Origin: Herpetosiphon giganteus | GTDB taxonomy: Bacteria > Chloroflexota > Chloroflexia > Chloroflexales > Herpetosiphonaceae | Assembly: GCF_016907925.1 (NCBI RefSeq) | Contig: NZ_JAFBCZ010000028.1 | Coordinates: 1-64,000 of the forward strand | DNA length: 64,000 nt | Direction of reading: 5' to 3' | Shown: piece by piece, positions 1-64,000 of the stretch | Position numbering within the stretch: position 1 is the first letter of the stretch | How the letters are laid out: each line of letters begins with the position of its first letter | The notes under the pieces: generated by a model | Databases searched by the model: none | Told to the model about the DNA's origin: nothing | What the model saw: only the letters and a program-made list of their open reading frames with translations | Program-made: the position numbers and the translations under genes

Positions 1-69
1 TTTATTACTCTTTTATGCGGTCGTTCGGACGCTCCAGCTTCGTAAAATTCGCATGCCTGGCTAGATTGA

Positions 70-1194
70 TTTTGCACACTTCTTGACAAACCACCGCTCA
101 CGCAGGCATCAGAAAATTACCTGCGCTTAGAAACCTTGCGCCACGCCAATGATCTGATCTGCAATGCCATGGTGGCAATGCCGCGCTTTCATCGGTTTGA
201 TTTGGGTGATCACGTCCACTCCAGCAGTGACGGTCAGAAATTTGAGGCGCAGCGGGTGACGTTTGGCGCACGCTATGGCCCGAAGTATTTTGGCCGCAGC
301 AAGAAGGGTCGTGTTTCCTACACGCTGGTGGCCAGCCATCTGCCGATCGTGGCTCGCATGATTGGTCCGCACGAGCATGAAAGCCACTACGTCTTTGATG
401 TGCTCAAAAACAATGCCACTGACCTACGCCCCGTCCGGCACTCAACCGATACCCACGGCACCAATCACGTTAATTCCGCCTTGTTGTACCTTTTTGGGTA
501 TGCTTTCGCCCCACGCTATAAAAATCTCCCGCGCACGATGGCGACCAACCTCTATGGGTTTCAGCATCCGCGCCAATACGGTGATGTGCTCCTCGCCCCC
601 ATCCGCAAGATCAACACGGAATTGATTGTGGCCGAGTGGGATAATCTGCTCCGAATCTTTGCGTCGCTGGCACTAAAGACCACCAGCCAGCACATTATCG
701 TGCGCAAACTCAGCGCTTATGCACGCCGTAACAGCACTCGGCAGGCACTCTGGGAGCTAGACCGCATTCTCAACAGCCTCTATATGTTGGACTATGTGGA
801 CTCGGCTCCGTTGCGCCAGCATGTGCAACGGGCGCTCAATCGCGGGGAGCAGTATCATCATTTACGGCGAGCAGTCTCATATGCCAATATCGGCAAGCTC
901 CGGTTTACGACCGAAGAAGATCAGGAATTATGGAGCGAATGCAGTCGGCTCATTGCGAATTGCATCATCTTCTATAATTTGACGCTGCTTGATCGCCTGA
1001 TAGCCCAGAAAGAGGCGGCTGGGGATATGGTGAGTGCCGCTGTTTTGGCCGAGATTGCTCCGGTTGCATGGCAACATATTAATTTCTATGGCCGCTATGA
1101 ATTTGTGACGATCCCTGAACGCATTGATCTGGAGGCACTGATCGCGGCGTTGGCGAACCACACGTATCGGCCCGAAGGGGTTGTTGCAGCATGA
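70..1194 (+). pseudogene. tnpA: 5'-truncated Tn3-family transposase (C-terminal catalytic part)
   Basis: The protein reads as the C-terminal DDE domain of a Tn3-type transposase, which performs replicative cointegrate transposition. Counting from a TTG at 136, an SSSDGQ block carries the first Asp (about residue 32), STDTHGTN the second (about 105), and ELWSECSRL the Glu (about 268). The conserved LLYLFGY stretch lies between them. Full-length members are about 950-1000 residues; only about 370 codons remain in frame, and a TGA at 67-69 closes the frame upstream. The N-terminal DNA-binding part is not found in the first 69 bases in any frame. I therefore call it a remnant that cannot transpose by itself. 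No resolvase or clear terminal inverted repeat is visible nearby. Confidence 0.85.
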
Positions 1195-1240
1195 AATAGC
1201 TCAAACGTGCGGAAGTGATAGTTTTTGGGGGAATTTACTT

Positions 1241-1663
1241 TTAGTTCCATAAGACGACGCTTGCCAGTGCGAACCCAAACGCCGTTAGGCGAGCATAGTG
1301 TGCAAGCATCTGGAATCGTCTGATCCAGCCCGATGGGCTATAGATCGCGGCAAGGCTCGCCCCAATCGCAACCCCAACCCCACCCAACGCCAGCACGACG
1401 CACCAGAACGCAGGGCCAGTCAGTGGCCGTTCGCCGCCACGCAGCCAATGATCCCATTCGGCGGCCTGCTCAGGCGAAATCGCCATCAGGATGCTCACGC
1501 CCGCAAACACCATGGCAGCCAGCACGCAAGACGACGTGACCGTGCCGAGCCAGCGCCGCCATGGCGCTGCCCCAACCAGCGCCAATGCCCATGCGCCAAT
1601 CGCAAGGACGATGCAGCCCATGGCGAGGACACCAAGTACCTGCGCCGTGTGTCCCTTATCCAT
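1241..1663 (-). CDS. small four-helix membrane protein
   Basis: 140 residues of unknown function. Hydrophobic segments near residues 10-32, 38-62, 87-108 and 126-139 predict four membrane helices with short loops. The start chosen is the ATG at 1663, which overlaps the end of the upstream gene by 8 bases and suggests translational coupling; a longer frame reaching 1717 lies wholly inside that gene and is less likely. With its zinc-finger neighbour it forms a two-gene leftward unit. I do not recognise the family. Confidence 0.6.
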   Translation of the reverse strand: MDKGHTAQVLGVLAMGCIVLAIGAWALALVGAAPWRRWLGTVTSSCVLAAMVFAGVSILMAISPEQAAEWDHWLRGGERPLTGPAFWCVVLALGGVGVAIGASLAAIYSPSGWIRRFQMLAHYARLTAFGFALASVVLWN

Positions 1664-2393
1664 CCAGCGCCTCCAGTTGCACCAACGCCGCTGCCAGTTC
1701 GCGCTCAGCCACCACACGCTGCGTCGCCGTCAAGGCTTCTTCCTCACCCAAACCGCGCATCTGGACACCAACGACATGATTTGACACGTCCGCGCCAAGT
1801 GCCCGCAGCTGATCCCGCTGGCTTCGATTCAACCGTCCTTGCCCAATCATCTGGCTGCGCAGATCGTCCACCTCTCGCTGCCACTGGACTTCCTTGCGCA
1901 GTGGGTCGGGCGTAAGTGCCACTGCCAGCCTCGCCGTCAAGGCTTCTGGTTCACGCCGAACACACTCCAACACCACCCAGCGCACCGTCACCGCCCACGA
2001 TTCTGCGAGCAGGCTATCAAGGATGCCCAGCACCTGCCGCCCATCGGCCTTGGTCTTGAGTGTCCCCAACAAACCCGTCCCAAACGGCCCCAATAATGAC
2101 CGATCTAATGTCCGATCAACCTGCGATGGCCAGAGCACGAAGCGCTGGGGCAGGGCTATTGGCGCAACTACGGCGGCACGCGGCGCTGGCTGGCCCGCCT
2201 TTTTGGCCGCCTTGCGCCGTCGGTCGTGATCCTTGCGGGCTTCGATGGCACATTCCGAACTACAGAGGGTTGGTGGACGACCAGGGTATGATTCGACGGT
2301 CGCTCGATTGCCACACCAGCGGCAGATGATGGCGAACGTCTTGAGCGGCATGACCCGCGTATGGCTGTTGACGGTCACACGGCGATTGGGCAT
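1656..2393 (-). CDS. zinc-finger-like protein of unknown function
   Basis: 245 residues. A Cys4 cluster near the N-terminus (C24, C27, C44, C48: CxxC then CxxxC) looks like a small zinc knuckle and is followed by a strongly basic stretch (about residues 51-65), which would suit nucleic-acid binding. The rest is predicted helical without a family I recognise. The ATG at 2393 follows an AAGGAG ribosome site by 6-7 bases. It is probably co-transcribed with the membrane protein downstream. The function is not known; a plasmid-encoded DNA-binding role is an inference only. Confidence 0.65.
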   Translation of the reverse strand: MPNRRVTVNSHTRVMPLKTFAIICRWCGNRATVESYPGRPPTLCSSECAIEARKDHDRRRKAAKKAGQPAPRAAVVAPIALPQRFVLWPSQVDRTLDRSLLGPFGTGLLGTLKTKADGRQVLGILDSLLAESWAVTVRWVVLECVRREPEALTARLAVALTPDPLRKEVQWQREVDDLRSQMIGQGRLNRSQRDQLRALGADVSNHVVGVQMRGLGEEEALTATQRVVAERELAAALVQLEALDG

Positions 2394-2407
2394 GGGCAGC
2401 TCCTTCG

Positions 2408-2740
2408 TTATGCGGCGCGGAGGAGGTCAATACCCAGCATCCGTTCAATCGTCGCCCCCACATCGTCGAGTGTTGCCTGCACCGCCGCCAGCGGAACCAG
2501 CCCCGCAGCCGCATCGTGATTGGCCACCATCAGGCTGTATTCCTCACCCCTTGGATTGGCTCCAACGACGATGAATCCAACGGTAATGTCATTGCCATCG
2601 GTATCCTGTGACACCTGATGATTGGACTCAAGATCGGCATAGCGAGCCAACGTCCAGCGGCAATCAGGGAAGCGCTCACGCAGATAGGTTTCCCATTCAG
2701 TCGCACAAGTATCATAGGTTTCGGCGGTAATTTGTCGCAT
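2408..2740 (-). CDS. hypothetical protein, 110 residues
   Basis: Small acidic soluble protein with no motif I recognise. The ATG at 2740 is preceded by GGAGAG; a GTG one codon upstream (2743) is an alternative start. A near-perfect inverted repeat (2753-2780) lies immediately upstream and could be an operator for this gene. It is separated by only 14 bases from the next leftward gene, so the three leftward genes from 2740 to 1241 may form one transcript. Confidence 0.55.
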   Translation of the reverse strand: MRQITAETYDTCATEWETYLRERFPDCRWTLARYADLESNHQVSQDTDGNDITVGFIVVGANPRGEEYSLMVANHDAAAGLVPLAAVQATLDDVGATIERMLGIDLLRAA

Positions 2741-2752
2741 CACATGCTCTCC

Positions 2753-2780
2753 ATTCCATTATCATGCAAGATAGTGGAAT
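2753..2780. promoter_or_regulatory. inverted repeat, candidate operator
   Basis: ATTCCATTATC (2753-2763) and GATAGTGGAAT (2770-2780) are inverted with one mismatch around the 6-base spacer ATGCAA. The right arm extends to CAAGATAGTGGAATT, which recurs exactly at 2879-2893, 112 bases away. Its place directly upstream of the leftward gene starting at 2740 suggests a repressor site. No regulator can be assigned. Confidence 0.4.
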
Positions 2781-2878
2781 TGTAGGTGATTGTGCGTGAA
2801 TGTCAATGATTTGTTGGGCGTTTTGGAGGATTTTTGGTGGAGCAATGCGCAGATTGTCCGAATTGTTCCAGCATCGCA

Positions 2879-2893
2879 CAAGATAGTGGAATT
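2879..2893. repeat. direct repeat copy of the operator half-site
   Basis: Exact 15-base copy of CAAGATAGTGGAATT at 2767-2781. The 97 bases between the copies hold no gene. The pair may be operator half-sites or a short target duplication. Confidence 0.4.
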
Positions 2894-2927
2894 AAGATTT
2901 TTTTCATCTTTTATGAAGATGAAATGA

Positions 2928-3025
2928 TGGAAGGGGTGGTAGGACTTGAACCTACATCTTCTCCTTGGACAGAGCTTCTCTACGAAGCACTCTCCAAGGG
3001 AGGGCTCTAATTGAGCTACACCCCC
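2928..3025 (-). tRNA. tRNA-like gene with aberrant anticodon arm
   Basis: Read leftward, the outer parts are tRNA-like. There is a 7-bp acceptor stem (3019-3025 with 2932-2938, one G-U end pair), U8-A9, a 4-bp D stem (GCTC/GAGC) and a perfect T arm (GTAGG, loop TTCAAGT, CCTAC; 2939-2955). An encoded CCA lies at 2928-2930. The D loop is only AATTA and lacks the conserved GG. Between D and T arms, where an anticodon arm and variable loop belong, lie 48 bases folding as one long imperfect hairpin capped by GCTTC-GTAGA-GAAGC. I could not place a 7-base anticodon loop with U33 and a paired stem, so no amino acid is assigned. It may be a decayed tRNA with an inserted palindrome, or an unusual class. 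Confidence 0.55.
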
Positions 3026-3052
3026 CTATAGATATTCTAAGTATACCATAGA

Positions 3053-3925
3053 TTACGTGGTTTTCTTATCAGATTCTGGAAGGGTAAAGTCCAAGCCGGA
3101 AAGCTCATGTTCTGTAATAACGAGATTGAATTTCTGTTCCAAAATCCTACAAAACATACCTTTAATACGCTTCTCTGATTGTTTAAGCTTTTTGATCTTA
3201 TCAATATGATCTTTTTTGAAATCTGTAAGTACATACTGTATTATGACATCTCTTGGAATCCGACTCAATACTGCTTCATCTATTTTAGAACATATCCTTC
3301 GTATTATTCTAATCACATCAATTATTTCCAATTCGCTTAATTTCGTTACTGATAATGATGAAAAATCCAAATCTTTCAAAACCACTTTATTATTATTCCA
3401 GAATTTATTTAATAATAATCCTTTTTTTTCAATAATATCCTTTAACTCTCTTTGTATTTCACCTGATTGATGTATTATTTTGTTTCTTCTAAGGCGAAAA
3501 TAATCAAGGGTATCAACCTCATCAGTCAACATATGACTCTCCTTATCTGAACCAAGAACCCTAAACAGAAAATCCAACTCAAATTCTTTATTTTTTTGAA
3601 CCAAACTACTTTTTAGTATATCTCTAGATCTATACAATATATTTTCTATATATATCTTATATGCCTCAAATATATAAGAATAAAAACTACGAAATATAAT
3701 TGATATACTACTTTCAGATATATTAAAAAATCTTGAATTCCTTTCATTAAATTTTTTATTATACTTATTATTCATAAATATTGTATCAGTGAGCTTATCG
3801 TGATTAGCATTAATAGCATCACTATGATCGAGAAAAAACTGTTCATTAATAAAAAGTATCAACATTAATTCACTATTCATACGGGATAATGTCTTATCAA
3901 GGGTCATTAATTCTTCGGTTCTCAT
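3053..3925 (-). CDS. AT-rich HEPN-like protein
   Basis: 290 residues, Lys/Ile/Asn-rich and much more AT-rich than its neighbours, suggesting recent transfer. A helical central part holds R-N-K-I-I-H at about residues 147-152, matching the R-x4-H motif that forms the active site of HEPN ribonucleases, although the whole fold cannot be proved by eye. HEPN proteins are frequent toxins or antiphage effectors; that role is inferred. The ATG at 3925 has an AAGGAGG site 6-7 bases upstream, better than the TTG at 3928. It stands alone; no MNT-type antitoxin is adjacent. The tRNA-like gene lies 28 bases past its stop. Confidence 0.6.
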   Translation of the reverse strand: MRTEELMTLDKTLSRMNSELMLILFINEQFFLDHSDAINANHDKLTDTIFMNNKYNKKFNERNSRFFNISESSISIIFRSFYSYIFEAYKIYIENILYRSRDILKSSLVQKNKEFELDFLFRVLGSDKESHMLTDEVDTLDYFRLRRNKIIHQSGEIQRELKDIIEKKGLLLNKFWNNNKVVLKDLDFSSLSVTKLSELEIIDVIRIIRRICSKIDEAVLSRIPRDVIIQYVLTDFKKDHIDKIKKLKQSEKRIKGMFCRILEQKFNLVITEHELSGLDFTLPESDKKTT

Positions 3926-3976
3926 CAAGACCTCCTTTTAGATACTATTTTTATGTCTAGTATAGAGGCTGTTTTA

Positions 3977-4903
3977 TTAGTCATTATGCCGACTCCGCTC
4001 GATTCCTTCAGCAATCAGCCGAGCCAGCGGGTGATCGGGAGCTAGGGCAATCGTGTGCGCTCGCTGATGGGCTTCCGCATACCATGTTGCAGCGGTCGGA
4101 TAGTCCAGCGCAAACTCAGCCACCAAGGCACGGTGATAGGCCGTCGCCATCCACAGCCGTGGCCCATCTGCCTGCGTAAACAGGCTGGCTTTATGCGTAT
4201 CCACCAGCTGCACCAACAGTGTCACGGCCTCGGTTGCCTGCGGGAAATCTTCCTGATGTAAAAGTGCCTGAATCAGCAAATCCCACGTTTGGATATGTTT
4301 GATGCGATCCGCATCCTCCGGCAACATCGCCCACAGTGCCAGTGCTGCCCGATAGTCGCGAACAGCCTCCCCAAACTCGCCATAATCTATCCATGCCACG
4401 CCGCGCAAACCCAACAACTCGGCCCGCTGCCGCGCCGTCCAACCGACTGTTTCCAGCGCCTCATCCGCCCACGCCATGGCCTCAACTACCCGCCCATCGG
4501 CCAACGCCATGGCAATCTCGCCAACCGCCGTGTACCAGTCTTCATCCTGCGGACTCGTTGGCTGGGCTTGCAGCTGCGCCAATACCGCCAGCAATTCGGC
4601 ATTGACCGTGGTCGCTTTGGCGGTCGTGGCCAACAGGGTTTCAAGCTGGTGTAGGGACACTCCGGTGGGATTGAGCTGCTGCCAGCGGCGACCTTGCTCC
4701 GCGTAGATCGTCAAGAAATGGCGTTGTTCTTCGTACATCCCCACCGCACGATCAATCGTGGCCGCATCAAGCAGGCCCGGTCGTTGCACCGCGACCTGCA
4801 TATTCTCCAGCTGCTCCTCAGCCTCGGCCAAGGCTTCATCGGCCATCATCACCAGTGTGGGCAGCATCGTGATCGGTTGCCAGTGAATCGGTTCGCGTTC
4901 CAT
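3977..4903 (-). CDS. TPR-like helical repeat protein
   Basis: 308 residues, almost wholly alpha-helical. The second half (about residues 120-300) has repeated helix pairs of about 34-40 residues with small residues at the TPR positions (for example AELLGLRGVAWIDYGEFGEAVRDYRAALAL, quoted in part), which suggests tetratricopeptide repeats and protein-protein binding. No catalytic motif or signal peptide is seen. The start at 4903 is supported by GGAAGGAT upstream. It diverges from the promoter at 4959. The partner is unknown. Confidence 0.55.
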   Translation of the reverse strand: MEREPIHWQPITMLPTLVMMADEALAEAEEQLENMQVAVQRPGLLDAATIDRAVGMYEEQRHFLTIYAEQGRRWQQLNPTGVSLHQLETLLATTAKATTVNAELLAVLAQLQAQPTSPQDEDWYTAVGEIAMALADGRVVEAMAWADEALETVGWTARQRAELLGLRGVAWIDYGEFGEAVRDYRAALALWAMLPEDADRIKHIQTWDLLIQALLHQEDFPQATEAVTLLVQLVDTHKASLFTQADGPRLWMATAYHRALVAEFALDYPTAATWYAEAHQRAHTIALAPDHPLARLIAEGIERSRHND

Positions 4904-4958
4904 GCGTTATCCTTCCGTTCAACACTGGTTCTATCCTAGCCCATGCGTCAAGATCGAG

Positions 4959-4987
4959 TTGACAAGCCCATGCCCGCTTGCTATACT
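4959..4987 (+). promoter_or_regulatory. consensus sigma-70 type promoter
   Basis: TTGACA (4959-4964), 17-base spacer, TATACT (4982-4987). This near-perfect promoter faces right toward the long cluster beginning at 5480, which would give a leader of nearly 490 bases. The first transcribed bases contain a small hairpin (GTGAT-GCCG-ATCAC). Confidence 0.7.
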
Positions 4988-4994
4988 CATCCCC

Positions 4995-5479
4995 ATGTGA
5001 TGCCGATCACGGCTCGCTGGTTTTCAATCGAAGGATCGCGCCGCTGCGCCATGGTCGCTGCCCGCCGTTGGGATGTCTTTTGACACACAACCCCAACCGC
5101 CAGTCGCCACCACCGCCCAGTCGCCCGACACCCAGATTGACCAATCAGCCGATTCCAATTCAGCATTGCACGCACCTTCAGAACGGATAGCAAACCGAAC
5201 ACCACGCCGAGAGGCTTCTGCAACTGCGTGGTGGGGGACATCGCCGCATCCTCTCCCTGCGGCGCTTCACGGTGGACAATCCGTCCGCTTTTTTCTCCGT
5301 CAGTTTTGACGTTTTTACCCACTGGCCATGCGCCATTCCATGCGTGTTTACACGGATGGGTGTTTTTGCGTGTCCGGTTTTGGTTTGCCCGCTGCTATGT
5401 CTCCCATCAGGGGGACGGTCTTTCGATTGTATCGATTGCCGTCTCTCGCTGGCGGCATCTCTCTCTTAAGGAGTCTCAG
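4995..5479 (+). other. long leader region without a convincing gene
   Basis: Between the promoter and the first well-supported gene there are about 485 bases. One open frame (5073-5309, 78 codons, Gln/Pro/Ser-rich) starts with ATG but lacks a convincing ribosome site. I see no recognised riboswitch or terminator here. Confidence 0.35.
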
Positions 5480-5647
5480 ATGTACGCTTTAGCCCTGATT
5501 GGCCGCCACGGTCGCGAACGTGTCTCATCGTTTACCTCATCTTCCGTTGAAGCCCTTGTTGCCCACGCAACTGCAATCCAACTTGGCACCTGCTTCCGCT
5601 TTGAAATCCGCTGCGCCCACACGGGTGCGGTCGTCAAAGCGTTGTAG
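5480..5647 (+). CDS. small hypothetical protein, 55 residues
   Basis: The ATG at 5480 follows AAGGAG by 8 bases. The product is a short, mixed alpha/beta protein without transmembrane segment or known motif. It is the first clear gene after the promoter at 4959 and ends 14 bases before the next start, so it heads the rightward cluster. The role is unknown. Confidence 0.5.
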   Translation: MYALALIGRHGRERVSSFTSSSVEALVAHATAIQLGTCFRFEIRCAHTGAVVKAL

Positions 5648-5661
5648 AGAGGTACCACCCG

Positions 5662-6075
5662 ATGATTTTCTGTGAAATGCCCTCACTCACCCTGCTCGCC
5701 GGACTACCGGGGAGTGGCAAGAGCACCCTCGCCCGCCGCCTTGCAGCCCTTGGCGCAGTCGTTGTGTCCCTCGATGCGATCCGCACCGACCTCGGCGATG
5801 TCAATGATCAGTCCCGTAACAGGGATGTTTTGGCCATTGCCCAGATGCGCGTGGAAGCCGCCTTGCTCGACGGTCAGTGGGTTGTGCTTGACGCAACCAA
5901 CCTCCGCCGAAGCTGGCGACAGCGTTGGGAACGCCTTGCTGCCGAACTGCATGTGCCGATCCGCATCCATTGGGTACGCACGCCGCTCGTCCTCTGCCTC
6001 TGGCGGAATTGGCGACGAACGCGCCGTGTCCCAGTCCGCGTGATCCTGCGCATGTGGCGGGAAACTGAGTATTAA
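5662..6075 (+). CDS. P-loop kinase-like ATPase (AAA_33 type)
   Basis: 137 residues. GLPGSGKST (about residues 14-22) is a Walker A loop, followed by a SLDAIR segment and a VVLDATNL strand. This arrangement is typical of the polynucleotide-kinase/zeta-toxin-like AAA_33 family, which phosphorylates nucleic-acid ends or small molecules. A basic, Arg-rich C-terminus would suit nucleic-acid binding. The substrate cannot be named. The start at 5662 follows a GAGAGG site. Its place among plasmid DNA-processing genes suggests a role in DNA or RNA end metabolism, but a toxin role is also possible. Confidence 0.7.
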   Translation: MIFCEMPSLTLLAGLPGSGKSTLARRLAALGAVVVSLDAIRTDLGDVNDQSRNRDVLAIAQMRVEAALLDGQWVVLDATNLRRSWRQRWERLAAELHVPIRIHWVRTPLVLCLWRNWRRTRRVPVRVILRMWRETEY

Positions 6076-6101
6076 TTCCACCACCACGGTGGCCGTTCTC
6101 T

Positions 6102-6126
6102 GCATCGGCCATCCCATGGGCGATGC
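6102..6126 (+). promoter_or_regulatory. pre-RBS stem-loop
   Basis: GCATCG (6102-6107) pairs with CGATGC (6121-6126); an inner CCAT/ATGG stem closes a CCC loop. It ends 8-9 bases before the AGAGGAG ribosome site of the gene at 6149. It belongs to a series of similar elements in this cluster. Confidence 0.5.
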
Positions 6127-6148
6127 TTTATTTAAGAGGAGCATCCCC

Positions 6149-6715
6149 ATGACCACGCACGAAATCCAAAACCCTGACTACGATATTTGGACGATGGTCA
6201 CGCGCAGCCGCTATTGTTATGTCATCTCGGCCTTGCTGATTGGCAAGATCAAGATCGCCATCGGCGGTTACGGCCAGAAGGTCATCCCCATGCTCTCGGC
6301 CTACATCCCGGTGCCCAAAGTCCGACTCTTAATCCACCGCATCCTCGATGCGGTCAACCCGCCCAGCGACGGCTTCGCGTTTGAAGTCATTGGCGGGAGT
6401 AGCCGCGACGGCGTGGTGGAGTCTCGCATTCTGAAGGTCGTCTTCGACGCGGGACAAAACGGCCAGTTTGCATCCATGCCATGGCGCATCGTCATTGGCG
6501 TGGGACCAGGCAGATTGTTGGACACGGGCGGCATTAGCCCGATTGGGAAACCAACGAGCGTTGCCGATATCCGGCTGAGTGTGGACGATATGACCATGCT
6601 GGCGCTCGAACTGGAAGCCCATCTGCGTCACCGTCAGGGTAGCTATGAATACCACCGCATTCGTGAGCAGCGCGAGCGCCTTGCGCAGCGCACTGCTGAG
6701 ACGGATGCCGCCTAA
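6149..6715 (+). CDS. hypothetical protein, 188 residues
   Basis: Soluble protein with no family I recognise. The N-terminal half is rich in short beta-strands and hydrophobic residues; the C-terminal 40 residues are a charged helix (Arg/Glu/Gln-rich), possibly a coiled coil. The start at 6149 is chosen because AAGAGGAG precedes it; a longer frame from 6089 would run through the pre-RBS hairpin. It is co-directional and closely spaced with its neighbours, so probably part of the same plasmid maintenance transcript. Confidence 0.6.
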   Translation: MTTHEIQNPDYDIWTMVTRSRYCYVISALLIGKIKIAIGGYGQKVIPMLSAYIPVPKVRLLIHRILDAVNPPSDGFAFEVIGGSSRDGVVESRILKVVFDAGQNGQFASMPWRIVIGVGPGRLLDTGGISPIGKPTSVADIRLSVDDMTMLALELEAHLRHRQGSYEYHRIREQRERLAQRTAETDAA

Positions 6716-6742
6716 TCAACCAAACCGTTTTTATGTCAAATC

Positions 6743-6776
6743 CCCGTTGGGAATGCCCTATGGCTCCCAACGCGGG
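6743..6776 (+). promoter_or_regulatory. pre-RBS stem-loop
   Basis: CCCG-TTGGGA (6743-6752) pairs with TCCCAA-CG-CGGG (6765-6776) with a two-base bulge; inner GCC/GGC closes the loop. It precedes the CGGAGGA site of the gene at 6817. Confidence 0.5.
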
Positions 6777-6816
6777 TGGCCATGGTGTTTCCACCGCTCA
6801 TCCGGAGGATTCCCCC

Positions 6817-7101
6817 ATGGCCGCGACCAAACAACGCACGACCAAAGCCAAACGCGCACCCGTCATTCCCTTCGTCCCCGTGATCAATCCCAGTGGTAAA
6901 ACCATTGTGTATGATCGCACAACGGGCGATTTCGGCCTGTATTTGGACGGAGAACTGGTGGGCTATGCCCCAACCTATTTCGACGGCGAAACGCGCTTAA
7001 ACCAACTGGTCTACAATCGGCTTACCAAGGGCGTTGTCCCGACGGAAACCGATGAGCCAGCCACCAGCAGCGATGCTGACGAAGCACCCGCTGCCGATTA
7101 A
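6817..7101 (+). CDS. hypothetical protein, 94 residues
   Basis: Begins with a basic Lys/Arg-rich tail (residues 2-15), continues as a compact strand-rich core with a YDRTTGDFGLYLDG segment, and ends in an acidic Asp/Glu/Ala tail. The start at 6817 follows GGAGGA. No transmembrane segment. The core resembles small conserved plasmid proteins, but I cannot assign a family. It sits between two other unknown genes of the cluster, each separated by a hairpin-containing spacer. Confidence 0.55.
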   Translation: MAATKQRTTKAKRAPVIPFVPVINPSGKTIVYDRTTGDFGLYLDGELVGYAPTYFDGETRLNQLVYNRLTKGVVPTETDEPATSSDADEAPAAD

Positions 7102-7113
7102 TCTGTTCTGTTG

Positions 7114-7159
7114 CCCCAAGTGCGGGCGTATCATCACGATGCGCCCGCTCCTCGTGGGG
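7114..7159 (+). promoter_or_regulatory. pre-RBS stem-loop, two-part
   Basis: Outer CCCCA (7114-7118) pairs with TGGGG (7155-7159); inner GCGGGCG (7122-7128) pairs with CGCCCGC (7142-7148). It lies before the AAAGGA site of the gene at 7189. Confidence 0.5.
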
Positions 7160-7188
7160 ACGGCCTCGTGATCCGAAAGGATGTCACC

Positions 7189-8361
7189 ATGTCGTCCCTG
7201 TTTGCCCTCCTGCCCGAAGCCCATCGCTTCTGGCACGCCTTCACCCGCCTGCGTCGATTCCCCCTGCTTTCTCAGGAGGAATGGGATGATCCATTCATCA
7301 CCGCCGTCGCAGCTGCCACTGCCATGCACAGCCCCAACCGCCTGATGAGTCAAACGGTGTTTGTGGGCATGCTTCCGGTGGTCGAGGCCATGCAGGCCGC
7401 GATCACCAGCCACCGCAATCCTGATGATTCCATCACCCAAACGCTCAGCGCCGATGCGATGAAGCAGGCCCTGATCACCATGCACCAACGATCGCGCGCT
7501 GGCCTGTTCAGCGCACAACCAACCGCCCACGACCAAATCCTGACCGCGATCATGCTCCACGGCCTCGCGTGTCCCGATGCCCCATGGGTTGTTGCTGACA
7601 CCCATGTCAGTCGGACACTCGCCGCCACCAATCCGTTTCGGGGTCGTCCCCACACCCTCCACCACCGCATGCTCGATCTCCCGTCCAAGGAAACCGTGCC
7701 CGTGGTTGCGTGGTGTGTTCTTCCCCCGAATCTCTTGCCAACCGGCAGCGACATCCCCACCATTGGGGCGTTGACCGTCGTTGGCAGTAGCGCCAAATGT
7801 GCTGCTGCGTGGGCCTCGATCCTTGATGGGTCGCGCCACGCCATCACCCTTCCGCAGGTGCCTCTTACGCCCTTCCTTGCGCTCGGTGGCGATCTGCCCT
7901 ATCACCAGATTGGGAAACAGGTTGCCCACAAAGCCGCAGGAACCCAGCAATACCGCACGCTGCGCAATGAAACGCCGTTGCCGTCCTCGCGACTGGCCAC
8001 CACCACCATCCTCCACCGCTCGGTGCTCACACCACAGGCGGGAGAGGATTGTTTGCACCTCACGGGTATGGACGGGCTTCCCAACCATGCCATCCTGTGG
8101 GCGCAACTTGAACGGGCCTGTCCGTTGCCACTCCAGCCCCACTGGCTGGATGATCTCTGGCACGTGGGCCGCACCCATGGGCTGATTGTCCAACTCCCCG
8201 CATGGGGCTGCGCTGGCTATTGGCTCAAAACATCCGCGATTGCCGACTGGGCACGGATTATCCGCGCCATTGTCACGAAATCGCCCGTTACCACCGCTGG
8301 CGTAGCGGTTACGACCATCGGCAAAAAGAGTGCTGCGGCAGAAAAGGCCGCAGCTCGTTAA
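7189..8361 (+). CDS. hypothetical protein, 390 residues
   Basis: Soluble, mostly helical protein with no motif I can name. It lacks a signal peptide, membrane segment, P-loop or Cys cluster. The C-terminal 30 residues are Ala/Thr/Lys-rich and low in complexity. The start at 7189 follows CGAAAGGATG; the frame is open from 7111 but the upstream part overlaps the spacer hairpin. It lies directly before the methyltransferase gene. That context suggests DNA processing, but nothing in the protein shows it. Confidence 0.55.
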   Translation: MSSLFALLPEAHRFWHAFTRLRRFPLLSQEEWDDPFITAVAAATAMHSPNRLMSQTVFVGMLPVVEAMQAAITSHRNPDDSITQTLSADAMKQALITMHQRSRAGLFSAQPTAHDQILTAIMLHGLACPDAPWVVADTHVSRTLAATNPFRGRPHTLHHRMLDLPSKETVPVVAWCVLPPNLLPTGSDIPTIGALTVVGSSAKCAAAWASILDGSRHAITLPQVPLTPFLALGGDLPYHQIGKQVAHKAAGTQQYRTLRNETPLPSSRLATTTILHRSVLTPQAGEDCLHLTGMDGLPNHAILWAQLERACPLPLQPHWLDDLWHVGRTHGLIVQLPAWGCAGYWLKTSAIADWARIIRAIVTKSPVTTAGVAVTTIGKKSAAAEKAAAR

Positions 8362-8375
8362 TGCTTCATCCCCCT

Positions 8376-8397
8376 GGGGCAGTGCATCTGCGGCCCC
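8376..8397 (+). promoter_or_regulatory. pre-RBS stem-loop
   Basis: GGGGC (8376-8380) pairs with GCCCC (8393-8397) around an 11-12 base loop. It precedes the AAAGGAG site of the methyltransferase gene at 8439. Confidence 0.4.
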
Positions 8398-8438
8398 ACG
8401 GGTCGTCGGGTCATGCCTTCTATCCAAAGGAGTTTTCC

Positions 8439-9854
8439 ATGGCCCGTTTAGCCAACACCGCCAATCATGGCTTTCAAGCGCTCGATCCTGCTGCCGTTGC
8501 CCTGCTCGCCACCTACGTCACTGCGGCCAATCCTGCCGCCTGTCGGATCGCTGATCCGTGCGCAGGCGAAGGCGCAGCTGCGAGGCAGTTGGCCCGTGCA
8601 TGGGGCATTCCAGCGGATCGACTCTATCTCAACGAACTGCATACGGAGCGGGCGGCGGCCTGCCGAGGGATAACCCCGAATACCACCAGTTGTGACACCG
8701 TGCGCTGGCTCCGTGCCAATCGCCATGGGCTGCAAGTGGTCTATCTCAACCCACCCTTCGGCACCCAAGCCGCAGGCGACGAACGGAGTGAACTCCAGTT
8801 CTTTCGCCGCGTGATTGAAGAAGGCAATTGGCTTCAGCCAGGTGGAATTGCGATCCTCGTGACTCCCCAAGATGTATTTGCCAAGCCTGCGGTCACCCAG
8901 CATCTCGCCCGTCATTATGACAACCTCACCATCATGGCCCTGCCTGCCGCCCTGCGGCGCTGGCGGGAAGCCATCGTGATCGGCGTTCGGCGTGCCCGTG
9001 CCCGCAGTGGCCAAGCGCTCAGCGACCTGATCACCACCCTTACGACCCAGCTCGCGCAGCCCTTGCCGGAATTAACCGCGCAAGCCGCGCCGCGCTATAC
9101 CATTCCGGTGGCCACCAACGCGACCATGGTTTGGGAGGATGCCACCATTGGCACGCCCGACCAAGCCACCACCGATGTGGTGGTAACCGGTGGAGCCACG
9201 AATACCCGCGCCTATCGCAGTGCGATTGATGCCCTCCGTATCGCCCATCTGCGTCCCCTCGGCCCGCTGTCCGCCACCGCTGCGGCGGCACGGATTGCGA
9301 CCGGGGAAATTAACGGCGCGACCATCGTCATTCACGGTCGGCCCCATATCATCAAAGGCTCGACCACCGAAGACCAAACGGTCTGGGTGGAAACCAAGGA
9401 AGAAGGCGATACGACCACCCTGATCACCCACCATGTCACGCGACAGGTTCCGGTGGTCATGACGGTCGATGTGGCTGATGGCAGTGTGTGCCGCTATGAA
9501 GGCGATGCTGGACTGCAAAAACTCTTGGCTGATCCGGCCACCGCCGAGGCGTTACTCGCCGCCATCACCGAGGTCGCCCCACCTGTCTATGCCTACGATA
9601 TGGATGATCAGACCGCCGCGACGCTGGCCATGCTCAAACGCAAGGATGGCCGCACGTTGCCAGGCTACGAGAATGGCCTGCTGCCCATGCAAAAACATGT
9701 CGTAGCCGGAATTACCCGTTACCTGACCACCCCTGATCCGCGCACGGGCACGCGTCCGAAAGGCACGCTGCTCAATGCGGAAATGGGTTCAGGCAAGTCC
9801 ACCATGGGCATTGCGATTGCCCACTGGTTCCACCAACAATCACTGACGAAATAA
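8439..9854 (+). CDS. N6-adenine methyltransferase-like protein ending in a helicase motif I
   Basis: 471 residues. The N-terminal part has a Rossmann-type SAM motif DPCAGEG (residues 39-45) and NPPF (104-107), the catalytic motif of N6-adenine DNA methyltransferases, as in DUF6094-type proteins. A linker (about 170-420) follows. The last 50 residues look like the start of an SF2 helicase: LLPMQKHVV and then AEMGSGKST (447-455, Walker A). The chain stops 16 residues later, before any other helicase motif; those are in the next gene. The start follows AAAGGAG. In related elements the two parts are often one chain; here they are separate, a gene fission between motifs I and Ia. Confidence 0.75.
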   Translation: MARLANTANHGFQALDPAAVALLATYVTAANPAACRIADPCAGEGAAARQLARAWGIPADRLYLNELHTERAAACRGITPNTTSCDTVRWLRANRHGLQVVYLNPPFGTQAAGDERSELQFFRRVIEEGNWLQPGGIAILVTPQDVFAKPAVTQHLARHYDNLTIMALPAALRRWREAIVIGVRRARARSGQALSDLITTLTTQLAQPLPELTAQAAPRYTIPVATNATMVWEDATIGTPDQATTDVVVTGGATNTRAYRSAIDALRIAHLRPLGPLSATAAAARIATGEINGATIVIHGRPHIIKGSTTEDQTVWVETKEEGDTTTLITHHVTRQVPVVMTVDVADGSVCRYEGDAGLQKLLADPATAEALLAAITEVAPPVYAYDMDDQTAATLAMLKRKDGRTLPGYENGLLPMQKHVVAGITRYLTTPDPRTGTRPKGTLLNAEMGSGKSTMGIAIAHWFHQQSLTK

Positions 9855-9868
9855 ACCGAATGATTCTG

Positions 9869-9902
9869 CCACGGGAACCGCACGCATGCGGCCATCCCGT
9901 GG
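9869..9902 (+). promoter_or_regulatory. nested stem-loop between the two helicase halves
   Basis: CCACGGGA (9869-9876) pairs with TCCCGTGG (9895-9902); inside, CCGCA pairs with TGCGG around CGCA. It lies between the stop at 9854 and the AGGAG site of the gene at 9950, so the second half has its own translation start. Confidence 0.55.
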
Positions 9903-9949
9903 GGGATGGTCAGCGCAGGGCGTTCTCGCTATCAACAGGAGTCCCTGCC

Positions 9950-12277
9950 ATGACCACACCAACCACCAAAACCAAAGCGGCCTTTACCACCATCGTTGCT
10001 GGCCCAATTCACCTCGTTGGCACGTCCGAGCAAGTCGCGGCCTATTACACCCATGGCACGGGCGAATTGCCGCCATGGTGGGCCGAATGGGATCAACTTC
10101 TCGGCGATACCTGGGCGATGGATATTCTGGAATCGCCCAGTGATGTCAGTCGCTTTATGCGCGCTGCCGAAGTTCATCCCGACCTGCCGCGCGTCGGCTT
10201 TATCTCGAACTCCAAACTCAAATTGGAGTCGGGCTATGTGCTTGGTGCAGAGGATCGCGACTACGACCACACGGCCCAGCACCTGCACCGCTACTGGCAG
10301 TCCCTGCCGGAAGCCATGCAACAGCGCTATGCCCGCTTTGGCTCGTTGGCCACGATTGAGGGAATGCTGATGCGTCGTGAGGAGTGGGTTGATGCCCGTT
10401 GGGGTAGTGCCACCCATGAATCCGATACCCGCATCGCACTCGCCAAAAAAACCAAAACCAGCACCGAAGGCCGTATTGCCGCTGATGCAACCGCGACGGA
10501 TCGCCCCATTCGGCGTGCGATCCCGCTGCTGCGTATGGGTGGCCTTGCCTGCCCCCGCTGTGGCTGGCTGCAACGCAAAACCGATGGCGCAGTGCTCGAT
10601 GCCAAACAGCTCAAGCACCGTGGCCTCGCCACCGTGACCTGCCCGCATTGTCACGACCACCTCGGCCAACAATGCCGTGAGCGTGACAATGTGCAGGATC
10701 GCAGCCTGCCCATCTTCCAGTCCGATGACTGGCAAACCTACGCCGTCGATGCCAACGGTCGCCGCACCATTCCGTGGGGCCAGCGTCCGCGCTCGAATCC
10801 TCGGATGGCCCTCGCATCCTTCATCCAGCGCCGCTACCCCCAACGCGTCGATCTCTTCATTCATGATGAAGCGCACGAGACGAAGGGGGCACGCACCGCG
10901 CTCGGCCACGCCTTTGGCGCGATGGTCGCCGCCAGCCGCACGACGGTTGGCATGACCGGCACCGCCTATGGCGGCATGGCCTCGACACTCTACGATTTGC
11001 TCCTTCGCCTTGGCAACACCGTGATTCGGGATCGCTGGGGCTGGAACAATCGCAGCGCCTTTGTGCGCGATGTGGGGGTTGTCGATGTCATGACCAAGGA
11101 AATCACGCGCGCGGCAACCGCTGGACACTACGATGGCCAAACCCGCACCAGCACCGAGGTGCAAGAGCGGGCAGGCATTACCGCCGACCTGATCACCATC
11201 GTCCAAAACTGCACCTATACCGTCCTGCTCAAGGATATGGGTTTTCAGTTACCCGACTACCGTGAGGATGTCGTGCTGCTGGATCTGCCCACCGACATGC
11301 AGGCCCAGTATCGGCGCATCGAGGACGACGGCAAAGCGATCATTGGCAACGGCGGCTACGATGCCCTCTCAGCCTACCTCCAAGCCACCTTGTCATGGCC
11401 CTATCAGCCATGGCGACTGAAATACATCAGCTCGCAACTGGTGAATGAGAAGGTCAAGACCCCCGTCTTGCCTGCCGAACGCATCCTGCCCCACCATACG
11501 TGGTTGGCCCAGTATTGCGCCGCGCAGATCCAGCAGGGCCGACGCGTGTTGCTGTTTGCGGAACATACCGGGAACGATGACATTGCCGTCGATCTGGCGG
11601 AAAAAGTCACCGCCCTTGCCCACGAACAGCACCAAACGACCCTCAAGATTGCGATCCTCCGCGCCACAACCGTGGCTCCGGGCGAACGCAACGCGTGGTT
11701 TACCGAGCAGGTCGCACAGGGAGCCAACGTGGTGATCTGCAACCCCCGTTTGGTCAAAACCGGCCTCAACTTGATCGCATGGCCCAGCATTGTGGTCGTC
11801 GAGCCGCTCTACAGCCTCTACGATCTCTTTCAGGCCAAGCGCCGTGCCTTCCGACCCACCCAAACCCAGGGCTGCGAAGTCACCTTTCTTGGCTACACCA
11901 AGACCATGAGTCAACGCGCCTTAGGGATTGTGGGCCGCAAAGCCGCTGCCGCAACCATGTTAAGTGGTGACGACAGCGAAGGCGGCTTGCTGGAATTTGA
12001 TCCGGGCATGAGTTTGCTCCAAGAGTTGGCCAAGCAATTACGCAGCGCCAACCCCATGGACGATGCAAATACCCTCCGCGATCAATTCCGCAGCGTCGGA
12101 CAGGCGATCAAAGTGGAAGCCGAACGACCGAGCTTGGTGCTGCCTGCGACCGCAACCCCAGCAACCATCGACGAACCTGTTGAGCAACCCATCGCATGGG
12201 ATACCTTGTTCACGGTCGTCGATGTCCCGACCTGCAAAGCAACGCAGGTCGCCCACCAGTTCGCCATGGTGCTGTAA
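9950..12277 (+). CDS. SF2 helicase lacking motif I (second half of split helicase)
   Basis: 775 residues. It begins at motif Ia-like sequence (VAGPIHLVG) and has no Walker A of its own. A zinc-ribbon-like insert (CPRCG and CPHCH near residues 203-232) precedes the DEAH box (about 305-308) and an MTGT motif III. Motifs V (TGLNLIAWP) and VI (QAKRRAFRPTQ) follow near 605-635. The ATP loop is supplied by the end of the preceding protein, so the two would have to assemble to act. The start at 9950 follows AGGAG. The probable role is DNA translocation or unwinding coupled to methylation; target unknown. Confidence 0.75.
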   Translation: MTTPTTKTKAAFTTIVAGPIHLVGTSEQVAAYYTHGTGELPPWWAEWDQLLGDTWAMDILESPSDVSRFMRAAEVHPDLPRVGFISNSKLKLESGYVLGAEDRDYDHTAQHLHRYWQSLPEAMQQRYARFGSLATIEGMLMRREEWVDARWGSATHESDTRIALAKKTKTSTEGRIAADATATDRPIRRAIPLLRMGGLACPRCGWLQRKTDGAVLDAKQLKHRGLATVTCPHCHDHLGQQCRERDNVQDRSLPIFQSDDWQTYAVDANGRRTIPWGQRPRSNPRMALASFIQRRYPQRVDLFIHDEAHETKGARTALGHAFGAMVAASRTTVGMTGTAYGGMASTLYDLLLRLGNTVIRDRWGWNNRSAFVRDVGVVDVMTKEITRAATAGHYDGQTRTSTEVQERAGITADLITIVQNCTYTVLLKDMGFQLPDYREDVVLLDLPTDMQAQYRRIEDDGKAIIGNGGYDALSAYLQATLSWPYQPWRLKYISSQLVNEKVKTPVLPAERILPHHTWLAQYCAAQIQQGRRVLLFAEHTGNDDIAVDLAEKVTALAHEQHQTTLKIAILRATTVAPGERNAWFTEQVAQGANVVICNPRLVKTGLNLIAWPSIVVVEPLYSLYDLFQAKRRAFRPTQTQGCEVTFLGYTKTMSQRALGIVGRKAAAATMLSGDDSEGGLLEFDPGMSLLQELAKQLRSANPMDDANTLRDQFRSVGQAIKVEAERPSLVLPATATPATIDEPVEQPIAWDTLFTVVDVPTCKATQVAHQFAMVL

Positions 12278-12296
12278 GCATCCGTTGGTCATGCCC

Positions 12297-12342
12297 CCAC
12301 GACGATTTGGGACACCACCCTGTGTGCTGTTCCGCGTCGTGG
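12297..12342 (+). promoter_or_regulatory. pre-RBS stem-loop
   Basis: CCACGACG (12297-12304) and CGTCGTGG (12335-12342) form a perfect 8-bp stem around a 30-base loop, before the gene at 12366. Confidence 0.45.
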
Positions 12343-12365
12343 CGGAATGGCACGGGAGCCACACC

Positions 12366-12815
12366 ATGGATACCCTGATTACCCACCTCCCACCCGCCTT
12401 TACTCGCTACGGCGACCGTCTGCCATGGCCATCCGTGGCCGTAACCCGGCGCGCCATGCAGCTGCTTATCCGCATCGCGACGAGCGAATGGGCAGCAGTC
12501 GCCTTCGATGATGTCATGCGCGACCTGATCACCCATGACCGGGTGGTCGTGCGCGTGATCCATACCACACCGACCGTCTTGCGGCGCTGGGGCTGTGCGT
12601 TTACCCGCTCCGCCCCGCCGCGTCACCCCGTTGTGCTCGACCAAAGCCCGCTCGCGGCCAATGAATGGATTGCGCCATTCGTCATACCGGAGCGCCATGT
12701 GTTGCCACGCGGCTGTTTCCGCTCCACTGTTCCGAACATGCCCAACACGACCATCGTCGAATGGGACATGCTCGATATGGACAGGTGGCGGGCAACGCAG
12801 GGAGATGACGCATGA
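12366..12815 (+). CDS. hypothetical protein, 149 residues
   Basis: Soluble protein without a motif I recognise. The start at 12366 follows CGGGAG. The middle (about residues 45-80) alternates hydrophobic strands and a helix; there are two Cys residues but no metal-binding pattern. Its stop overlaps the next start by four bases (ATGA at 12812-12815), so the two genes are translationally coupled. The role is unknown. Confidence 0.55.
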   Translation: MDTLITHLPPAFTRYGDRLPWPSVAVTRRAMQLLIRIATSEWAAVAFDDVMRDLITHDRVVVRVIHTTPTVLRRWGCAFTRSAPPRHPVVLDQSPLAANEWIAPFVIPERHVLPRGCFRSTVPNMPNTTIVEWDMLDMDRWRATQGDDA

Positions 12816-13036
12816 AGCACCATACCTACCACCGTCGCCGCAGCCGTAGCCAGCACTGGCCCAACCGCCGGAGCGATCGCGCGCGACGACGGCAAAACCA
12901 GCAGCGCATCCAGACCCTGCGCATGATCACCAGCCTCGTCGCCGTCAAGATCCTTGTGGCCCCGATCATCTCCGATGTGATTGGCAACTATGTCTATGAC
13001 GGTCTTGGCATGATCATGCGCTGGTTGCAGCGCTAA
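12812..13036 (+). CDS. small basic membrane-anchored protein
   Basis: 74 residues. The first 37 are extremely basic (many Arg, His, Gln), followed by one hydrophobic segment (about residues 38-60). This suggests a membrane anchor with a nucleic-acid-binding or membrane-surface tail inside the cell. It overlaps the preceding gene by four bases. No family recognised. Confidence 0.5.
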   Translation: MKHHTYHRRRSRSQHWPNRRSDRARRRQNQQRIQTLRMITSLVAVKILVAPIISDVIGNYVYDGLGMIMRWLQR

Positions 13037-13059
13037 ACCAACCCATTCTTCTTCCCCAA

Positions 13060-13088
13060 CTGGGGAGTAGCGCACCGCTGCTCCCCAG
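13060..13088 (+). promoter_or_regulatory. strong pre-RBS stem-loop
   Basis: A 13-bp stem with one G-U pair (13060-13072 with 13076-13088) and a CAC loop. It ends six bases before the AAGGAG site of the radC-like gene at 13107. It has no T-tract, so it is not a terminator. Confidence 0.6.
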
Positions 13089-13106
13089 CGGTGAAGGAGT
13101 CTACCC

Positions 13107-13715
13107 ATGGCGATTGATGCCATTCCTACCTTGATTGACCTGTTCAATCCGACCCGCCCAACCGCCCGCGATCAGATGTGTGCTGCCGACCTCTGGCAGG
13201 CCGCCGACCAGTCGTGGAATACCCTCTATCGGATGACCGAGGAGGAGTTGATCCCACTCGTTGGCCGTGCTCATGCCATCCGACTCCGCACCGCCTTCGC
13301 GATCAGCCACGCCAAACTCGCGGAAGCCGTCATGGGCGAGCCGATCACCAGTCCGATGGATGTGGTGGCCTTGCTCCAAGCCGAGATGAGTCACTTACCG
13401 CAGGAAGAACTGCGGGTGATCAGCCTTTCAACGCGAGCGCACGTCATCAGCATGCATACCGTTGTGGTCGGAACCCTCAATACCGCCCATTGCCGCATCG
13501 CCGACCTGTTTCGCGAACCGCTGCGGCGCAATGCCGCCTCGATCATCCTCGCGCACAACCACCCGTCGGGGATGGTGTGGGCTTCGCCAGAGGACATCCT
13601 ACTCACCAAGCAGGTCATTCAGGCAGGCCAGCTCTTGGAGATCGATGTACTTGACCATCTCATCATCGGCAAAGGCAGCTATACCAGCATGCGCGAGCGA
13701 CAACTTGCGTGGTAA
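13107..13715 (+). CDS. radC: RadC-like JAMM-domain protein
   Basis: 202 residues. The C-terminal half has the JAB/MPN signature of RadC proteins: a conserved Glu region (EELRVISL), then HNHPSG at about residues 149-154 followed by SPED, giving the zinc-binding His, His and Asp. The N-terminal half is a shortened helical region in place of the helix-hairpin-helix. RadC-like proteins are common on plasmids and integrative elements; their substrate is not settled and the old repair role is doubtful. The start at 13107 follows AAGGAG by 8 bases. Confidence 0.85.
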   Translation: MAIDAIPTLIDLFNPTRPTARDQMCAADLWQAADQSWNTLYRMTEEELIPLVGRAHAIRLRTAFAISHAKLAEAVMGEPITSPMDVVALLQAEMSHLPQEELRVISLSTRAHVISMHTVVVGTLNTAHCRIADLFREPLRRNAASIILAHNHPSGMVWASPEDILLTKQVIQAGQLLEIDVLDHLIIGKGSYTSMRERQLAW

Positions 13716-13737
13716 TGAATCAGAAAGGAATCGACCC

Positions 13738-14268
13738 ATGCACACCGTCATCCAAACCGCCATGCGCACCCACTTCGGCCAACTCGCTGCGGCGATCACC
13801 ATGGCCGCACCCATTCCAGCGCTGCATACCTCGGCAGCACTGTTGCTGGCTCGCTGTGATGAGATTGTGCCCAGTTCCTGTGCACCCACCTCGATCACGG
13901 CCACGGCCCTCAAACCGATTCCGCCGAGCAGCCCCTTGGCCACGTTGCTCCAGAGCAACACCACGGCGGAGGACCGCTGGTGCTTTCGGGTGCAGCAAGC
14001 CCTGTTAATTGCCGGGGATTGTTCGCGCCGCCAACTCTATGATGCGGTCGTGCTCGTCCTTAGCCAGCAAGTGACCCGTAGCGATGCGACCACCTTCTCC
14101 GTGCAGGGGTCGAAAGCGTACATCGTCACGCTGGCCAATGGCATCGACCATACTGAGGGCTTTACATGCCAATGCAAAGGCTTTTGGAGTCATGGTGGGG
14201 GACAACTCTGCAAGCATGTCTTGGCTGCTGCGTTGATTGCGCTTGATCCGGAGGAAGGCGGATGCTGA
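13738..14268 (+). CDS. SWIM zinc-finger protein
   Basis: 176 residues. The C-terminus has a SWIM pattern: CQC, then a 14-residue gap to CKH (about residues 144-163), a zinc-binding module that contacts DNA or proteins. The N-terminal part is helical and unassigned. The start at 13738 follows AGAAAGGA. The gene overlaps the next one by 7 bases. The role is probably DNA- or protein-binding in plasmid DNA metabolism; this is inferred from the zinc finger and the RadC neighbour. Confidence 0.65.
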   Translation: MHTVIQTAMRTHFGQLAAAITMAAPIPALHTSAALLLARCDEIVPSSCAPTSITATALKPIPPSSPLATLLQSNTTAEDRWCFRVQQALLIAGDCSRRQLYDAVVLVLSQQVTRSDATTFSVQGSKAYIVTLANGIDHTEGFTCQCKGFWSHGGGQLCKHVLAAALIALDPEEGGC

Positions 14269-14771
14269 CCTTCGACGAGCGTGTCCGGCGGCGGGCCAAC
14301 CGCAAAAACAACCGCCTGCGCAAACGCTACCCACTCTTCGCCGCCGAATTACACCCCGGCGGTGCATTGGCCGATTGGCTGGTCACCGAGCAGCAAGCAA
14401 CCAGCGATCTCGCGGCGATTATTCAGTCGAAAGACGAAATGCTTGCACGTGTTGCAACGAACGATCGATTGCGTGAAATCAAGGGATTAGAGCTACGGAG
14501 CCTCGTAGCGGAGGTCGTTGATCCTGCCACGTTGGCAACGCTTGATCGCCAGCGCGCAAAAATTCCAAAGGCAGGCGCATATACCGCTGAGTTCTGGTTT
14601 GCCCGTCTCCGCACCTATCGCCCCATTGAGGCCTATGCTCGCTGTGAACATCGGGAGAGCCATCTGCTCTTTGCTGAGTGGCATGACCGCTGCCCGCGCT
14701 GCCATCTGCCACTGACCAAACCGCCGACGGTGATACCACCAAAGGCCGAACAAACCATGCTGCCGTTCTAA
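14262..14771 (+). CDS. hypothetical protein with C-terminal Cys pair
   Basis: 169 residues. The first 25 are very basic (Arg/Lys/Asn). A CPRC motif lies near residues 145-148, with an HRES/CEH segment before it that may supply further zinc ligands. The start overlaps the SWIM gene. It is the last gene of the cluster and is followed by a strong hairpin at 14775. No family recognised. Confidence 0.55.
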   Translation: MLTFDERVRRRANRKNNRLRKRYPLFAAELHPGGALADWLVTEQQATSDLAAIIQSKDEMLARVATNDRLREIKGLELRSLVAEVVDPATLATLDRQRAKIPKAGAYTAEFWFARLRTYRPIEAYARCEHRESHLLFAEWHDRCPRCHLPLTKPPTVIPPKAEQTMLPF

Positions 14772-14774
14772 ACA

Positions 14775-14813
14775 CCAACAGGCCCGTGATCTCAGCGATC
14801 ACGGGCCTGTTGG
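14775..14813 (+). terminator. 17-bp hairpin at the end of the 5.4-14.8 kb cluster
   Basis: The arms 14775-14791 and 14797-14813 are perfectly complementary with a TCAGC loop, followed by CTTTAAAT. The T-tract is weak, but position four bases after a stop supports termination. Confidence 0.65.
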
Positions 14814-14888
14814 CTTTAAATATGATTGATTAATAGTATTCAAACTACCATCAAATTATTGATACAAATCGTTTTATTTTAGAACATA

Positions 14889-14917
14889 TTGACCAAATTT
14901 TATTGACCTGCTATGCT
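14889..14917 (+). promoter_or_regulatory. promoter for the 15.0-17.1 kb operon
   Basis: TTGACC (14889-14894), 17-base spacer, TATGCT (14912-14917) in an AT-rich gap. A short frame starting at 14926 and a hairpin (AACCCCG with CGGGGTT, about 14939-14967) lie in the leader before the gene at 15049. Confidence 0.5.
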
Positions 14918-15048
14918 TACGCCACCATGAATAGAAAAAAACCCCGCAACGCGCTCACGTTCGGGGTTATGGGCGCAATTGCAAAGCCAATCACGCCGCG
15001 CGTATTCTATCATATCTCTCCAGCGCGGCCTAGTAGATCCGAGGATGT

Positions 15049-15684
15049 ATGGAAAATATTCTTACGGGCCAACGAGGCACACAGTCCACACCAGTAGCAA
15101 CAATTCCTATGCCAGCCTCATCATCGGCTACAACAACCGCAGCACCTGTCAGCATTGTTGAATCCAGTAGTAGCCCAAGCACGCCTAGTACTACGCCACG
15201 GCGAACTCAAGCGAAGCCGTCGCGGGTGATGGCAAAAACATTTGCTCAAAGTGCTTACGATAAACTGGGGTACACCATTGCCTGTCTTGCGGGATTGGTC
15301 CTTGCTATCGGCTTATGGGTAGCTGGGGGCTATTTTACCCTACAAGCAGTGCGATCAATTACAACGATTAATACCTCAATCTGGTGGTGGTCATTGCCAC
15401 TCGCTATCACCGCCGTTGAGCTGTGGCTCATGCCAAAACGCGGAGTCGCACCTGCCAGTATCATTATTTTCCTCGTCGTCCTCGCGTTGGATATTTTGAC
15501 GAGCTGGCATGGATTGACAACGACACTTTCAGGGCGCATGCTGCCTTTAGGTGCAGGCTGGCAGATTCCCAGCACGGGCATGACCCTTCATGGTATTGCC
15601 ATTATTATTAGCTTTGTCTTTGCTTTCGCCCCTGAAAAAATGGCCCGGTGGGCAACACGTGAACTATGGGAGTTATGGGCATGA
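15049..15684 (+). CDS. multi-helix membrane protein, partner of FtsK-like ATPase
   Basis: 211 residues. A Ser/Thr/Pro-rich cytoplasmic tail (1-60) is followed by hydrophobic segments near 76-98, 108-123, 130-150 and 175-196, so about four membrane helices. The ATG at 15049 follows GAGG closely. Its stop overlaps the ATG of the ATPase gene by four bases (ATGA at 15681), which suggests the two proteins work together, for example as a membrane base for the translocase. No family recognised. Confidence 0.6.
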   Translation: MENILTGQRGTQSTPVATIPMPASSSATTTAAPVSIVESSSSPSTPSTTPRRTQAKPSRVMAKTFAQSAYDKLGYTIACLAGLVLAIGLWVAGGYFTLQAVRSITTINTSIWWWSLPLAITAVELWLMPKRGVAPASIIIFLVVLALDILTSWHGLTTTLSGRMLPLGAGWQIPSTGMTLHGIAIIISFVFAFAPEKMARWATRELWELWA

Positions 15685-17099
15685 ATGAATTGGTTGTGAT
15701 TGGTGTTTTGTTCCTTGCAATGGGACTCTGGGGAGGTTTAGCGATCTGGAAAATGCGTCGCGAACTCCAGAGTCTTAGGGTGCTTGTGGCCAATGCAGGG
15801 TTACAATCGACCCCACCGCTCCATATCAATAAACCGACCGAGCAACCAGTCATTCAAACTTCAATCCTTGATCCAACCCCCTTATCAGGGGCAGGGAGCG
15901 CTTTAGCCAATCCCCCACGCGAAGCTCGCATTCTGCTCGACGAACTTCAAGGAAAAGGGACTGATGCCTATCGGTTCCCCTTAGGCTGGTATTCTTCTTT
16001 TAAAGGGGCAACCCTGCAAACAGCGCAGTTTGTCCGTGATGTCAATCACATCCTCTTGACAGGACAAAGCGATAGCGGCAAAGATAATGCTGCATTAGGC
16101 ATGCTGCTCTCATTGGCGCTTACCAAAACCCCACAACAATGCCAATTTGCCATTGTTGATGGCAAAGGTCTGGATTGGTTGGCATGGGAAAAGAAAGAAC
16201 ATACCTGGCTGCTTGCTACTGACCCTGAACATATTGAACAGGCCATGATGAAGCTGACCGCTGAGCGGCAGCGCCGTCGGGCGATTTTGGCAGACGCAGG
16301 GGTCACCAAATGGGATAAATATACAGGGAAAGATTTACCACTTCTCGTGGTATTTATCAGCGAGTTATTGCTACTCGAAAATGCAGTTGGAAAAAGTCAA
16401 CTCACCGGATGGCTGAATGCAGAACTGACGGCAGCACGGGCATTCGGGATACGCTATATCATTGCAACACAAACCGCCAGCAACTTCAGTACCCAATGGC
16501 GAAGTCAAATTAGTCTATTTATGGCGGGATTCCAACCCATCCCATCACAGGATGCACCGAATGTTGGATTGACTACCAATGAACTCGATGCATTGCATGT
16601 GGTAGCTCCGAGTAGCCTACCATCCCCTAACAACCAAGCAGGTGGGGTCTTTTGTGTGGTGCAAGGCAACCAAGCCCTCAATGTGCGAACAACCTTAATC
16701 GATGATCGAGACCTTGACTATCTGATGGAATGCCTTCCCAACCGCGTAGCGCTAGCACAAAAATCACAAGATGAACTGCTTACATCAATGCTCGCTATAG
16801 CGCATCAGAATGGGGTAAAAGCGCTCTCGACTCATCCAGAAGCGCTACAGACCGCTACGCAACAATCAAGCGTCACCCATCCCTCAGAAGCGCTTCCCGT
16901 AGCGACCCACTTGGTTCCCGCTGACGAACAACGGCGGATTCTCGCGGTCGCCGCACGGGCCACATCTCGACGGGCTGTTTGTCGAGAAGTCTACAATGCG
17001 GTCGGTGGAACAGGGTATAACAATGTCCGTTTGGTATGTGATGCCGCAGGATTACTCATGCCAACCCCGACAGCGATGCCGACCGCAAGCGCAGCATAA
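15681..17099 (+). CDS. FtsK/TraSA-like DNA translocase ATPase
   Basis: 472 residues. One N-terminal membrane helix (about 2-22), then an ATPase domain with GQSDSGKDN (about 128-136) at the Walker A position. This keeps GxxxxGK but has Asp for the usual Ser/Thr after Lys. The strand LLVVFISELLLL replaces the usual Walker B Asp by Ser-Glu. A FGIRYIIATQTAS segment resembles the sensor strand of FtsK/HerA ATPases. The C-terminus (420-465) looks like a winged helix. Family members pump double-stranded DNA; here ATP hydrolysis may be altered. A smaller VirD4 substitute or plasmid-dimer translocase are alternatives. Confidence 0.65.
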   Translation: MNELVVIGVLFLAMGLWGGLAIWKMRRELQSLRVLVANAGLQSTPPLHINKPTEQPVIQTSILDPTPLSGAGSALANPPREARILLDELQGKGTDAYRFPLGWYSSFKGATLQTAQFVRDVNHILLTGQSDSGKDNAALGMLLSLALTKTPQQCQFAIVDGKGLDWLAWEKKEHTWLLATDPEHIEQAMMKLTAERQRRRAILADAGVTKWDKYTGKDLPLLVVFISELLLLENAVGKSQLTGWLNAELTAARAFGIRYIIATQTASNFSTQWRSQISLFMAGFQPIPSQDAPNVGLTTNELDALHVVAPSSLPSPNNQAGGVFCVVQGNQALNVRTTLIDDRDLDYLMECLPNRVALAQKSQDELLTSMLAIAHQNGVKALSTHPEALQTATQQSSVTHPSEALPVATHLVPADEQRRILAVAARATSRRAVCREVYNAVGGTGYNNVRLVCDAAGLLMPTPTAMPTASAA

Positions 17100-17109
17100 G
17101 CAACGTCCA

Positions 17110-17156
17110 TTAAACAACAAGGGCGATGGTTAGAAACCATCGCCCTTGTTGTTTAA
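17110..17156. terminator. bidirectional terminator between convergent genes
   Basis: Perfect 22-bp arms (17110-17131 and 17135-17156) around AGA, starting in TTAAAC and ending in GTTTAA, so A/T-rich ends serve both strands. It separates the rightward ATPase gene from the leftward parR-like gene. Confidence 0.8.
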
Positions 17157-17168
17157 TCACGCAAATAG

Positions 17169-17576
17169 CTACTCATCATCATCCAAAAAACCACCACTAA
17201 AGGCCAAGACGGCCCCACTCGCTTCCCGCTGAATCCCAGCAGGGGGCGGAGTTGGTACAACCGTTGTCGGAACGACACCCGTTGAATGCACCCCTTGGCC
17301 TTGGAGTAGGGCAGGCAGCGCATCTCGACGCATTAAGAACTCCAGCACTGGCAAGAGATCAGCCTGTAACCGCTGCGCTAGCACCTGCGGATCATACCCG
17401 CCATATTGGCCCTCGCCCGCTGCCCATGCCTCCGCTGCTAAGATCCGAATCCCCAACCGCATGGCCTTCAGCATCAACTCCGATTCGCTCTCATCATCGT
17501 CCCGATGCACCCGCAACAGCCGATTTCGTTCTAAATCATCCTCGGTACAGCGAATCCCTTTAACACGCACCGCCAT
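17169..17576 (-). CDS. parR: ParR-like centromere-binding protein
   Basis: 135 residues, lying 2 bases after the ParM-like gene. The N-terminal half has a short basic strand and helices compatible with a ribbon-helix-helix DNA-binding fold. The C-terminal 40 residues are Pro/Thr/Val-rich and end in an acidic patch, as in ParR tails that contact the actin filament. The identification rests mainly on position and architecture: ParR binds parC repeats and links plasmid DNA to ParM filaments. The repeats upstream of parM at 18793-19064 are the expected target. Confidence 0.6.
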   Translation of the reverse strand: MAVRVKGIRCTEDDLERNRLLRVHRDDDESESELMLKAMRLGIRILAAEAWAAGEGQYGGYDPQVLAQRLQADLLPVLEFLMRRDALPALLQGQGVHSTGVVPTTVVPTPPPAGIQREASGAVLAFSGGFLDDDE

Positions 17577-17578
17577 GC

Positions 17579-18763
17579 TTAGGCTCCTTTCCCTGCCGCC
17601 GCATAGACCACCGCCAGCAGTGCCCCCGTCGCATTGAGAATATCGGCCACACTCGGATCAATGATCGTGTAGTTGCGAGGGGCTGTTTTGCCCGATGCCT
17701 CGGCCCGTTCTTCAATCAAGCGCCGTAACCCTTGCAGTTTCACCCCACCACCGGTAATGATCACGTAGGCGCTCGGCTGCTGGAGTACCTTCAGCATCCG
17801 GCCAACCAAGTCCTGTCCGGCACTTTGAATCGCTGCATTGACTTCGCTTTCAATCGGAAATTCGCGACCTGACTCCTCTAACAACTGCGTTTCGAGCGCA
17901 TATTGGGCTTGGGCATCACTCAACCGTAACCGATGAAACTTCGCCGCCAACTCGCGGGCAATGCTGATCGTCCCTGCACCCAAGCGTTCCGCACTCATCC
18001 GATAGGGATTCAATTCCACTTCGGTTAGTTGGGTATCGCCTCCACCGATATCGACAATCGAGACGCGACGAATCCCGTCGGCCTCTAACGAGCCATCAAC
18101 GGTGCGTGACCATGCATACAACGTCCCAATCGACTGGGCTTGCGGGATGATCTTTTCATAGCGCAGCGTCCAGTTGGTTACCACGCCCAAGGCATCGGTG
18201 CGCTCCACAACAAAGGTTTGCCCATTCAAATGGGTCTTGAGGGCCGTGCGGGTCTCAGGATTCACCCCCATTTTGTCATTGTCCCGCGACTCAATTTCTT
18301 CATTCGGGATGGCGAAGCCCACAGCTAAGGGGTAGACACCCGGCTTATACCGCGCTTTGATCAGGGTTTCGACCATGCAGGCCGCATTAAACGAGCGCTG
18401 GCGCGTGTCGGAGAGGCGTTGGCTGGTGCCGCCGATGGGCAACGCATCGCCATCAAAGCGCAAGGCATCATCGCCAATCCAAAAGCTATCGCCGCCATTG
18501 ACCCGATAGGTGATCACCCCTTGGCCCGCCCGAATGGCCTTGGCCAATTTATAGGCGGTGGGCGTGCGGGTCGTAATCAACCGCGATTTGGCATCCAACA
18601 CCGCAATCTTTTTGGCCCCATTACCATTGTCATCGCCCACTGCAAGGTAAGGTTGGTCAGCAATCGTGATCCACGCAGGCAGTTGGTAGTGGAGATCACG
18701 CAGGGGTTGGCTCACCCGCACATGGTCATAGACGGTTGCACGTTTGCGTTCTAAGAGGGTCAT
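17579..18763 (-). CDS. parM: ParM-like plasmid-segregation actin
   Basis: 394 residues. Actin-fold ATPase signatures are visible: VSIVDIGGGDTQL (phosphate 2 loop, about residues 240-252) and VIITGGGVKLQG (adenosine loop, about 345-356). The length is in the ParM/Alp range. The start at 18763 is chosen because AAGGAGC lies 6 bases upstream; a longer frame to 18811 would enter the operator region. ParM polymerises with ATP and pushes plasmid copies apart. It is followed at once by the parR-like gene and preceded by parC-like palindromes, giving a complete type II partition cassette. Confidence 0.85.
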   Translation of the reverse strand: MTLLERKRATVYDHVRVSQPLRDLHYQLPAWITIADQPYLAVGDDNGNGAKKIAVLDAKSRLITTRTPTAYKLAKAIRAGQGVITYRVNGGDSFWIGDDALRFDGDALPIGGTSQRLSDTRQRSFNAACMVETLIKARYKPGVYPLAVGFAIPNEEIESRDNDKMGVNPETRTALKTHLNGQTFVVERTDALGVVTNWTLRYEKIIPQAQSIGTLYAWSRTVDGSLEADGIRRVSIVDIGGGDTQLTEVELNPYRMSAERLGAGTISIARELAAKFHRLRLSDAQAQYALETQLLEESGREFPIESEVNAAIQSAGQDLVGRMLKVLQQPSAYVIITGGGVKLQGLRRLIEERAEASGKTAPRNYTIIDPSVADILNATGALLAVVYAAAGKGA

Positions 18764-18792
18764 GGCATGCTCCTTCATCGAATCAGCATCAA

Positions 18793-19064
18793 AACGACAA
18801 CAAAGCGACAATAAATCAACAACATTTGTTGTCTGCTACCAGCCAGTATAGCAGAGGAATGTTAACGAAGCAACAATGAAGCGCGAATGAAGCGACAATG
18901 TTTATTGTCGTTTTCACACATCATGCACGGATATCGAGCAATAAGCGTTAACAAAGCGACAATAAACCAACAATATTTATTGTCGCTTTGTTAACGCTAT
19001 AGCGCTATGACATGCTGATAGCGACAATAAAGCGACAATAAACCAACAACATTTGTTGTCGTTT
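18793..19064. repeat. parC: parC-like centromere/operator with palindromic iterons
   Basis: AT-rich gap with repeated GCGACAATAAA and its inverse TTTATTGTCGC, plus CAACAACATTTGTTGTCG variants. Sites lie at about 18793-18833, 18891-18914, 18945-18997 and 19020-19064. The third has perfect 22-base arms (18945-18966 and 18976-18997) around a 9-base centre. Tandem GACAATAAAGC copies occur in the fourth. It sits directly upstream of the parM-like gene, so it should bind the ParR-like protein and autoregulate the operon. Confidence 0.75.
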
Positions 19065-19150
19065 TAGAGGTATGGAACCAATACATCAGCATGAGGGGAG
19101 CACTGCTACAATTTACCTGATCGCTATCTATCAGAAGGAGGGCCAAACGG

Positions 19151-19435
19151 GTGACAGACGATCACGCTCAATCGTCGCCGAATGAGTACATTACGCTCCG
19201 TGAAGCAGCCTATGAGTATGATATGGAATACAACAGCATTCTTAAATATGTACACGCAGGACGTATTGCATCACAGATTCTTTCACCAGAAGACATTCCT
19301 GATGTCCTTTGGGAACGGTTAGAGCCTCGTGTTCAAGCAAATGTCAAAAAGCATCAAGGCTTACGGGTTACAACAACCCGTGCGATGGAAGAGTACATGC
19401 GGACACGACAAAAACGGGGAAGAAAGGGGCGATAA
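19151..19435 (+). CDS. small helix-turn-helix DNA-binding protein
   Basis: 94 residues starting at GTG (19151) after AAGGAGG. Residues 14-45 (ITLREAAYEYDMEYNSILKY, quoted in part) look like a MerR/excisionase-type helix-turn-helix; the C-terminus is basic (KRGRKGR). It is divergent from parM across the parC region, so it could bind there or regulate its own region. It could also be an excisionase-like architectural protein. Confidence 0.6.
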   Translation: MTDDHAQSSPNEYITLREAAYEYDMEYNSILKYVHAGRIASQILSPEDIPDVLWERLEPRVQANVKKHQGLRVTTTRAMEEYMRTRQKRGRKGR

Positions 19436-19437
19436 AT

Positions 19438-19467
19438 TTGGACGTGATTTAATTATTATGCTATACT
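19438..19467 (+). promoter_or_regulatory. promoter of candidate small RNA
   Basis: TTGGAC (19438-19443), 18-base spacer, TATACT (19462-19467), starting just after the stop of the HTH gene. It points at the hairpin-terminator pair beginning about 7 bases downstream. Confidence 0.65.
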
Positions 19468-19473
19468 ACTCGT

Positions 19474-19558
19474 GGCGTTCGTAGCGATGCGTTTGAGCGG
19501 CCATCGCTACGAACTCACCCCTTCCTCTCTCGACCAGAGGAAGGGGGCTTTTTATTTT
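19474..19558 (+). ncRNA. candidate two-hairpin small RNA, about 85 nt
   Basis: From a predicted start near 19474 the transcript has a perfect 13-bp stem (19477-19489 with 19502-19514, 12-base loop). A Rho-independent terminator follows: 11-bp stem CCCCTTCCTCT with AGAGGAAGGGG, then GCTTTTTATTTT. Its own promoter lies just upstream. No open frame of note is on this strand. It resembles plasmid antisense control RNAs in layout, but its target is unknown. It could instead be only the 3' end of the upstream mRNA. Confidence 0.55.
19518..19558 (+). terminator. Rho-independent terminator
   Basis: Arms 19518-19528 and 19536-19546 with loop CTCGACC, followed by G, C and T5ATTTT. It ends the small RNA and any read-through from the HTH gene. 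Confidence 0.85.
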
Positions 19559-20166
19559 AACCGCTTCTGGCGATTCCGTCGAATCACACCCAGCCTCCGA
19601 TTCAAGCATCAGTGCTTCGTGGGGCGCATATTCTTCCAATTTAATGGATGCAACCGCCCCATCCAAGGCATCAGAGATGGCCACGTCACTCTGCTCGATC
19701 AAGCGATCACTGACAATCGCCGCCCGCAACAGCGCTTGATCATCCGCTGGCAACGCATCCAAAATCTGCGCGATAAACTGCGCATCATCCCTGCGCTCAT
19801 GACTTCGATACTACATCGCCTCACAATAACTCGCCGCTGCTAATATCGCGTTTCGGGCCATGAACGCACGAAGAATCACCGAATGCTGAAGCACGGCCTG
19901 CATAATCCGTTGTTGGCGCTTCAGAAACGCTCGATCAGCCGCATTGCGCTGCCGGAGATCCGATTTCCGCAGATCGGTAAAGGCTCCATCCACGTCCAGC
20001 GTGATCCGAAAGCGTTTCGTTGCTAACAATGGGCCTCGCCGTCGCCGAGGGTCTTTTGGGTGGCTCATAAAAATCCTTTCTGGTGACGAGCAACCACCGA
20101 GGATCGGGCAGCACCCGATCACAGACCGACTCCAGCGATCATCAGGATGCATCCGCATCAGCAGCG

Positions 20167-20385
20167 TTAGCAATCAAGGAAATAGCGCGGTGGCTCCGGT
20201 TCAGCGCGGGATTCGGCCAGAAACGCCACAAACGCCTCAGCCGATTCCTCATCCGGCCACCATGGAGCAGCAAAATCATCCAACGACTGAATCACCCGTG
20301 GCGATTGTTCCGCAATGAGATCGGCCAACGTTGGCACACACCAGAACTGGTCGTTTAACTGCATCAACTCCGCATCATCAATCAT
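20167..20385 (-). CDS. small acidic hypothetical protein, 72 residues
   Basis: The ATG at 20385 follows GAAGGAGG. The product is acidic, with many Trp, Pro and Glu residues and no known motif. It diverges from the DUF433 gene, 82 bases away, and lies upstream of the interrupted frame on the same strand. The role is unknown. Confidence 0.55.
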   Translation of the reverse strand: MIDDAELMQLNDQFWCVPTLADLIAEQSPRVIQSLDDFAAPWWPDEESAEAFVAFLAESRAEPEPPRYFLDC

Positions 20386-20467
20386 GGATCCTCCTTCAGC
20401 AGAAACCACCGCTGTGATAAATCGGGGTATACTAGCAGGAGCATGAACACCAGAAAGGACGCGTATC

Positions 20468-20698
20468 ATGAAGGTATCCTATCAATCCCGTATTACCCTC
20501 GAGCCAGGCAAACGCAGTGGACATCCCTGTATTCGCGGTCTTCGCATCACGGTCTACGATATTCTTGGCTATCTCGCGGCTGGCATGACGATCACGGAAG
20601 TCCTTGAGGACTTTCCCATGCTAACCCATGACGATATTGTGGCCTGTCTTCAGTATGCGGCAGATCGCGAACGGCAGAGCATTTTGGTGGCGGCATAG
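20468..20698 (+). CDS. DUF433 antitoxin-like protein
   Basis: 76 residues matching the DUF433 pattern: GKRSGHPCIRGLRITVYDIL, then a Gly-Met turn and a helix-turn-helix region with DDIVACLQYAA. DUF433 proteins are antitoxins of PIN-like (DUF5615) toxins, binding both the toxin and their own promoter. The start follows AGAAAGGA. A TATACT box at 20428-20433 may be its promoter. Two bases separate it from the toxin gene. Confidence 0.85.
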   Translation: MKVSYQSRITLEPGKRSGHPCIRGLRITVYDILGYLAAGMTITEVLEDFPMLTHDDIVACLQYAADRERQSILVAA

Positions 20699-20700
20699 CC

Positions 20701-21045
20701 ATGCTGCTCTTTGATAATAACTGTTCGCCGCGCCTCGTTGATCGTCTCGCTGATCTCGCACCTGCAAGCACCCATGTCGCGACGGTTGGCCTCGCAGCAG
20801 CCGATGATCGGACTGTGTGGGCGTATGCCCAAACTCACCAGCTGCTCATTGTCACCAAGGACACCGACTTCAATGATTTAAGCGTGCTGCTTGGCGCACC
20901 ACCCAAAGTCCTGTGGCTCCGCATCGGCAATTGTACCACTGCCGCCATGGAAGCCCTGCTTCGCACCCATTGGGAGGCCATTACGGCCTTTATCCATGAC
21001 CCAACAGTGGCGCTTATGACGATCATTCCCCTTCCCACCACCTAA
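20701..21045 (+). CDS. DUF5615 PIN-like toxin
   Basis: 114 residues. The N-terminal FDNNCSPRLV and the central VTKDTDFNDL fit the acidic-residue pattern of the DUF5615 branch of PIN ribonucleases (Asp near 5, then KDxDF near 58-62). It is probably an RNA-cleaving toxin held inactive by the DUF433 protein encoded 2 bases upstream. On a plasmid, such a pair stabilises inheritance. The exact RNA target is unknown. Confidence 0.85.
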   Translation: MLLFDNNCSPRLVDRLADLAPASTHVATVGLAAADDRTVWAYAQTHQLLIVTKDTDFNDLSVLLGAPPKVLWLRIGNCTTAAMEALLRTHWEAITAFIHDPTVALMTIIPLPTT

Positions 21046-21068
21046 CCACGCAGCCTTCGCCACGCCTA

Positions 21069-21338
21069 TCAGACCCCATCCGGGGCGTTGGCTGCATCCT
21101 CATCCTCAGGAGTCCACACGAGCAACGCCCCAGGCTGTACCTGAAAAAACCGACACAGGGTATCAATCGTCCGAAAATCAATCCGATTGGCCCGCCCTGT
21201 CGTCAGGCCCGTAATCGTTGAGGTAGCCAACCCAGTCAACTCCGCCAACATCTGGATGGTCAACGCCGGTTCACGTCGTTGGAGCCGCGCCACATTTTCT
21301 TGGGTAATCAATAATTTCAATGCTGCATGCACTGCCAT
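21069..21338 (-). CDS. XRE-family transcriptional regulator
   Basis: 89 residues. A Cro/CI-type helix-turn-helix spans about residues 25-60: TIQMLAELTGLATSTITGL followed by a third helix and LCRFFQVQPGALL. The start at 21338 follows AGGAGG; a longer frame reaching 21383 lacks a site. It converges on the toxin gene and diverges from the gene at 21493. The AT-rich space with a promoter at 21430 is a likely target. Confidence 0.8.
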   Translation of the reverse strand: MAVHAALKLLITQENVARLQRREPALTIQMLAELTGLATSTITGLTTGRANRIDFRTIDTLCRFFQVQPGALLVWTPEDEDAANAPDGV

Positions 21339-21429
21339 AACGCCTCCTGGAGAGAACACCATTGCTTCCCTACAGCATACCATGGCCAGGAGAAATCATC
21401 AAATTATCAGATGATATGCTGATTTTTTG

Positions 21430-21459
21430 TTGACTTCTATGCCTCACATATGGTATACT
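21430..21459 (+). promoter_or_regulatory. promoter
   Basis: TTGACT (21430-21435), 18-base spacer, TATACT (21454-21459), followed by an AGGAGG ribosome site at 21483 and the gene at 21493. Confidence 0.65.
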
Positions 21460-21492
21460 TGTCATAACATGAACTCTCTATAGGAGGACTGT

Positions 21493-21903
21493 ATGGCACT
21501 CCCATCCACCAACGTTCGTTATTTGCCCGATCAAAACCGCTATGAAGCCATCCTTGACGGTGTGTCGCTGGGGACATTTCCTAAGGAAATCGAGGCGACC
21601 ATGGCTGGACACCGCGTCCGGTTGCAGGATCTCGACGACGCTCCATTGCCGCCCCTCGCCGTGCTTGGAGCCGATCTGCACCTGGCATTCCACATCACCG
21701 ACCTCCGCCCGATGCCCGCGCCCGTCCCCCAACAATATATCGCCACCCCACTCGAAGCCTTGACCGCCACCCTCATCCTGCTCAATCGCAACTGGCTCCG
21801 CGCCACCCTCGCAGGTCGCCATGCCGATGCCCAGCAGATTGAAGCCCATGAGCAATGTGTTCGCACCCACATCCATGCCCGCATGTCGGCCAACAACAAA
21901 TAA
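21493..21903 (+). CDS. hypothetical protein, 136 residues
   Basis: Soluble protein starting at ATG 21493 after AGGAGG. The N-terminal 50 residues are strand-rich and carry VRYLPDQNRYEAIL-type sequence. The C-terminal 50 residues form helices with conserved-looking His/Arg. No motif or family recognised. A hairpin (ACCCTTCATCCCT with AGGGATAAAGGGT, about 21902-21933) follows. Confidence 0.55.
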   Translation: MALPSTNVRYLPDQNRYEAILDGVSLGTFPKEIEATMAGHRVRLQDLDDAPLPPLAVLGADLHLAFHITDLRPMPAPVPQQYIATPLEALTATLILLNRNWLRATLAGRHADAQQIEAHEQCVRTHIHARMSANNK

Positions 21904-21995
21904 ACCCTTCATCCCTCGCAAAAGGGATAAAGGGTCAAGCACGGGTGAGGCCACGAATTGAAGAGCGAAACCTCACCCGCAGAAGGATGATAGCC

Positions 21996-22322
21996 ATGAC
22001 TCCACGCGATGTCAACATGACCGCCCGCCATGTCCGCCTCGCAGCGGTCAGTCGGATTCTCCAGCTCGCCGTGATCATTCGCGAAGAAGAAGGTGTGAAT
22101 GACGACGAAGCCTATACGATGGCCGAAGCGTTGCTCGAGGATGTAGAAGCGACCGCCGCCGACTGGGGAACCCCGCAACCTGCCAGCCCGTTGGGGATTC
22201 TTGCGACGATGTGGGGCCTTGCCTTACGCCGCAATGGTACGGTGCTCGCGTTGGTTCCCGCTGATCTCGTAATGCTCCGTGAGGCTATTACCGCGTGGGA
22301 GCAGCAGTATCGGGCCGTGTAA
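21996..22322 (+). CDS. hypothetical helical protein, 108 residues
   Basis: All-helical small protein, with no motif recognised. The ATG at 21996 has AGAAGG upstream; an in-frame ATG at 21987 is closer to it. The strand ends at the bidirectional terminator at 22329. A hairpin (GGGTGAGG with CCTCACCC, about 21942-21979) lies before the ribosome site, as at other genes here. Confidence 0.5.
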   Translation: MTPRDVNMTARHVRLAAVSRILQLAVIIREEEGVNDDEAYTMAEALLEDVEATAADWGTPQPASPLGILATMWGLALRRNGTVLALVPADLVMLREAITAWEQQYRAV

Positions 22323-22328
22323 GGCATA

Positions 22329-22369
22329 AAGAAACAGGCCATGCCGTTTGGGCATGGCCTGTTTCTTTT
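22329..22369. terminator. bidirectional terminator between convergent genes
   Basis: 18-bp arms (22329-22346 and 22352-22369) around GTTTG, with A-rich and T-rich ends on the two sides. It separates the rightward 22.0-22.3 kb gene from the leftward sortase operon. Confidence 0.85.
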
Positions 22370-22377
22370 TCGGCAGC

Positions 22378-23448
22378 TTAGGGAACCAATTCCAGCGGAA
22401 AGCCCAACCGAAGTAAATTAACCCGTTCTGCTTCCGCACGGCGCAGCATATCCCACCGTCCTTGGCGATAGATCCAATAATCAATTCCATCGCTCGCATA
22501 GAGGCCTACCACGCGCATCGGTTGGCTACCCGCCCGTGGGGTAGGCCAAAAGACCTGCACAACATCCGACTCTTGCCATGGCTGCGTTGCTGTCGGTTGG
22601 AGCGTCGGAACAGGGTTAGCGAGGAGCGGCACGAGGGTTTTAGCGGGTGGAGTCATGGTTGTCTGTTGCTTGCGGGCCGTATCAATCGTCGCGCCCGTGA
22701 TGGGGTCGAGCAGCGTGGCATTCGTATACGAATCCTGCATCCACCAATAGATGGGATTCCCTGCGGCGTATTCGTTGGGCAGACTGGAGAGCCGGAAGGT
22801 GTGGTTGGGTCGCCCCATCGTTTCCCATAAATCACCAAAATTCAAAAACAAGATCCGCACTTGGTCGCTATCCAAAAAGGGCGTGGATTCGAGGGGAATA
22901 TCCACAGGAGTTGTGCTGACAAACAGGTCGCGGTAACTGCGCTCATCGGCATAGCTACGGGTTACTAGCCCGTCCTGCATCAGAATCACCAGCGTTTGCT
23001 TCAGACGCGCTGAGGCAAACGTGAAGGCCCACCAGCGAGCCGTGCCATCATTGGCCGCAATCGCTTCAAACATCCCTTCCTGCGCCCGGCCTTCTGCACG
23101 GTAGCCAATTCCAGCATCGACCAATACCGCATCACTGGCCCACGCCGTGCCACGCTCGCGGATTCCGCCCCGCGCAAAGGCTTCGCGCAGGGTCAGATAC
23201 TGCTCAGCAGGCTGTGCCGCCACTGTGGCCTGTTCATCCTGCGCGAACGCCGTCTGAATCGGCGCACGGGTTGCCGCTCCCACCGTGCTGGTCGCGTGGC
23301 GCGCCGCCGCCCCACTCAAGGCCATGGTCGGCACAGGGGATACGGTTGGCACGGTCAATGCGTCCACGACGATCGTCGCATCGCCCTGTCCACAGCCGAC
23401 CAACATACCGCCCAGCACCAACCCCAGTACCCATGATCGTCGTCCCAT
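22378..23448 (-). CDS. lipoprotein of the sortase operon
   Basis: 356 residues. A signal peptide with lipobox LVGC (Cys19) shows a lipid-anchored exported protein. It is followed by a Thr/Pro/Ala-rich linker (about 30-75) and a large mixed domain (80-356) with no recognised family. It is the last gene of the seven-gene leftward operon, ending at the bidirectional terminator. It probably works on the cell surface with the sortase and DUF11 proteins. The function is unknown. Confidence 0.6.
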   Translation of the reverse strand: MGRRSWVLGLVLGGMLVGCGQGDATIVVDALTVPTVSPVPTMALSGAAARHATSTVGAATRAPIQTAFAQDEQATVAAQPAEQYLTLREAFARGGIRERGTAWASDAVLVDAGIGYRAEGRAQEGMFEAIAANDGTARWWAFTFASARLKQTLVILMQDGLVTRSYADERSYRDLFVSTTPVDIPLESTPFLDSDQVRILFLNFGDLWETMGRPNHTFRLSSLPNEYAAGNPIYWWMQDSYTNATLLDPITGATIDTARKQQTTMTPPAKTLVPLLANPVPTLQPTATQPWQESDVVQVFWPTPRAGSQPMRVVGLYASDGIDYWIYRQGRWDMLRRAEAERVNLLRLGFPLELVP

Positions 23449-23467
23449 CGTTTATTACTCCCCATAC

Positions 23468-24238
23468 CTACAACACCGCAGCCAGCGCCGGAGCTACCTG
23501 ACTCCGAACCATCCGACTAATCACCTCACGCGATCGCCCAACATCATAACTTAACGCACGGTAGGTTTTGCCATTGGCCAATCCTAAGAGAATCTGTTGT
23601 TCTTCCTTGCGCCAGCCTCCATCCTCTGCCTGAGCCAGCAACAAGCGACGGAATCCCTCGATACCGCCAACATCCATGAGCCGCGCCTGGAGGGCATCGG
23701 GAACGCGAGACAACCGCCCTGACACCAGGTGGAGTGCCGTCAATACGTCGTCCAATGTCCAACCCGACCGATGCACCACGGTGCGGGCATCGAGCACCAA
23801 TGGCAAGGAGCGCCGTAAGGCCCGATAGGTCGCCGCAGCGTGCTGGGTACTTCCCGTTGGCGCACCCAACAGGGGCAGATCACGCAGCAGTGGCGTGAGC
23901 GCGGTCGGGAGAATGGGGGTCACGATTTGCAAACCGGGCACGAGCTGGGTATGCACAATCGTCGCCAGATCCTCATCGAGCACCGCCATGGCGCAGCGCT
24001 GAAGCGTTCCGGTCTGCATCTGCACCGCCAATGCCGCCCCTAAGAGCCATGTCGCAACCCCATGGGCATCGACCGCCCGACAGATCACGAGTCCGGGGTT
24101 GGGGCTATCGCTATCGAGTAAGGCGAGTAGCTGATACTCTGCCGCAAAAACATTGGATGTCGCGATCACGACCGTCCCGGCTTCCCGAACCTGCTGCTCT
24201 TGCATGGCCGTCAAGCCAATCGTCACAATCCAACTCAT
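23468..24238 (-). CDS. cytoplasmic protein with C-terminal helix-turn-helix
   Basis: 256 residues, no signal peptide. The N-terminal half has alternating strands and helices like a receiver or P-loop-type alpha/beta fold but without a phospho-acceptor or ATP motif I can defend. Residues about 212-250 (EEQQILLGLANGKTYRALSY, quoted in part) look like a LuxR/RNA polymerase sigma-type helix-turn-helix. It overlaps the sortase gene by four bases (ATGA). It may regulate the surface operon. Confidence 0.55.
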   Translation of the reverse strand: MSWIVTIGLTAMQEQQVREAGTVVIATSNVFAAEYQLLALLDSDSPNPGLVICRAVDAHGVATWLLGAALAVQMQTGTLQRCAMAVLDEDLATIVHTQLVPGLQIVTPILPTALTPLLRDLPLLGAPTGSTQHAAATYRALRRSLPLVLDARTVVHRSGWTLDDVLTALHLVSGRLSRVPDALQARLMDVGGIEGFRRLLLAQAEDGGWRKEEQQILLGLANGKTYRALSYDVGRSREVISRMVRSQVAPALAAVL

Positions 24239-24957
24239 GGCTGTTCCTCCTGGCGCACGGCGCGGACAATGAGGCGTTGGTCAAAGGCATTCGGCCCGGT
24301 GGGCGGCCAGCAGGTAATCAGGGTCACCACCTCGTGATCGGTGGGACTGAGCAACCGCTCCGCCTCGGCTCCCACCTGGTCCGGCGCAGCACCCACGACC
24401 TGAATCCGCAGGGTGTCACTGACCACATAGGCCGTCGCCAATGTGCCGCGATAGAGCCAGAGCACGTCGCCCGGCTGAAGCAGCGCCAGATCGGCAAAGA
24501 CCGGATCACTGCCACCCACATGACCATTCAGCACAATATTGGTGCCGTCGCCCGGCTGGCCACTATCCACATGGTGACCGACCGCATACTGTGGCACATC
24601 CCACGCCCCCGCGACAAACGGCGCAGGCAGCACGGGTCGAGCGAGATTAATCACCGGAATGCGCAGGGCATCGAGCGGCGGCAACGGCAGGGCCGTCGGT
24701 GCGGGGGTTGCGGTCACGGTCGCCGTCGCCGTCGGCAGCGGGGTCACGGTCGGTAGCACCACCGTCGCGGTCGCTGCCACCACGGGCCGCACGCTCGGCA
24801 ATGGCGGCAGGGCAGCCTGCCGCGCCTGGACCGCCTGCGTTGTCGCGACAAACGACCACACCACCCAGCCCACGCCGCTCAGCATGCCCAGTCCGGCCAC
24901 CGCCACCAGCACGGTGACGAGGGGGATCAGGCGATGGGTCAGGTCAATCTTCATCAT
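24235..24957 (-). CDS. sortase (class E/F-like)
   Basis: 240 residues. N-terminal membrane helix (about 12-38), Pro/Thr/Ala linker (48-92), then a sortase domain. Visible are the His of LNGHVGG (about 144), the TLITC box with catalytic Cys (about 214), and an Arg in the strand near 232. Sortases cleave LPxTG-like signals and join surface proteins to cell-wall or pilin partners. No classic LPxTG tail is seen in the window, so its substrate is unclear; neighbouring DUF11 proteins are the likely clients. It overlaps the genes on both sides. Confidence 0.85.
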   Translation of the reverse strand: MMKIDLTHRLIPLVTVLVAVAGLGMLSGVGWVVWSFVATTQAVQARQAALPPLPSVRPVVAATATVVLPTVTPLPTATATVTATPAPTALPLPPLDALRIPVINLARPVLPAPFVAGAWDVPQYAVGHHVDSGQPGDGTNIVLNGHVGGSDPVFADLALLQPGDVLWLYRGTLATAYVVSDTLRIQVVGAAPDQVGAEAERLLSPTDHEVVTLITCWPPTGPNAFDQRLIVRAVRQEEQP

Positions 24958-25246
24958 GCACTCCTTGGGTCACGGGGATCTGAGCGGGACTCCCCAGTGA
25001 CCAATCAATCGGTAACCATTCCCCCAACGGCAGCGGCGGAACCCCCACCTGCGCGAGCCATGGGCCAAGCACCGGAGTGACCGCCTCCTGCGTGGGCAAC
25101 CATCCACCGAGCGGCGGCGGGGGCAGCGTGACCACCCCCGTTGCCAGTCGCGTGACCAGCCAGCGCCGGAGTAACAGCGCCAGCACCGTCACCACCGACC
25201 AGCCCACCGTCCAGAGCACCACCACACTGTCCATGCCCGTACTCAT
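24944..25246 (-). CDS. small single-helix membrane protein
   Basis: 100 residues. One N-terminal hydrophobic segment (about 6-27), then a Pro/Leu/Trp-rich tail containing a repeated LPxGEWLP / LGGWLPT pattern. The start overlaps the upstream stop by four bases and its end overlaps the sortase gene by 14 bases. The WLP repeats could be interaction or sorting sites; that is a guess. Confidence 0.5.
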   Translation of the reverse strand: MSTGMDSVVVLWTVGWSVVTVLALLLRRWLVTRLATGVVTLPPPPLGGWLPTQEAVTPVLGPWLAQVGVPPLPLGEWLPIDWSLGSPAQIPVTQGVHDED

Positions 25247-25914
25247 CGCCGTCGGCTCCGTACACTGGTCGTGGTCGAGAGCGGCACGAGCGTGGGAGCA
25301 TCGAGCTGGAACCGCAGCGGTTGGCGTTCGCCCACGACCGTCAGCAGCCAGCCATCGCCATCGGCCACCAGCGTGGCATGGGTTCCGATCACCGGCGGCG
25401 TGGGGCGGGTATGCACGGCCAACTGCGCCGTGGCGCGAGCAATCATCAGCGGCGCGGGATCATCCCATGTCACCAGATAGGGTGGCGTGAGCATACGGCC
25501 CATGACCTGCGTCAGCCATGGCCACACGATCCGCATAAGCTGCGTGGTGGCTACTCCCACAGGCAGGGCAATCACGACCGTGCCGCGCCCGACTAAGACT
25601 GTTTCCAATGCCTCGGCTTGCGTCGCGATATCGGCCAGATCAACCAGCAGCACCTGCGGCAGATAGCGTAGCGCCTCGGCCACCGCCTGCGGAGCCAGCA
25701 CCACCGCACTACTGCCGCCCCCCCCTTCACGCTGCATCACGCGCGGGATCAGGCTCTGGAGCAGGGTTGTCGCCTCGGCCAGCGCGGGGTGCAGCAGCTG
25801 CACTACCAATCCCGCCCGCCACGCGAGGTAGAGCGGTTGAGGATAGGCCGTGCTATAGCCCAGCAGCACTCCCCGCGCAGCATCGGTCAAAATCGTCAGT
25901 TCGCTCTTGTTCAT
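25243..25914 (-). CDS. hypothetical protein of the sortase operon, 223 residues
   Basis: Alpha/beta protein without signal peptide. LLVDLADI and a GRGTVVIALPVG strand give it a Rossmann-like look, but no nucleotide-binding motif is present. It has a Gly-rich loop near residues 62-67. The start overlaps the upstream gene by four bases and the downstream start is also overlapped, so translation is coupled through the operon. The role is unknown. Confidence 0.5.
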   Translation of the reverse strand: MNKSELTILTDAARGVLLGYSTAYPQPLYLAWRAGLVVQLLHPALAEATTLLQSLIPRVMQREGGGGSSAVVLAPQAVAEALRYLPQVLLVDLADIATQAEALETVLVGRGTVVIALPVGVATTQLMRIVWPWLTQVMGRMLTPPYLVTWDDPAPLMIARATAQLAVHTRPTPPVIGTHATLVADGDGWLLTVVGERQPLRFQLDAPTLVPLSTTTSVRSRRR

Positions 25915-26816
25915 CCCAGCCTCCGGGGCCAGAGCATCCAGGCCACGACCAGCGTCGCCAGCACCACTAAGCCAATCGGCAGCCCAACGGGCATCCCATC
26001 ATCACTGGCGGTTACGGGAAAGGTGCGCTGCGGCTGGGCAGCGGGTCGGGGCGTGGCACTTGGCTGGGCAATCCCAGCGACCTTGGGCGTAACGCTCGAC
26101 CACGCCGTGTTGTTCTCGGTGGATGTTTCGGTCGTGGTCGTGCTTGCCTGTGCAAGGTTGGTCAAGGGGCCGTCGAGGGAGGCCACGGTGCCATCGATCC
26201 AGATGGTGATTGTTTGTCCAGCAGACAATTCCGCAATCGTGACACTGACGATCCCGTCGGTGAGTGTTGCCTCGCCGAGACTGGTCGTGACGTGTAAGCC
26301 GCGAAAGAAGCCGGGCAAGACATCCCGCACCAGCACGTTGGCCGCTGGGGCATTGCCGTGATTTGCCACCGTCAACGTCCAGCGCAGGCTATCGCCCACA
26401 GCCACCGTTTGCTGATCTGCTGTTTTTTCCAGCACCACATCAGGCAAGGCTATCGGGGTCGCCGTCGCGCCGTCGCTCGGCGTTGCGGTCGGGAGCATGG
26501 TCGTGGTCGCCGTCGGGGTCAGCTCGATCGGCGTTGCCGTGAACTCGAATGGCTGGCGGGTTGGGCGTGGGGTCACCGTCGCACCGTCGCTTGGCGTGCT
26601 CGTTGGTTGTGGCTCGTCGGTGGGCCGTGGGGTCGTCGTTGGAGCGAATGTTGCCGTCGGGACATCGGTCGGCAGTTCGGTTGGTTCGGGTGAGGGCGTG
26701 AGGCTCAGCGCCTGCTGGGCTGCGCTCGATTGCGCGGGAAAGAGTTTGGCCATGCCCATGACCAGCGCCACCATCACGAACATCCCAAAGGCGATTGTTT
26801 CAATACGTTTCAGCAT
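25911..26816 (-). CDS. membrane-anchored DUF11-domain surface protein
   Basis: 301 residues. N-terminal hydrophobic segment (about 8-26, signal or anchor) and a long Pro/Thr/Glu-rich stalk (35-125). One DUF11-type beta-sandwich (about 127-235; LEKTADQQTVAVGDSLRWTL, quoted in part) follows, then a second linker and a C-terminal hydrophobic segment followed by PRRLG (about 280-301). The layout is that of a wall-spanning surface protein held in the membrane, without LPxTG. It lies between the large secreted propeller gene and the sortase set. A structural or adhesive surface role is inferred. Confidence 0.7.
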   Translation of the reverse strand: MLKRIETIAFGMFVMVALVMGMAKLFPAQSSAAQQALSLTPSPEPTELPTDVPTATFAPTTTPRPTDEPQPTSTPSDGATVTPRPTRQPFEFTATPIELTPTATTTMLPTATPSDGATATPIALPDVVLEKTADQQTVAVGDSLRWTLTVANHGNAPAANVLVRDVLPGFFRGLHVTTSLGEATLTDGIVSVTIAELSAGQTITIWIDGTVASLDGPLTNLAQASTTTTETSTENNTAWSSVTPKVAGIAQPSATPRPAAQPQRTFPVTASDDGMPVGLPIGLVVLATLVVAWMLWPRRLG

Positions 26817-26829
26817 CGGGTTCCTCCTC

Positions 26830-29262
26830 CTACCGCACGACGGCAGGCATATAGACGGTCTGCATGCGCACGGTCACGGGGCCATACCAGGTGGTTTGGC
26901 CATTCAATTCGACTTCTTCCAACCAATACGACCACTGGCCAAGCGGCCCAGTGGCATGGGTATCCGTTATCCGGTAGCTGCCACCTGTTGCCCCCTGTGA
27001 GGGAATCAGGTTGGTGGTCACGCGGGTTGCGTCATTATTCGGAGTCGTGCTGCGATAGAGTTGGAAGCCGAGCGTATTCACTTCGCTGCCCGTCACCCAG
27101 TGCAGATCGACATTTTTACCCGACGCGAGGGCTGCAAACGATACCAAGCTAATACTGGTTGGGTCGAAGGGGTGGATGATCAGATTCGAGTCTTCGTCGA
27201 TCGTTTGATCACTATCGGCCTGTGCCACATTGCGAATTGCGACCGTGGTTCCAATCGGCAGCACGCGCACGCGAAACTGCACCGTGCGGGTTGCCCCAAC
27301 CGCGAGATCGCCAATGTTCCACGTGAGCATCCCATCCACTGGAGCCACTGCCGGATCGGCATCGAGGAAGGCTGTCGCCTCGGGAATCGCATCGCGAACC
27401 GTCACCCCGGTCAGCGGGGCGGTACCGGTATTGGTGACATCGAGGAAGTAGGTAATGGTATTCCCAGCCGCCACCGCCGTGCCGTTGGGTGGATTCGAGC
27501 GCTTGACGATGCCCAGGTCTGGATGCAGGATGGTCGTCGAGTCGTCGTCACAATCGTTGGTTGGGTTGGGGTCATTGGTGGTATCGACACAGGCCCGATT
27601 TACCACCTGATTCCCGATCGCTGCTTCGGGGATAACCCGGATCTGCACCGTGCCCGTTTCCAGGGCAGGCATTGCTGCGGTGGCGGTGCAAGTCACGGTT
27701 TGGCCAGCCACGGTACACGACCAATGCGGGCCACTCGCGCTGACGACGCGCAAATCAGCGGGCACCACGTCCGTGATCGTCGTTCCCACAGGCATCGCAG
27801 CGGGGCCATGGTTGGTGACAGCGATGGTGTACACGCCTTCCTCGCCGACAACAAAATCACCTGCATGCGTCTTTTGGACACTTAAGTCAGCACTCAGATC
27901 AACCCGGAACGTCACACTCGCGGTTGCGGTTGCGACGCGCCGGAGCCAGTCAAACTCATAAACCGAGTTATCCAGTCCAGCAGTGATGTCCAACGTGGGC
28001 TGACGCTCGTCGTCGGCGAAGACCATCACCCCATTCCCGCCCCCAAAATAGAGCATGCCAGTTTCCGGATGGCGGGTTGCCGCACGTGCGCCCCAGACCG
28101 GATTTGCTGCTGGCCAACGGAGTTCGTTGGGCAACCATTGATTGGTCGCCGTGTTTAAGATTAGTGCGCGGTTCTGCGGCGTGAAGCTATCGCCGATGCG
28201 GTACACCACCACATAGAGTTTTGACTCATCGGGGCTAAGCACAATCCCCTCCAGCTGGGGACGATAGGGATTCGTTACGGCAATGCGGGTAAAACTGCTG
28301 GTTGCGGTATCGACCGCGTACAGCGCATTGCCTTGGCGGGTGGCCAAATACAGCCGCGTCCCGTCCCGATTGAGCAACACCCGCCGTCCAACCGCTGCGT
28401 CGCCTTCGCGAATGAGCCGAGAACGAACAGTGCGACTTGCCACATCCAGCACCGTCAGACTGTAGTCACCCATATCCGCCGCGTAGGCGGTTTGGCCATC
28501 GGGCGAAAACACTAAGTCCTGGGCAGCGCTCGCGGTCACGACGGTATTGCCCGTCCCGTAGACCGCGGTATCAAAGATCGTCATCACGGTATTCGTCGTG
28601 GTGTCAATCACCGCCATGCCGCCCCGGCCATCACTCGCATCCTGCGGCACCCACAGCTCGCGCCCATTGGGGGTGAGTGCCCCCATGCGCACGGTTTTCG
28701 GCAGCGGAATCCGCGTGACAAAAACGCCGTCGTGGGTGTAGACATCCACCCCAGTCGAATGGCCAATGTAGAGCCGATCTATCGTGGGATGCGCAATCAG
28801 CAACTCGCCGCCTGCCGAATCGGGGCTGGTGCGAATCGTTGTGTGAATCGTCGCTGTTGCCGGATCAGCAATCCGCACACAGGTCTCGCGGCCCGTCGCA
28901 CAGGAAGGATCAAGCATATAGAGCCACGTCCCCGATTCGACCGTACTGGTCGCGGAAATCGTGTGGGTTCCGTCCGCGAGGCCGCTCACAGGCAGGCTCC
29001 ATTGGCCATTCGTCCCCACGGTCAGGGTTTGCCTTGCCCTCCCATCAAGCCACACCGTCACCCGCGAGCCAGCGGTCGCCGTTCCGGTCACGGTCGTCTC
29101 CGTGTCCGTCACCACCTGCCCCACCGCCGGACTGCCAATTGCTACCGCGACCGGGGGCAAACCGGGATCGTGGGGTTCCAGCGGTTCCATCGCCGCTGCG
29201 GGGAGTAGGCTGAGCAGCCCCAACAGCACGCCAACAATCCCAAACCAACGCCATCGATGCAT
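26830..29262 (-). CDS. large secreted beta-propeller and DUF11 protein
   Basis: 810 residues. Signal peptide (1-24); a small Ig-like domain (about 40-105); a YVTN/SMP-30-like beta-propeller (about 110-430, with repeated LSPDESKLYV and FSPDGQTAYA blades); two DUF11 repeats (about 450-560 and 575-680); a C-terminal domain; and the end VYMPAVVR. The start follows AGGAGG and a leader stem-loop. It is the first gene of the leftward surface operon. Propeller plus DUF11 suggests an adhesin or surface-layer protein. The tail recalls that of the C25 peptidase at 40538 and may be a sorting signal. Confidence 0.75.
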   Translation of the reverse strand: MHRWRWFGIVGVLLGLLSLLPAAAMEPLEPHDPGLPPVAVAIGSPAVGQVVTDTETTVTGTATAGSRVTVWLDGRARQTLTVGTNGQWSLPVSGLADGTHTISATSTVESGTWLYMLDPSCATGRETCVRIADPATATIHTTIRTSPDSAGGELLIAHPTIDRLYIGHSTGVDVYTHDGVFVTRIPLPKTVRMGALTPNGRELWVPQDASDGRGGMAVIDTTTNTVMTIFDTAVYGTGNTVVTASAAQDLVFSPDGQTAYAADMGDYSLTVLDVASRTVRSRLIREGDAAVGRRVLLNRDGTRLYLATRQGNALYAVDTATSSFTRIAVTNPYRPQLEGIVLSPDESKLYVVVYRIGDSFTPQNRALILNTATNQWLPNELRWPAANPVWGARAATRHPETGMLYFGGGNGVMVFADDERQPTLDITAGLDNSVYEFDWLRRVATATASVTFRVDLSADLSVQKTHAGDFVVGEEGVYTIAVTNHGPAAMPVGTTITDVVPADLRVVSASGPHWSCTVAGQTVTCTATAAMPALETGTVQIRVIPEAAIGNQVVNRACVDTTNDPNPTNDCDDDSTTILHPDLGIVKRSNPPNGTAVAAGNTITYFLDVTNTGTAPLTGVTVRDAIPEATAFLDADPAVAPVDGMLTWNIGDLAVGATRTVQFRVRVLPIGTTVAIRNVAQADSDQTIDEDSNLIIHPFDPTSISLVSFAALASGKNVDLHWVTGSEVNTLGFQLYRSTTPNNDATRVTTNLIPSQGATGGSYRITDTHATGPLGQWSYWLEEVELNGQTTWYGPVTVRMQTVYMPAVVR

Positions 29263-29301
29263 AACGACCTCCTACAGAGTCCAAAAAAACGGCATACAAA
29301 A

Positions 29302-29325
29302 CCCCACCGTGAAACCACGCCGGGG
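29302..29325 (-). promoter_or_regulatory. leader stem-loop of the surface operon
   Basis: On the minus strand CCCC/GGGG outer and GCGTG/CACG inner pairs form a hairpin about 28 bases before the ribosome site of the gene starting at 29262. Confidence 0.4.
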
Positions 29326-29357
29326 ACACATAAACAGAGTCAGTTAGTCAATACTCG

Positions 29358-29783
29358 CTAGCCGCCGCGCAGCTCGCGCAACGTGCAGTTGACACCAGCT
29401 CGCTGGCAATACATCCGCCACTGCTGGTCAAGGTAGGCTAAATCAAGGGGCAATCCCGTAGGCAGAGCGAAGCAGGAGGAGGTCGGGGATCGCAGGGACA
29501 GATACGCGGTCAGGGCGGTCACGGTCGGGGCTTCGGTCAACAGTCGCCAACGCTCGCCACAGCGCACCAGGGGCAACGGCCCAGCCAAATCAAGATCGGC
29601 CATGGTCAAGCGACAGAGCGGCAGCACCCGCAACTGGGTATCGTACATCAACCAAAACACGGCCTGATCCAGCCACTGGGTTGCCGGAATCGTCGCCAAC
29701 ACCCGTTCCACCGTTCGGCGAGGCCGCGCCGTCCGCAGCACCCGCACCATCCCCACGCGAAGGGGCGCACTATCTATCAGCAT
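29358..29783 (-). CDS. truncated tyrosine-recombinase-like protein
   Basis: 141 residues. The middle resembles the start of a phage-integrase catalytic domain: WLMYDTQLRVLPLCRLTMADLDL (quoted in part) corresponds to the TGLRxxEL-box with the first catalytic Arg near residue 52. The chain ends at TLRELRGG, just where H-x-L-R-H would be, so the second Arg, His/Trp and Tyr are missing. It cannot be an active recombinase and may be a remnant or a DNA-binding regulator. It starts 5 bases after the stop of the larger upstream gene on the same strand. Confidence 0.5.
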   Translation of the reverse strand: MLIDSAPLRVGMVRVLRTARPRRTVERVLATIPATQWLDQAVFWLMYDTQLRVLPLCRLTMADLDLAGPLPLVRCGERWRLLTEAPTVTALTAYLSLRSPTSSCFALPTGLPLDLAYLDQQWRMYCQRAGVNCTLRELRGG

Positions 29784-29788
29784 TTGTG

Positions 29789-31513
29789 TTACTCCCGCAG
29801 GGCTTCGCAGGCGTGAATCAAAGCCGGAAGCACCGTGCGATAGGAAGGATCAGCAAGTTGATTTTGGCGAACGCTATCGCTTGCGATAATGCTCGTTCGA
29901 TCGAGCCGACCCCGAACATCCAGTCGGCTACCCACGAGCAACCACTGGATCGAAGGGCGGATTCGATCCCAGAGCGATTTTGGTATCCATGGCGGCGCAG
30001 ACAACTGACGTAAATAGACAGGAAGCTGCGATAGATCGGTCGCCGGATTCAGGAACACGGGTTCAAGCGCCGCCCAGTCAACCGTGACGGACGGTGGATC
30101 AGATTCGATGGAAGGGTCGGCAGCGTCCTCGGAATCCGCTCCGGCAGCGTCCTCGGAATCCGCTCCGGCAGGTTCATCAAGGCCCAATGCCGTGGTCCAC
30201 CGTGAGAGCGAGGCTGCGAAGTCTCGTGGCTGATCGATCTGCCACTTGGCGGCAGCGGGTTCCCAGCCGTAGTCCTGAATATCCCGCAGAATACTGACAA
30301 CCCACCCGCCGATATCACGGATGCCCGTGCGCTGGCGAGCATCGGTCACCACGGTTTCCAGCATGGCCAAATCGATAGCAGCAAATTCGGCAAGTTGTTT
30401 AGGCCGAATCGCCAGTGACCGTAGGAGTGCAACCTGCGGGGTATCTGGAATTGACATAATGTTTCGCGCCGCCGGAACTGTTCTGGTTTTGGGTTCCAGA
30501 ACATCCGGTTCGGATTCACGTTCTATTCGTTCGTTATTCCTATCAGAAAAAGAGACTCCACCACCGTTTTGTATGCTATGCAGATCGGTTTCTGGTGGTT
30601 GATCTTCTCTGTCTATTCTGCATGATCTGCCTGTGACGTTCCATTGTTCACTGGCGACCGCTATTTTTTCGCTTTCTAATGCGTCAAAACCGTCCTCGGA
30701 CACCCTGTCTGTCATCGCCAGGTTCGTCGCCATGGTCATCACCATGATCGTCGCCAGGTCCGGTTCCACAAAAAAAAGCGTGGGCCGCGGATCAGGGTCG
30801 CTGGGCCGCATAACGCCGCCGCGAGGAACGAGCTGCAAACGCTGTGCACCGTGCAGACTCATCGTCCCCTGCGCCAGAATCTCCGTAATGCTTGGCACGG
30901 CGAGTGGCACGTTTTGGTGACATAAGCCACGACGCTGGAGTGTGGCCGTGCTATGACGATGCGGGATTCCGGCCACGAGCAACATATACACGCCCACATC
31001 GGTCAAGGTCAGGGCTGGCGTGGTCAGATAGCGCGTAATCAGAGGCTGGCCGTGCGGGCGTGGCTCGATGCGGCCAAGGTAGTGGTCGAGGATCGTGCGG
31101 TCAAGCCGATGCGTCGCCACGCGGCCCCGATTGAAGGATTGCGTCATTTCCCAGTGACGCACGCCCTCACGTTGCCAGCCCCACGTCGGCACATAGGCGA
31201 TTTTGCAGCCGTGCTGTGGCTCGGATGGAATGGCGAGCCAGTGGCCAGCCATGAGCTGGGCCAAGGCCGTGCGAATCTTTGCGCGGGTCAGTGATGGGTC
31301 ATAGGCCTGAATATCGTGAGCGGACAGGGCAACGGGGGTATGGGTAACGAGCCAGCGCCGCGCAATCAGGGCATAGATGCCAAGCGCGAGCGGGGCATGA
31401 GCAAGGGTTTCCGCTAATTTGGTCGGGAACCAGAGATATGAACGGTCAGGTGCGGCCAGCCATGCGGGATTGCGCATGACCTCCGCCCCACCGCTCGGGT
31501 GGGTTGATGGCAT
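29789..31513 (-). CDS. possible plasmid replication initiator-like protein
   Basis: 574 residues. The N-terminal part (about 15-130; LALGIYALIARRWLV, DPSLTRAKIRTALAQL) reads like a winged-helix of replication or RepA-type plasmid proteins. A low-complexity middle follows, then a helical segment (about 355-415, VALLRSLAIRPKQLAEFAAI) of a kind I associate with phage and plasmid replication proteins. An in-frame 24-bp tandem duplication (30121-30168) encodes a doubled AGADSEDA. An ATG at 31477 lies too close to GGAGG; the ATG at 31513 is used. A candidate small RNA diverges from its start region, as for many copy-control loci. The assignment is uncertain. Confidence 0.4.
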   Translation of the reverse strand: MPSTHPSGGAEVMRNPAWLAAPDRSYLWFPTKLAETLAHAPLALGIYALIARRWLVTHTPVALSAHDIQAYDPSLTRAKIRTALAQLMAGHWLAIPSEPQHGCKIAYVPTWGWQREGVRHWEMTQSFNRGRVATHRLDRTILDHYLGRIEPRPHGQPLITRYLTTPALTLTDVGVYMLLVAGIPHRHSTATLQRRGLCHQNVPLAVPSITEILAQGTMSLHGAQRLQLVPRGGVMRPSDPDPRPTLFFVEPDLATIMVMTMATNLAMTDRVSEDGFDALESEKIAVASEQWNVTGRSCRIDREDQPPETDLHSIQNGGGVSFSDRNNERIERESEPDVLEPKTRTVPAARNIMSIPDTPQVALLRSLAIRPKQLAEFAAIDLAMLETVVTDARQRTGIRDIGGWVVSILRDIQDYGWEPAAAKWQIDQPRDFAASLSRWTTALGLDEPAGADSEDAAGADSEDAADPSIESDPPSVTVDWAALEPVFLNPATDLSQLPVYLRQLSAPPWIPKSLWDRIRPSIQWLLVGSRLDVRGRLDRTSIIASDSVRQNQLADPSYRTVLPALIHACEALRE

Positions 31514-31546
31514 AGGGTATACGATCCCTTACCACCTTTGGAAGGC

Positions 31547-31575
31547 TTGACATTTTCATGATGTCAGCGTATACT
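31547..31575 (+). promoter_or_regulatory. consensus promoter of candidate small RNA
   Basis: TTGACA (31547-31552), 17-base spacer, TATACT (31570-31575). It is among the best promoters in the window and faces right, divergent from the 574-residue gene. Confidence 0.75.
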
Positions 31576-31581
31576 CAAAGG

Positions 31582-31671
31582 CAGCAAAATACCTCCCGAA
31601 AGGGAGTACAACTCATACAGGAGAACGCGAAAACAGCTTGGCCGCACGTAAACGCGTTCTTTTCTGTTTTT
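31582..31671 (+). ncRNA. candidate structured small RNA or leader, about 90 nt
   Basis: The predicted transcript starts near 31582. CTCCC-GAAA-GGGAG (31593-31606) is a hairpin with a GNRA tetraloop. AGAACGCG (31622-31629) pairs with CGCGTTCT (31653-31660), followed by TTTCTGTTTTT, giving a terminator-like end. AAAACAG (31630-31636) can instead pair with CTGTTTT (31664-31670), so two exclusive folds or a pseudoknot are possible. No good ribosome site precedes the 71-codon frame across it. It may control replication of the adjacent gene, or be a leader for the XRE operon. Confidence 0.5.
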
Positions 31672-32017
31672 AGCCTCATTTATATGTCTGTAAGGCCAAC
31701 AGACCCGTATTATATACGGCAGGATATAGCACTATCTGCTAATCTTTGTCTCCTCAAGAGTATTCTTTGTTAGGACTTATCTAAATAAAAAACTTTGCTT
31801 AAAACGTGAAGGCAAGTATAACACTACTTGCACTAAATTGCGAAGTAAGTTTTGATAGCATCCCCTCTATCAAAATCGCTTTTATATGCCTGCGATTATG
31901 GGCTTTGATCAATATATCCACTAATGGTATGATCAGGGACGTTTTATTGTTTAGGTGCATAATCAATGCATGTAGACATTATTTCAGGTTGAGGGTAGGA
32001 TGAGACTACTAATGCTT
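31672..32017. other. AT-rich non-coding stretch
   Basis: About 345 bases between the candidate small RNA and the XRE promoter. No frame with a ribosome site is convincing and I see no repeat. The base composition changes here from GC-rich backbone to AT-rich cassette. Confidence 0.4.
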
Positions 32018-32046
32018 TTGACCAATTATAGGTAGCCTATTGTATT
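32018..32046 (+). promoter_or_regulatory. candidate promoter of the P450 cassette
   Basis: TTGACC (32018-32023), 17-base spacer, TGTATT (32041-32046), about 43 bases before the XRE start. Confidence 0.45.
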
Positions 32047-32088
32047 TTGTCAATCGTGTAAACTATCATCCATTTTTTGAGGTTCCCA

Positions 32089-32460
32089 ATGGATAATTCC
32101 GAAGACATCACTGTCGCAGATTTAATAAACAATCTATTTAGCTCACATTTGCGTCCTGATGGTCGTGAATATACCAATAAAGAAGTTTGCGATAGTTTAG
32201 ATAATGCGATTGAAACTTCTCATCTTTCTCGTTTACGTAAAGGTAAGATAGCCAATCCAGGTAGAGATACGCTACTGGCTCTTTGCCGATTTTTTCGCGT
32301 TCCTCCTTCGTATTTTTTTCCTGAGTTGGCAGAAAACACAAATGAAGAATCTGTTGATCCAGAAATGATGATGCAAATTGCATTAAGATCTTCAGGTGTA
32401 TTACCAGATGTTCAACAAAAGCTTGCTGCACTGATCCGATCTTTAAGACCTAAAGACTAA
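32089..32460 (+). CDS. XRE-family regulator of the P450 cassette
   Basis: 123 residues. A Cro/CI helix-turn-helix with a long first loop spans about 20-80 (TNKEVCDSLDNAIETSHLSR then LCRFFRVPPSYFF). A short helical C-terminus follows. The ATG at 32089 has GAGG upstream; a TTG at 32077 is weaker. In actinobacteria, regulators of this shape sit beside ImmA/IrrE-like proteases and multi-TM transporter-like proteins, as here. It lies one base from the protease gene, which would be its partner: the protease would inactivate the regulator on a signal. Confidence 0.75.
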   Translation: MDNSEDITVADLINNLFSSHLRPDGREYTNKEVCDSLDNAIETSHLSRLRKGKIANPGRDTLLALCRFFRVPPSYFFPELAENTNEESVDPEMMMQIALRSSGVLPDVQQKLAALIRSLRPKD

Positions 32461-32461
32461 C

Positions 32462-32938
32462 ATGTCAATTCAAAGTTTTTCTAAGATAAAAACCCTCACT
32501 CTTAAAATTATAGATGAACTCGGAAAAGACTTTTCAATAGATTCAATAAGATGTTTTATTGAACAGATCCGAAACAAGCCCCTGTTAATTCAACGAGCTA
32601 CTATACCTAATAGTATTAATGGTTTTGTTGTTGGTTTAGCAGATGTTGATCTGATTGTGATTGCAGCTAATGTTGATGATGTACTAGTCAAAGCTATATG
32701 CACCCATGAAATGGGTCACCTATTAGCTGGACATATTCCTCTAGTATCATTTGGATCAGATACACCTTCCTTAGATAATTTTAATTTGGAAGATTTTGCA
32801 AAGATAGTCTTATATAGAGATAATAGATACGAGTCCAGACAGGAGCAAGAAGCAGAATATATTGGGCGTTTCTTGCTGGCAGCTGACTATAGATATGAGT
32901 CTACAATACCCCCTCATGTTCGTCATATGTTTCGTTAG
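32462..32938 (+). CDS. ImmA/IrrE-type zinc metallopeptidase
   Basis: 158 residues. HEMGH (82-86) is the HExxH zinc site; a following GH and a Glu in EQEAEYIG (about 138-145) supply the third ligand, as in the ImmA/IrrE family. Such proteins cleave XRE-type repressors. The N-terminal helical domain (1-45) is short. The pairing with the XRE gene one base upstream is the classic two-gene switch, suggesting de-repression of this cassette in response to a cue. Confidence 0.85.
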   Translation: MSIQSFSKIKTLTLKIIDELGKDFSIDSIRCFIEQIRNKPLLIQRATIPNSINGFVVGLADVDLIVIAANVDDVLVKAICTHEMGHLLAGHIPLVSFGSDTPSLDNFNLEDFAKIVLYRDNRYESRQEQEAEYIGRFLLAADYRYESTIPPHVRHMFR

Positions 32939-32947
32939 GAGTTAGCA

Positions 32948-34060
32948 ATGCTCGGCATAAGCGCCGTTATTAATGCGTTATTGATAGCACTTGGTTTAAT
33001 ATTGTTTATCTACCGATTTAACCAAGAATCAGCAGAAAGTTCTTTAGACTTAAAAAACAGATCCGCTTTTAAACAAGCAATAGTAGCCGATACACTTTTA
33101 CTAATCTGGACGATAAAGCTTTCCTTTGAAAGAAATAATATTGATATTCCATGGTGGTTTTTTACAATAGGAGCAATAAGCTTTTTATGGTGTGCAGCAA
33201 TAGGATTGGGGGCAATATCAGAAATTATTTCACAAAGATCGCTTAATTTCTTTGGGAAACATTTTTGGTTTACGTTAATATCTACAATAGTTATAGTATT
33301 TGCAGACTATAGTAGAAGAAATAATTTCTTTTCTATCGATATAATTTATCTTCCAAATAATATTGATATATTTTATTTTATTTCTTACGTTGCTTATCAT
33401 TTAAATCTTTTATTTTTTGCAAGCATTGCCATACCAATATTATGGAACAGTTTAGGTCATTATAAAGATATAATATATATTGCAAGAAGATTACTTTGCG
33501 TATTGGCCTATTCAGTTGGTGTTTTAGTTTGCATATCTAGTCTTTTAAATATTTTTATCAAAATCAATTACTATAATTATAATAATATTAATATAATCAT
33601 TAGTAATTTATCAAATTATATATTAATACCTTTATTCGGTATGTTGTTTTGTGTAGGATTTATGGGAACGGATAAGCTTTTAAATTTTATAATGAAGCCT
33701 TTTAATAAATTTATTAATAGAAGACAGAAGGTGAATCAAGATTTTCTAGAATATCTTCATAAAATTATAATAAAGATAGTTCCAAATGTTCATTTTCCAC
33801 TAGATTATGACGATATTGATATGATGCAAGTTTCTATATTAACCGAAATTAGTGATGCAAGAAGAATTATCTATAGCCATCATTTAAATATTGTTACTGC
33901 TGAGGATGAAGCTCTACTTTTATGTCGTATACTCAAAGATAACAAGCTTTACAAATCTTCTGGAATTCATCCCATTCGGCCTGTTGACGACTTATTTACC
34001 CATAATATTAAGGTTGCTAAGTATATGGCCGCAAATCTGAAGACATCACTAACTATTTAG
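32948..34060 (+). CDS. multi-TM protein (MAB_1171c/DUF6545-like)
   Basis: 370 residues, AT-rich. Hydrophobic segments near 4-22, 45-62, 70-92, 105-120, 140-165, 178-205 and 220-245 predict seven helices, followed by a cytoplasmic domain (about 255-370) with LHKIIIKIV and HHLNIVTAEDEALLLCRIL. The pattern fits the MAB_1171c-type putative transporter family that accompanies XRE and ImmA/IrrE genes in actinobacteria. It may sense a signal or carry a small molecule for the P450 next door. The function is not established. Confidence 0.65.
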   Translation: MLGISAVINALLIALGLILFIYRFNQESAESSLDLKNRSAFKQAIVADTLLLIWTIKLSFERNNIDIPWWFFTIGAISFLWCAAIGLGAISEIISQRSLNFFGKHFWFTLISTIVIVFADYSRRNNFFSIDIIYLPNNIDIFYFISYVAYHLNLLFFASIAIPILWNSLGHYKDIIYIARRLLCVLAYSVGVLVCISSLLNIFIKINYYNYNNINIIISNLSNYILIPLFGMLFCVGFMGTDKLLNFIMKPFNKFINRRQKVNQDFLEYLHKIIIKIVPNVHFPLDYDDIDMMQVSILTEISDARRIIYSHHLNIVTAEDEALLLCRILKDNKLYKSSGIHPIRPVDDLFTHNIKVAKYMAANLKTSLTI

Positions 34061-34079
34061 TAGAAAACGAGTTTATATT

Positions 34080-35396
34080 ATGACTCAAAGGAATATCCCT
34101 AAACTAGAGGGTTTGCCGTTCATTGGACACCTCATGGCCTTTCAACGAGAAAGGTTGGGGTTATTTCAGCGTATTGAAGAACAGTGTGGTGAAATAGGAA
34201 TGTTTTCGATTGGGCCACATGATGTTGTTATGCTGAATAATGCAGAGCTTATTCATTCCTTTCTTGCCCTACATAATGATGCTACAGAAAAAGTTCCTCG
34301 TATTAGGAAAACTCTTTTCCCACTGTTGGGTAATGGGACACTGAATGCACTCAATCAGCTTCACAAACCGCAACGTGCGCGAATAATGCCATCCTTTCAA
34401 AGATCTACTATTCCAATACTTATTCCGACGTTTGTTAAAATCACATCCAATATTCTTTCGCGTATTCCTGGTGATAAGGCGATAGATATATTACCTTTGA
34501 TGATGGAGCTTGCCCTAAGAAACATTGGTTATAAGCTTTTCTCGGAGGATATTAGTGACACAGTTCCTCGTTTTCGTACATTGATCGATAGCTTGACGGA
34601 AGCCATAGTCTATCAATCAACGCGACTTTTTGAATTACCATGGACATTTCTAAACAAACATACACGTCATCTAAACCAGACTATAAATGAGCTTGATAAA
34701 TTTCTCTTTTCTTGGATTGATCAACGCAATATAAATCCAACCCCAGATGATGATGTTTTGAATCATCTTTTAACGACTCACACAGATCGACAACAAATCC
34801 GCGATGAGTTAGCAACTACGATTTTTGCAGGACATGAAACAGTTGGGATCACACTGACCTGGATGTGGTATCTTGTTTCAACTCATCCTCATGTAATTTA
34901 CAAACTAAAAGAAGAGATTGATGCTGTGTTAGGCACTAATCCAGTAAGCCAAGATTCGATTCCAAAACTTTCTTATTGTCGGGCCGTTGTGCACGAAGTG
35001 CTTCGTCTCTACCCCGCAGCGTATATTCTAAATCGACGTGTAATGCACGATATTACCTTGCCTGACGGCTGGCATCTTCCATCAGGTTCAAATGTTGGTA
35101 TTTCACCTTATATTGTCCATAGAAGATCCATCTACTGGGAAAATCCTACAATTTTTGATCCAACGCGATTTTTAAATGATTCTACTAATGTTCCTCGAGG
35201 AGCCTATATACCATTTGGTGATGGGCCTCATATTTGCTTGGGAAATCATCTCGCTATGGTAGAGATGATTGTTGTTTTAGCAACGGTAATACAACATGGT
35301 CACATTTATTGGCAGGGGATGGGTGAACCAACAATTCGTCCACTTATAACACTCACGCCAAGTAATGGAATTTTTGGTCGTATCACACCATGGTAG
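34080..35396 (+). CDS. cytochrome P450
   Basis: 438 residues, a full-length P450. The I-helix motif AGHETVG (about 250-256), K-helix EVLR (306-309), and the heme loop FGDGPHICLGNH with the Cys ligand near 386 are all present. P450s use O2 and electrons to oxidise a small molecule. No ferredoxin or reductase gene is nearby, so electrons must come from the host. It ends the AT-rich four-gene cassette behind the XRE, protease and membrane genes, suggesting regulated production or breakdown of a signal or lipid. The substrate is unknown. Confidence 0.92.
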   Translation: MTQRNIPKLEGLPFIGHLMAFQRERLGLFQRIEEQCGEIGMFSIGPHDVVMLNNAELIHSFLALHNDATEKVPRIRKTLFPLLGNGTLNALNQLHKPQRARIMPSFQRSTIPILIPTFVKITSNILSRIPGDKAIDILPLMMELALRNIGYKLFSEDISDTVPRFRTLIDSLTEAIVYQSTRLFELPWTFLNKHTRHLNQTINELDKFLFSWIDQRNINPTPDDDVLNHLLTTHTDRQQIRDELATTIFAGHETVGITLTWMWYLVSTHPHVIYKLKEEIDAVLGTNPVSQDSIPKLSYCRAVVHEVLRLYPAAYILNRRVMHDITLPDGWHLPSGSNVGISPYIVHRRSIYWENPTIFDPTRFLNDSTNVPRGAYIPFGDGPHICLGNHLAMVEMIVVLATVIQHGHIYWQGMGEPTIRPLITLTPSNGIFGRITPW

Positions 35397-35437
35397 ATAT
35401 TATGTCCTAGCATACGAGTATCACTTCATCCGCGCAA

Positions 35438-37261
35438 TTAGCCCGTATCCGCCGCAATCGCCAACACCCGATCAAAGCGAAAGGCCCGCTCTTCCTGCCG
35501 CAATTCACACCAGCCACGCACCCCGGTACTGGTCAGTTCGAGCGGGCGTATCGTGCGCGTGGTGATCCGATGCGCTGACGGCGTGTAATAACGCACCGTC
35601 AGGGTTTGGCCAGAACGAATCGCTTGCTGCACCGCCTGTCGTGTCTGTTCGACCGTGATCGTGGCCTGTGGCTGCTGCCCAACGGCCAGCGGTTCCATAT
35701 CGGTAGCCAGCGGCGGCGTGAGACTGGAATGCACCCCCTCCCATTGCTCGTCGAGCACACAACGCTGCGCAAACGATAGCTCGGCGAGCAACTGCTGCGC
35801 TTGTGCCTGAAACGCCGCCGCATAGCGCGGAACCTGCTGCGCCGCAATCCGCAACGCCAGCACCAGCGTTTCGACCTCACGGGACGGGGCAGGATCGCGC
35901 GGCGACGGCAACCCCACGGCCCGCGCGACCTGGGCCGCTGCTCCCGCCGAAATCACCCGGTGGGTTGCCGTCCAGCCCGCCTGCACCACGCCCTGCATGC
36001 CCCGCTGCTGCTCCAACACCGTCAACGCCTCAGCACTGCCTTCCACCAACGTCACCTGCCGCAGCCGCACGCGCGGTCGCGATGCTACCGTGGCCACCAC
36101 GGATTCCACTGCCGTCGGACGGACGGCATACCACGCATCCAGTGGCTCCCACACCCCCGTCAGATCGCCATCCTGCTGCACCCGTGCTGTCACCGCTGCC
36201 ACGCTGATGCGCCAGCCATGCTGCGTCGGTTGGCCCCAATAAGTCGCCCACCACCGCAGTAGCGGGGGCAGGTGAGGCGTGGCGGGTAGTAAGAGTCCAT
36301 CAAACGGGGGTGCAGTCACCGTCACCGCTGCCCAGCCATGCCAGAACACCCAGCCCTGCGCGAGACTGACCACCCCCGCTGGTTGGAGTACCTGCCGCAG
36401 CCACTGGCCAAACAGCCGCCCACGCTGGTCGTCGGGCAGCGTGCCCCACGCTGGATGCGCCCAGAGCAACGCCAGCACATCCCACAGCCGCCGTGGTGCG
36501 TGATCGTGCATGAGCGCAGCAAAGGCCTGCCAGAGCGTCGCCCAATCGGGATTGCGCCACGCAGGCAGGCCACTGTCCGGCGGGGAACAGCGCACAAGCT
36601 GGTGCTGGAGCAGCCGTTCCTGCTCGGCGAGGCTGGCCTGTATCCACGCAATCCCGCGTGGTGTCGTGCGCCACTGATCCAGTCGCAGTACGAGCCAGCC
36701 TGCGGACTGGGCCAGTGTGCGGGCCAGTGAGCCGGGGGTGGCAGCAGGCAGCGGCTGAATCGACCCTTGGATGAGCACCTCGGCGACCGCCTGAAAGAGC
36801 GATTGGAACGATGCAGGGGCGGGCGGTGCAGGAACAGGCCGCATCCGCCGCAGCCAGCGGGTCGTATCGCGAAGCAGCACGGTTTGGCGGCCCAACTGGG
36901 TGCGGATGGGCAGGAGGAAGCCCAAGACGGCCAGTCGTTGGAGCGAGGAAAGGCTGGCAAGGGCTGGCCATGGAGCCTGCCAGCGCCAGAGATCAAGGGT
37001 ATCAGGATCAGGCAGGGGGTGATCCCCATGCCACAGGGCGTAGAGCAGGGCATAATCGGCAGCGGTCAAGGATTGCCGGACAAGGCGACGATATGCCGGC
37101 GTTGTCCAATGGCACAGCAGGTCGGTGGCAAGGCCCGCACGGGTTTGGGATGCAGGGCGTTTATAGTGGGTATAATGGGCCAGCGTGCGCAAGGTGCGAA
37201 TGGGAACGGACGCAAACGCGTGGGCGGTGAGGATCTTGACAGGCATGGGAGAATAGGGCAT
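35438..37261 (-). CDS. WYL-domain protein beside the CRISPR array
   Basis: 607 residues. The C-terminal 90 residues (RQAVQQAIRSGQTLTVRYYT, quoted in part, to the end) match a WYL domain, a ligand-sensing Sm-like fold found in regulators of CRISPR and other defences. The long N-terminal part is helical and Trp-rich, with possible winged-helix segments but no motif I can name. The ATG at 37261 follows AAAGGTC; earlier in-frame starts enter the CRISPR leader. Its promoter region is shared with the leader of the array at 37416, so it may control array expression. This link is by position only. Confidence 0.7.
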   Translation of the reverse strand: MPYSPMPVKILTAHAFASVPIRTLRTLAHYTHYKRPASQTRAGLATDLLCHWTTPAYRRLVRQSLTAADYALLYALWHGDHPLPDPDTLDLWRWQAPWPALASLSSLQRLAVLGFLLPIRTQLGRQTVLLRDTTRWLRRMRPVPAPPAPASFQSLFQAVAEVLIQGSIQPLPAATPGSLARTLAQSAGWLVLRLDQWRTTPRGIAWIQASLAEQERLLQHQLVRCSPPDSGLPAWRNPDWATLWQAFAALMHDHAPRRLWDVLALLWAHPAWGTLPDDQRGRLFGQWLRQVLQPAGVVSLAQGWVFWHGWAAVTVTAPPFDGLLLPATPHLPPLLRWWATYWGQPTQHGWRISVAAVTARVQQDGDLTGVWEPLDAWYAVRPTAVESVVATVASRPRVRLRQVTLVEGSAEALTVLEQQRGMQGVVQAGWTATHRVISAGAAAQVARAVGLPSPRDPAPSREVETLVLALRIAAQQVPRYAAAFQAQAQQLLAELSFAQRCVLDEQWEGVHSSLTPPLATDMEPLAVGQQPQATITVEQTRQAVQQAIRSGQTLTVRYYTPSAHRITTRTIRPLELTSTGVRGWCELRQEERAFRFDRVLAIAADTG

Positions 37262-37415
37262 AACACGACCTTTGATTGGACAGGGAATGATCGATGCAAC
37301 CGCTTCAAGTTTACCATAATTATACTTGTGGTGCATGGCACAAATCGCGTGGCATGCATCTCGGCTGGCAATCCACGCGGGGAGCTGCTCGCATTCCGAA
37401 AGTGGACACAGAGGA
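37262..37415 (+). promoter_or_regulatory. CRISPR leader / divergent promoter region
   Basis: 154 bases between the WYL start and the first repeat. The degenerate repeat is at the other end of the array, so the leader should be on this side. The AT-rich segment near 37300-37330 probably holds the promoters. No conserved leader motif can be named. Confidence 0.55.
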
Positions 37416-38484
37416 GTTAGAACCAGCGCCCCGACGGCGAGGGGATTGAAACCTTAAGTATGCTTTGAGAACTTAAGTTCTGAATCGTTGTTAGAACCAG
37501 CGCCCCGACGGCGAGGGGATTGAAACATGACTCCACCATTCACCACATCGAGCGAATATGTTGCAGTTAGAACCAGCGCCCCGACGGCGAGGGGATTGAA
37601 ACTGATAACAGCCATAAACTCATCAGAGTTCTGAGTAGTTAGAACCAGCGCCCCGACGGCGAGGGGATTGAAACGCCCACCCGGATTGACCGCCATCCGT
37701 TGTACATCTCTACGTTAGAACCAGCGCCCCGACGGCGAGGGGATTGAAACGAACTGTAGATTGAACCGGAACTCATTTACAATATTAGTGTTAGAACCAG
37801 CGCCCCGACGGCGAGGGGATTGAAACACGAGTGCGATCAGCAGAGCGAGAGCCAGGAACGCGTTAGAACCAGCGCCCCGACGGCGAGGGGATTGAAACAC
37901 TAATTGCTTGCCCGAAGACGTTTCGGAAGTTAACCCGGTTAGAACCAGCGCCCCGACGGCGAGGGGATTGAAACGCGCAGAAACGCAAGCTAGTTCATAC
38001 TTATAGCCACCTTGTTAGAACCAGCGCCCCGACGGCGAGGGGATTGAAACATCACCAAGAAACCTATTACGGCACCAGTAATAAAACGTTAGAACCAGCG
38101 CCCCGACGGCGAGGGGATTGAAACCAGCATCTTCAATGGCCTTGTTCAATTCTTCTGGGAACGGTTAGAACCAGCGCCCCGACGGCGAGGGGATTGAAAC
38201 AATCTCATCCGGATCGAAAAAATCCGAGCAGTGAAGTTAGAACCAGCGCCCCGACGGCGAGGGGATTGAAACTGGATGTGTGTGAGTGCGCATTGTTGCA
38301 CCAGCTGCTTTGTTAGAACCAGCGCCCCGACGGCGAGGGGATTGAAACTTGAAGGTAATTAGCGTCATCAATCACTGCTTTAGCGTTAGAACCAGCGCCC
38401 CGACGGCGAGGGGATTGAAACATATTCATATGGCGAGTTCTTGCGTACCCTGTGCGAGTTAGAACCAGCGCCCCGACGGCGAGG
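37416..38484 (+). CRISPR. CRISPR array, 15 repeats, 14 spacers
   Basis: 37-base repeat beginning GTTAGAACCAGCG and ending GGGGATTGAAAC. Repeats start at 37416, 37490, 37566, 37638, 37714, 37790, 37862, 37938, 38014, 38088, 38164, 38236, 38312, 38385 and 38458. The first 14 are identical; the last keeps only about 27 bases (to 38484), marking the old end. Spacers are 35-39 bases and all differ. The GATTGAAAC end is typical of type I and type III arrays. No cas gene is in the window, so processing would depend on proteins encoded elsewhere. Confidence 0.97.
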
Positions 38485-38552
38485 AGGGCTGGACGAATTC
38501 CTGAGGGGTTTTGGCAGGTTTTTTCGCTGATTCGCGCCGCCGCTGGCCGATC

Positions 38553-38575
38553 ACCACGCAAGGCGTGGTTTTTTT
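38553..38575 (+). terminator. terminator after the CRISPR array
   Basis: ACCACGC (38553-38559) pairs with GCGTGGT (38563-38569), AAG loop, followed by a run of seven T. It would end the pre-crRNA transcript. Confidence 0.8.
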
Positions 38576-38801
38576 GTGGGCCGACCCGATCCATCGCCCG
38601 TTATGCTGCCCGCAATCCCGCGCAGCGGTAGCCCATCGGTGTGCTTCGTCGCCGCGTTGGCTGATGCACGGACAATCCTCGCGTAGGAAACGCTCCCCAT
38701 CGCCATTGACCGCGTTCTGCGGTATACTGCGTCAACCAACACCGCTATCCCGGTGGGCATCGTTTCGACACGACCCACCGGGCCATGCAGGGAGTCCATG
38801 T
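38576..38801. other. intergenic region before the exonuclease-like gene
   Basis: About 225 bases without a supported gene. A TATACT box at 38722-38727 could be a -10 element for the rightward gene at 38802. No other repeat seen. Confidence 0.35.
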
Positions 38802-39764
38802 ATGCGACCTGACCTCCCACTCCAGCGCTTCACGGGGGTTGATGACCCCGCCAAACCGGATCACTACGTCACCAAGACCCACCTCACGGCGTGTGGCCTC
38901 ATACCGGGCGATCCTGTCGCCGTTATCGTTCGGCCTAAACAGCGCAAACCCATCTATCTCTATGATCGCCACCACGCCGTGCCCCGCCAGTCGTCTTCCG
39001 CCATTCCACGCAGCACCACGACGCACCAACCGCCCATCGCCTGTGCCGCATGTGGCACGATGGGAACCCATGATCACCGCATCATCCTTGACTCCTTGCG
39101 CACGGATCGTGCGGAACCACCCGCTCCGGTATGTGCGGCCTGTTTCGCGGCCTGTGCTGCCGAAGAACGCCGGATTGCCGTGCAGGCACTTCGCGCTCAG
39201 GCACAGGCGTGGCTCGCGGCGTGTGTCATCGTGGCGTTGAAGACCACCGACGACGATGATCCCGATATTCTCGAACTTGGCGTGATTGACCACACGGGCA
39301 CAGTCTTCCTGCGGCAACGGGTCACGCCGCTGTGGGAACCAGAACGACCCGCCGTTGCGCTCCATGAGAGCACGCTGGCCATCGATGCCGATGCTCCCGA
39401 TCTCACCGAGGTTGTGCCCGCCCTTGCCGCCATCGTCCACGGGAAGACCGTCCTCGTGGCGGACCAGGACGACATCGACACCCTCATTAACAGTCTCGAT
39501 ATGCGCGATCATGACCCGGGTCTTCTGCTCGATCATGCCACCTGGTGCGATCTGCTGGAACCCTATAGCGACTGGTTTGGGAATTGGGATGACCGCCGAA
39601 GGCGCTACCGCTGGGAGCCGCTGGTGCCGACCCACGATGTGATCGGGGATTGTTTGGCACTCCGTGCCCGCCTTCAGGAGATGGCGGCATGGTCGCTCTA
39701 TGGCGGCTGCGGCATCGGCGCGGTGGCGCTGCCAGACAGCCTCACCCCCTTGATTCCCCGCTAG
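38802..39764 (+). CDS. DEDDh exonuclease-like protein with zinc-finger N-terminus
   Basis: 320 residues. Two Cys pairs, CAAC (about 80) and CAAC (about 112), suggest a zinc-binding N-terminal part. The C-terminal half (about 145-305) follows the outline of an epsilon-type 3'-5' exonuclease: a first strand with an acidic stretch, ILELGVIDHTGTVF, a middle LLLDHATWCDLL, and a final HDVIGDCLALRARL like the HxxxxD box. The first D-x-E is replaced by LKTT, so catalysis is doubtful. The ATG at 38802 follows GGGAG. It may bind DNA rather than cut it. Confidence 0.5.
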   Translation: MRPDLPLQRFTGVDDPAKPDHYVTKTHLTACGLIPGDPVAVIVRPKQRKPIYLYDRHHAVPRQSSSAIPRSTTTHQPPIACAACGTMGTHDHRIILDSLRTDRAEPPAPVCAACFAACAAEERRIAVQALRAQAQAWLAACVIVALKTTDDDDPDILELGVIDHTGTVFLRQRVTPLWEPERPAVALHESTLAIDADAPDLTEVVPALAAIVHGKTVLVADQDDIDTLINSLDMRDHDPGLLLDHATWCDLLEPYSDWFGNWDDRRRRYRWEPLVPTHDVIGDCLALRARLQEMAAWSLYGGCGIGAVALPDSLTPLIPR

Positions 39765-39790
39765 CGTCGCGTGCGACGGAGGATAATGGC

Positions 39791-40477
39791 ATGCCACGAC
39801 GACGACCGAACCCCGGGATCTGTGCATGGTGTGGCGGGGTCACCACCCCAGCACGTGTGATCGCCCATCTTGCCGGATGTGCTCCCTATCAGGCCGCGAT
39901 TGCCGCCGCTGACCAGCGCACCAGCACCCGCGACACGATCTACCATCTCCGGGCACAGGATGCCCATACCCCCTTCTTTTGGCTGGATCTTGCGGTGACG
40001 GGTACGGCGCGGTTGCACGACCTCGATCACTATCTGCGGGCGATCTGGCTGGAATGCTGCGAGCATCTGAGTCAATTTTCGCATGGGCGACGGGGGGCCG
40101 AACTCGCCTTCGAGCACCCTATCCACACAGTGTTTCAGCCGGGCAGCACCCTGACCCATGTCTATGATTTTGGGACATCCTCGGAAACGACGATCACCTG
40201 CCTCGGCATTCGCCATGGCGCGGCCTTGACTCCGTATCCCATCGCCCGCTTGATGCGCAATCAGCCACCGGACGAACGCTGTACGGTCTGCCAGCAGCCA
40301 GCGGTATGGTTCTGTGCGTGGTGCTTCGGTGCAGACAATCAGTGGGAGCCACGCTGCGATGTCCATGCCGCGATCTATCGTGACGCGGCGGATGATGATG
40401 CCGAGGTCATCCGGGCGGTCAACTCGCCGCGCGTGGGGATGTGCGGCTATAACGGCCCTGCCGAGCCGCCCTATTAA
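39791..40477 (+). CDS. zinc-finger protein, pRiA4b ORF-3-like
   Basis: 228 residues. An N-terminal CAWCGG...HLAGC zinc finger (about 10-29) is followed by a domain whose LHDLDHYLRAIWLECCEHLSQF resembles the pRiA4b ORF-3 family, common on plasmids and near transposons with unknown function. Then come more Cys pairs: CTVC (about 165), CAWC (about 176) and a CDVH. The start at 39791 follows GGAGGATAA. It lies 26 bases downstream of the exonuclease-like gene and is followed by a terminator, so the two form a unit. Confidence 0.55.
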   Translation: MPRRRPNPGICAWCGGVTTPARVIAHLAGCAPYQAAIAAADQRTSTRDTIYHLRAQDAHTPFFWLDLAVTGTARLHDLDHYLRAIWLECCEHLSQFSHGRRGAELAFEHPIHTVFQPGSTLTHVYDFGTSSETTITCLGIRHGAALTPYPIARLMRNQPPDERCTVCQQPAVWFCAWCFGADNQWEPRCDVHAAIYRDAADDDAEVIRAVNSPRVGMCGYNGPAEPPY

Positions 40478-40505
40478 GGTTGCGCTCCTTCGGTCGTGGT
40501 TGCGA

Positions 40506-40534
40506 CCACCCGCTCTACGGCGGGTGGTTTTTTA
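40506..40534 (+). terminator. Rho-independent terminator
   Basis: CCACCCGC (40506-40513) pairs with GCGGGTGG (40520-40527), followed by seven T. It ends the rightward pair and lies just beyond the stop of the leftward C25 peptidase gene. Confidence 0.9.
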
Positions 40535-40537
40535 TTC

Positions 40538-43105
40538 TCACTTCACCAGTGGCAACCACACCCGCTGCGGCGCAGGCGCAACCCGCAGCACCGTAGCGGG
40601 ATTGCCCAAGAGCAGCGTCGTGCGCAGGGCATCCGTGCAACACTGGCCTGTGAGCGCCAGTTCCAGCAGTCCGGCCTCGGTCACCTGCCCCAACGTTGGC
40701 CGTGCGGTGGTCATCGCCGCCGCCACCAGCCCATGCTGGAGGTGATCGTGGCCATGAGCGACCCCCAAACCACTTGATCCCCATGTGGCCAGCGCACCGC
40801 CGTCAGGATGCAGCACCAGCGCCTCATCAAGCGTCGTCCCGCGTGGACTGGGCTGGTGAAAGGCACTGGTCAGGCAGGTCAAGGCCAGCAACAACGGCAA
40901 CCGTTCGCCATTGCGCAGATCCGCAACCGCATTCAGATCGAGCAACCCACGCGGTTCGACAAGCGGATCGGTCACGGCCCACTGGTAGGCGTGGCTATGG
41001 CCGGTGTACTGCATGATCGTCGCGCCTGTGTTCCAGATTGCCAGGACCTGTTCACGGACGACCTGCGCATCAGCCACGTACCATTCGGGATCAGTGCTTG
41101 TTGCCTGCGGGTCGTAATAGGCCCGGTGCAAGGTCATCGTCAGGGGATAGACGGCCTCACTCTGCGCCGCCAGCTGCGGAAAATCAAGTGCTCCCTCGGC
41201 GTTATCCGCCACACTCCCGACTGTGCTTTGCCACACGCCCCATGGCGCTGCCGCATAGCGCTGCTGTTTGGCGATCAACACAGGGATCTCGTCCACGGTT
41301 TTGACGGGCCAGCGACCCACGGGCAGATCCGGCAGTAGGTCGGCAAGCGGATCAGCACCGTCCAGTTGGCCATAACAGGATTCACAAGCGGTTTCCCCGA
41401 GCCATAAATCGACCTCAGCGAGATAGGGCGGGATCAGCGGTGGCTGGCCATAGCCCAACACATCACGCGGGTCTGCCGCGCCGTCGCCAACGAGGAGCAC
41501 GCTCGTCGGTGGGGTCGGCCACGTCGCCGCTGCATGCTGGAGGAAGGATCGCAGCGCATCCGGCGACACCTGGCCAAACGCCCACGCGGCATCGAGATCT
41601 TCCCGCGCCACGAGCACCGTGGTCGGGGTGCGCAGCGGGTCGAGGGCTGGCAGGAAGGCGCGTGGGGCGATAATCACATCGGTTCCAGCGGTGGACAGAA
41701 CGACGGGGGTATGGCGCTGAACGGTTGGCGTGGGCAGGGGTGCGTGGCCAACGAGCAGATACCGGCGACTCACCAGGCTATCGGCCAGCACGGGCGTAGG
41801 GCCAGCAGGCAAAATGACGATCTGCGGCTGCTCCGGTGCGGTCACATCATAGAGCGTGCGCAGCAGAGGCGCAGCGGGTAGGGTATAGCGGGCAGGTATT
41901 GGGCCACTTCCAAACGCCTCGGTTGGCGACGTGGTGAGGTGCATGGGCCGGGTCACGGTCACGGTTTCGAGCAACACACTGGCTGCGCCGCTGGCCGGAG
42001 CAGCCAGCATCACCGTGAGGGCAGCAGTATTGGTCACCACGACCGACGTTTGCCATGCCGCAGTCGCAGGTACGGTGATCGGCACGCTATTGACCAGCAG
42101 CGGCACGGGCAGACTGGTAGCGGTGGCTCCGCTGAGGGTTACGGTCATCACGCCGCTGGCCAGCGGCAGGGTGGGCGTGAGCAGCATGGTGGTTGCATCG
42201 GCAGTGCCACCCGCGATGCTGCTCAAGCGGCGACTGAAGGTATGCCAGCCGCGCATCCCCGCATGGCGACTCTCAATCAGCTGCGGGTCGTCCCATTCAT
42301 TCGTCATCCAGATGGTATCGGTCAACGGGGCGGTGCTCGCTAATGCTAAGCGCGAGGCCATCGGCGGTGAGGGCGTGGCCGCTGCGGTCGTCAGCCAGAG
42401 GGTCGAAGCACGGTTCCAGCGATCACCAACCGCATTGACATACAAGCGTACCTCGTCATGGGCAGCGACCACGCCATCGCCAATCCCACGCCAATCGAGC
42501 GGGATCACCACCCCGTGATGTTGTACCTGCACGGTCGCCGGATTGAGGGTTGTGAGGTCAATCCCCGCTGCGGCCAACATCGCCCCCGTTACCCGTTGCA
42601 TGCCCGGTTCGGTCACGGTCAGCGTCCACGTGTGATCGGCAAACGCGAGTGGATTGGTTGGCGGTACCGGATCGCCAAAGGGCATGCGCGGCACGCCTTG
42701 GAGATCGGCAGGCGATTCTATTAGGACTGCATTCTCCAACACGGCGTGCAGCTGCGTCACCTGCTGGATCTGGCCGCGCTGCTGGATGATCGGCTGGACC
42801 AGGTAGACCCACACACCATACCCGCGATAGCTGCCATTGCGCAGGAGAGTTACCGGAGCGGTTGGCAGCTCGGCACGCAACGCCGCATCGCGGTGCGGCA
42901 GTGCGGTCGTTTCCCGCGTGAGCCTGAGGGTTGGCGCGGCAGCGTTCAGGCTACGTATAGCCATCGTCGTCGGTTGGGATGGCACGCCCGCGATCACCAC
43001 CGTCGTGCCAACCGCATGAATGCTGAAGGGTGTGACGGTGGCCAGCGCAGCACGCGGTACGGCCATGAGGATGATCAGGATGATGAGATATTTAGAGACC
43101 CGCAT
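40538..43105 (-). CDS. secreted C25 (gingipain-type) cysteine peptidase
   Basis: 855 residues. Signal peptide (1-22); an N-terminal beta-rich region (to about 380); then a peptidase C25 domain with VLLVGDGAADPRDVLGYG, the catalytic His in QYTGHSHAY (about 701) and the catalytic Cys in LALTCLTSAF (about 743). A short Ig-like end closes with RVWLPLVK, similar to the tail of the propeller protein at 26830. It overlaps the coupling-ATPase gene by 14 bases, so it belongs to the conjugation operon. It might process pilus or surface proteins of donor or recipient. Confidence 0.85.
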   Translation of the reverse strand: MRVSKYLIILIILMAVPRAALATVTPFSIHAVGTTVVIAGVPSQPTTMAIRSLNAAAPTLRLTRETTALPHRDAALRAELPTAPVTLLRNGSYRGYGVWVYLVQPIIQQRGQIQQVTQLHAVLENAVLIESPADLQGVPRMPFGDPVPPTNPLAFADHTWTLTVTEPGMQRVTGAMLAAAGIDLTTLNPATVQVQHHGVVIPLDWRGIGDGVVAAHDEVRLYVNAVGDRWNRASTLWLTTAAATPSPPMASRLALASTAPLTDTIWMTNEWDDPQLIESRHAGMRGWHTFSRRLSSIAGGTADATTMLLTPTLPLASGVMTVTLSGATATSLPVPLLVNSVPITVPATAAWQTSVVVTNTAALTVMLAAPASGAASVLLETVTVTRPMHLTTSPTEAFGSGPIPARYTLPAAPLLRTLYDVTAPEQPQIVILPAGPTPVLADSLVSRRYLLVGHAPLPTPTVQRHTPVVLSTAGTDVIIAPRAFLPALDPLRTPTTVLVAREDLDAAWAFGQVSPDALRSFLQHAAATWPTPPTSVLLVGDGAADPRDVLGYGQPPLIPPYLAEVDLWLGETACESCYGQLDGADPLADLLPDLPVGRWPVKTVDEIPVLIAKQQRYAAAPWGVWQSTVGSVADNAEGALDFPQLAAQSEAVYPLTMTLHRAYYDPQATSTDPEWYVADAQVVREQVLAIWNTGATIMQYTGHSHAYQWAVTDPLVEPRGLLDLNAVADLRNGERLPLLLALTCLTSAFHQPSPRGTTLDEALVLHPDGGALATWGSSGLGVAHGHDHLQHGLVAAAMTTARPTLGQVTEAGLLELALTGQCCTDALRTTLLLGNPATVLRVAPAPQRVWLPLVK

Positions 43106-46067
43106 CAGGATTCTCCGCTAGTAGTTTGATTAAACTGGTGGCCGTCGCTTCGGCCTGCATCACCGTGGCTACGCCCACTTTGCGCGGATTGACCACGACC
43201 GCCGGAGTCGCCACAGAACCGCCTGCGGGATTCGCCTCATAGGTCGCTTCTGGCGCGCCACCCCGTCCGCGTTTGCCCTTGGCAGGCGGCTCGTCGTCGA
43301 CCGCATCACGCGGAATGCTGAGGGTCAAGCGGGTCAAGGCGGCTAAGGCGATATCACGCGGGGTCGCCGCTTTCGCATGGCTCAAGGCCAGCACGCGCGC
43401 GGCACGGGGCAAGGAACAGGTCGGGGCCAGCAGCTGCGCATGGCGATCAGCGCGATCCGCCTGCATCCGGTCCAGGATCGCGTCCCAGAGTGCGGGTGGC
43501 GCATCGCGTAGTAAGCGCAACCGTTCCGCGCGGCCAAACTGGGCCAAGGCGCGCAGCCGTTCGTCGAGGGCATCGCGTGGCGGTGGGGCGAGCGTCGTCA
43601 TGGCGCGGGGTGCGCCACCCTGCGGCAGCGCAGGCCAGAGCGGCAGCGGCGTGATCGTGCAGATCGGTTGGCGAAAGCCATTAATGGAGATTGCCGCATA
43701 GCCTTCTTCACGCAAGGGAATCCCGGCCCAGTCCTGCATGGTCAGCCGCGCATCGGGATATTGGCGTTGCCAGACGGCGGCATCGGGGCCAAAGGCCGAG
43801 AGGATCAGACGGGTTTGGACAATCTCCAGCGTGGTGGCCAACATCTCGGCAGGTAGTTGACTCGTGCCTTGGTGCATCAAGACCAACCCAATCCCAAACG
43901 AGCGCAGCCGTTCCAGAATCTTCTGGTAATTGGCTGGATCGCCCCGTCGCATGGCCTCCTGAAATTCATCGACGAGCAAGACCCACGGCTCACGCTCCTC
44001 TTCCGGCGTATCCAAGCGACTAAACGCCGCTGCCAGCACGAGGTTAATCAGCACATTGGCCAGAATCCCGCCTGCGGTCGCGCCAATCAATTCAACGGGC
44101 AGCTTGGCCAACACAATCTTGCGTTGATCCATGACCTGCCGGAAGGGAATGGTCGTGCGCGTTTGGTTGCAGGTGATGCGCACGGTGCGATTAATCAGGA
44201 ATTGGCTCAAGCGGCGCTGCAAGGCGGTCATCGAGGACTTTTGGGTGTCACTCAATTTCGGAAACTGATAGGTCCAGAACAACACTAAGTCGGGATCAGT
44301 CACGCGCTCCAGCACCGTGGCGCGGTAGGCACTGCTGGAAAAGAGCAGGTACAAGTGGGCAATCGTCGGCGTTGGCTCGCCTTCCATCAAGGTCAAGGCC
44401 CCATAGCGCAAGGCTTCCTGCATCCCCGCCGAATCGCCCCAGTGGCTGTTGGTGCTGGCCACGAGGGCTTCGAGCAACTCAACCAAAAAGTCGGGTTCGG
44501 TATCTTTATTTAAATAGGTCGGGTCGAGCAGGTTCAGCCCAAGGCAGTGATCGGGGTCGAGTGGATCGAACACAATCACATCGTCGAGTCGATCATCGGG
44601 AATCATGGTCAACAGGTCATTGACGAGATCCCCCTTAAAGTCGATCACCCCAAAGCCTGCTCCAATCCGCAACAATTCGCCCAGCTGCACCTTGGCGGCG
44701 TGGCTCTTGCCTGCCCCGGTCGAGGCCGTAATTTGCTGATGAAAGGTGTAGCTTTTGAGCGGGAATCCCAGATAGACCTGCCGCCCATCGGCGGCCACGC
44801 CACCCGTGAGGCGCACCATCCGATCCTTTAAGGGTGTTGCGTCCGTAAAAGCAGGCGGTTCAGCACCCACTGTGCTGATCATCAAGGCTGGACTGGGAGG
44901 GGCAAAGCGGTTATTGCGCCAGATGGCCACGGTTAAGTGTCGTCCTGTGGGCAAGTGCCACAGCGCTGTGACTTCGGGCAGGCTCAGCACGGGCAGGGTT
45001 GGCGTTGGCAGCAGCGGCGGCAGCGGCATGGACAGCCAGCGCATAGCGTGCCGATCGCGCATCGCAGGGGTGATCGTTGTCTGGATACGGCCATGAGTCC
45101 AAGCTTGGCGTAGGCGGTCGTGCTGCGCGGTGTAGCTGTCGAGCGCGCCCACCAGAATTTGGTGCTGGGCGGTGGCAATCGCGGCAGTCTCGGCCAGCAC
45201 CACCGTGCGCAGGGTGACTGTCACAGCGGGACTTTGCAGTTTGGCCAGCATGGCGGTAGCGGTTTCTTTGCTGGCACTGGACTGGTGGTCTTTGGCGCTC
45301 AGCCCGAGCAGATCGGCCATGGCGCGCCCCTGCTGCTGCCAGCGTTCCGGTACAGAGCCAAGGGTCAACGAGACCCCAATTGCCGTTACGCCGTGCTGGG
45401 GTCGCAGGCCACCGATCAGCGCATCAAGCGGGTCGCCCACCATGGCATCGGCGCGGCGCAATGGATAGATCGCGGGCTGCGTCAGCGTGTGCTGTGTCCA
45501 GACCAATGCGGGGGTGGTGGTTGCGACCGGATCAGTCCGTGCCAGCAGATCACCACCGGGCACAAAGCCTTGCACCGCACTAAAGACGGGCGCATACAGG
45601 TCAGGATGGGAAAGCCACAAACTCCATGCAATTCCTTCCGTGATGTACCACAGTTCAAGTGCAATTCGCCGATCGGCAGAGGCATGGGCCACAATGGCCT
45701 GCAAAACGCGCACCAATTCGCCTGCGGTCGCCGCGTCACGCTGGCCGAGCTGCGCCGCCGTGCTACTATGCGGATCAGTGGTCATGGGTTTGGGAATCCG
45801 TAACAGATACCATTGTCCCTCAACGGCTGGTCGCCGCCGCAACCGGAGCCATGCGACCAACGTCGCGAGCACCCACAGCCCATAGCCGAGCAAAAGCCAG
45901 CCACTGATCTGGTGTACCCGTGTGACCAGCGTGGCCAAGGGCGCAAGGCGCGGGCTGGTGAGGTGACCGAGCAGCCATGGGCAGAACAGCCGCAGCACCC
46001 CGATCAACACGACCCCGATTCCTGCCAGCGTGCGGCCATAGACCGCGAGGATTAAGCGTCCATGCAT
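43092..46067 (-). CDS. VirD4/TraG-like type IV coupling ATPase
   Basis: 991 residues. Two N-terminal membrane helices (about 5-25 and 47-70), then a variable region. The motor follows: Walker A in STGAGKS (about 448-455), FKGDLVNDLL, and Walker B in VLLVDEFQEAM (about 695-705), then an SFGIGLVLMHQ sensor strand. A Lys/Gly-rich C-terminus carries KGKRGRGG. Such proteins bring DNA to the type IV channel and pump it. The order in the operon, between VirB-like genes and the C25 peptidase, supports that role. The start overlaps the upstream gene by 16 bases. Confidence 0.8.
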   Translation of the reverse strand: MHGRLILAVYGRTLAGIGVVLIGVLRLFCPWLLGHLTSPRLAPLATLVTRVHQISGWLLLGYGLWVLATLVAWLRLRRRPAVEGQWYLLRIPKPMTTDPHSSTAAQLGQRDAATAGELVRVLQAIVAHASADRRIALELWYITEGIAWSLWLSHPDLYAPVFSAVQGFVPGGDLLARTDPVATTTPALVWTQHTLTQPAIYPLRRADAMVGDPLDALIGGLRPQHGVTAIGVSLTLGSVPERWQQQGRAMADLLGLSAKDHQSSASKETATAMLAKLQSPAVTVTLRTVVLAETAAIATAQHQILVGALDSYTAQHDRLRQAWTHGRIQTTITPAMRDRHAMRWLSMPLPPLLPTPTLPVLSLPEVTALWHLPTGRHLTVAIWRNNRFAPPSPALMISTVGAEPPAFTDATPLKDRMVRLTGGVAADGRQVYLGFPLKSYTFHQQITASTGAGKSHAAKVQLGELLRIGAGFGVIDFKGDLVNDLLTMIPDDRLDDVIVFDPLDPDHCLGLNLLDPTYLNKDTEPDFLVELLEALVASTNSHWGDSAGMQEALRYGALTLMEGEPTPTIAHLYLLFSSSAYRATVLERVTDPDLVLFWTYQFPKLSDTQKSSMTALQRRLSQFLINRTVRITCNQTRTTIPFRQVMDQRKIVLAKLPVELIGATAGGILANVLINLVLAAAFSRLDTPEEEREPWVLLVDEFQEAMRRGDPANYQKILERLRSFGIGLVLMHQGTSQLPAEMLATTLEIVQTRLILSAFGPDAAVWQRQYPDARLTMQDWAGIPLREEGYAAISINGFRQPICTITPLPLWPALPQGGAPRAMTTLAPPPRDALDERLRALAQFGRAERLRLLRDAPPALWDAILDRMQADRADRHAQLLAPTCSLPRAARVLALSHAKAATPRDIALAALTRLTLSIPRDAVDDEPPAKGKRGRGGAPEATYEANPAGGSVATPAVVVNPRKVGVATVMQAEATATSLIKLLAENPDAGL

Positions 46068-47992
46068 ATGAGTTCCTCCGCCAGCACCGCCTCAGTGCGC
46101 TCATCATCAGCATCAATCCCGACCAGTGCCCAAACCTCGGCCTCCATGACCTCCCGTTTGAGCAGCAGCCCATGGCGCGAGTGCGTGCCTAAAACGCTGG
46201 CCAACCGCTCGGTGGCCAACGCGACGAGTCGCTCAGCCAGTCCACGATCCACGCCTAACACGGTTGCAGCCTGTTTCGTCGAGACCCCATTGCGGCGGTC
46301 GGCCAGCAGCGCTTCAATTAGTGCGTGCAGCTGGTCATCGCTGAGCACGGCATCGTGGGAAACCTGTGCGACGGGTGGCAGCGACCGCGCGATGAGTGGG
46401 TGCTCAACGGGTGCGGTGACGCGTGCGGTGCTGACTGGTTCTCCTGTTCCCGCTGCGGTCGAGGGCAAGGCCATCACGGGCTGAAAGAGATCGGTCGGAT
46501 CACACTGCCAAAAGACATGCGACGGTGGCGCTTCTGGCGCAGCCATGCCAGGAGCAGCGTCCCATGGCGCAGCCACATGGACACACACCTCGGCATGGGC
46601 GAGCAGCAAACCATGCATGGTGACGAGCATCCATGGATCAAGCCCATGCGCCTTGAGCACGGTTGTGGTTGGAATTACCCCACCACCGATATAGCCATGC
46701 CATGCGACGCGCGGAGCCAGCTGATCGCCACCTTGCAGCGTGGCTTCCGCCCACGGCAGGTCGCTCACTGTGAGGAGTGGGCGCGGACTGACTGCCTGCC
46801 ACGACGGGAGTGCCATGGCGATAATCCGCTGGATAAGCGCTGCCTGCTCGGCATCATCCGGCAGGACGACCACGACCACCCCACCGCGCTGGAGCAGCAG
46901 CGGCAGATCATCGCCGGGAGTCGCAAACACACTCAGCCAGTCGAGCGTGCGCCAGCGCCGCAACCGTACCGCCCAGCGCTGGGCCGCCATGCGCTGATCA
47001 ATCGCCGCCCGATTCGGCGCGGCAATGACCTGTCCAGCCAGCGCAATGAGATCGCCGAGGCTGGGGTGCGCGCGGCTGCGCCACTGGGCGAGCAGGGTGG
47101 GAATCGTCTGCCACAGGGAATCGTGCGGTTGTAAATCCGCCATCTGGCCCAGCAGGGTGGTCATGGCCGTGTCGTCGAGCCAGGCGGCCACATCCAGCGT
47201 CGTGGTGACCGCAGGCTGACGACCATCGACCACCCGCAGTCGCTCCCCTAGCGGTTCGAGCATCGGCACGAGGGTTGCGGCATGCGCTGGTGTAACGAGT
47301 GCCACGACGCTGGCATGGGCACGCAGGCTCTGGTCGACCAGCTGCGCGACAGTGGCCCAGCGCTGCGCAGCCGGGCCACGCAGATCGAGTGGCGTGCCAA
47401 GGGGCAGCGCGACATCCGCGCTGAACTGCCATGCTACGCCCGCGACCGCAGGCAGCTGCATTGGCAACGACGGCAGATCGGGCAGCAGCGCGGCCTCGTC
47501 GAGCGGCAAATCACCCACCCACGGCTGTGGCCGCAGCAGCCCGAGCAACCAGACGAACGCAAGGGACGAACCCCAGCGCTGCGGGGTCGCATGAACGGCC
47601 TGCACCACGCCGTTGCGCAGCGCCCAGCCCTGCATCGTCTGATCATCCGCACCACCCCGCCGCCAGCGCAGGATCGGCATGGTCAGGGTCACGGGACGCA
47701 GCGTAGCCAATGGGATGCGCTCGCGCAGCGTCGTCATGAGCAGAGTGTGGGTGGCAGGGGTGGTCTGGAGCAGCAGTTGCCGCCCGTGCGCGGTGGGCAC
47801 GAGCCACAGCCATGCCGCGCCCATCCCCACGCCATCGACGAGTGCATCCCGCAGCGTGGACGCATCCACCGTAGCGGGAATCCGTACCCGCCACGCCGAC
47901 CATTGCGCCTGCTCCGTCGTGATCGTCGCCAGCACCCGCATGAGGAGCCAGCCCACGCCACCGACCAGAAGGAAGACCATTAGGAGGCTCAT
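46052..47992 (-). CDS. large membrane-linked protein without P-loop, C-terminal HTH
   Basis: 646 residues. One N-terminal helix (about 3-22). The body has the strand-helix rhythm of an ATPase of the neighbouring VirB4/VirD4 type (VVALVTPAH, VVVVVLPDD) but no Walker A or B is visible. Residues about 540-600 (LHALIEALLADRRNGVSTKQ, quoted in part) look like a winged helix or HTH. It may be a catalytically dead partner of the two ATPases encoded on either side. Its start overlaps the previous gene by four bases. Confidence 0.5.
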   Translation of the reverse strand: MSLLMVFLLVGGVGWLLMRVLATITTEQAQWSAWRVRIPATVDASTLRDALVDGVGMGAAWLWLVPTAHGRQLLLQTTPATHTLLMTTLRERIPLATLRPVTLTMPILRWRRGGADDQTMQGWALRNGVVQAVHATPQRWGSSLAFVWLLGLLRPQPWVGDLPLDEAALLPDLPSLPMQLPAVAGVAWQFSADVALPLGTPLDLRGPAAQRWATVAQLVDQSLRAHASVVALVTPAHAATLVPMLEPLGERLRVVDGRQPAVTTTLDVAAWLDDTAMTTLLGQMADLQPHDSLWQTIPTLLAQWRSRAHPSLGDLIALAGQVIAAPNRAAIDQRMAAQRWAVRLRRWRTLDWLSVFATPGDDLPLLLQRGGVVVVVLPDDAEQAALIQRIIAMALPSWQAVSPRPLLTVSDLPWAEATLQGGDQLAPRVAWHGYIGGGVIPTTTVLKAHGLDPWMLVTMHGLLLAHAEVCVHVAAPWDAAPGMAAPEAPPSHVFWQCDPTDLFQPVMALPSTAAGTGEPVSTARVTAPVEHPLIARSLPPVAQVSHDAVLSDDQLHALIEALLADRRNGVSTKQAATVLGVDRGLAERLVALATERLASVLGTHSRHGLLLKREVMEAEVWALVGIDADDERTEAVLAEELICMDA

Positions 47993-48228
47993 ACCACCTC
48001 CTCGCCATCTTCAATGACCAGCACGGTGGTGCTTGCCGTGGTCGGCGCAGCACTCGCAACGGGCGGCATAGCGGGAATTGCCGTGGTCGGCGCGCCACCA
48101 TCACCTGTCCGTGGTGGCAACGCGGCGCGTTGGGCAGCGAGAAACGCCCCCCATGCTGCCGCGCGTTGGCGGGCTGCCACGGTCGGATCTGCCGTTGCGG
48201 GGCTAAACCAGCGATCAAATACGCCCAT
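47989..48228 (-). CDS. small T4SS-operon protein, 79 residues
   Basis: Short protein, basic and helical at first (VAARQRAAAWGAFLAAQR) and then Ala/Pro/Thr-rich and acidic at the end. There is no membrane segment. The start overlaps the end of the VirB4-like gene by 14 bases, and the stop overlaps the next start by four. It may be an adaptor or chaperone for the ATPases; nothing in the sequence proves it. Confidence 0.5.
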   Translation of the reverse strand: MGVFDRWFSPATADPTVAARQRAAAWGAFLAAQRAALPPRTGDGGAPTTAIPAMPPVASAAPTTASTTVLVIEDGEEVV

Positions 48229-50302
48229 CGTTGGCCTCCGCGTGCAGCACGGCCCGCTGCGGGATCAGCTGCCATTCCCAGTGCGAGAGATGGTTATAAA
48301 TCAAGTAGGGCGTTTCATTGACAATGATCAGATATTGGCCTGCCCGTTCCTGCCGTTGCTCATCCGTCATGCCGAGGCCCGTGATCCACTGCAACTGGCT
48401 GTCCGTCACCATGGGGAAACGCTCGCGCAACGCATACAATTGGTCGCTGCGCATCGTGCCAATCACCGTCACGAAGCTGTTTTCAAAAATCTCCGCACCC
48501 GCTTTTGTGCCGAGTAAATGGGTCGTCTGGTCGATCACCCACACCCCCGCGCCGAAGCGCCGCGCGGTTTTGGCCAAGCGCTCAGCAAAGCTGGCCAAGA
48601 GGGGATTAGCAAACAAGACCCCGGCCTCATCGATCCCAATAATGGCCTTCCGTGGCCTGACCCGAATCTCGCGCTGAATCGCACTGGCGATCAAGATCAG
48701 AAAGAACTGTTTAATATGGTCGGGCATTGTCGCATCGGACACGTCATAGATCACAACGGGGGTCGTGGGATCAAGGGTCAAGTCCATCGTCGAGGGCTGA
48801 TCAAAGACCTCGGCAAACGGCGAGAGTGTCCATGGCAGGATGAGGTCGCGCAGGCCCGTGCTGTCCTCGGCCAACAGCGTCACCACATCCGACAAGCGTG
48901 GCGCGGCGTGGGTGGCATACAGCACCGACAAGACCCGGCGCAGGGTTTGGCGATGCAGCTGGGTCAATGCCCCATCGAGGAGCCACTGAAGGACTTCTTC
49001 GACATGCAACACTTGGGTCACGAGGTCGTGCTGCAGGTCAACAATCGGGTCGAGCAGATTCAACCGCAGCGTATCCAAGGCCACCCGATTGACCGAGGCC
49101 CGCCCCGCGTAAGCTTCGGCGAGGGGAGCAAATGCGCCTTGGGGGTCGAGCAGAATTAGTTGATACCCTGCATCATCGACCAGGCGCGATCCGAGCGTGG
49201 CCACATAGCTACTCTTCCCACTCCCGGTTGCGCCACAGAAAAAGCCATGCAGTGCAGGCAAGGCGGTCAAGTCTAAGAGCAATGGTGTGCCGCGCATTTC
49301 GTCCACGCCTGCCAGTAAGGCACTTGCGGGTGGTTGCGAGCGTTGGGCCAGATAAATCGGTAACAGCGTCGCCAGCTGCGCGGTAATCATCGGGTGGCCT
49401 GTGGTGGGCAGGTCAAGGGTGGCGGTCGCATGCGTACCAAGCATGGGCAGCAGATCCTGTTGGCGACCACGCATCGGATGGAAGCTGATGGTTGATCCCA
49501 AGGCTTGGCGGGCTGCTTGGGCCTGGGTGCGCGCCAGCTCCGGCGTGGCCCCGCCGACAAAGACCGCGACCTGGACCGTGTGCAACAACGCGCCGCGCTC
49601 CAGATGGGTCGAGGCCGCTTGCCAATCTTGCACGGCATGGCGACGGGCTTCGTCATAGGTCGGATTGAGCGCCGCATGGGCATCCAGTCGTTGCAGTGCG
49701 ACATCCATAGTGGTGCGGGCGCGGTCAGGAGCCATGGTCAGCGCATCGACGACGATGATTGCATGGGTTTGCTCGAGCAAGAGCGAGCGAAACAGCAAGG
49801 GCGAGAGCGATCCATGCCAGCGCTCGGCCAGCATCCCCTGCCAGCAGCGTTGGCCCGTGGGCGTATCCGCAATACAACTCGCTGCGGTCATCTGCACCGT
49901 TGGCGCGCCCAACAGCAAGGGCAGACTGCGCAGGCGCGTTGCCCCGCCACAGGCGCGGCCCAGCGTATGTTCGACCGTGGTCTGGGCAAGGCTCGGCGGA
50001 CACCAGACGACGAGGTAGTGGGTCATGCTGGTCATGGCGTGCTGTTCCAAGTCCTGCATGTGCAGCAGTTGGGCCGTCAGGCGTGGATGCTGGGGGTCGG
50101 TGGGGTCAAGCAAGCGCAGCTGGTCGTGAATCCGCTGACGACGATTGGCCAACGATCGGGGCGCAACCACACTGATTAAGCGCCAATCGACGACCAGACT
50201 TTGCACTGCCTGCCGCACGCGATCAATCGCCACCTCCCATTGTTGGGGATGGAGATTCAAGACTTCAAGGCCGTGCAACTGGAGAAGCATCGGGGTGGTC
50301 AT
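48215..50302 (-). CDS. virB4: VirB4/TraC-like type IV secretion ATPase
   Basis: 695 residues. The N-terminal half (1-330) is the channel-binding region; the C-terminal half is a RecA-like motor with Walker A GATGSGKSS (about 357-365), a LILLDPQGAF strand, Walker B AIIGIDEAG (about 553-561) and GAGVWVIDQTTHLL. VirB4 energises assembly and substrate passage of the conjugation channel and is the most conserved part of type IV systems. It follows the PrgI-like gene with a four-base overlap, the usual VirB3-VirB4 order. Confidence 0.88.
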   Translation of the reverse strand: MTTPMLLQLHGLEVLNLHPQQWEVAIDRVRQAVQSLVVDWRLISVVAPRSLANRRQRIHDQLRLLDPTDPQHPRLTAQLLHMQDLEQHAMTSMTHYLVVWCPPSLAQTTVEHTLGRACGGATRLRSLPLLLGAPTVQMTAASCIADTPTGQRCWQGMLAERWHGSLSPLLFRSLLLEQTHAIIVVDALTMAPDRARTTMDVALQRLDAHAALNPTYDEARRHAVQDWQAASTHLERGALLHTVQVAVFVGGATPELARTQAQAARQALGSTISFHPMRGRQQDLLPMLGTHATATLDLPTTGHPMITAQLATLLPIYLAQRSQPPASALLAGVDEMRGTPLLLDLTALPALHGFFCGATGSGKSSYVATLGSRLVDDAGYQLILLDPQGAFAPLAEAYAGRASVNRVALDTLRLNLLDPIVDLQHDLVTQVLHVEEVLQWLLDGALTQLHRQTLRRVLSVLYATHAAPRLSDVVTLLAEDSTGLRDLILPWTLSPFAEVFDQPSTMDLTLDPTTPVVIYDVSDATMPDHIKQFFLILIASAIQREIRVRPRKAIIGIDEAGVLFANPLLASFAERLAKTARRFGAGVWVIDQTTHLLGTKAGAEIFENSFVTVIGTMRSDQLYALRERFPMVTDSQLQWITGLGMTDEQRQERAGQYLIIVNETPYLIYNHLSHWEWQLIPQRAVLHAEANDGRI

Positions 50303-50694
50303 TCCAGCCCCCGATCAGCCAAACTGACCAGCGTCCCATCGGGCTGCATCACCGCCGTCGCTGTTGTGCGCCCCGTGGCTTCGCCCTGCCCCAACGTGCG
50401 ACAATCCACCGTCAAGCGCTGCGGAGCCAGCACTCGCACGAGGCCATAGCGCAGCATGCCGAACACCAGCCCCCGCAATGGTTGCTCCTGATACGTTCCG
50501 CGTGCCACCACGAGGCCCAGCACCACGCCAACGAGCAGCCGCACCAAGAGTGGCAATCCGATGGGGGCAAGGACGACACTCATGGCGATGCCGCAACCGC
50601 CAAGGGTGACCAGATCGCCGATAGACAAGCCGCCCAGCGCGGGCACGCTGATAATCGTGGTGGGCGGCTGTAAAAAGGGTCGAAATACCTGCAT
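50299..50694 (-). CDS. PrgI/VirB3-like membrane protein
   Basis: 131 residues. The start VFRPFLQPPTTIISVP matches the opening of PrgI/VirB3-like proteins. Two hydrophobic segments (about 24-42 and 43-64) follow, and then a cytoplasmic tail. These proteins sit in the membrane at the channel base next to VirB4. The ATG at 50694 follows GGAGGTC. A longer frame to 50742 starts in the spacer and is unlikely. The position between the pilin-like and VirB4 genes supports the call. Confidence 0.7.
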   Translation of the reverse strand: MQVFRPFLQPPTTIISVPALGGLSIGDLVTLGGCGIAMSVVLAPIGLPLLVRLLVGVVLGLVVARGTYQEQPLRGLVFGMLRYGLVRVLAPQRLTVDCRTLGQGEATGRTTATAVMQPDGTLVSLADRGLE

Positions 50695-50763
50695 GAGAGA
50701 CCTCCTTGAAACAAAGGACGCTGCGCAGCGGTCGTGCTGCACAGCGTTCCATCCACCACAACC

Positions 50764-51033
50764 TTATTGCCCAACCGCCTTGAAGGCGGGCTTCACCAAA
50801 TCCAAGATAATGGGAATTAAGGCAATCAGCATGATCCCGCCGAGGAAATAGGCAATCCGCAGCTTTTTCGCGAGCGCACTGGCAAATGAGCCAGCCACAA
50901 ACATCACGCCAAAGATCAGGCCACACAAGCCAAAGACGACCCACGCGAAGGTATACAAGCTGTCGATATTGACGAACTTGTTGAGTAACTCCATCACGTC
51001 AAAGCTACCAGCGGCCACAAGGATGCGAGCCAT
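50764..51033 (-). CDS. VirB2/TrbC-like small membrane protein
   Basis: 89 residues. Two hydrophobic segments (about 30-53 and 62-82) separated by a short basic turn (AKKLR), with an N-terminal stretch that may be trimmed. Size and topology fit VirB2/TrbC-type pilins, and the place directly before the VirB3-like and VirB4-like genes is the usual one. It could form a short pilus or channel lining. The ATG at 51033 is preceded by GGAGG. Confidence 0.6.
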   Translation of the reverse strand: MARILVAAGSFDVMELLNKFVNIDSLYTFAWVVFGLCGLIFGVMFVAGSFASALAKKLRIAYFLGGIMLIALIPIILDLVKPAFKAVGQ

Positions 51034-51050
51034 ACAAACCTCCAAAACAC

Positions 51051-52316
51051 CTAGGGAAGAATCGATTGACCAACCGACCCGATCTGCACCGTCACGGGAA
51101 CGGGCTGAGCCGGGTTAAGCGGACAGGTCCAGACCACGGTCTGGGCGGTCGTGATCGTGAGCGGCCACGGCTGATCTGGCTGGAGTGGCTGGGCAGTGCC
51201 CCCCACCGTACAGGTCGCATCGGCGGCCAGCAGCACCGTGGCCGGACTGCGCAGCACGGTCGTGATTGCGAGGCCGTTGGGTGTCGCCGTGACCGACTGC
51301 CAGTCCACCTGCAAAACGGGTCGCTCCGGCATAGCGATGCTGAGGGGCACGGCCTGCCCAGCAACCGCGAGCGGCAGATCGACGCGTGTGCCAGGCATGG
51401 CCGTGGCCGTGACCGGAATACTGATCGTGGTCGCGGTAGCCACCGGCAGCGTGACGAGCGGCTGCCCATGGTGCGTCACGCTCCCCGCCTGATCAGTTGG
51501 CCCAACGGTCACACTGACCATGAGCGTGGGCTGCATCGCGAGGAGCGTCCAGTCCATCCCCGTGACCGTCATCGGAACCGCGCCATCACGGCTGGCCAGC
51601 AGCGGCTGATCGGCAGGAATCGCCTGCACCAGCGTGCGCGTGCTGAGGTCGTCCTGATCCCACAGCACAAGGGTCACGCCCACTTGTTGCTGCGGAATCG
51701 TGGCACTGGCATAGACTGCCACGGTTTGGCGCGCCACCACCCGCAGGACGCGCTGGTCGCCCCGCACCTGCTGGAGCATTAGCGATGACCCAACGGTCAG
51801 GGCATCTGGAGCAAGTGCTGCCCCATCCAGCCCCAGCACGACCTGACTGCGCGTCCCGCCCCAGACCGCCGTGGTTGCGGGAACGCCCGTGGGATCAGGC
51901 CAGCCCAGCGCGGGATCAAACGCCTGCACCGTAAATGCCTGTGACCCGATCAGCAGCTGCACCGGAGCCGCCTCGCTATCCGTGGCCACCGTCACCGGAC
52001 GCAATACGCCCTCGGCTAACGGCGCAGCCTGCGAGCGGCGACCAAGGAGCAGCCAGCCCAGCACCACTACCACGATGATCACCACCCCGATCCAGCGCTG
52101 CGACGCACGCGGCGCTGGTGCAGCAGAAGCGGTCGCCGTGGGACGGGTTATGGTCGGTGTACCAAGCCAGACCAACTGACCATTGACCGGAACAGCACCT
52201 TCGCGTTGCCAAAGGTCGGTCAAGCGGTCAAGTTCGGCGTGTCGTCCGGCCACCGACAACCCCGCCAGCAGCGGAGCCAAAAAGGTCTGAAACTCATGGT
52301 CATAGGGACTGGTCAT
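51051..52316 (-). CDS. bitopic membrane protein with large outer domain (T4SS)
   Basis: 421 residues. N-terminal cytoplasmic part (1-70, with an Ala/Pro linker), one membrane helix (about 75-92), then a strand-rich outer domain (95-421) without Cys pairs or known motif. Residues 95-200 recall SAF-type domains. The topology is like VirB8 or VirB10, which bridge inner-membrane and outer channel parts, but sequence similarity cannot be judged by eye. The start at 52316 overlaps the upstream stop by four bases. Confidence 0.5.
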   Translation of the reverse strand: MTSPYDHEFQTFLAPLLAGLSVAGRHAELDRLTDLWQREGAVPVNGQLVWLGTPTITRPTATASAAPAPRASQRWIGVVIIVVVVLGWLLLGRRSQAAPLAEGVLRPVTVATDSEAAPVQLLIGSQAFTVQAFDPALGWPDPTGVPATTAVWGGTRSQVVLGLDGAALAPDALTVGSSLMLQQVRGDQRVLRVVARQTVAVYASATIPQQQVGVTLVLWDQDDLSTRTLVQAIPADQPLLASRDGAVPMTVTGMDWTLLAMQPTLMVSVTVGPTDQAGSVTHHGQPLVTLPVATATTISIPVTATAMPGTRVDLPLAVAGQAVPLSIAMPERPVLQVDWQSVTATPNGLAITTVLRSPATVLLAADATCTVGGTAQPLQPDQPWPLTITTAQTVVWTCPLNPAQPVPVTVQIGSVGQSILP

Positions 52317-53902
52317 GGTGCGCCTCCAAAGGTGGGCGGCATGACCGCCTCGCTCACGGGCAGATGCACGCGATCTGCACTCGCCGCGAGCGGCATCACC
52401 TGCCCCAACCACGGCACGCGCACGACCAAGCCATCCTGCATGGGCAGCGTCACCACCCAGCGTCCCGTGCGATCCGTCCAGCCTTGCGCCAGCCGATCAC
52501 CAGAGGGACTATCGACGACGACCGCCATGCCACCAATCCCCTGATCACGGCCACAGGTCGCCGTCCCGCGACAGACCTGCACCGTGACCATGCGGGTCGA
52601 TGCAGGCAGCGCCTGAAAGCGCCAGCCGAGGACGGGCAGCGTGGCCGTTGGTCGTATCCCGACCGGATCAGGGCTGGTTGGGTGCGGCGCACTCGGCGAG
52701 GGCAGCACGGCCACCGGATCGGTCATGGTCGGTAGTGGCGTGGTCAAGAGACTATGCACGATTAAGTCCGCACTCCACACCCAGCCTGCCAACGGCGCTG
52801 CCCCCACCCGAAAGGCGGTAACCTCAACATAGCCTTGAAACATGCGCCCCGTTAAGGTCACGTTGTAGCCGCGTGGAATATGCGCGAGTGGGACATAGGC
52901 AATGCCAGGTCCGGCGCGGAGATCGCTCTCGGCATCAGCTACGACATGCGCGAGCGCTGGAGGAATGGTCTGGATCGCCAAGGGCAGACTGAGCAGCGCA
53001 CACGGCTCGACCCCTGCCCGAATCTGGCTATCCACGACGGCCACCGGCTGCCCATCGATGACACAGGCGGTTGGCACGGGCGGCGTGGTCATGCCGCTCG
53101 GCGCGTCCACCACAGGCGCAGCGGGCACGGTCGTCATGGTCGGAAACACAATGATCGGCGGCAGGCCAATATCGACCGAAACAGCGGTTGAAACGATGGG
53201 TAGGGGCGTACTGCTCGCCGTCGGCATGGCCGTCGCAACACGCGTCGCCGTTGGCACGCTGGTTGGGGTGGTGCTGGCGGTCGGTGTGGCAGTGGGAAGC
53301 GTGGTCGCGGTCGCGGGTGGCACGGCCGTTGGCTCCACCGTCGCCGTTGCCGGAATCAGACTGGGCATGATGGGGGTGTCCGTTGGCGCGATCCACACCG
53401 TTGCGGTGGCGCTGGGCTGCTCGACCACCGTCGCGGTTGGCAGTGGTGTACCCGGGTTGGTCAAATCAAGCAGCACGGTCGTGCTCACCGGATCAGTCGG
53501 GCGATCACTGCGGTGTGCGGTGATGACCAGCGGATCGGTGGCGGTGACGGGAACCATAAAGGCCAGCGTGGCGACCGCAGGCAGCATCGGATCATGGAGC
53601 GGGCCACAGATCACGCCTGATCCATGGATCGTGCACTCCCGATTGTGGCTCGTGGCCACGCGATCCCATGCGCCTGCTGGAGCAAGCGTGAGGGTCAGGG
53701 TGGTCGTCACCGCTTCAGCTGGCTGGGTCACGACCACGGTTACTACCATGCCTGGCAGCGCGACCTGCGGCTGGGCCACCAGCTGCACCACGGGGGTGAT
53801 CAGCGCGGGTGGCAACCGTCGCAGGTCGCTTTCCGGCGTGGGCCAACTCACGACAATCGTGGTGAGGGCCGCCAGCCATGCGCCTAAGCGCCGAACGATC
53901 AT
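52313..53902 (-). CDS. secreted SH3-like protein, first gene of the leftward T4SS operon
   Basis: 529 residues. Signal peptide (1-22); a beta-sandwich domain (about 25-160, DUF11/CARDB-like); a very long Pro/Thr/Ala-Val stalk (165-270); then an SH3b-type domain near 315-385 (DLRAGPGIAYVPLAHIPRGY, quoted in part), which binds peptidoglycan in other proteins. A second strand-rich end follows. The start at 53902 is chosen for the AAGGAGG site; a longer frame would translate the repeat tract upstream. It could anchor the mating apparatus in the wall. Confidence 0.65.
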   Translation of the reverse strand: MIVRRLGAWLAALTTIVVSWPTPESDLRRLPPALITPVVQLVAQPQVALPGMVVTVVVTQPAEAVTTTLTLTLAPAGAWDRVATSHNRECTIHGSGVICGPLHDPMLPAVATLAFMVPVTATDPLVITAHRSDRPTDPVSTTVLLDLTNPGTPLPTATVVEQPSATATVWIAPTDTPIMPSLIPATATVEPTAVPPATATTLPTATPTASTTPTSVPTATRVATAMPTASSTPLPIVSTAVSVDIGLPPIIVFPTMTTVPAAPVVDAPSGMTTPPVPTACVIDGQPVAVVDSQIRAGVEPCALLSLPLAIQTIPPALAHVVADAESDLRAGPGIAYVPLAHIPRGYNVTLTGRMFQGYVEVTAFRVGAAPLAGWVWSADLIVHSLLTTPLPTMTDPVAVLPSPSAPHPTSPDPVGIRPTATLPVLGWRFQALPASTRMVTVQVCRGTATCGRDQGIGGMAVVVDSPSGDRLAQGWTDRTGRWVVTLPMQDGLVVRVPWLGQVMPLAASADRVHLPVSEAVMPPTFGGAP

Positions 53903-53915
53903 CAAAACCTCCTTT

Positions 53916-53935
53916 CGAGAAAACCATCTTTCTCG
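53916..53935 (-). promoter_or_regulatory. pre-RBS stem-loop
   Basis: CGAGAAA pairs with TTTCTCG around a short loop, with the AAGGAGG site beginning inside or just after its 3' arm. Opening it may be needed to translate the gene starting at 53902. Confidence 0.45.
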
Positions 53936-53997
53936 ATTGTAGGGATTGACAGACCCGATCGTGCAGTCGTCATGTCGTTGCTTTGCGCAGCAGCGCC

Positions 53998-54094
53998 GCA
54001 CAACCCCCGCACAACCCCCGCATTGCCCCCGCATCGCCGCACCCCCCCCGCACAACCCCGACACAACCCCGACACAACCCCCGCATCGCCGCAT
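53998..54094. repeat. C-rich 11-bp degenerate repeats between the divergent T4SS operons
   Basis: About eight units related to GCACAACCCCC (also GACACAACCCC and GCATTGCCCCC) in tandem. One strand is almost free of G apart from the first base of each unit. It lies midway between the leftward operon start (53902) and the rightward one (54193), a position suited to an operator or transfer origin. The frames that cross it are low-complexity and not genes. Confidence 0.75.
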
Positions 54095-54137
54095 GCACGG
54101 CGCACAGTCCACGCACGGACGCGACACCATGCTCGTC

Positions 54138-54168
54138 AGAACCCGCTATGCTGCCAGCAGTGGGTTCT
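54138..54168 (+). promoter_or_regulatory. pre-RBS stem-loop
   Basis: AGAACCC (54138-54144) pairs with GGGTTCT (54162-54168), with an inner CTG/CAG. It ends about 14 bases before the GGAGG site of the gene at 54193. Confidence 0.45.
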
Positions 54169-54192
54169 TCTGCATTCATTTGGAGGTGTTCG

Positions 54193-54516
54193 ATGGACTT
54201 GTTCGCCCCCACGCCCGATGGAACCGGCATCGCCTGTGCCGTGCTCTCATTACACGAGGTTCTGGAATGCCAGGAATATGGGGTCTTGCCCCGCACCGAG
54301 GGCATGCACACCCTGCATGTGTCGGATCTCGATGTCACGGTTCATCTGGCGCATGGCGGTGCGACGGCCACGCCAGCGGCCAACACCCCGCTCGGCATGT
54401 GGCTCGGCTTCCCCTCGCTGTTAGCCCATGCGCTTCACCAAGCCAAACAACGCCGGAGCCAAGGTGGCATCTGGTATTCGATTCCCCTCACGCTCACGGC
54501 GGAGGCGCTGTGGTAA
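54193..54516 (+). CDS. hypothetical protein, first gene of the rightward T4SS operon
   Basis: 107 residues. Starts at ATG 54193 after GGAGG. Strand-rich, acidic at first; contains HVSDLDVTVHLAHGG and ends with a LTLTAEALW strand. No signal or membrane segment and no family recognised. Its stop overlaps the next GTG start. It may be a regulator or cytosolic accessory of transfer. Confidence 0.5.
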   Translation: MDLFAPTPDGTGIACAVLSLHEVLECQEYGVLPRTEGMHTLHVSDLDVTVHLAHGGATATPAANTPLGMWLGFPSLLAHALHQAKQRRSQGGIWYSIPLTLTAEALW

Positions 54517-54656
54517 ACGCGGAACAACCACCGACCACGCCACCGATCATGGAGGTTCCGCCGTGGGACGATCCCGTGCCACCGCGTGTTCAGCTCGATC
54601 GGCGCGCCGTCATGGCCCTCGTCATTGCCGAGGAAGGAGACAGGACTGATGAATGA
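54510..54656 (+). CDS. very small overlapping gene, 48 residues
   Basis: GTG start at 54510 with GGAGG five bases upstream, inside the end of the preceding gene; its stop overlaps the ATG of the VirB6-like gene. Pro/Glu-rich then helical (VMALVIAEEGD). The overlaps at both ends suggest a translated coupler. Too small for family assignment. Confidence 0.45.
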   Translation: MVNAEQPPTTPPIMEVPPWDDPVPPRVQLDRRAVMALVIAEEGDRTDE

Positions 54657-57345
54657 TCAGTTAATGGATGCGTCAAACAAGGGGTTGCTGCTTGACCTGA
54701 TGCAGTATTGGCTGGCCATGCCTGCGTGGTGGATCACGCGCATGCTGATCCTCATGCATGAGACCTGTGCGGTCGTGCTCAGCGTGGTCATGCGCGGAGC
54801 GTTTGCGACCCCGGAGGTGGGTTTGCCGGGTTGGGTGGAGCTGCTCACCGCAACCTTGATTGGCAATTGGTACAGTCGTGCCCTCGCCTTGGGCATGCTG
54901 GGCTTAGGCTTAACCTTGATGCTGATGGGCAGTGGCATGCGCATCAAGCTCGTGCAGCCGCGCGCGTTTGGGCGCTGGACGCTGGTCATGGTGCTCTTGG
55001 CCATGGGCGCGCCGAGTCTGTATGGGACGACGATTCAGCTGATCACGCAAGTTCCGGCGTTGGTGCTGCCATCGATTGTCGATCGGTTGCCCCCGATTCG
55101 CGCCGCGTGGATTACGGTCGCACAGGATGGCGATCCGGTTGCCCCCTTCGACCCCGCCAATCCGGCCTATGCCAGCCGCGCGGCGGTGCTGACCATTCCC
55201 CCAACCGCATCCAGTTGTGCCACCATGGTCACGAGTGGCCGCAGCTGCGATCACCCGATGTATGCGCCGTTAGATGCAGTCTTGGCGCTCTGGCGTACCG
55301 ACCGGGCAAGCCTCATCAGCGGCATTGATGGGATCACCCATGCCACGCCCGATGGCAGTACCACCGTCCAATTGGATGGCTTGCCACCGGATTTTGCGGC
55401 CCTGTTTTATCCTGATGCGACCCAACCGTGGTACGGCGGCGCGTTTACCAGCGACCCCAGTGGGATGCAGAAGCGTCGGGAAGCCTTGAATACGGCCAGT
55501 ATTGGCACGCTGCACGCGGTGGCAGGCATCCTTGCCGCGCTAGCGACCCTGATGCCTACCTTGGCCCAGGCGCTGATGACCGTCTGTGGAGCCTTGTTGT
55601 TTCTCTTGGGGATTGTCGTGGCCCCGATCGGCATGTTTGGGAACCAACGCCACTGGGTTGCGGTGGTCTATCGCAGCTTTTTTACCATTAGCGGCTGGCA
55701 AACGGTGTTGGTGGTCGGGACAAATCTCGCGACCTTTCTGTTGTTTGGCACGCCAGACGAGCCAGGCATTGCAATGGCCTATCCGACCATGCTCGTCGTG
55801 CTGCCGCTGTTTGTCTGGGTGCAATGGCGGGTGTTGCGCTTTGCCATGCGCCTCAGTTGGCAGGGGTTTGCCGCCTTGCGCACCGTGGTGAGTCGCGAGC
55901 CGTTGCAACGGTTGCTCGGCGATCAGCCCGCTGCGGCGACCGAAGCCCGTGTGGCCGCAACCGGACACTATACCGCCACGAGCGATACCGCTGCCATGCA
56001 GCCCACGCTGGCCACCACTACCTTGGCCCGCGAGCCACAGCTGCATGCAGCAACCACAGCGTTGGCATCGACGCAGGGCACGCCAACCACGCCAAGCACG
56101 CACACCAGCACCAGGTCGGCGCTGCCGTCACTGATCAATCCCCGTGGGCTGGCATTGCGCATGCAGCAGACGGCCCAACGCACCGTGCAGCGCGTGCAGC
56201 AGCTTGATCACCAGATTGAGGTCACGGAAGCGCATATGCTGCGCAGCAGCGAAGTGCGCACGGATACTCAGCTTGACCGCGCGGATCAGGCCATCACCAC
56301 GATGATTGGGGGCAAGGCAATTGCCGCAGGGGTGACCTATGCCCATGAAAACGAGGTCACGCCAGAATGGCTGTTTGCGCCCGCGTCTGACCCTGCCAGC
56401 GCTCGACCACCGCGTGCGCCACAATCCCGCCCGGCAAGCCCCACCCACAGCGGTCATGGTGCAGGCCGCACCACGGTAGCGGGACGGCCAATTGAAACGC
56501 CAGCGGTGTCGCCCACCCAAGAACTGCCCACGCGCGCCGTGCCGCGATCAGCCCGCCCACCAGCCGCCGATCTGCCACCAACGCAGCCGCTGGCAGCCGT
56601 CTCAGCGACGACACGACAGGAAGCGGGTGCTGCGGCATCGCCAGTGGTGGCCGGTGATCAGGAAGGAAGAACCACGGCCAGCGCCGCGCATGCGGATGCG
56701 TCGGTTATAGCGCATAGTGCGTCCATGGCTCCAGCTGCCACCGCAGCACCCGCTCCGCCGCCAAGCGCCGCGCGTGGATCAGCCGTGGTATTGCCCACAC
56801 CGCCAACGCAAGAATTGCATGCTGCGTCACACCAGACGCATACGATGACACCCATGGCTTCCCGACCAGAACGCGTACCGACGGCGAGCACAGCGGCAAC
56901 CCCAGGCATGCAGGCTCCTGCGCCCATGGCACGCCACCAATCGCCAACCATCCAGCCCCATGCGGCAACGGATGGATCACCCGTGGCGACCAGCGCTCCC
57001 CCAACAGACGCTGATCCAACGCCCCATGCGGGGAGCGCCCAGCCGCAGAAACCATCCATAGTGAACGAGGCGCACGCGCAGGCAACGCCAGCAGCGCTGA
57101 CGGAACCAGCCCAATCAACCGCCGTGGATGCGCCCGCACCATCCTCGCCGCCTGCGCCAGCGAGCACGCGACCCGTGCGGTCACGCTCGCGCGTGGGAAC
57201 ACCGCCGCGCAGCGTTGCATCGGGTGTATCAGGAATTGACATAACGGAAAATGCGCCACGTGATCAGCACGCGCAACCGCAGCCACCAGCAGCGGCCAGT
57301 GCATCGTCCGCAGCCATTCCCGTTCGCAAAGGACGGCGTGTATGA
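54649..57345 (+). CDS. VirB6/TrbL-like multi-TM channel protein
   Basis: 898 residues. Hydrophobic segments near 20-45, 52-70, 80-100, 108-130, 285-310, 315-335, 350-372 and 382-400 form the membrane part. A long outer loop (130-280) has two Cys. The C-terminal 450 residues are an Ala/Pro/Thr-rich cytoplasmic or exposed tail with repeated PTPPTQEL / SPTQELPT pieces. VirB6/TrbL proteins form the inner-membrane pore of the channel; the long hydrophilic tail is seen in Gram-positive and Chloroflexota versions. The start at 54649 has AAGGAG upstream. First large gene of the rightward T4SS operon. Confidence 0.72.
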   Translation: MNDQLMDASNKGLLLDLMQYWLAMPAWWITRMLILMHETCAVVLSVVMRGAFATPEVGLPGWVELLTATLIGNWYSRALALGMLGLGLTLMLMGSGMRIKLVQPRAFGRWTLVMVLLAMGAPSLYGTTIQLITQVPALVLPSIVDRLPPIRAAWITVAQDGDPVAPFDPANPAYASRAAVLTIPPTASSCATMVTSGRSCDHPMYAPLDAVLALWRTDRASLISGIDGITHATPDGSTTVQLDGLPPDFAALFYPDATQPWYGGAFTSDPSGMQKRREALNTASIGTLHAVAGILAALATLMPTLAQALMTVCGALLFLLGIVVAPIGMFGNQRHWVAVVYRSFFTISGWQTVLVVGTNLATFLLFGTPDEPGIAMAYPTMLVVLPLFVWVQWRVLRFAMRLSWQGFAALRTVVSREPLQRLLGDQPAAATEARVAATGHYTATSDTAAMQPTLATTTLAREPQLHAATTALASTQGTPTTPSTHTSTRSALPSLINPRGLALRMQQTAQRTVQRVQQLDHQIEVTEAHMLRSSEVRTDTQLDRADQAITTMIGGKAIAAGVTYAHENEVTPEWLFAPASDPASARPPRAPQSRPASPTHSGHGAGRTTVAGRPIETPAVSPTQELPTRAVPRSARPPAADLPPTQPLAAVSATTRQEAGAAASPVVAGDQEGRTTASAAHADASVIAHSASMAPAATAAPAPPPSAARGSAVVLPTPPTQELHAASHQTHTMTPMASRPERVPTASTAATPGMQAPAPMARHQSPTIQPHAATDGSPVATSAPPTDADPTPHAGSAQPQKPSIVNEAHAQATPAALTEPAQSTAVDAPAPSSPPAPASTRPVRSRSRVGTPPRSVASGVSGIDITENAPRDQHAQPQPPAAASASSAAIPVRKGRRV

Positions 57346-57392
57346 CGCAACGATCAGCCATTTGGTTGGTGCTGGGAGCGGCATTGCGACGA

Positions 57393-57447
57393 TTTCACTA
57401 CCATTTCACTACCGTTTCAGTACGGTTTCAGTACCATTTCACTACCG
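57393..57447. repeat. five tandem 11-bp iterons
   Basis: TTTCACTACCA, TTTCACTACCG, TTTCAGTACGG, TTTCAGTACCA, TTTCACTACCG, one after another without gaps. The 11-base spacing keeps all sites on one DNA face. They lie between the VirB6-like gene and the replication-relaxation gene at 57582, so they may bind that protein or form part of an origin. Confidence 0.85.
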
Positions 57448-57550
57448 TCATGGGGCATGAAGCTGCTCCCAGAGAGGCCGCGACGGCCATTTGGTGGCCT
57501 CGGCACTCTTTAAGCAGCCGCGAAGCCACCATATGCAATCCAGCGATTGA

Positions 57551-57569
57551 CCAGCCACAATCAGGCTGG
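57551..57569 (+). promoter_or_regulatory. pre-RBS stem-loop
   Basis: CCAGCC (57551-57556) pairs with GGCTGG (57564-57569) around ACAATCA, one base before the GAAAGGA site of the gene at 57582. Confidence 0.5.
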
Positions 57570-57581
57570 AGAAAGGAATCG

Positions 57582-58520
57582 ATGAAGAGTTCAACCGGCT
57601 ATGCTCCGAACGCGATGGAAACCCAATGCTTGGTGCTTTTAGCCCGCCTTGGTCGTCTCCTGCCGCGTCACCTGCATCTTGCGTGGCCAACCACCACCTT
57701 GCGCAATGCCTATATTTACCTGAATCGCTTAAGCGCAGCGGGATTAGTCGCCTATATCGAACACTTTGAAGCCCCACCGGCGAATCGCCGAACGCGCAAA
57801 AATCAGCTGTGGAAACGCCATGGTCGCATCTATAGCCTCACGCCCTTAGGCTGGGATTATCTCAAAGCATCCTTTCCCCACCTTGAGGAAACGAACGAAC
57901 GGCTTGCGCCGACCTATTTCAATCCGCGCCATCAAGCCGAGCATCAAATCGAATACGCCGATCTCGTCACCAGTATCCTGCGGGATCTCGACACCATTCC
58001 GGGGATGGTCGGCATGAGTAGCTACATTGAGATGGATCTCAGCGAGCAGGCTCGACCCCGTGCCGATGGGATTATCGTCCTGCGCCGCTGGAAAGATTCC
58101 ACGCGACACCTTGACGAGCGCTCGTCCTGTTATCCGTGGCTGCTGGTCGCCCGCCAAGAAGAACAAATCGACGAGCTGTTTGCGATTGAGATCGATCGCG
58201 GTACGGAAGAAGCCAGCATTATTACGGGCAAGGCCCGCTCCTATGGCGAACTCTATGATGCTGGCTCATGGAAAGAGCGCTTTCAGTGGCCATTGATCGC
58301 CTTTGCCGTCCCGACCGAACGCCGCCAGCAGGTGATCTTCGATGCCTGGGATCGTGGCTGGCCCGGTGGCCCGATTCGCTGCACCACCTTCGATGCCATT
58401 CATGCCCATGGCGCATTGGCTCCGATTTGGACCCATCAACAACGCATCCAGGGCGAACGCATCCTGCATGCGAACGTTCCCTTGCTGCGCTCAAGCTGGG
58501 CTGAGGCGGTGATCGCATGA
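57582..58520 (+). CDS. replication-relaxation family protein
   Basis: 312 residues. An N-terminal winged-helix (about 10-85; LVLLARLGRLLPRHL, LRNAYIYLNRLSAAGLV) and a following nuclease-like alpha/beta domain (about 100-250, with YPWLLVARQEEQIDELFAIEID) match the replication-relaxation family found in conjugative plasmids and integrative elements of Firmicutes, actinobacteria and Chloroflexota. These bind DNA and are thought to help initiation of replication or transfer. The start at 57582 follows GAAAGG; the iterons at 57393-57447 are a likely target. Overlaps the next gene by four bases. Confidence 0.72.
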   Translation: MKSSTGYAPNAMETQCLVLLARLGRLLPRHLHLAWPTTTLRNAYIYLNRLSAAGLVAYIEHFEAPPANRRTRKNQLWKRHGRIYSLTPLGWDYLKASFPHLEETNERLAPTYFNPRHQAEHQIEYADLVTSILRDLDTIPGMVGMSSYIEMDLSEQARPRADGIIVLRRWKDSTRHLDERSSCYPWLLVARQEEQIDELFAIEIDRGTEEASIITGKARSYGELYDAGSWKERFQWPLIAFAVPTERRQQVIFDAWDRGWPGGPIRCTTFDAIHAHGALAPIWTHQQRIQGERILHANVPLLRSSWAEAVIA

Positions 58521-59275
58521 CCTCCTGCCGTGTGCCACACGATCCTATTCTCGTCGCCAGCCTGCATGCAGGTCTCACGGCCTTGGGGCCACTCGACCGT
58601 ACTGCAATTGGCCGGATCTGGTTTCCCACCAAGGGCGATCAGGCTATCCGGCGGATCTTGCGGCCACTCGTTCAGCAGCACCTGTTGCACGCCACGGTGA
58701 TCAGCAAAGGACGGCAACGGATTGCGATGCGCTACCACGCCACGGCGGTGGGTGCGATCACTGATCCGATTCTGCCGCCGATTCGCATGGCCGCTGCCCT
58801 GCTCGAAACCGCGCAGCGCCTGCCCGATTTGGTCAGCGTTCAGACGACGGTGTTGGATACCTATCGCGGTGGTGGCCGCATTGTGGGCCTGCGCACGCGC
58901 AGCGCACCGCATCGTCGTCCGGCATCACCGGTGCCGATCCTACGCTGGAATACCGCCGCTCCCCGCGAGCGCGAGCAAGATACGTGGTACTTGCTGGTTC
59001 CCGACCACGAACAGGTCTCACGCGATCAGCATGCCATGCGGGCACGCTGGTATCGCGAACTGGCCACCACGCGGGGCTTTCCCGTGCCGATTCCCCTGAT
59101 TCTGACCACGCCGCAGCGCATGGCACTCGTGGAATATGCCTGGACTCCCCATTGGCCGCAGATCGTGCTTGGTGATGCTCCGCCCGATGGCCCATGGACG
59201 GACGTGGCGTGGCAGCCCATCATCGATGGCAAGGCCATCCCGCCGCCCGTCCCGATCACGCAGCTCGCTCGCTAA
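58517..59275 (+). CDS. hypothetical protein coupled to the relaxation gene
   Basis: 252 residues. Starts in the four-base overlap ATGA with the previous gene. The N-terminal 90 residues (LDRTAIGRIWFPTKGDQAIR, quoted in part) look like a second winged helix, similar in outline to its neighbour. The C-terminal part is strand-rich with many Pro and no motif recognised. It may form a complex with the replication-relaxation protein at the iterons. Confidence 0.55.
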   Translation: MTSCRVPHDPILVASLHAGLTALGPLDRTAIGRIWFPTKGDQAIRRILRPLVQQHLLHATVISKGRQRIAMRYHATAVGAITDPILPPIRMAAALLETAQRLPDLVSVQTTVLDTYRGGGRIVGLRTRSAPHRRPASPVPILRWNTAAPREREQDTWYLLVPDHEQVSRDQHAMRARWYRELATTRGFPVPIPLILTTPQRMALVEYAWTPHWPQIVLGDAPPDGPWTDVAWQPIIDGKAIPPPVPITQLAR

Positions 59276-59333
59276 CGTCGGTGTTTTTCATATGAAGGGT
59301 GTTTTCATGACCCCGTGTTGTTAGGAGTTTCGC

Positions 59334-60608
59334 ATGACCGCTCACATGCTTCCACCGCGCCGTCGGCGCACCACGTTTGCTCGCCTTGGAGGTCGTATGG
59401 TCGAGAATGATGGATTCAAGGAAACCGCAGCGCCGGAGGAGGAAATAAATCAGGCCGATACGGCTTCTAGCGCCGTGTCTGAACCCGTCACTGCTGCGCC
59501 AATCGTCGACACACCGCCCATCACGGTCGTGATTCCTCGGGCGGTCACGGCAATTGTCGAGCCAATCCAACCGCCCGTGGCCACACCTGAAGCCGCCGAG
59601 CGCAGCGTGGACGCAGCGCCGCAGCCCGTGGTGGTCAATCCTGCCGCGCCGCGTCAGCCCGATCGCCATCGGGCAGAATCGATCACGATGCGACCGACCG
59701 AACCCAGCACGCCACCCCCAACGGGACTGGCTGCGCCCATCGTTCAGCCCGAACGCCCGCGCTATGCTGGCCCGCGCCTACCCCGCGCCCGCTCGACGTT
59801 CGAGGCCTTTGCGCCCCACGCCGACCGCTGGGGAACCAACCATATAACCGTGGTGGGACGCGCCACCAATGATCCGGTGACGGTCGTGCGGCCCACGGCA
59901 GGGGGCGCGTTCAATCGCTACACCGTGGCCATTTATGATCAGGTCCAGAGCGATGATACCGTCCTGCCCCAGATCTCGACCGTGGTCATGCTGGTGCCGC
60001 GTGATGCCGCCAGTCTCAATGCCGCGTTTCAGCCGGGGCGCATGCTGACCGTCAGCGGGCGCTTGGTGGTGCGCACCCACTTCGATGGCCGCTATGCCCG
60101 CACCAGTGAGTTTGGCGGCATGTTCCAGACCCAGCCCTATGTCTTGGTCGGCAGTGCAGCGCTTACGCGCGGTGATGCCAGTCGCCAGCAATATTTAATT
60201 GGCCAGTTGTCGGGCACGGTGACGGGGATCATTACCCAGCCCACCACACGCTACCGCTTTGACCGCCAGCAGGAGCTGGTGGTGCTCATGCGCGTGACCG
60301 AAGCCTTTGATCGGCCACCACCCGCCCGTGGCCAGCGCATCGAGCACCAGATTGTGCCGTTGCTCGTGCCCATCACGGTCGCCGAGGCACTGCCCACGCT
60401 CGCTACCGGCATGCGCATCCAGACCGAGGTCGAGCTGCATGTCAAACACCGGATTCTGGGCAATCACCACTTTGCGCTCACCGGCGTGCCCGATGAGGCC
60501 AAGACGCAGCTGCGCCACCGCGAGCGCTGGACACTCGTCGCCACATGGATGGAGGAACAGGCACTATGCCCACCCGTTTCCGACTCGTCAGCATCGGACT
60601 TGTCATAA
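59334..60608 (+). CDS. OB-fold SSB-like protein with long N-terminal tail
   Basis: 424 residues. A disordered Pro/Ala/Val-rich region (1-155) precedes a domain starting ITVVGRATNDPVTVV (about 162) with FNRYTVAIYDQV and VSGRLVVRTHFDGRYAR. This is the layout of single-strand DNA-binding proteins (SSB/PriB OB-fold). A second similar beta-domain seems to follow (about 285-400). It would coat single-stranded DNA during transfer or plasmid replication. The usual acidic SSB tail is absent. The end overlaps the NlpC/P60 gene by 43 bases. Confidence 0.6.
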   Translation: MTAHMLPPRRRRTTFARLGGRMVENDGFKETAAPEEEINQADTASSAVSEPVTAAPIVDTPPITVVIPRAVTAIVEPIQPPVATPEAAERSVDAAPQPVVVNPAAPRQPDRHRAESITMRPTEPSTPPPTGLAAPIVQPERPRYAGPRLPRARSTFEAFAPHADRWGTNHITVVGRATNDPVTVVRPTAGGAFNRYTVAIYDQVQSDDTVLPQISTVVMLVPRDAASLNAAFQPGRMLTVSGRLVVRTHFDGRYARTSEFGGMFQTQPYVLVGSAALTRGDASRQQYLIGQLSGTVTGIITQPTTRYRFDRQQELVVLMRVTEAFDRPPPARGQRIEHQIVPLLVPITVAEALPTLATGMRIQTEVELHVKHRILGNHHFALTGVPDEAKTQLRHRERWTLVATWMEEQALCPPVSDSSASDLS

Positions 60609-61735
60609 TTATTTTACTCAGCAGTTGTGGAGGTCGCCCGCTTCCGGCGACCTCCCCCAATACCATCACGGGCAAGCCCCAGTGGTGGTGTCCCACGCCC
60701 ATCGTGGCCGGTGATCCGACCGCGATTGCCGCCATGCCCACGGTCACGCCCTACTATCATCGTGACCAGTTTATGCTGGGCCAAGATATCGTCAGCAACG
60801 GCATGCGCGTGACGGTCCATGGCATCACCGACGGCGCAACGGCTCCCGATGCGATTGGCGGCGGGCAGCTGCGCTGGGTCGATCTCGAAGTGACCAGCGC
60901 CGTGTCACTGCCGCTTGATCTGGCCGCCCAAGTGGTGATCCGCGAGGTTGAGCAGGATGCGGGGCAAGCGGCCCGTGGCTGGTGGACAACCGACACCGCG
61001 ACGCTGGCCACGACCGCAATCACGTTGCCGACGCGGCTGGAGGCGGGCATGCCATGGCGCGGCCAGATTCCGATTCGCACGCCGCTGGGCAAGCCCGTGT
61101 TTGTGCTGGTGTATCGCACGCCGAGCGATGCCCTGCTGCGTGCGCAGCCGACCGACGGCGTGATTGTGGTGCAAAACCGCCGTGACCCAACCTGTGCAGG
61201 GAATATCGCCCGCGTCCCGTTCCCGACCATACCCGCAGGTGGTGGACCAGGCGCGCCCATTAACGGCACGCCCGTCGCCGTGCCACCCGGCACGAATCCG
61301 CTCGTGGCTTACGCCGTGAGCAAGCTAGCGTGGCCCTATGTCTGGGGTGGCGAAAGCGAGGCCGAAGGCGGCTTTGACTGTTCGGGTCTGATGTACGCCG
61401 CCTATGGCAGCGTCGGGTTGACCGTGCCGCGCACCTCGCAGGCGATGTGGCAGAGCGCGCAGATCCAGCGGATTGACATCAGCGAGCTGCGTCCGGGCGA
61501 TCTGGTCTTTTTCCACACCGATGGCAGCCGCTTCAGCAGCCCACCAACCCATGTCGGCATGTATATCGGGGATTTCAATGGCAATGGCACACCGGATCTC
61601 GTGCATGCTTTGAGTCCCGCATGGGGCATTCGGATTGAGGACAATTGGCTGACCAAGCCGTGGCTGGTTGCGCCATGGCCCGATGGCACGCCGCGCCTGT
61701 GGGGTGCTGGCTATTTCGTGAATCCCTATCGCTAG
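60566..61735 (+). CDS. NlpC/P60 lipoprotein (VirB1-like cell-wall hydrolase)
   Basis: 389 residues. Lipobox ending in Cys near residue 21 (LLSSC), a beta-rich linker domain (30-210), then an NlpC/P60 domain with Cys in FDCSG (about 271), His in HVGMYIG (about 329) and a second His. This enzyme cuts peptide bonds in peptidoglycan. In type IV systems such hydrolases open the wall for the channel. The ATG at 60566 follows GGAGG within the SSB-like gene. Confidence 0.88.
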   Translation: MPTRFRLVSIGLVIIILLSSCGGRPLPATSPNTITGKPQWWCPTPIVAGDPTAIAAMPTVTPYYHRDQFMLGQDIVSNGMRVTVHGITDGATAPDAIGGGQLRWVDLEVTSAVSLPLDLAAQVVIREVEQDAGQAARGWWTTDTATLATTAITLPTRLEAGMPWRGQIPIRTPLGKPVFVLVYRTPSDALLRAQPTDGVIVVQNRRDPTCAGNIARVPFPTIPAGGGPGAPINGTPVAVPPGTNPLVAYAVSKLAWPYVWGGESEAEGGFDCSGLMYAAYGSVGLTVPRTSQAMWQSAQIQRIDISELRPGDLVFFHTDGSRFSSPPTHVGMYIGDFNGNGTPDLVHALSPAWGIRIEDNWLTKPWLVAPWPDGTPRLWGAGYFVNPYR

Positions 61736-61755
61736 TTCATTAAAAGGAGGATTCG

Positions 61756-62469
61756 ATGCGTTGGTTCATTCTTGTGCTCATACTGCTTATGCATCCATAC
61801 AGCACGTTCGCCCAAACGACCCCGCTGACCGTGCGGGTGCAGGATATGGCCACCATGCAGCCCATGGCGGGCGTGGTGGTGACCTTTACGCCGATTGGTG
61901 GCCAACCAATCACGGCAATCAGCGACGCGCAGGGTGTGACCGTTGTCACACTACCCGCTGATCGCGTGATCGTCACGCTGGCCGCTGCCGATGGCAGCAC
62001 AATTCCGTGGGAAGCGCCGTATGCAGGCGGCTATCCCATCCAGTCCATTGTGGGATTGACGACCTTGACCGTGCAGATCGACCCGGTGACAGGCATCGCC
62101 CATCACGCGCTGGAGCAAGATTGGGCGGGTGGCCCAACCCAAGCCGATGACCCGACCGCAGCCTTAGCACCACCCGCCACCGGAACCGCCATCGCCGCCC
62201 AAACTGCCACCGCTGCGGTCGCGCAGCTGCCAACCAGTGAGGCGCTCCTGCCAACATCCATGCCAACGACCCTGCCAGTCGCACCACCCACAAGCGTGCC
62301 CAGCGCCGTTCCCACCAGCAGCCAGCCCGTGCTGGCGATCCTGCCGAGTAGTCCCCCCACCCCACCAGCAGCGCGCCCATGGACAACGTGGCTGCCCCTC
62401 GTGGCCATTGTGGGGGTTATGCTGTTGGGTCTGTGGTCGTGGCGCGGACGCATGGGGGTGCTGCGATGA
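61756..62469 (+). CDS. secreted membrane-tailed protein
   Basis: 237 residues. Signal peptide (1-20), a beta-sandwich of carboxypeptidase-regulatory or CnaB-like type (about 22-110, with PMAGVVVTFTPIGGQPITAI), an Ala/Pro/Thr stalk (125-205), and a C-terminal membrane helix (213-230) followed by WRGRMGVLR. It is anchored in the membrane and extends through the wall. The start follows AAAGGAGG. It overlaps the next gene by four bases. A structural part of the mating apparatus is inferred. Confidence 0.65.
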   Translation: MRWFILVLILLMHPYSTFAQTTPLTVRVQDMATMQPMAGVVVTFTPIGGQPITAISDAQGVTVVTLPADRVIVTLAAADGSTIPWEAPYAGGYPIQSIVGLTTLTVQIDPVTGIAHHALEQDWAGGPTQADDPTAALAPPATGTAIAAQTATAAVAQLPTSEALLPTSMPTTLPVAPPTSVPSAVPTSSQPVLAILPSSPPTPPAARPWTTWLPLVAIVGVMLLGLWSWRGRMGVLR

Positions 62470-63746
62470 TGTGGCGGAGCCTGTTCCTGCTTATCCTGCT
62501 CGTGTGTTTTTTGACACCAGCAGTGACGACAGCCCAAACCCCAACCGTCAACCCATCCACTGCCGCATGGGCATTTGATACCCCACGCACGCTGGGCCGG
62601 GACATCGGCGTGATCCGCGGATTGGCCACCGCGCTCGATGAACAGGGCTATGCCCATACCAGCTACCTGCGGGCCAGCGAATTTATGGCCAATGCCAGTC
62701 ATAGTGCGCTGATTGTGCAGGGCGTGACCCGCGCAGGCGATCGCTATGAACGACGATTGTGGCAGGGCGAACCCAGCGCTGGCCCAACGGCGATCACGGC
62801 GCGCCAAGGACGGATTATTGTCGCGGCAACCCTCGATAGCACGGTGCGCCTGTGGGAAAGCCGCGATGGTGGGGCAACGTGGCGTGAGCTGGCCAGTCCG
62901 GTGCGCGCCATGTCGGCCCAGCCAGCCATCCTGCCCAATGGCCGCGCCGTGCTGGCACTGCTCACCCGCAGTGGCATGCAGTTTCATCTGACCATCGCCA
63001 GCGAAACCAGCGCAGGCAGTGGGTCGTGGCAGGCTGCCAATCCATTGCCTCCTAGCGCCAGTGCGGTGGTGGCGGTATGGCAGCGGGACAACGTGCGGAG
63101 CGATCAGGGAGGGTTGCCGCAGCTCGTCATTGCTCAAGGCATGGCCGGTGGGGTACAACTTGCCACAACGCAAGACGGAGCAACGTGGCAACCACAGACC
63201 ATTGCCAGTGCTACGCCGCATGCGCTGGCCTTGAGTGCAGTAGGGGATCGCATGGTTATGATGCATGAAGAATATGGGGCACGGGTGCTGTGGCTCGCCA
63301 GTTCGACGCTCGACGAGGATTGGCAGGTCACGCGGCTCGCCACGCCGTCCTCGGTGATTGTCGAAGCCAATCCGCTGCTGCACGACCCACAAACCAACAG
63401 CGTGCTGCTGCTGACAACCTGCCGCTTTCCCGACCGTCCCTTTGGCAGCCATCGGGCGCAGCTCTGCCTCAGTCGGGTCGCGCGGGACAAGCTGCACGTG
63501 GCCAGTGCGTGGGAAAGCCAGTGGGCTGAACCGTGGACACCGATTACGATGGCCCAACCCCATACGGCGCAGGCGGGAGCAGTCGTGGTGACGCACGGCA
63601 TGCAGGCGCATATGGCGTGGGTCGGGCAGTTCATCCCCAGTGACTTTCTGCATATTAACGCAACCCAAGCGGGGTTTGTGACCACGAGTGAGGCCATGGC
63701 CACGACGGTGCGGATTCCGACGCTCGCGCGGATGGATGCGCCGTGA
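62466..63746 (+). CDS. secreted sialidase-like propeller protein
   Basis: 426 residues. Signal peptide (1-23) and a repeated pattern of beta blades, with Asp-box-like turns SRDGGATWREL (about 120) and TTQDGATWQPQ (about 230) typical of BNR/sialidase propellers. The sialidase catalytic Arg triad is not evident, so it may be a binding protein. The start at 62466 overlaps the previous stop. It is the last clear gene of the rightward T4SS operon. Confidence 0.7.
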   Translation: MMWRSLFLLILLVCFLTPAVTTAQTPTVNPSTAAWAFDTPRTLGRDIGVIRGLATALDEQGYAHTSYLRASEFMANASHSALIVQGVTRAGDRYERRLWQGEPSAGPTAITARQGRIIVAATLDSTVRLWESRDGGATWRELASPVRAMSAQPAILPNGRAVLALLTRSGMQFHLTIASETSAGSGSWQAANPLPPSASAVVAVWQRDNVRSDQGGLPQLVIAQGMAGGVQLATTQDGATWQPQTIASATPHALALSAVGDRMVMMHEEYGARVLWLASSTLDEDWQVTRLATPSSVIVEANPLLHDPQTNSVLLLTTCRFPDRPFGSHRAQLCLSRVARDKLHVASAWESQWAEPWTPITMAQPHTAQAGAVVVTHGMQAHMAWVGQFIPSDFLHINATQAGFVTTSEAMATTVRIPTLARMDAP

Positions 63747-64000
63747 TGAAGGAGCAAGAAAACACCACTGAAGGATTGATTATCGTACAAATCAATCCTT
63801 TAGCGGCATTGCTTTTCTGTGGCATAGGTCAACCTCCTCGAATTCAGCATACAGTACCTAAGAACGAGGGGCCAGAATACAACGAAATCCTTGGTCATAT
63901 CCACCTTTGGGAAGAAGCCTGTCACGTGCTGCACAGAGAATCTTTGTTCTATTTTGATAATATGCCCCCCCCCGCAGCACCATGGGGTCATCACTATCCG
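63746..64000 (+). CDS. uncertain open frame running off the window
   Basis: The frame from ATG 63746 overlaps the preceding stop and stays open for 85 codons to the end. Base composition is more AT-rich and there is no ribosome site of note. An inverted repeat (63771-63800) lies inside it, and a run of nine C at about 63965-63973 could be a sequencing or slippage point. On the other strand a strong GAGGAGG site precedes an ATG at 63822. I cannot decide which, if any, is coding. Confidence 0.25.
   Translation, partial: MKEQENTTEGLIIVQINPLAALLFCGIGQPPRIQHTVPKNEGPEYNEILGHIHLWEEACHVLHRESLFYFDNMPPPAAPWGHHYP
63771..63800. repeat. inverted repeat after the rightward operon
   Basis: AAGGATTGATT (63771-63781) and AATCAATCCTT (63790-63800) around ATCGTACA. 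No T-tract follows, so it may be an operator or a weak terminator. Confidence 0.5.

Follow-up and report, generated by a model that had tools for sequence, protein, structure and literature searches.

The question raised by this locus, which lies in a 64,000-nt stretch of the Herpetosiphon giganteus genome (hereafter the window), is whether a motor whose P-loop is encoded by one gene and whose remaining motifs are encoded by the next can be one enzyme. Our results suggest that it probably is: ORF A and ORF B (Table 1) are likely to be two chains of a methyltransferase-coupled SNF2-type DNA translocase, the ATP site of which would be completed in the A-B complex. Residues 2-223 of ORF A, the annotated start codon of which (8439) was judged right, matched PF19587 (DUF6094) at E 3.7e-12 and 46.1 bits, exceeding the Pfam cut-off of 22.8 bits, and the methyltransferase fold showed likeness to BpuSI, M.BseCI and M.TaqI. 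By its sequence motif the active site is of the adenine type NPP(Y/F), present as NPPF, with N104, P105 and P106 invariant across 10 aligned homologues. Blastp aligned residues 369-467 with the N-terminal end of a helicase from a plasmid (E 1.4e-8), thus the Walker A region of ORF A, far from being unrelated to the helicase, is the helicase's own. Motifs I, Ia, II, III, V and VI occurred in order across the two ORFs (alignment A4), motif I on A and all others on B, where LVKTGLNL is present alongside DEAH, TGT and QAKRRAFRPTQ. The N-terminus of ORF B, AAFTTIVAGPIHLV, fell on motif Ia of the single-chain relatives, and motif alignment detected no P-loop in ORF B. The preliminary description of this DNA, in which the first protein stops just past its Walker A motif and the second runs from motif Ia without a P-loop, was borne out on both counts, AEMGSGKS ending 17 residues before the C-terminus of ORF A. 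Since the P-loop sits on ORF A and none on ORF B, a complete SNF2 ATPase is encoded by neither ORF by itself.

ORF B was recognized as a DNA helicase by PHROG 62 (E 7e-19) and stayed below every Pfam cut-off. A search of NCBIfam returned nothing useful, and among solved structures no relative was retrieved either with the ORF B sequence alone at E<=0.001 (chance matches up to E 1) or with profile A1 at E<=0.01. The cysteines of its zinc-ribbon-like insert (201, 204, 231 and 234) were invariant in alignment A1. An upstream in-frame ATG at 9860 is an alternative, less well supported start of ORF B; the start at 9950 was preferred because orthologues share both this codon and its ribosome site, whereas upstream candidates vary between them.

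Table 1. Features of the split methyltransferase-motor locus (positions in the window)
Feature	Position	Strand	Description
Upstream gene	7189..8361	+	390 aa; possible partner; without Pfam match
ORF A	8439..9854	+	471 aa; DUF6094-type DNA methyltransferase, then N-terminal part of SNF2-type motor
NPPF methyltransferase active-site motif	8748..8759	+	ORF A residues 104-107
Motor N-terminal segment	9519..9851	+	ORF A residues 361-471, ~110 residues
Walker A / motif I, AEMGSGKS	9777..9800	+	On ORF A; lines up with motif I in 21 single-chain viral helicases
Spacer between ORF A and ORF B	9855..9949	+	95 nt
Hairpin 3' of ORF A stop codon	9869..9902	+	Arms 9869-9876 CCACGGGA / 9895-9902 TCCCGTGG
Second hairpin	9907..9956	+	Around ribosome site and start codon of ORF B; arms 9907-9920/9943-9956
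Shine-Dalgarno AGGAG of ORF B	9937..9941	+	Retained in orthologues, or one base different (L021)
ORF B	9950..12277	+	775 aa; SNF2-type motor from motif Ia onward, without P-loop
Motif Ia, PIHLV	10004..10018	+	On ORF B; alignment A4
CxxC...CxxC zinc-ribbon-like insert	10550..10651	+	ORF B residues 201-234
Motif II, DEAH	10865..10876	+	On ORF B; alignment A4
Motif III, TGT	10955..10963	+	On ORF B; alignment A4
Motif VI, QAKRRAFRPTQ	11831..11863	+	On ORF B; both arginines retained; alignments A2, A4

Two single-chain methyltransferase-helicases of the same order (L028 and L029, 1336 and 1331 codons) share about 41-44% identity with the A and B proteins. While they resemble the Herpetosiphon pair in the order of parts, in the gene upstream and in having RadC encoded nearby, they carry motifs I and Ia in a single frame, on one chain, with a short loop between. 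Homologues of the 390-aa upstream gene (30-34% identity) lie beside L028, L029 and a further single-chain locus, L034, as well as beside L027, a second copy of the split pair in H. geysericola; the idea that this upstream protein corresponds to the N-terminal extension of Firmicute helicases was unsupported (hhalign probability 6.6). The P-loop was found on the helicase chain in all five plasmid relatives and in 21 of the 22 viral relatives scanned. Viral contigs yielded no relative when searched with the close family alone, and with broader profiles they yielded helicases, nearly all with a P-loop of their own. On the number of fissions the trees disagree: the B tree grouped the six split rows (SH-aLRT 86), whereas neither the A tree nor the joined A+B tree did, and forcing the split rows together in the latter was not rejected (p-AU 0.39). 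In the joined tree the fused clade of the order is nested beside split copies, thus re-fusion in that clade may also have taken place. Decayed copies occur elsewhere in the order, one (G059) having stops and another (G045) lacking its N-terminal part; a third (G080) is truncated and broken at the same place as the Herpetosiphon split, so that a break at this site does not in every case imply a functional enzyme of two chains.

The split occupies the identical position in all six Herpetosiphon loci, five orthologues, one of them on the finished plasmid pHAU01, and the second H. geysericola copy (~50% identical), and among the six Herpetosiphon genomes searched five had both A and B and one had neither. 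That a sequencing or assembly error broke one gene in the window has next to no probability: no support for it was found, and both ORFs and a conserved spacer are present in four other orthologues from separate assemblies, including the finished plasmid. It could also be argued that the two frames are joined in translation, by a programmed frameshift, a hop or read-through, and that the working enzyme is one chain. In the window the open frame of B extends 115 nt back into A, so that a slip could in principle fuse them, and in L023 nothing but a stop codon and a gap of 31 open codons lies between A and B, which favours such joining. However, the frame offset of B relative to A was 2, 2, 0, 1, 1 and 2 in the six loci, and as all three values occur among close relatives no common frameshift joins A and B, while in two of the six (L023 and L027) the open frame of B does not overlap A; the gap varies in length (92-95 nt among the five orthologues and 101 nt for L027), and a start codon and a ribosome site belonging to B itself are conserved. 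Fusion by frameshift or read-through was rejected on the frame offsets, and we regard translational joining as highly improbable. A settled fission, which the preliminary description had preferred to one frameshift, is well supported by the six same-place splits, the differing offsets, purifying selection and the single-chain relatives. The same description had noted a hairpin and a ribosome site in the gap; both are present, but the hairpin is not special to the split, since similar hairpins are found at most of the operon's gene boundaries (6 of the 7 gaps examined in the window fold with z below -2), and those between A and B thus mark an ordinary boundary. Folding of the start region of ORF B gave z -3.70 in the window and -1.47 to -3.56 in five relatives, and the outer arm of the first hairpin was slightly changed in some orthologues.

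Purifying selection acts on both chains: over the 10 orthologue pairs, dN/dS was 0.036-0.098 for the motor tail of A, 0.081-0.175 for A residues 1-360 and 0.082-0.179 for ORF B. These values bear on the view that the pair is decaying, the tail of the methyltransferase A being a relic and the helicase B already dead or on the way there, as the decayed copies in the order and the deviation of the B motif VI from the usual RRSWRIGQ might suggest. Decay was rejected because dN/dS is well under 1 in all pairs for both the tail and B; the P-loop, DExH, TGT and both motif VI arginines are retained, a similar motif VI variant occurs in the single-chain L028, and the P-loop of A in L027 is interrupted between K and T (K/C...SHN/T) by an intein of 413 aa that looks intact, hence decay seems very unlikely. 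This intein matched PF14890 (E 9.6e-11), with an inner LAGLIDADG_3 homing endonuclease (E 1.9e-18), is similar to the solved GyrA and DnaB inteins, and retains Cys1 as well as the His-Asn at its end, with Thr as the next residue; its position suggests that the P-loop of A is probably still needed. No earlier report of a Herpetosiphon plasmid intein was found in a limited literature collection, in which pHAU01 was represented by one genome paper among those listed. Alternatively, the P-loop might serve A alone, as an ATP sensor or a switch for the methyltransferase, with B acting as a non-hydrolysing DNA clamp. While compatible with two separate chains, this reading has nothing positive in its favour: the A tail is, by sequence, the helicase's own N-terminus, the Walker B motif and arginine fingers kept on B would be useless without a P-loop, and the P-loop strand was not formed when A was modelled alone, with an alignment differing from that of the tethered model described below. 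We consider it unlikely.

The two-chain translocase was explored with a tethered model, in which a same-frame orthologue was folded as one chain with the gap translated (mean pLDDT 68.5, pTM 0.64). The pLDDT was about 80-91 for strand 1, the P-loop and helix 1 of A, about 90 for the motif Ia strand and 30-40 for the translated gap. The model has an SNF2 motor fold with INO80 as top match (Z 26.5); comparisons with INO80, SRCAP, CSB, ISWI and others gave Z 22-26.5, in most cases at 3-4 A rmsd across ~410-450 residues, and the matches begin at model residue 56, within the A tail. In this model the A tail is the predicted first strand and helix of motor lobe 1, although the tether and the single-chain alignment rows both favour docking, so that the model is no independent test of free-chain binding. 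We propose that an ancestral single-chain gene was putatively cut in the loop between the post-P-loop helix and the motif Ia strand, and that the A tail (strand 1, P-loop and helix 1) would still occupy its own place in lobe 1. As the remaining lobe 1 elements are all on B, ATP would be bound and hydrolysed solely in the A-B complex, with the methyltransferase carried along by the motor; that this complex is obligate would be a consequence of where the motifs lie and agrees with the tethered model. By analogy with what has been proposed for mobile-element methylase-helicase pairs, its likely job would be to travel along the element's own DNA, methylate it and guard it against restriction, the ATPase activity, methylation target and anti-restriction role all being putative. 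More tentatively, the pair might be a two-part motor for which assembly is the on-switch, ATP hydrolysis being licensed solely with the methyltransferase aboard since that subunit supplies the P-loop, with a further gate by the intein in the second H. geysericola copy, and the motif I/Ia region might tolerate and repeatedly suffer breaks; we hold this as a possible but doubtful extension. Other breaks observed in this region are a group I intron and, in a viral contig, a second interruption.

A RecA-like lobe cut between motifs I and Ia and kept genus-wide would demonstrate that an SF2 motor can receive its most constrained site in trans. Such a natural split motor, for which the single-chain relatives serve as matched controls, could probe the mechanical coupling of methylation and translocation in plasmid and phage methylase-helicase pairs. 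It is also a warning for annotation pipelines: with B under every Pfam cut-off and A scoring as a plain methyltransferase, the motor is invisible when the genes are judged singly. While methylase-helicase pairing is already known, we found no earlier description of a helicase divided between motifs I and Ia, within one RecA lobe, in a limited collection of literature on DUF6094, split helicases, gene fission and Walker A. Cas3'/Cas3'' and split reverse gyrase are likewise one enzyme encoded by two genes, but they are split between domains, whereas in Herpetosiphon a single RecA-like domain is cut. On plasmids of Thermus, Stutzerimonas, Thermoanaerobacterium and Vibrio a DUF6094 gene and a DEAD/DEAH helicase gene are also separate and adjoining, and a Bacillus plasmid pairs a helicase gene with an unannotated methyltransferase-like gene; unlike in Herpetosiphon, the gene boundary lies outside the helicase, which has its own P-loop. 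Methylase-helicase pairs of the DarB type, for which an N-terminal LPD36 domain has been described and which are associated with protection in cis against restriction, are known from phages and conjugative elements (Iyer et al. 2017, PMC5512222). The Herpetosiphon pair is DarB-like in having an NPP(Y/F) adenine-type methyltransferase coupled to a SWI2/SNF2-related motor on a mobile element (the pHAU01 orthologue), the two parts of such dyads being fused or neighbouring. The Herpetosiphon cut, however, falls inside motor lobe 1 and the P-loop goes with the methyltransferase.

The two genes follow each other on the plus strand of the window with a spacing of 95 nt, and the boundary between them falls inside lobe 1 of an SNF2-type motor.

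Coordinates of the split gene pair in the window
Feature	Position	Strand	Length
ORF A	8439-9854	+	471 aa
ORF B	9950-12277	+	775 aa

The product of ORF A (A) is a DUF6094-type methyltransferase with NPPF (PF19587, Pfam, E 3.7e-12), and its final ~110 residues form the beginning of a helicase. The preliminary description had the first protein ending just after its Walker A loop, and indeed AEMGSGKS and one helix close A; that this region might be unrelated to the helicase was also considered, and residues 369-467 align to a Stutzerimonas plasmid helicase over its residues 21-102 (E 1.4e-8). No Pfam family scored above cut-off for the product of ORF B (B), which matched PHROG 62, DNA helicase (E 7e-19). 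When a same-frame orthologue was aligned with the chains of the window and 21 helicases of viral origin, motif I was placed on A and the other motifs (Ia, II, III, V and VI) fell on B, in agreement with the claim that the second protein carries the remaining motifs but not motif I. Around the pair lie a conserved protein of 390 aa, RadC, a weak SWIM match and an FtsK-like protein, a gene set consistent with a role of the region in plasmid maintenance or transfer. Seven start regions at 6149-13107 (gene starts 6149, 6817, 7189, 8439, 9950, 12366 and 13107) have unusually strong folding (z -2.16 to -3.72), and at several of them a hairpin contains the ribosome site; z was below -2 at 7 of 11 starts tested, compared with 5% of the internal windows (n = 57) and 1 of 12 further pHAU01 starts, and a common translational control of the operon genes is possible.

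Matches to B were found in 13 of 100 genomes, the window's own included, among them five of the six Herpetosiphon genomes (G000, G001, G003, G004 and G005, with none in G002), and matches to A showed the same pattern in this genus. The split is conserved in all five orthologous loci, with spacers of 92-95 nt, as well as in L027, a second copy in H. geysericola of ~50% identity with a spacer of 101 nt; in pHAU01 the origin of the record coincides with the junction, A being Haur_5232 at the record end and B Haur_4999 at its start. The frame of B relative to A is 2, 2, 0, 1, 1 and 2 in the window, L021, L023, pHAU01, L026 and L027, respectively, and the open frame of B begins directly past the stop of A in L023 and 86 nt past it in L027. 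A common frameshift joining A and B is thus excluded, and the earlier view that the split is not one frameshift stands. A and B are both maintained. Over the 10 orthologue pairs, Nei-Gojobori dN/dS was 0.036-0.098 for A 361-471, 0.081-0.175 for A 1-360 and 0.082-0.179 for B; these pairwise counts come from five related sequences and are not independent events.

Within the same order, G067 and G047 have one open frame (1336 and 1331 codons) with the P-loop and motif Ia together, as does the chain of G038 as far as its contig end, and the single chain of G066 (1317 codons) is far more divergent. The remaining matches in the order, decayed, incomplete or of a different kind, lack the N-terminal part (G045), are interrupted by stops (G059 C158), represent a distant helicase bearing its own P-loop (G059 C319), are only a fragment (G076) or are broken (G080). 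In each of the five plasmid loci read, the helicase carries its own P-loop and lies near a DUF6094 gene (four loci) or near an unannotated gene weakly similar to A (Bacillus). In the phylum-level search, 45 of the 400 genomes matched, and the P-loop lies within the helicase frame in 15 of 21 scanned loci, the remainder having either a frame without P-loop that is cut by the stretch start (3) or no qualifying frame (3). The same holds for 21 of 22 scanned viral loci, the exception being L096. Close to the helicase in the single-chain loci L028 and L029, and also in L030, L032 and L042, there is a gene like that of the DNA polymerase III beta subunit (dnaN), annotated as such in L042 and recognised by eye from the translation in the other four.

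In the B tree the six split rows group (SH-aLRT 86) beside the fused rows of the order (100), but they do so neither in the A tree nor in the joined A+B tree; in the latter, the five orthologues have L027, G080 and the fused rows as their sister group. A constraint uniting the split rows was not rejected (p-AU 0.39). A single fission, two separate ones, or a single one combined with a re-fusion would all be compatible with these trees. G080, a genome of 1640 contigs with 7% contamination, has on contigs C96 and C594 (L081 and L036) a copy whose break coincides with the Herpetosiphon split, in which A ends GAF-stop directly past the P-loop helix and B resumes at RAFTVIV on the other contig. The two contig ends have in common 131 nt found nowhere else in G080, which suggests that they are neighbours, with the halves about 0.4 kb apart. 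As A is frame-broken and B truncated, this copy is decayed.

P-loops are common targets of inserted elements, hence the P-loop interruptions in this family are not remarkable by themselves. The A of L027 reaches 889 codons because a 413-residue element lies between the P-loop Lys and Thr (K|CVCAG...SHN|T), matching Intein_splicing (9.6e-11) and LAGLIDADG_3 (1.9e-18) and resembling solved GyrA and DnaB inteins; K|T is described as a classic P-loop intein site in PMC5050341. An intein with a LAGLIDADG endonuclease is thereby inserted in a chain that holds just one portion of a motor, and since the C-extein is just the short end of A, the spliced P-loop would still be without the rest of the motor domain. 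In viral locus L071, examined apart from the 22, a group I intron with a LAGLIDADG-like frame (4877-5172; RF00028, 97.5 bits) lies within the P-loop codons of the helicase, and in L096 these codons are interrupted by about 0.25 kb (about 5050-5330) with no Rfam match and no long protein frame.

A tethered model was built from L023, where A and B share one frame, with its single stop read as Q. This model (A residues 340-471, translated gap and B as one chain; 27 rows) had a mean pLDDT of 68.5 and a pTM of 0.64, with pLDDT of about 80-91 in the tail of A (helix 77-91, strand 103-108, P-loop, helix 114-138), 30-40 in the translated gap and about 90 in the motif Ia strand. It resembled SNF2 motors (Foldseek, best 1.1e-15; VIA-align, Z 26.5 to INO80, aligned from model residue 56, within the tail of A). 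Modelled alone (10 rows), A had a good methyltransferase core, with BpuSI, M.BseCI and M.TaqI among the matched solved folds, and the P-loop strand was not formed. Because docking is favoured by the tether and the single-chain rows, the tethered model shows that A and B are compatible, not that they bind. The observation in the preliminary description and most of its interpretation hold, and its obligate complex is a deduction from motifs under selection: the Walker B and arginine fingers of B would be usable only with the P-loop carried by A, so A and B would probably have to join.

Systems of this kind are already known, and no description of a helicase split through the ATP site was found in the literature searched; as far as that literature shows, such a split is undescribed, and it merits experimental study. 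According to Iyer et al. (PMC5512222), phages and conjugative elements carry methylase-helicase dyads with SWI2/SNF2 motors, fused into a single chain or encoded side by side, which are proposed to couple translocation to the methylation of incoming DNA. We take the Herpetosiphon pair to be a dyad of this type, differing in that the boundary between its two proteins has moved into the motor.

Follow-up and report, generated by a model that had tools for sequence, protein, structure and literature searches.

Herpetosiphon is a predator belonging to the Chloroflexota, a bacterial phylum in which conjugation is little studied. The stretch of Herpetosiphon giganteus DNA analysed here (64,000 nucleotides, in the following called the window) carries a divergent type IV secretion system (T4SS) at 40,538-63,746, and the question raised by this locus is how it could start DNA transfer, the original prediction having recognised no relaxase in it. 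We consider it quite probable that a large conjugative Herpetosiphon plasmid of the pHAU01 type has its transfer module here and that the protein encoded at 57,582-58,520 is a MOBC-type relaxase.

The contig of the window measures 81.6 kb and ends without overlap, thus it is not closed. Its backbone and the entire T4SS module are common to plasmid pHAU01 of H. aurantiacus DSM 785 (CP000876), where the module lies at 138.8-162.6 kb and is kept gene for gene at about 80% nucleotide identity. The module was also detected in three further Herpetosiphon genomes, whole or in part as far as the contigs reach, and this conservation is therefore far beyond chance. CRISPR spacers adjoining the module gave only chance matches of 13 bases to the fetched elements. 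The contig additionally encodes an FtsK/SpoIIIE-like protein at 15,666-17,099, and FtsK-like genes are found on pHAU01 and pHAU02 too, so that the plasmid could instead move mainly as double-stranded DNA, like with Streptomyces TraB, while the T4SS decays. We regard this as most improbable, since the T4SS genes are intact, most parts being 80-97% conserved in protein sequence across five genomes, and since FtsK-like paralogues occur on chromosomes as well.

The module consists of two divergent operons. The left one runs on the minus strand from 53,902 down to 40,538 and encodes:

52,313-53,902, minus strand: secreted Pro/Thr-rich stalk protein, from its signal-like N terminus and composition (orthologue in the related locus G094:C8, 30%)
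51,051-52,316, minus strand: single-pass membrane protein with one membrane segment and a large outer part, possibly a VirB8-like or stalk protein (divergent orthologue in G094:C8, 28%)
50,764-51,033, minus strand: VirB2-like small protein with two membrane segments
50,299-50,742, minus strand: VirB3-like small membrane protein, start perhaps at 50,694
48,215-50,302, minus strand: VirB4-type ATPase, 695 aa
46,052-47,992, minus strand: membrane-anchored protein between VirB4 and VirD4, 646 aa, one N-terminal membrane segment
43,092-46,067, minus strand: VirD4-type coupling ATPase, 991 aa
40,538-43,105, minus strand: C25 (gingipain-type) peptidase with a signal-like segment at its N terminus, the final gene of the operon

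The right operon extends on the plus strand from 54,193 to 63,746, and includes a candidate origin of transfer (oriT):

54,193-54,516, plus strand: small protein of 107 aa that opens the operon, conserved on pHAU01 (Haur_5114) and in G070
54,649-57,345, plus strand: VirB6-like polytopic protein with several membrane segments and a long disordered tail (orthologue in G094:C8, 29%)
57,359-57,530: oriT candidate (box, direct repeats and core), just upstream of the PF13814 gene
57,582-58,520, plus strand: MOBC-like relaxase candidate (PF13814, Replic_Relax), winged helix (residues 1-106) followed by a predicted PD-(D/E)XK-type nuclease domain (about residues 107-300)
58,517-59,275, plus strand: probable nuclease-dead paralogue of the relaxase candidate
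59,334-60,608, plus strand: SSB-like (OB-fold) protein, weak match
60,566-61,735, plus strand: NlpC/P60 cell-wall hydrolase lipoprotein with a VirB1-like role
61,756-62,469, plus strand: secreted stalk protein with a signal-like N terminus and a C-terminal membrane anchor (residues 210-228)
62,466-63,746, plus strand: secreted beta-propeller-like (BNR/Asp-box) protein

By sequence, the two operons thus combine the ATPases VirB4 and VirD4 with a wall hydrolase, with small membrane proteins and with secreted components, and a PF13814 protein adjoins a structured cis site. Profile searches identified four of these parts. The VirB4 protein matches the DUF87, VirB4_CagE (E 4.7e-11) and CD1110-family models (conju_CD1110, E 4.2e-19) and has the Walker A motif GATGSGKS. 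The VirD4 protein lies above the PF02534 cut-off (28.8 against 20.1 bits), with Walker A ASTGAGKS and the motif VLLVDEF. The hydrolase matches PF00877 (E 1.4e-20), carries a lipobox-like LLSSCGG and has an orthologue in G094:C8 (44%), and the PF13814 protein is described below. The C25 peptidase matches PF01364 (E 6.5e-70), shows YTGHSH and ALTC motifs, and is 81-83% identical at the amino acid level in four other Herpetosiphon modules. Altogether, the prediction of a Chloroflexota mobile element with a T4SS in two operons and with VirB4, VirD4, VirB1-like, C25 and replication-relaxation proteins was confirmed, the element being a pHAU01-type plasmid whose module is conserved in relatives.

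In the case of the membrane subunits, the assignment is based on topology and gene order only: the VirB2-, VirB3- and VirB6-like proteins that had been proposed have the size, predicted membrane segments and position expected (VirB3 directly before VirB4), but match no family model. Similarly, the SSB-like protein has related genes at the same place in relatives, adjoining the PF13814 gene in G094:C8, G370 and G253, but its PF00436 score of 20 bits is below the cut-off of 26. The claim that the product of 46,052-47,992 is an ATPase homologue without P-loop is unproven. This protein matches no family profile and has no Walker motifs, and its structure model is unusable (pLDDT 39.5). Profiles do not support a dead VirD4 paralogue either: with shallow alignments as input, comparison with VirD4 and VirB4 gave hhalign probabilities of 0.5% and 0.1%. 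We agree that VirB7- and VirB9-like parts are missing. Chloroflexota are usually viewed as monoderm, and in a cell without an outer membrane no outer-membrane core would be expected.

In a predator, the secreted C25 peptidase, together with the stalk proteins and the beta-propeller protein (BNR_2 matches here and in the G094:C8 and pHAU02 counterparts), could also belong to a machine used mainly for contact or protein delivery during predation and not for DNA transfer. This is very unlikely, as the module is plasmid-borne and the PF13814 protein, the SSB-like protein and the oriT-like site would be unneeded for protein delivery. Moreover, a VirB4 match was present in five of the six Herpetosiphon genomes searched and missing from the other one.

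The PF13814 protein is the centre of the proposed transfer function. PF13814, named 'Replication-relaxation', is the MOBC family of CONJscan (PMC5357655), and the protein encoded at 57,582-58,520 scores 35.1 bits against a cut-off of 25.3. MOBC proteins (TraX/MobC) are restriction-endonuclease-like relaxases with a winged-helix N terminus, and their bind site, made up of five direct repeats, lies at a distance from nic (PMC12857230). The earlier statement that a relaxase is absent arose because only His-triad or Tyr relaxases were sought, which illustrates how a search for HUH motifs alone can lead to such a call. It is correct for the families searched: PF03389, PF03432, PF08751, PF01076 and PF02486 (MOBP/Q/V/F and MOBT) had no match in the genome of the window, and PF08751, PF01076 and PF02486 are absent from H. 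aurantiacus as well. An HUH-type reading of the 57,582 protein itself was discarded, its sole H-x-H (HLH, residues 29-31) being HLR or HLA in orthologues. A standard relaxase next door, named beforehand as evidence against the original prediction, was thus found in part, namely as a member of a known but non-HUH family inside the module.

Residues H121, D162, E203, D205, T208 and K217 of this protein are conserved. Among them, D162, E203-x-D205 and K217 are those of a PD-(D/E)XK-type site and have counterparts in enterococcal proteins. In the MAFFT alignment, the D162 column holds another Asp for the pHAU02 subtype, whose better counterpart is the Asp of PDG/PDA; an invariant D162 is therefore to be read with this caveat, although an Asp is kept either way. 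A structure model (pLDDT 79.7, pTM 0.78) has an N-terminal winged helix, which matches MarR-type proteins with Z about 11, followed by a helix (117-136), three strands (142-152, 160-170 and 195-204), a helix (211-227) and a strand (238-243). D162 is on the second of these strands and E203/D205 are at the end of the third, and the strand order of the modelled domain fits a PD-(D/E)XK-type nuclease fold. Fold searches of the relaxase candidate gave no PD-(D/E)XK entry and only matches to residues 1-106, because the winged-helix domain fills the match list, and a PDB sequence search returned mostly winged-helix proteins, none significant. The suggested check for a nickase fold gave structure matches for the winged helix and a fitting strand order for the second domain.

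Both this protein and the 58,517 product had been put forward as possible relaxases. The former is the best candidate. The latter aligns with it over 227 columns (hhalign 93%, HMM E 0.002) and does not keep the nuclease motif; from its sequence it is probably a nuclease-dead paralogue rather than a nickase.

Phage genomes are reported to carry PF13814 proteins too, and family membership alone is therefore no proof of relaxase activity. The protein could have a replicative or regulatory role and bind iteron- or operator-like repeats, which often stand, as here, directly upstream of the gene itself, transfer then depending on another nickase or on none. We judge this unlikely. Apart from the phage proteins and the location of the repeats, which speak for it, the nuclease-type residues are invariant (with the above caveat for D162), and a virD4-like gene adjoins the PF13814 gene in the T4SS clusters of G094:C8, G253, G370, pHAU02, G000:C40 and G070:C62; in the window, the two genes sit in separate operons. 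Further arguments against it come from the cis site.

This site comprises a box, CATTTGGT (57,359-57,366), an array of about five direct repeats of 11 bp (57,389-57,448) and a conserved core, GGCCATTTGGTGGCCTCGGCACTCTTTAAGCAGCCGCGAAGCCACC (57,485-57,530). The consensus core was matched 14 times in six Herpetosiphon genomes, and every one of these matches lies upstream of a PF13814 gene in the same orientation (14/14; control 0). The core of the window itself deviates from the consensus by more than three bases. Matches occur also in island-like chromosomal elements. In two of these, another gene sits between core and PF13814 gene, and one such element encodes an integrase, a Toprim primase and a DUF3987 protein of its own, both of which argue against a regulatory or replicative role. 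To judge from the sequences compared, the repeat unit and the DNA-recognition helix change together across Herpetosiphon elements: between the PF13814 proteins of G094 and pHAU01, 9% of the positions are different outside the recognition helix (about residues 33-50) but 80% within it, and their repeat units are different, whereas the window and G034 have both helix and repeat unit in common. The site could be an operator or iteron array, but it looks like the protein's own transfer-start site.

Most likely, then, the 57,582-58,520 protein is an unusual, restriction-enzyme-like relaxase of the MOBC type, its nicking and transfer functions being inferred. Its winged helix would bind the direct repeats and its nuclease domain would nick in or near the core, probably with the 58,517 product as nuclease-dead partner or regulator. 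The SSB-like protein may cover the single-stranded DNA, and VirD4 would pass the strand to a VirB4/VirB6-type channel without outer-membrane core, with the peptidase, stalks and beta-propeller as presumed surface parts for contact or maturation. More tentatively, and with less than even confidence, we propose a family of relaxase-oriT cassettes in Herpetosiphon, in which helix and repeats co-diversified around a fixed core, so that every plasmid or island would carry a transfer address of its own. On the plasmids, the cassette would work through a pair of active and nuclease-dead MOBC proteins, and chromosomal islands with the cassette that lack a T4SS would ride the plasmid machine. With a concrete relaxase candidate, a 170-bp oriT candidate and natural repeat variants, transfer in Chloroflexota becomes directly testable, and both candidates could aid genetic tools for Herpetosiphon.

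Comparison with known systems places the module as follows. pHAU01 differs in its 11-bp repeat unit and recognition helix. The H. aurantiacus genome paper of 2011 (PMC3368417) describes pHAU01 and pHAU02 as the sole plasmids then known from seventeen sequenced Chloroflexi and does not mention conjugation or transfer; MOB-suite types both as non-mobilizable. The enterococcal TraX of pAD1 and its pAM373 relative (PMC7117660) share with the window protein PF13814, the winged helix and the nuclease-type residues D, E-x-D/E and K. In pAM373, typed MOBC with a lower PF13814 score (27.1 bits), D152, E170-x-E172 and K188 correspond to D162, E203-x-D205 and K217, the gene order is VirD4, relaxase, SSB, and a 12-bp direct-repeat array, instead of 11-bp repeats, lies upstream of the PF13814 gene. 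Sequence similarity to the enterococcal MOBC proteins is nevertheless very low (hhalign 77%, mainly aligning the winged helix), and the window module has an additional nuclease-dead paralogue and other accessory proteins. Regarding the mating-pair formation type, the nearest curated models are those of the CD1110/CD1115 type of Gram-positive conjugative elements, which are hints only: besides the VirB4 match, VirD4 matches weakly (E 0.0016), both are far under the model cut-offs (68 of 325 bits and 17 of 250 bits, respectively), and the other subunits match no family. Finally, a second Herpetosiphon T4SS type (pHAU02, G000:C40 and G070:C62) likewise combines VirB4, a virD4-like gene adjoining the PF13814 gene, SSB, a wall hydrolase and a beta-propeller, but its VirB4 is only about 25% identical and its PF13814 protein belongs to another subgroup and lacks the cis site seen in the window.

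The homology to another Herpetosiphon genome (G070) spans positions 40,541 to 63,761, and because its limits coincide with the outermost gene of each operon, this 23-kb block is a conserved unit. Its make-up is the following (genes are named by their lowest coordinate):

Left operon, (-) strand: secreted stalk, single-pass membrane protein, VirB2-like, VirB3-like, VirB4, 646-aa membrane protein (46,052), VirD4, C25 peptidase
Right operon, (+) strand: small conserved protein, VirB6-like, oriT candidate, PF13814 protein (57,582-58,520), PF13814 paralogue (58,517), SSB-like, NlpC/P60, stalk, beta-propeller

The names VirB2, VirB3 and VirB6 are based only on size, topology and order. For VirB4 and VirD4, the closest curated models were the Gram-positive types CD1110/CD1115, with matches well under the cut-off. 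The description of the 46,052 product as a P-loop-less ATPase homologue is unproven. Because three divergent T4SS types of Herpetosiphon each have a secreted BNR/Asp-box beta-propeller near their wall hydrolase (62,466-63,746; L040:9709-11301; L033:20302-21900), this protein looks like a genuine machine part. In a monoderm envelope, the absence of VirB7 and VirB9 is expected. The genome paper gives H. aurantiacus as Gram-negative by stain (PMC3368417).

The original prediction had seen no relaxase with a His-triad or Tyr motif. Whole-genome searches bear this out for five families, with no PF03389, PF03432, PF08751, PF01076 or PF02486 relaxase in this genome; a MOBC relaxase is probably present, as the 57,582-58,520 product passes the cut-off of PF13814, which CONJscan treats as MOBC (PMC5357655). 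MOBC relaxases, e.g. TraX of pAD1, possess a restriction-endonuclease-like active site and an N-terminal winged helix (PMC12857230). Among 23 PF13814 proteins of the same family and order, H121, E203-x-D205, R206, T208, K217 and Y221 are kept. So is an Asp of catalytic type, which is D162 in the 57,582 product and in the pHAU02 subtype lies within a PDG/PDA motif that automatic alignment puts elsewhere. At the corresponding motif positions, enterococcal MOBC proteins show D152, E170-x-E172 and K188. The AlphaFold2 model of the 57,582 product (pLDDT 79.7, pTM 0.78) consists of a winged helix followed by alpha-beta-beta-beta-alpha-beta. In this predicted structure the second strand carries D162, the third ends with E203/D205 and the following helix holds K217, a placement that fits the PD-(D/E)XK arrangement. 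A structure search with this model confirmed the winged helix, and only the winged helix.

The oriT candidate (57,359-57,530) lies before the PF13814 gene. It combines a CATTTGGT box, a run of about five direct repeats of 11 bp each and a core in which CATTTGGT recurs. The best internal period was 11 in 11 of 13 such regions and above all 60 shuffles in 8. Regions with both boxes have them either 129 bp or 117-119 bp apart, and these two spacings differ by one repeat unit. Six Herpetosiphon genomes contained 14 matches to the consensus core at up to 3 mismatches and none to the reversed core used as control; the core of the window has diverged further and falls outside these matches. Each of the 14 is followed on the same strand by a PF13814 domain, with 131-1,284 bp to its start. 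Scanning 84,980 species, one genome each, the exact core was restricted to Herpetosiphon.

Among four distinct plasmid PF13814 proteins, the most divergent 17-column block (0.69 vs a mean of 0.18; highest of 2,000 shuffles 0.56) falls on the winged helix's recognition helix, at about residues 36-53. The G094 and pHAU01 proteins differ at 80% of positions in this helix and 9% elsewhere, and their repeat units differ; the window and G034 have an identical helix and a common repeat unit, and all chromosomal copies have a common helix and a single type of repeat unit. Such co-variation is the pattern expected of a protein reading the 11-bp repeats, as we infer from these sequences.

The 58,517 paralogue is limited to the window's PF13814 subtype. 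Profile comparison to the PF13814 set gave 93% across 227 columns, among which the nuclease motif is not conserved, and its product is likely a dead partner or regulator. A second period-11 array, of CGCACAACCCC type, lies between the divergent operons (53,975-54,100); pHAU01 and G070 carry longer period-11 arrays of other sequence in the same place. One could speculate that this array is the site for the 58,517 product.

Regarding gene neighbourhood, a virD4-like gene adjoins the PF13814 gene in the divergent systems examined (G094:C8, G253, G370, pHAU02, G000:C40 and G070:C62); in the window the two are in separate operons. G094:C8, whose VirB4 has 35-37% identity to the window's, carries the same genes as a single run ending in VirB4, 46,052-like, VirD4, PF13814 and SSB-like.

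The contig is 81,620 bp long, in a 6.16-Mb genome, and the window covers its first 64,000 bases. Alignment to named records assigns it to Herpetosiphon (Chloroflexota). Because pHAU01 of H. aurantiacus DSM 785 matches the T4SS module (94% of 24 kb covered, ~80% identity), the backbone at 9,856-22,364 (~90% identical to parts of pHAU01 1-26,238) and the FtsK-like protein (gene at 15,666; 99% identity), this contig most likely belongs to a plasmid of the pHAU01 type. No overlap between its ends was found. The FtsK/SpoIIIE-like gene (15,666-17,099) has a 44% counterpart on pHAU02 and more copies in all Herpetosiphon genomes searched; its product is possibly a plasmid-type DNA translocase distinct from VirD4. 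Beside the module lies a CRISPR array (37,415-38,509) with about 15 repeats of GTTAGAACCAGCGCCCCGACGGCGAGGGGATTGAAAC and spacers of 35-39 bases, which had no match in the compared plasmid and island sequences. Published accounts of Herpetosiphon cover plasmids and CRISPR and leave conjugation unmentioned. The right flank (contig 63,858-81,620) carries FGE-sulfatase-like, TPR-rich, NB-ARC/TPR, PIN, XisH and SUKH-3 genes with a G+C of 39-57%, vs 61-66% in the T4SS block.

In the closest PF13814 subgroup, at least 8 genes are on chromosomal contigs and have the cis site described above. The elements carrying this gene and the core site (L082, at G102:C1:760001-780000; L073-L078; L081) look like mobilisable islands. 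L082, the one studied in most detail, carries a Toprim primase, an actin-like protein, DUF3987 and an integrase of the phage (tyrosine) type; with no VirB4 found nearby, it could be an island mobilisable in trans. ThiF-like proteins were seen in L073 and L076.

Altogether, the module would be a conjugation module of known kind, whose MOBC-like relaxase is divergent, whose oriT candidate is well defined and whose surface parts are specific to the lineage. In MOBC systems the bind site consists of five direct repeats distant from the nick (PMC12857230). The Enterococcus plasmid pAM373, which is typed MOBC and encodes a TraX-related relaxase (PMC7117660), has the gene order VirD4, PF13814, SSB. 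Its PF13814 gene is preceded by five or six repeats of 12 bp, and the product of this gene scores below that of the window.
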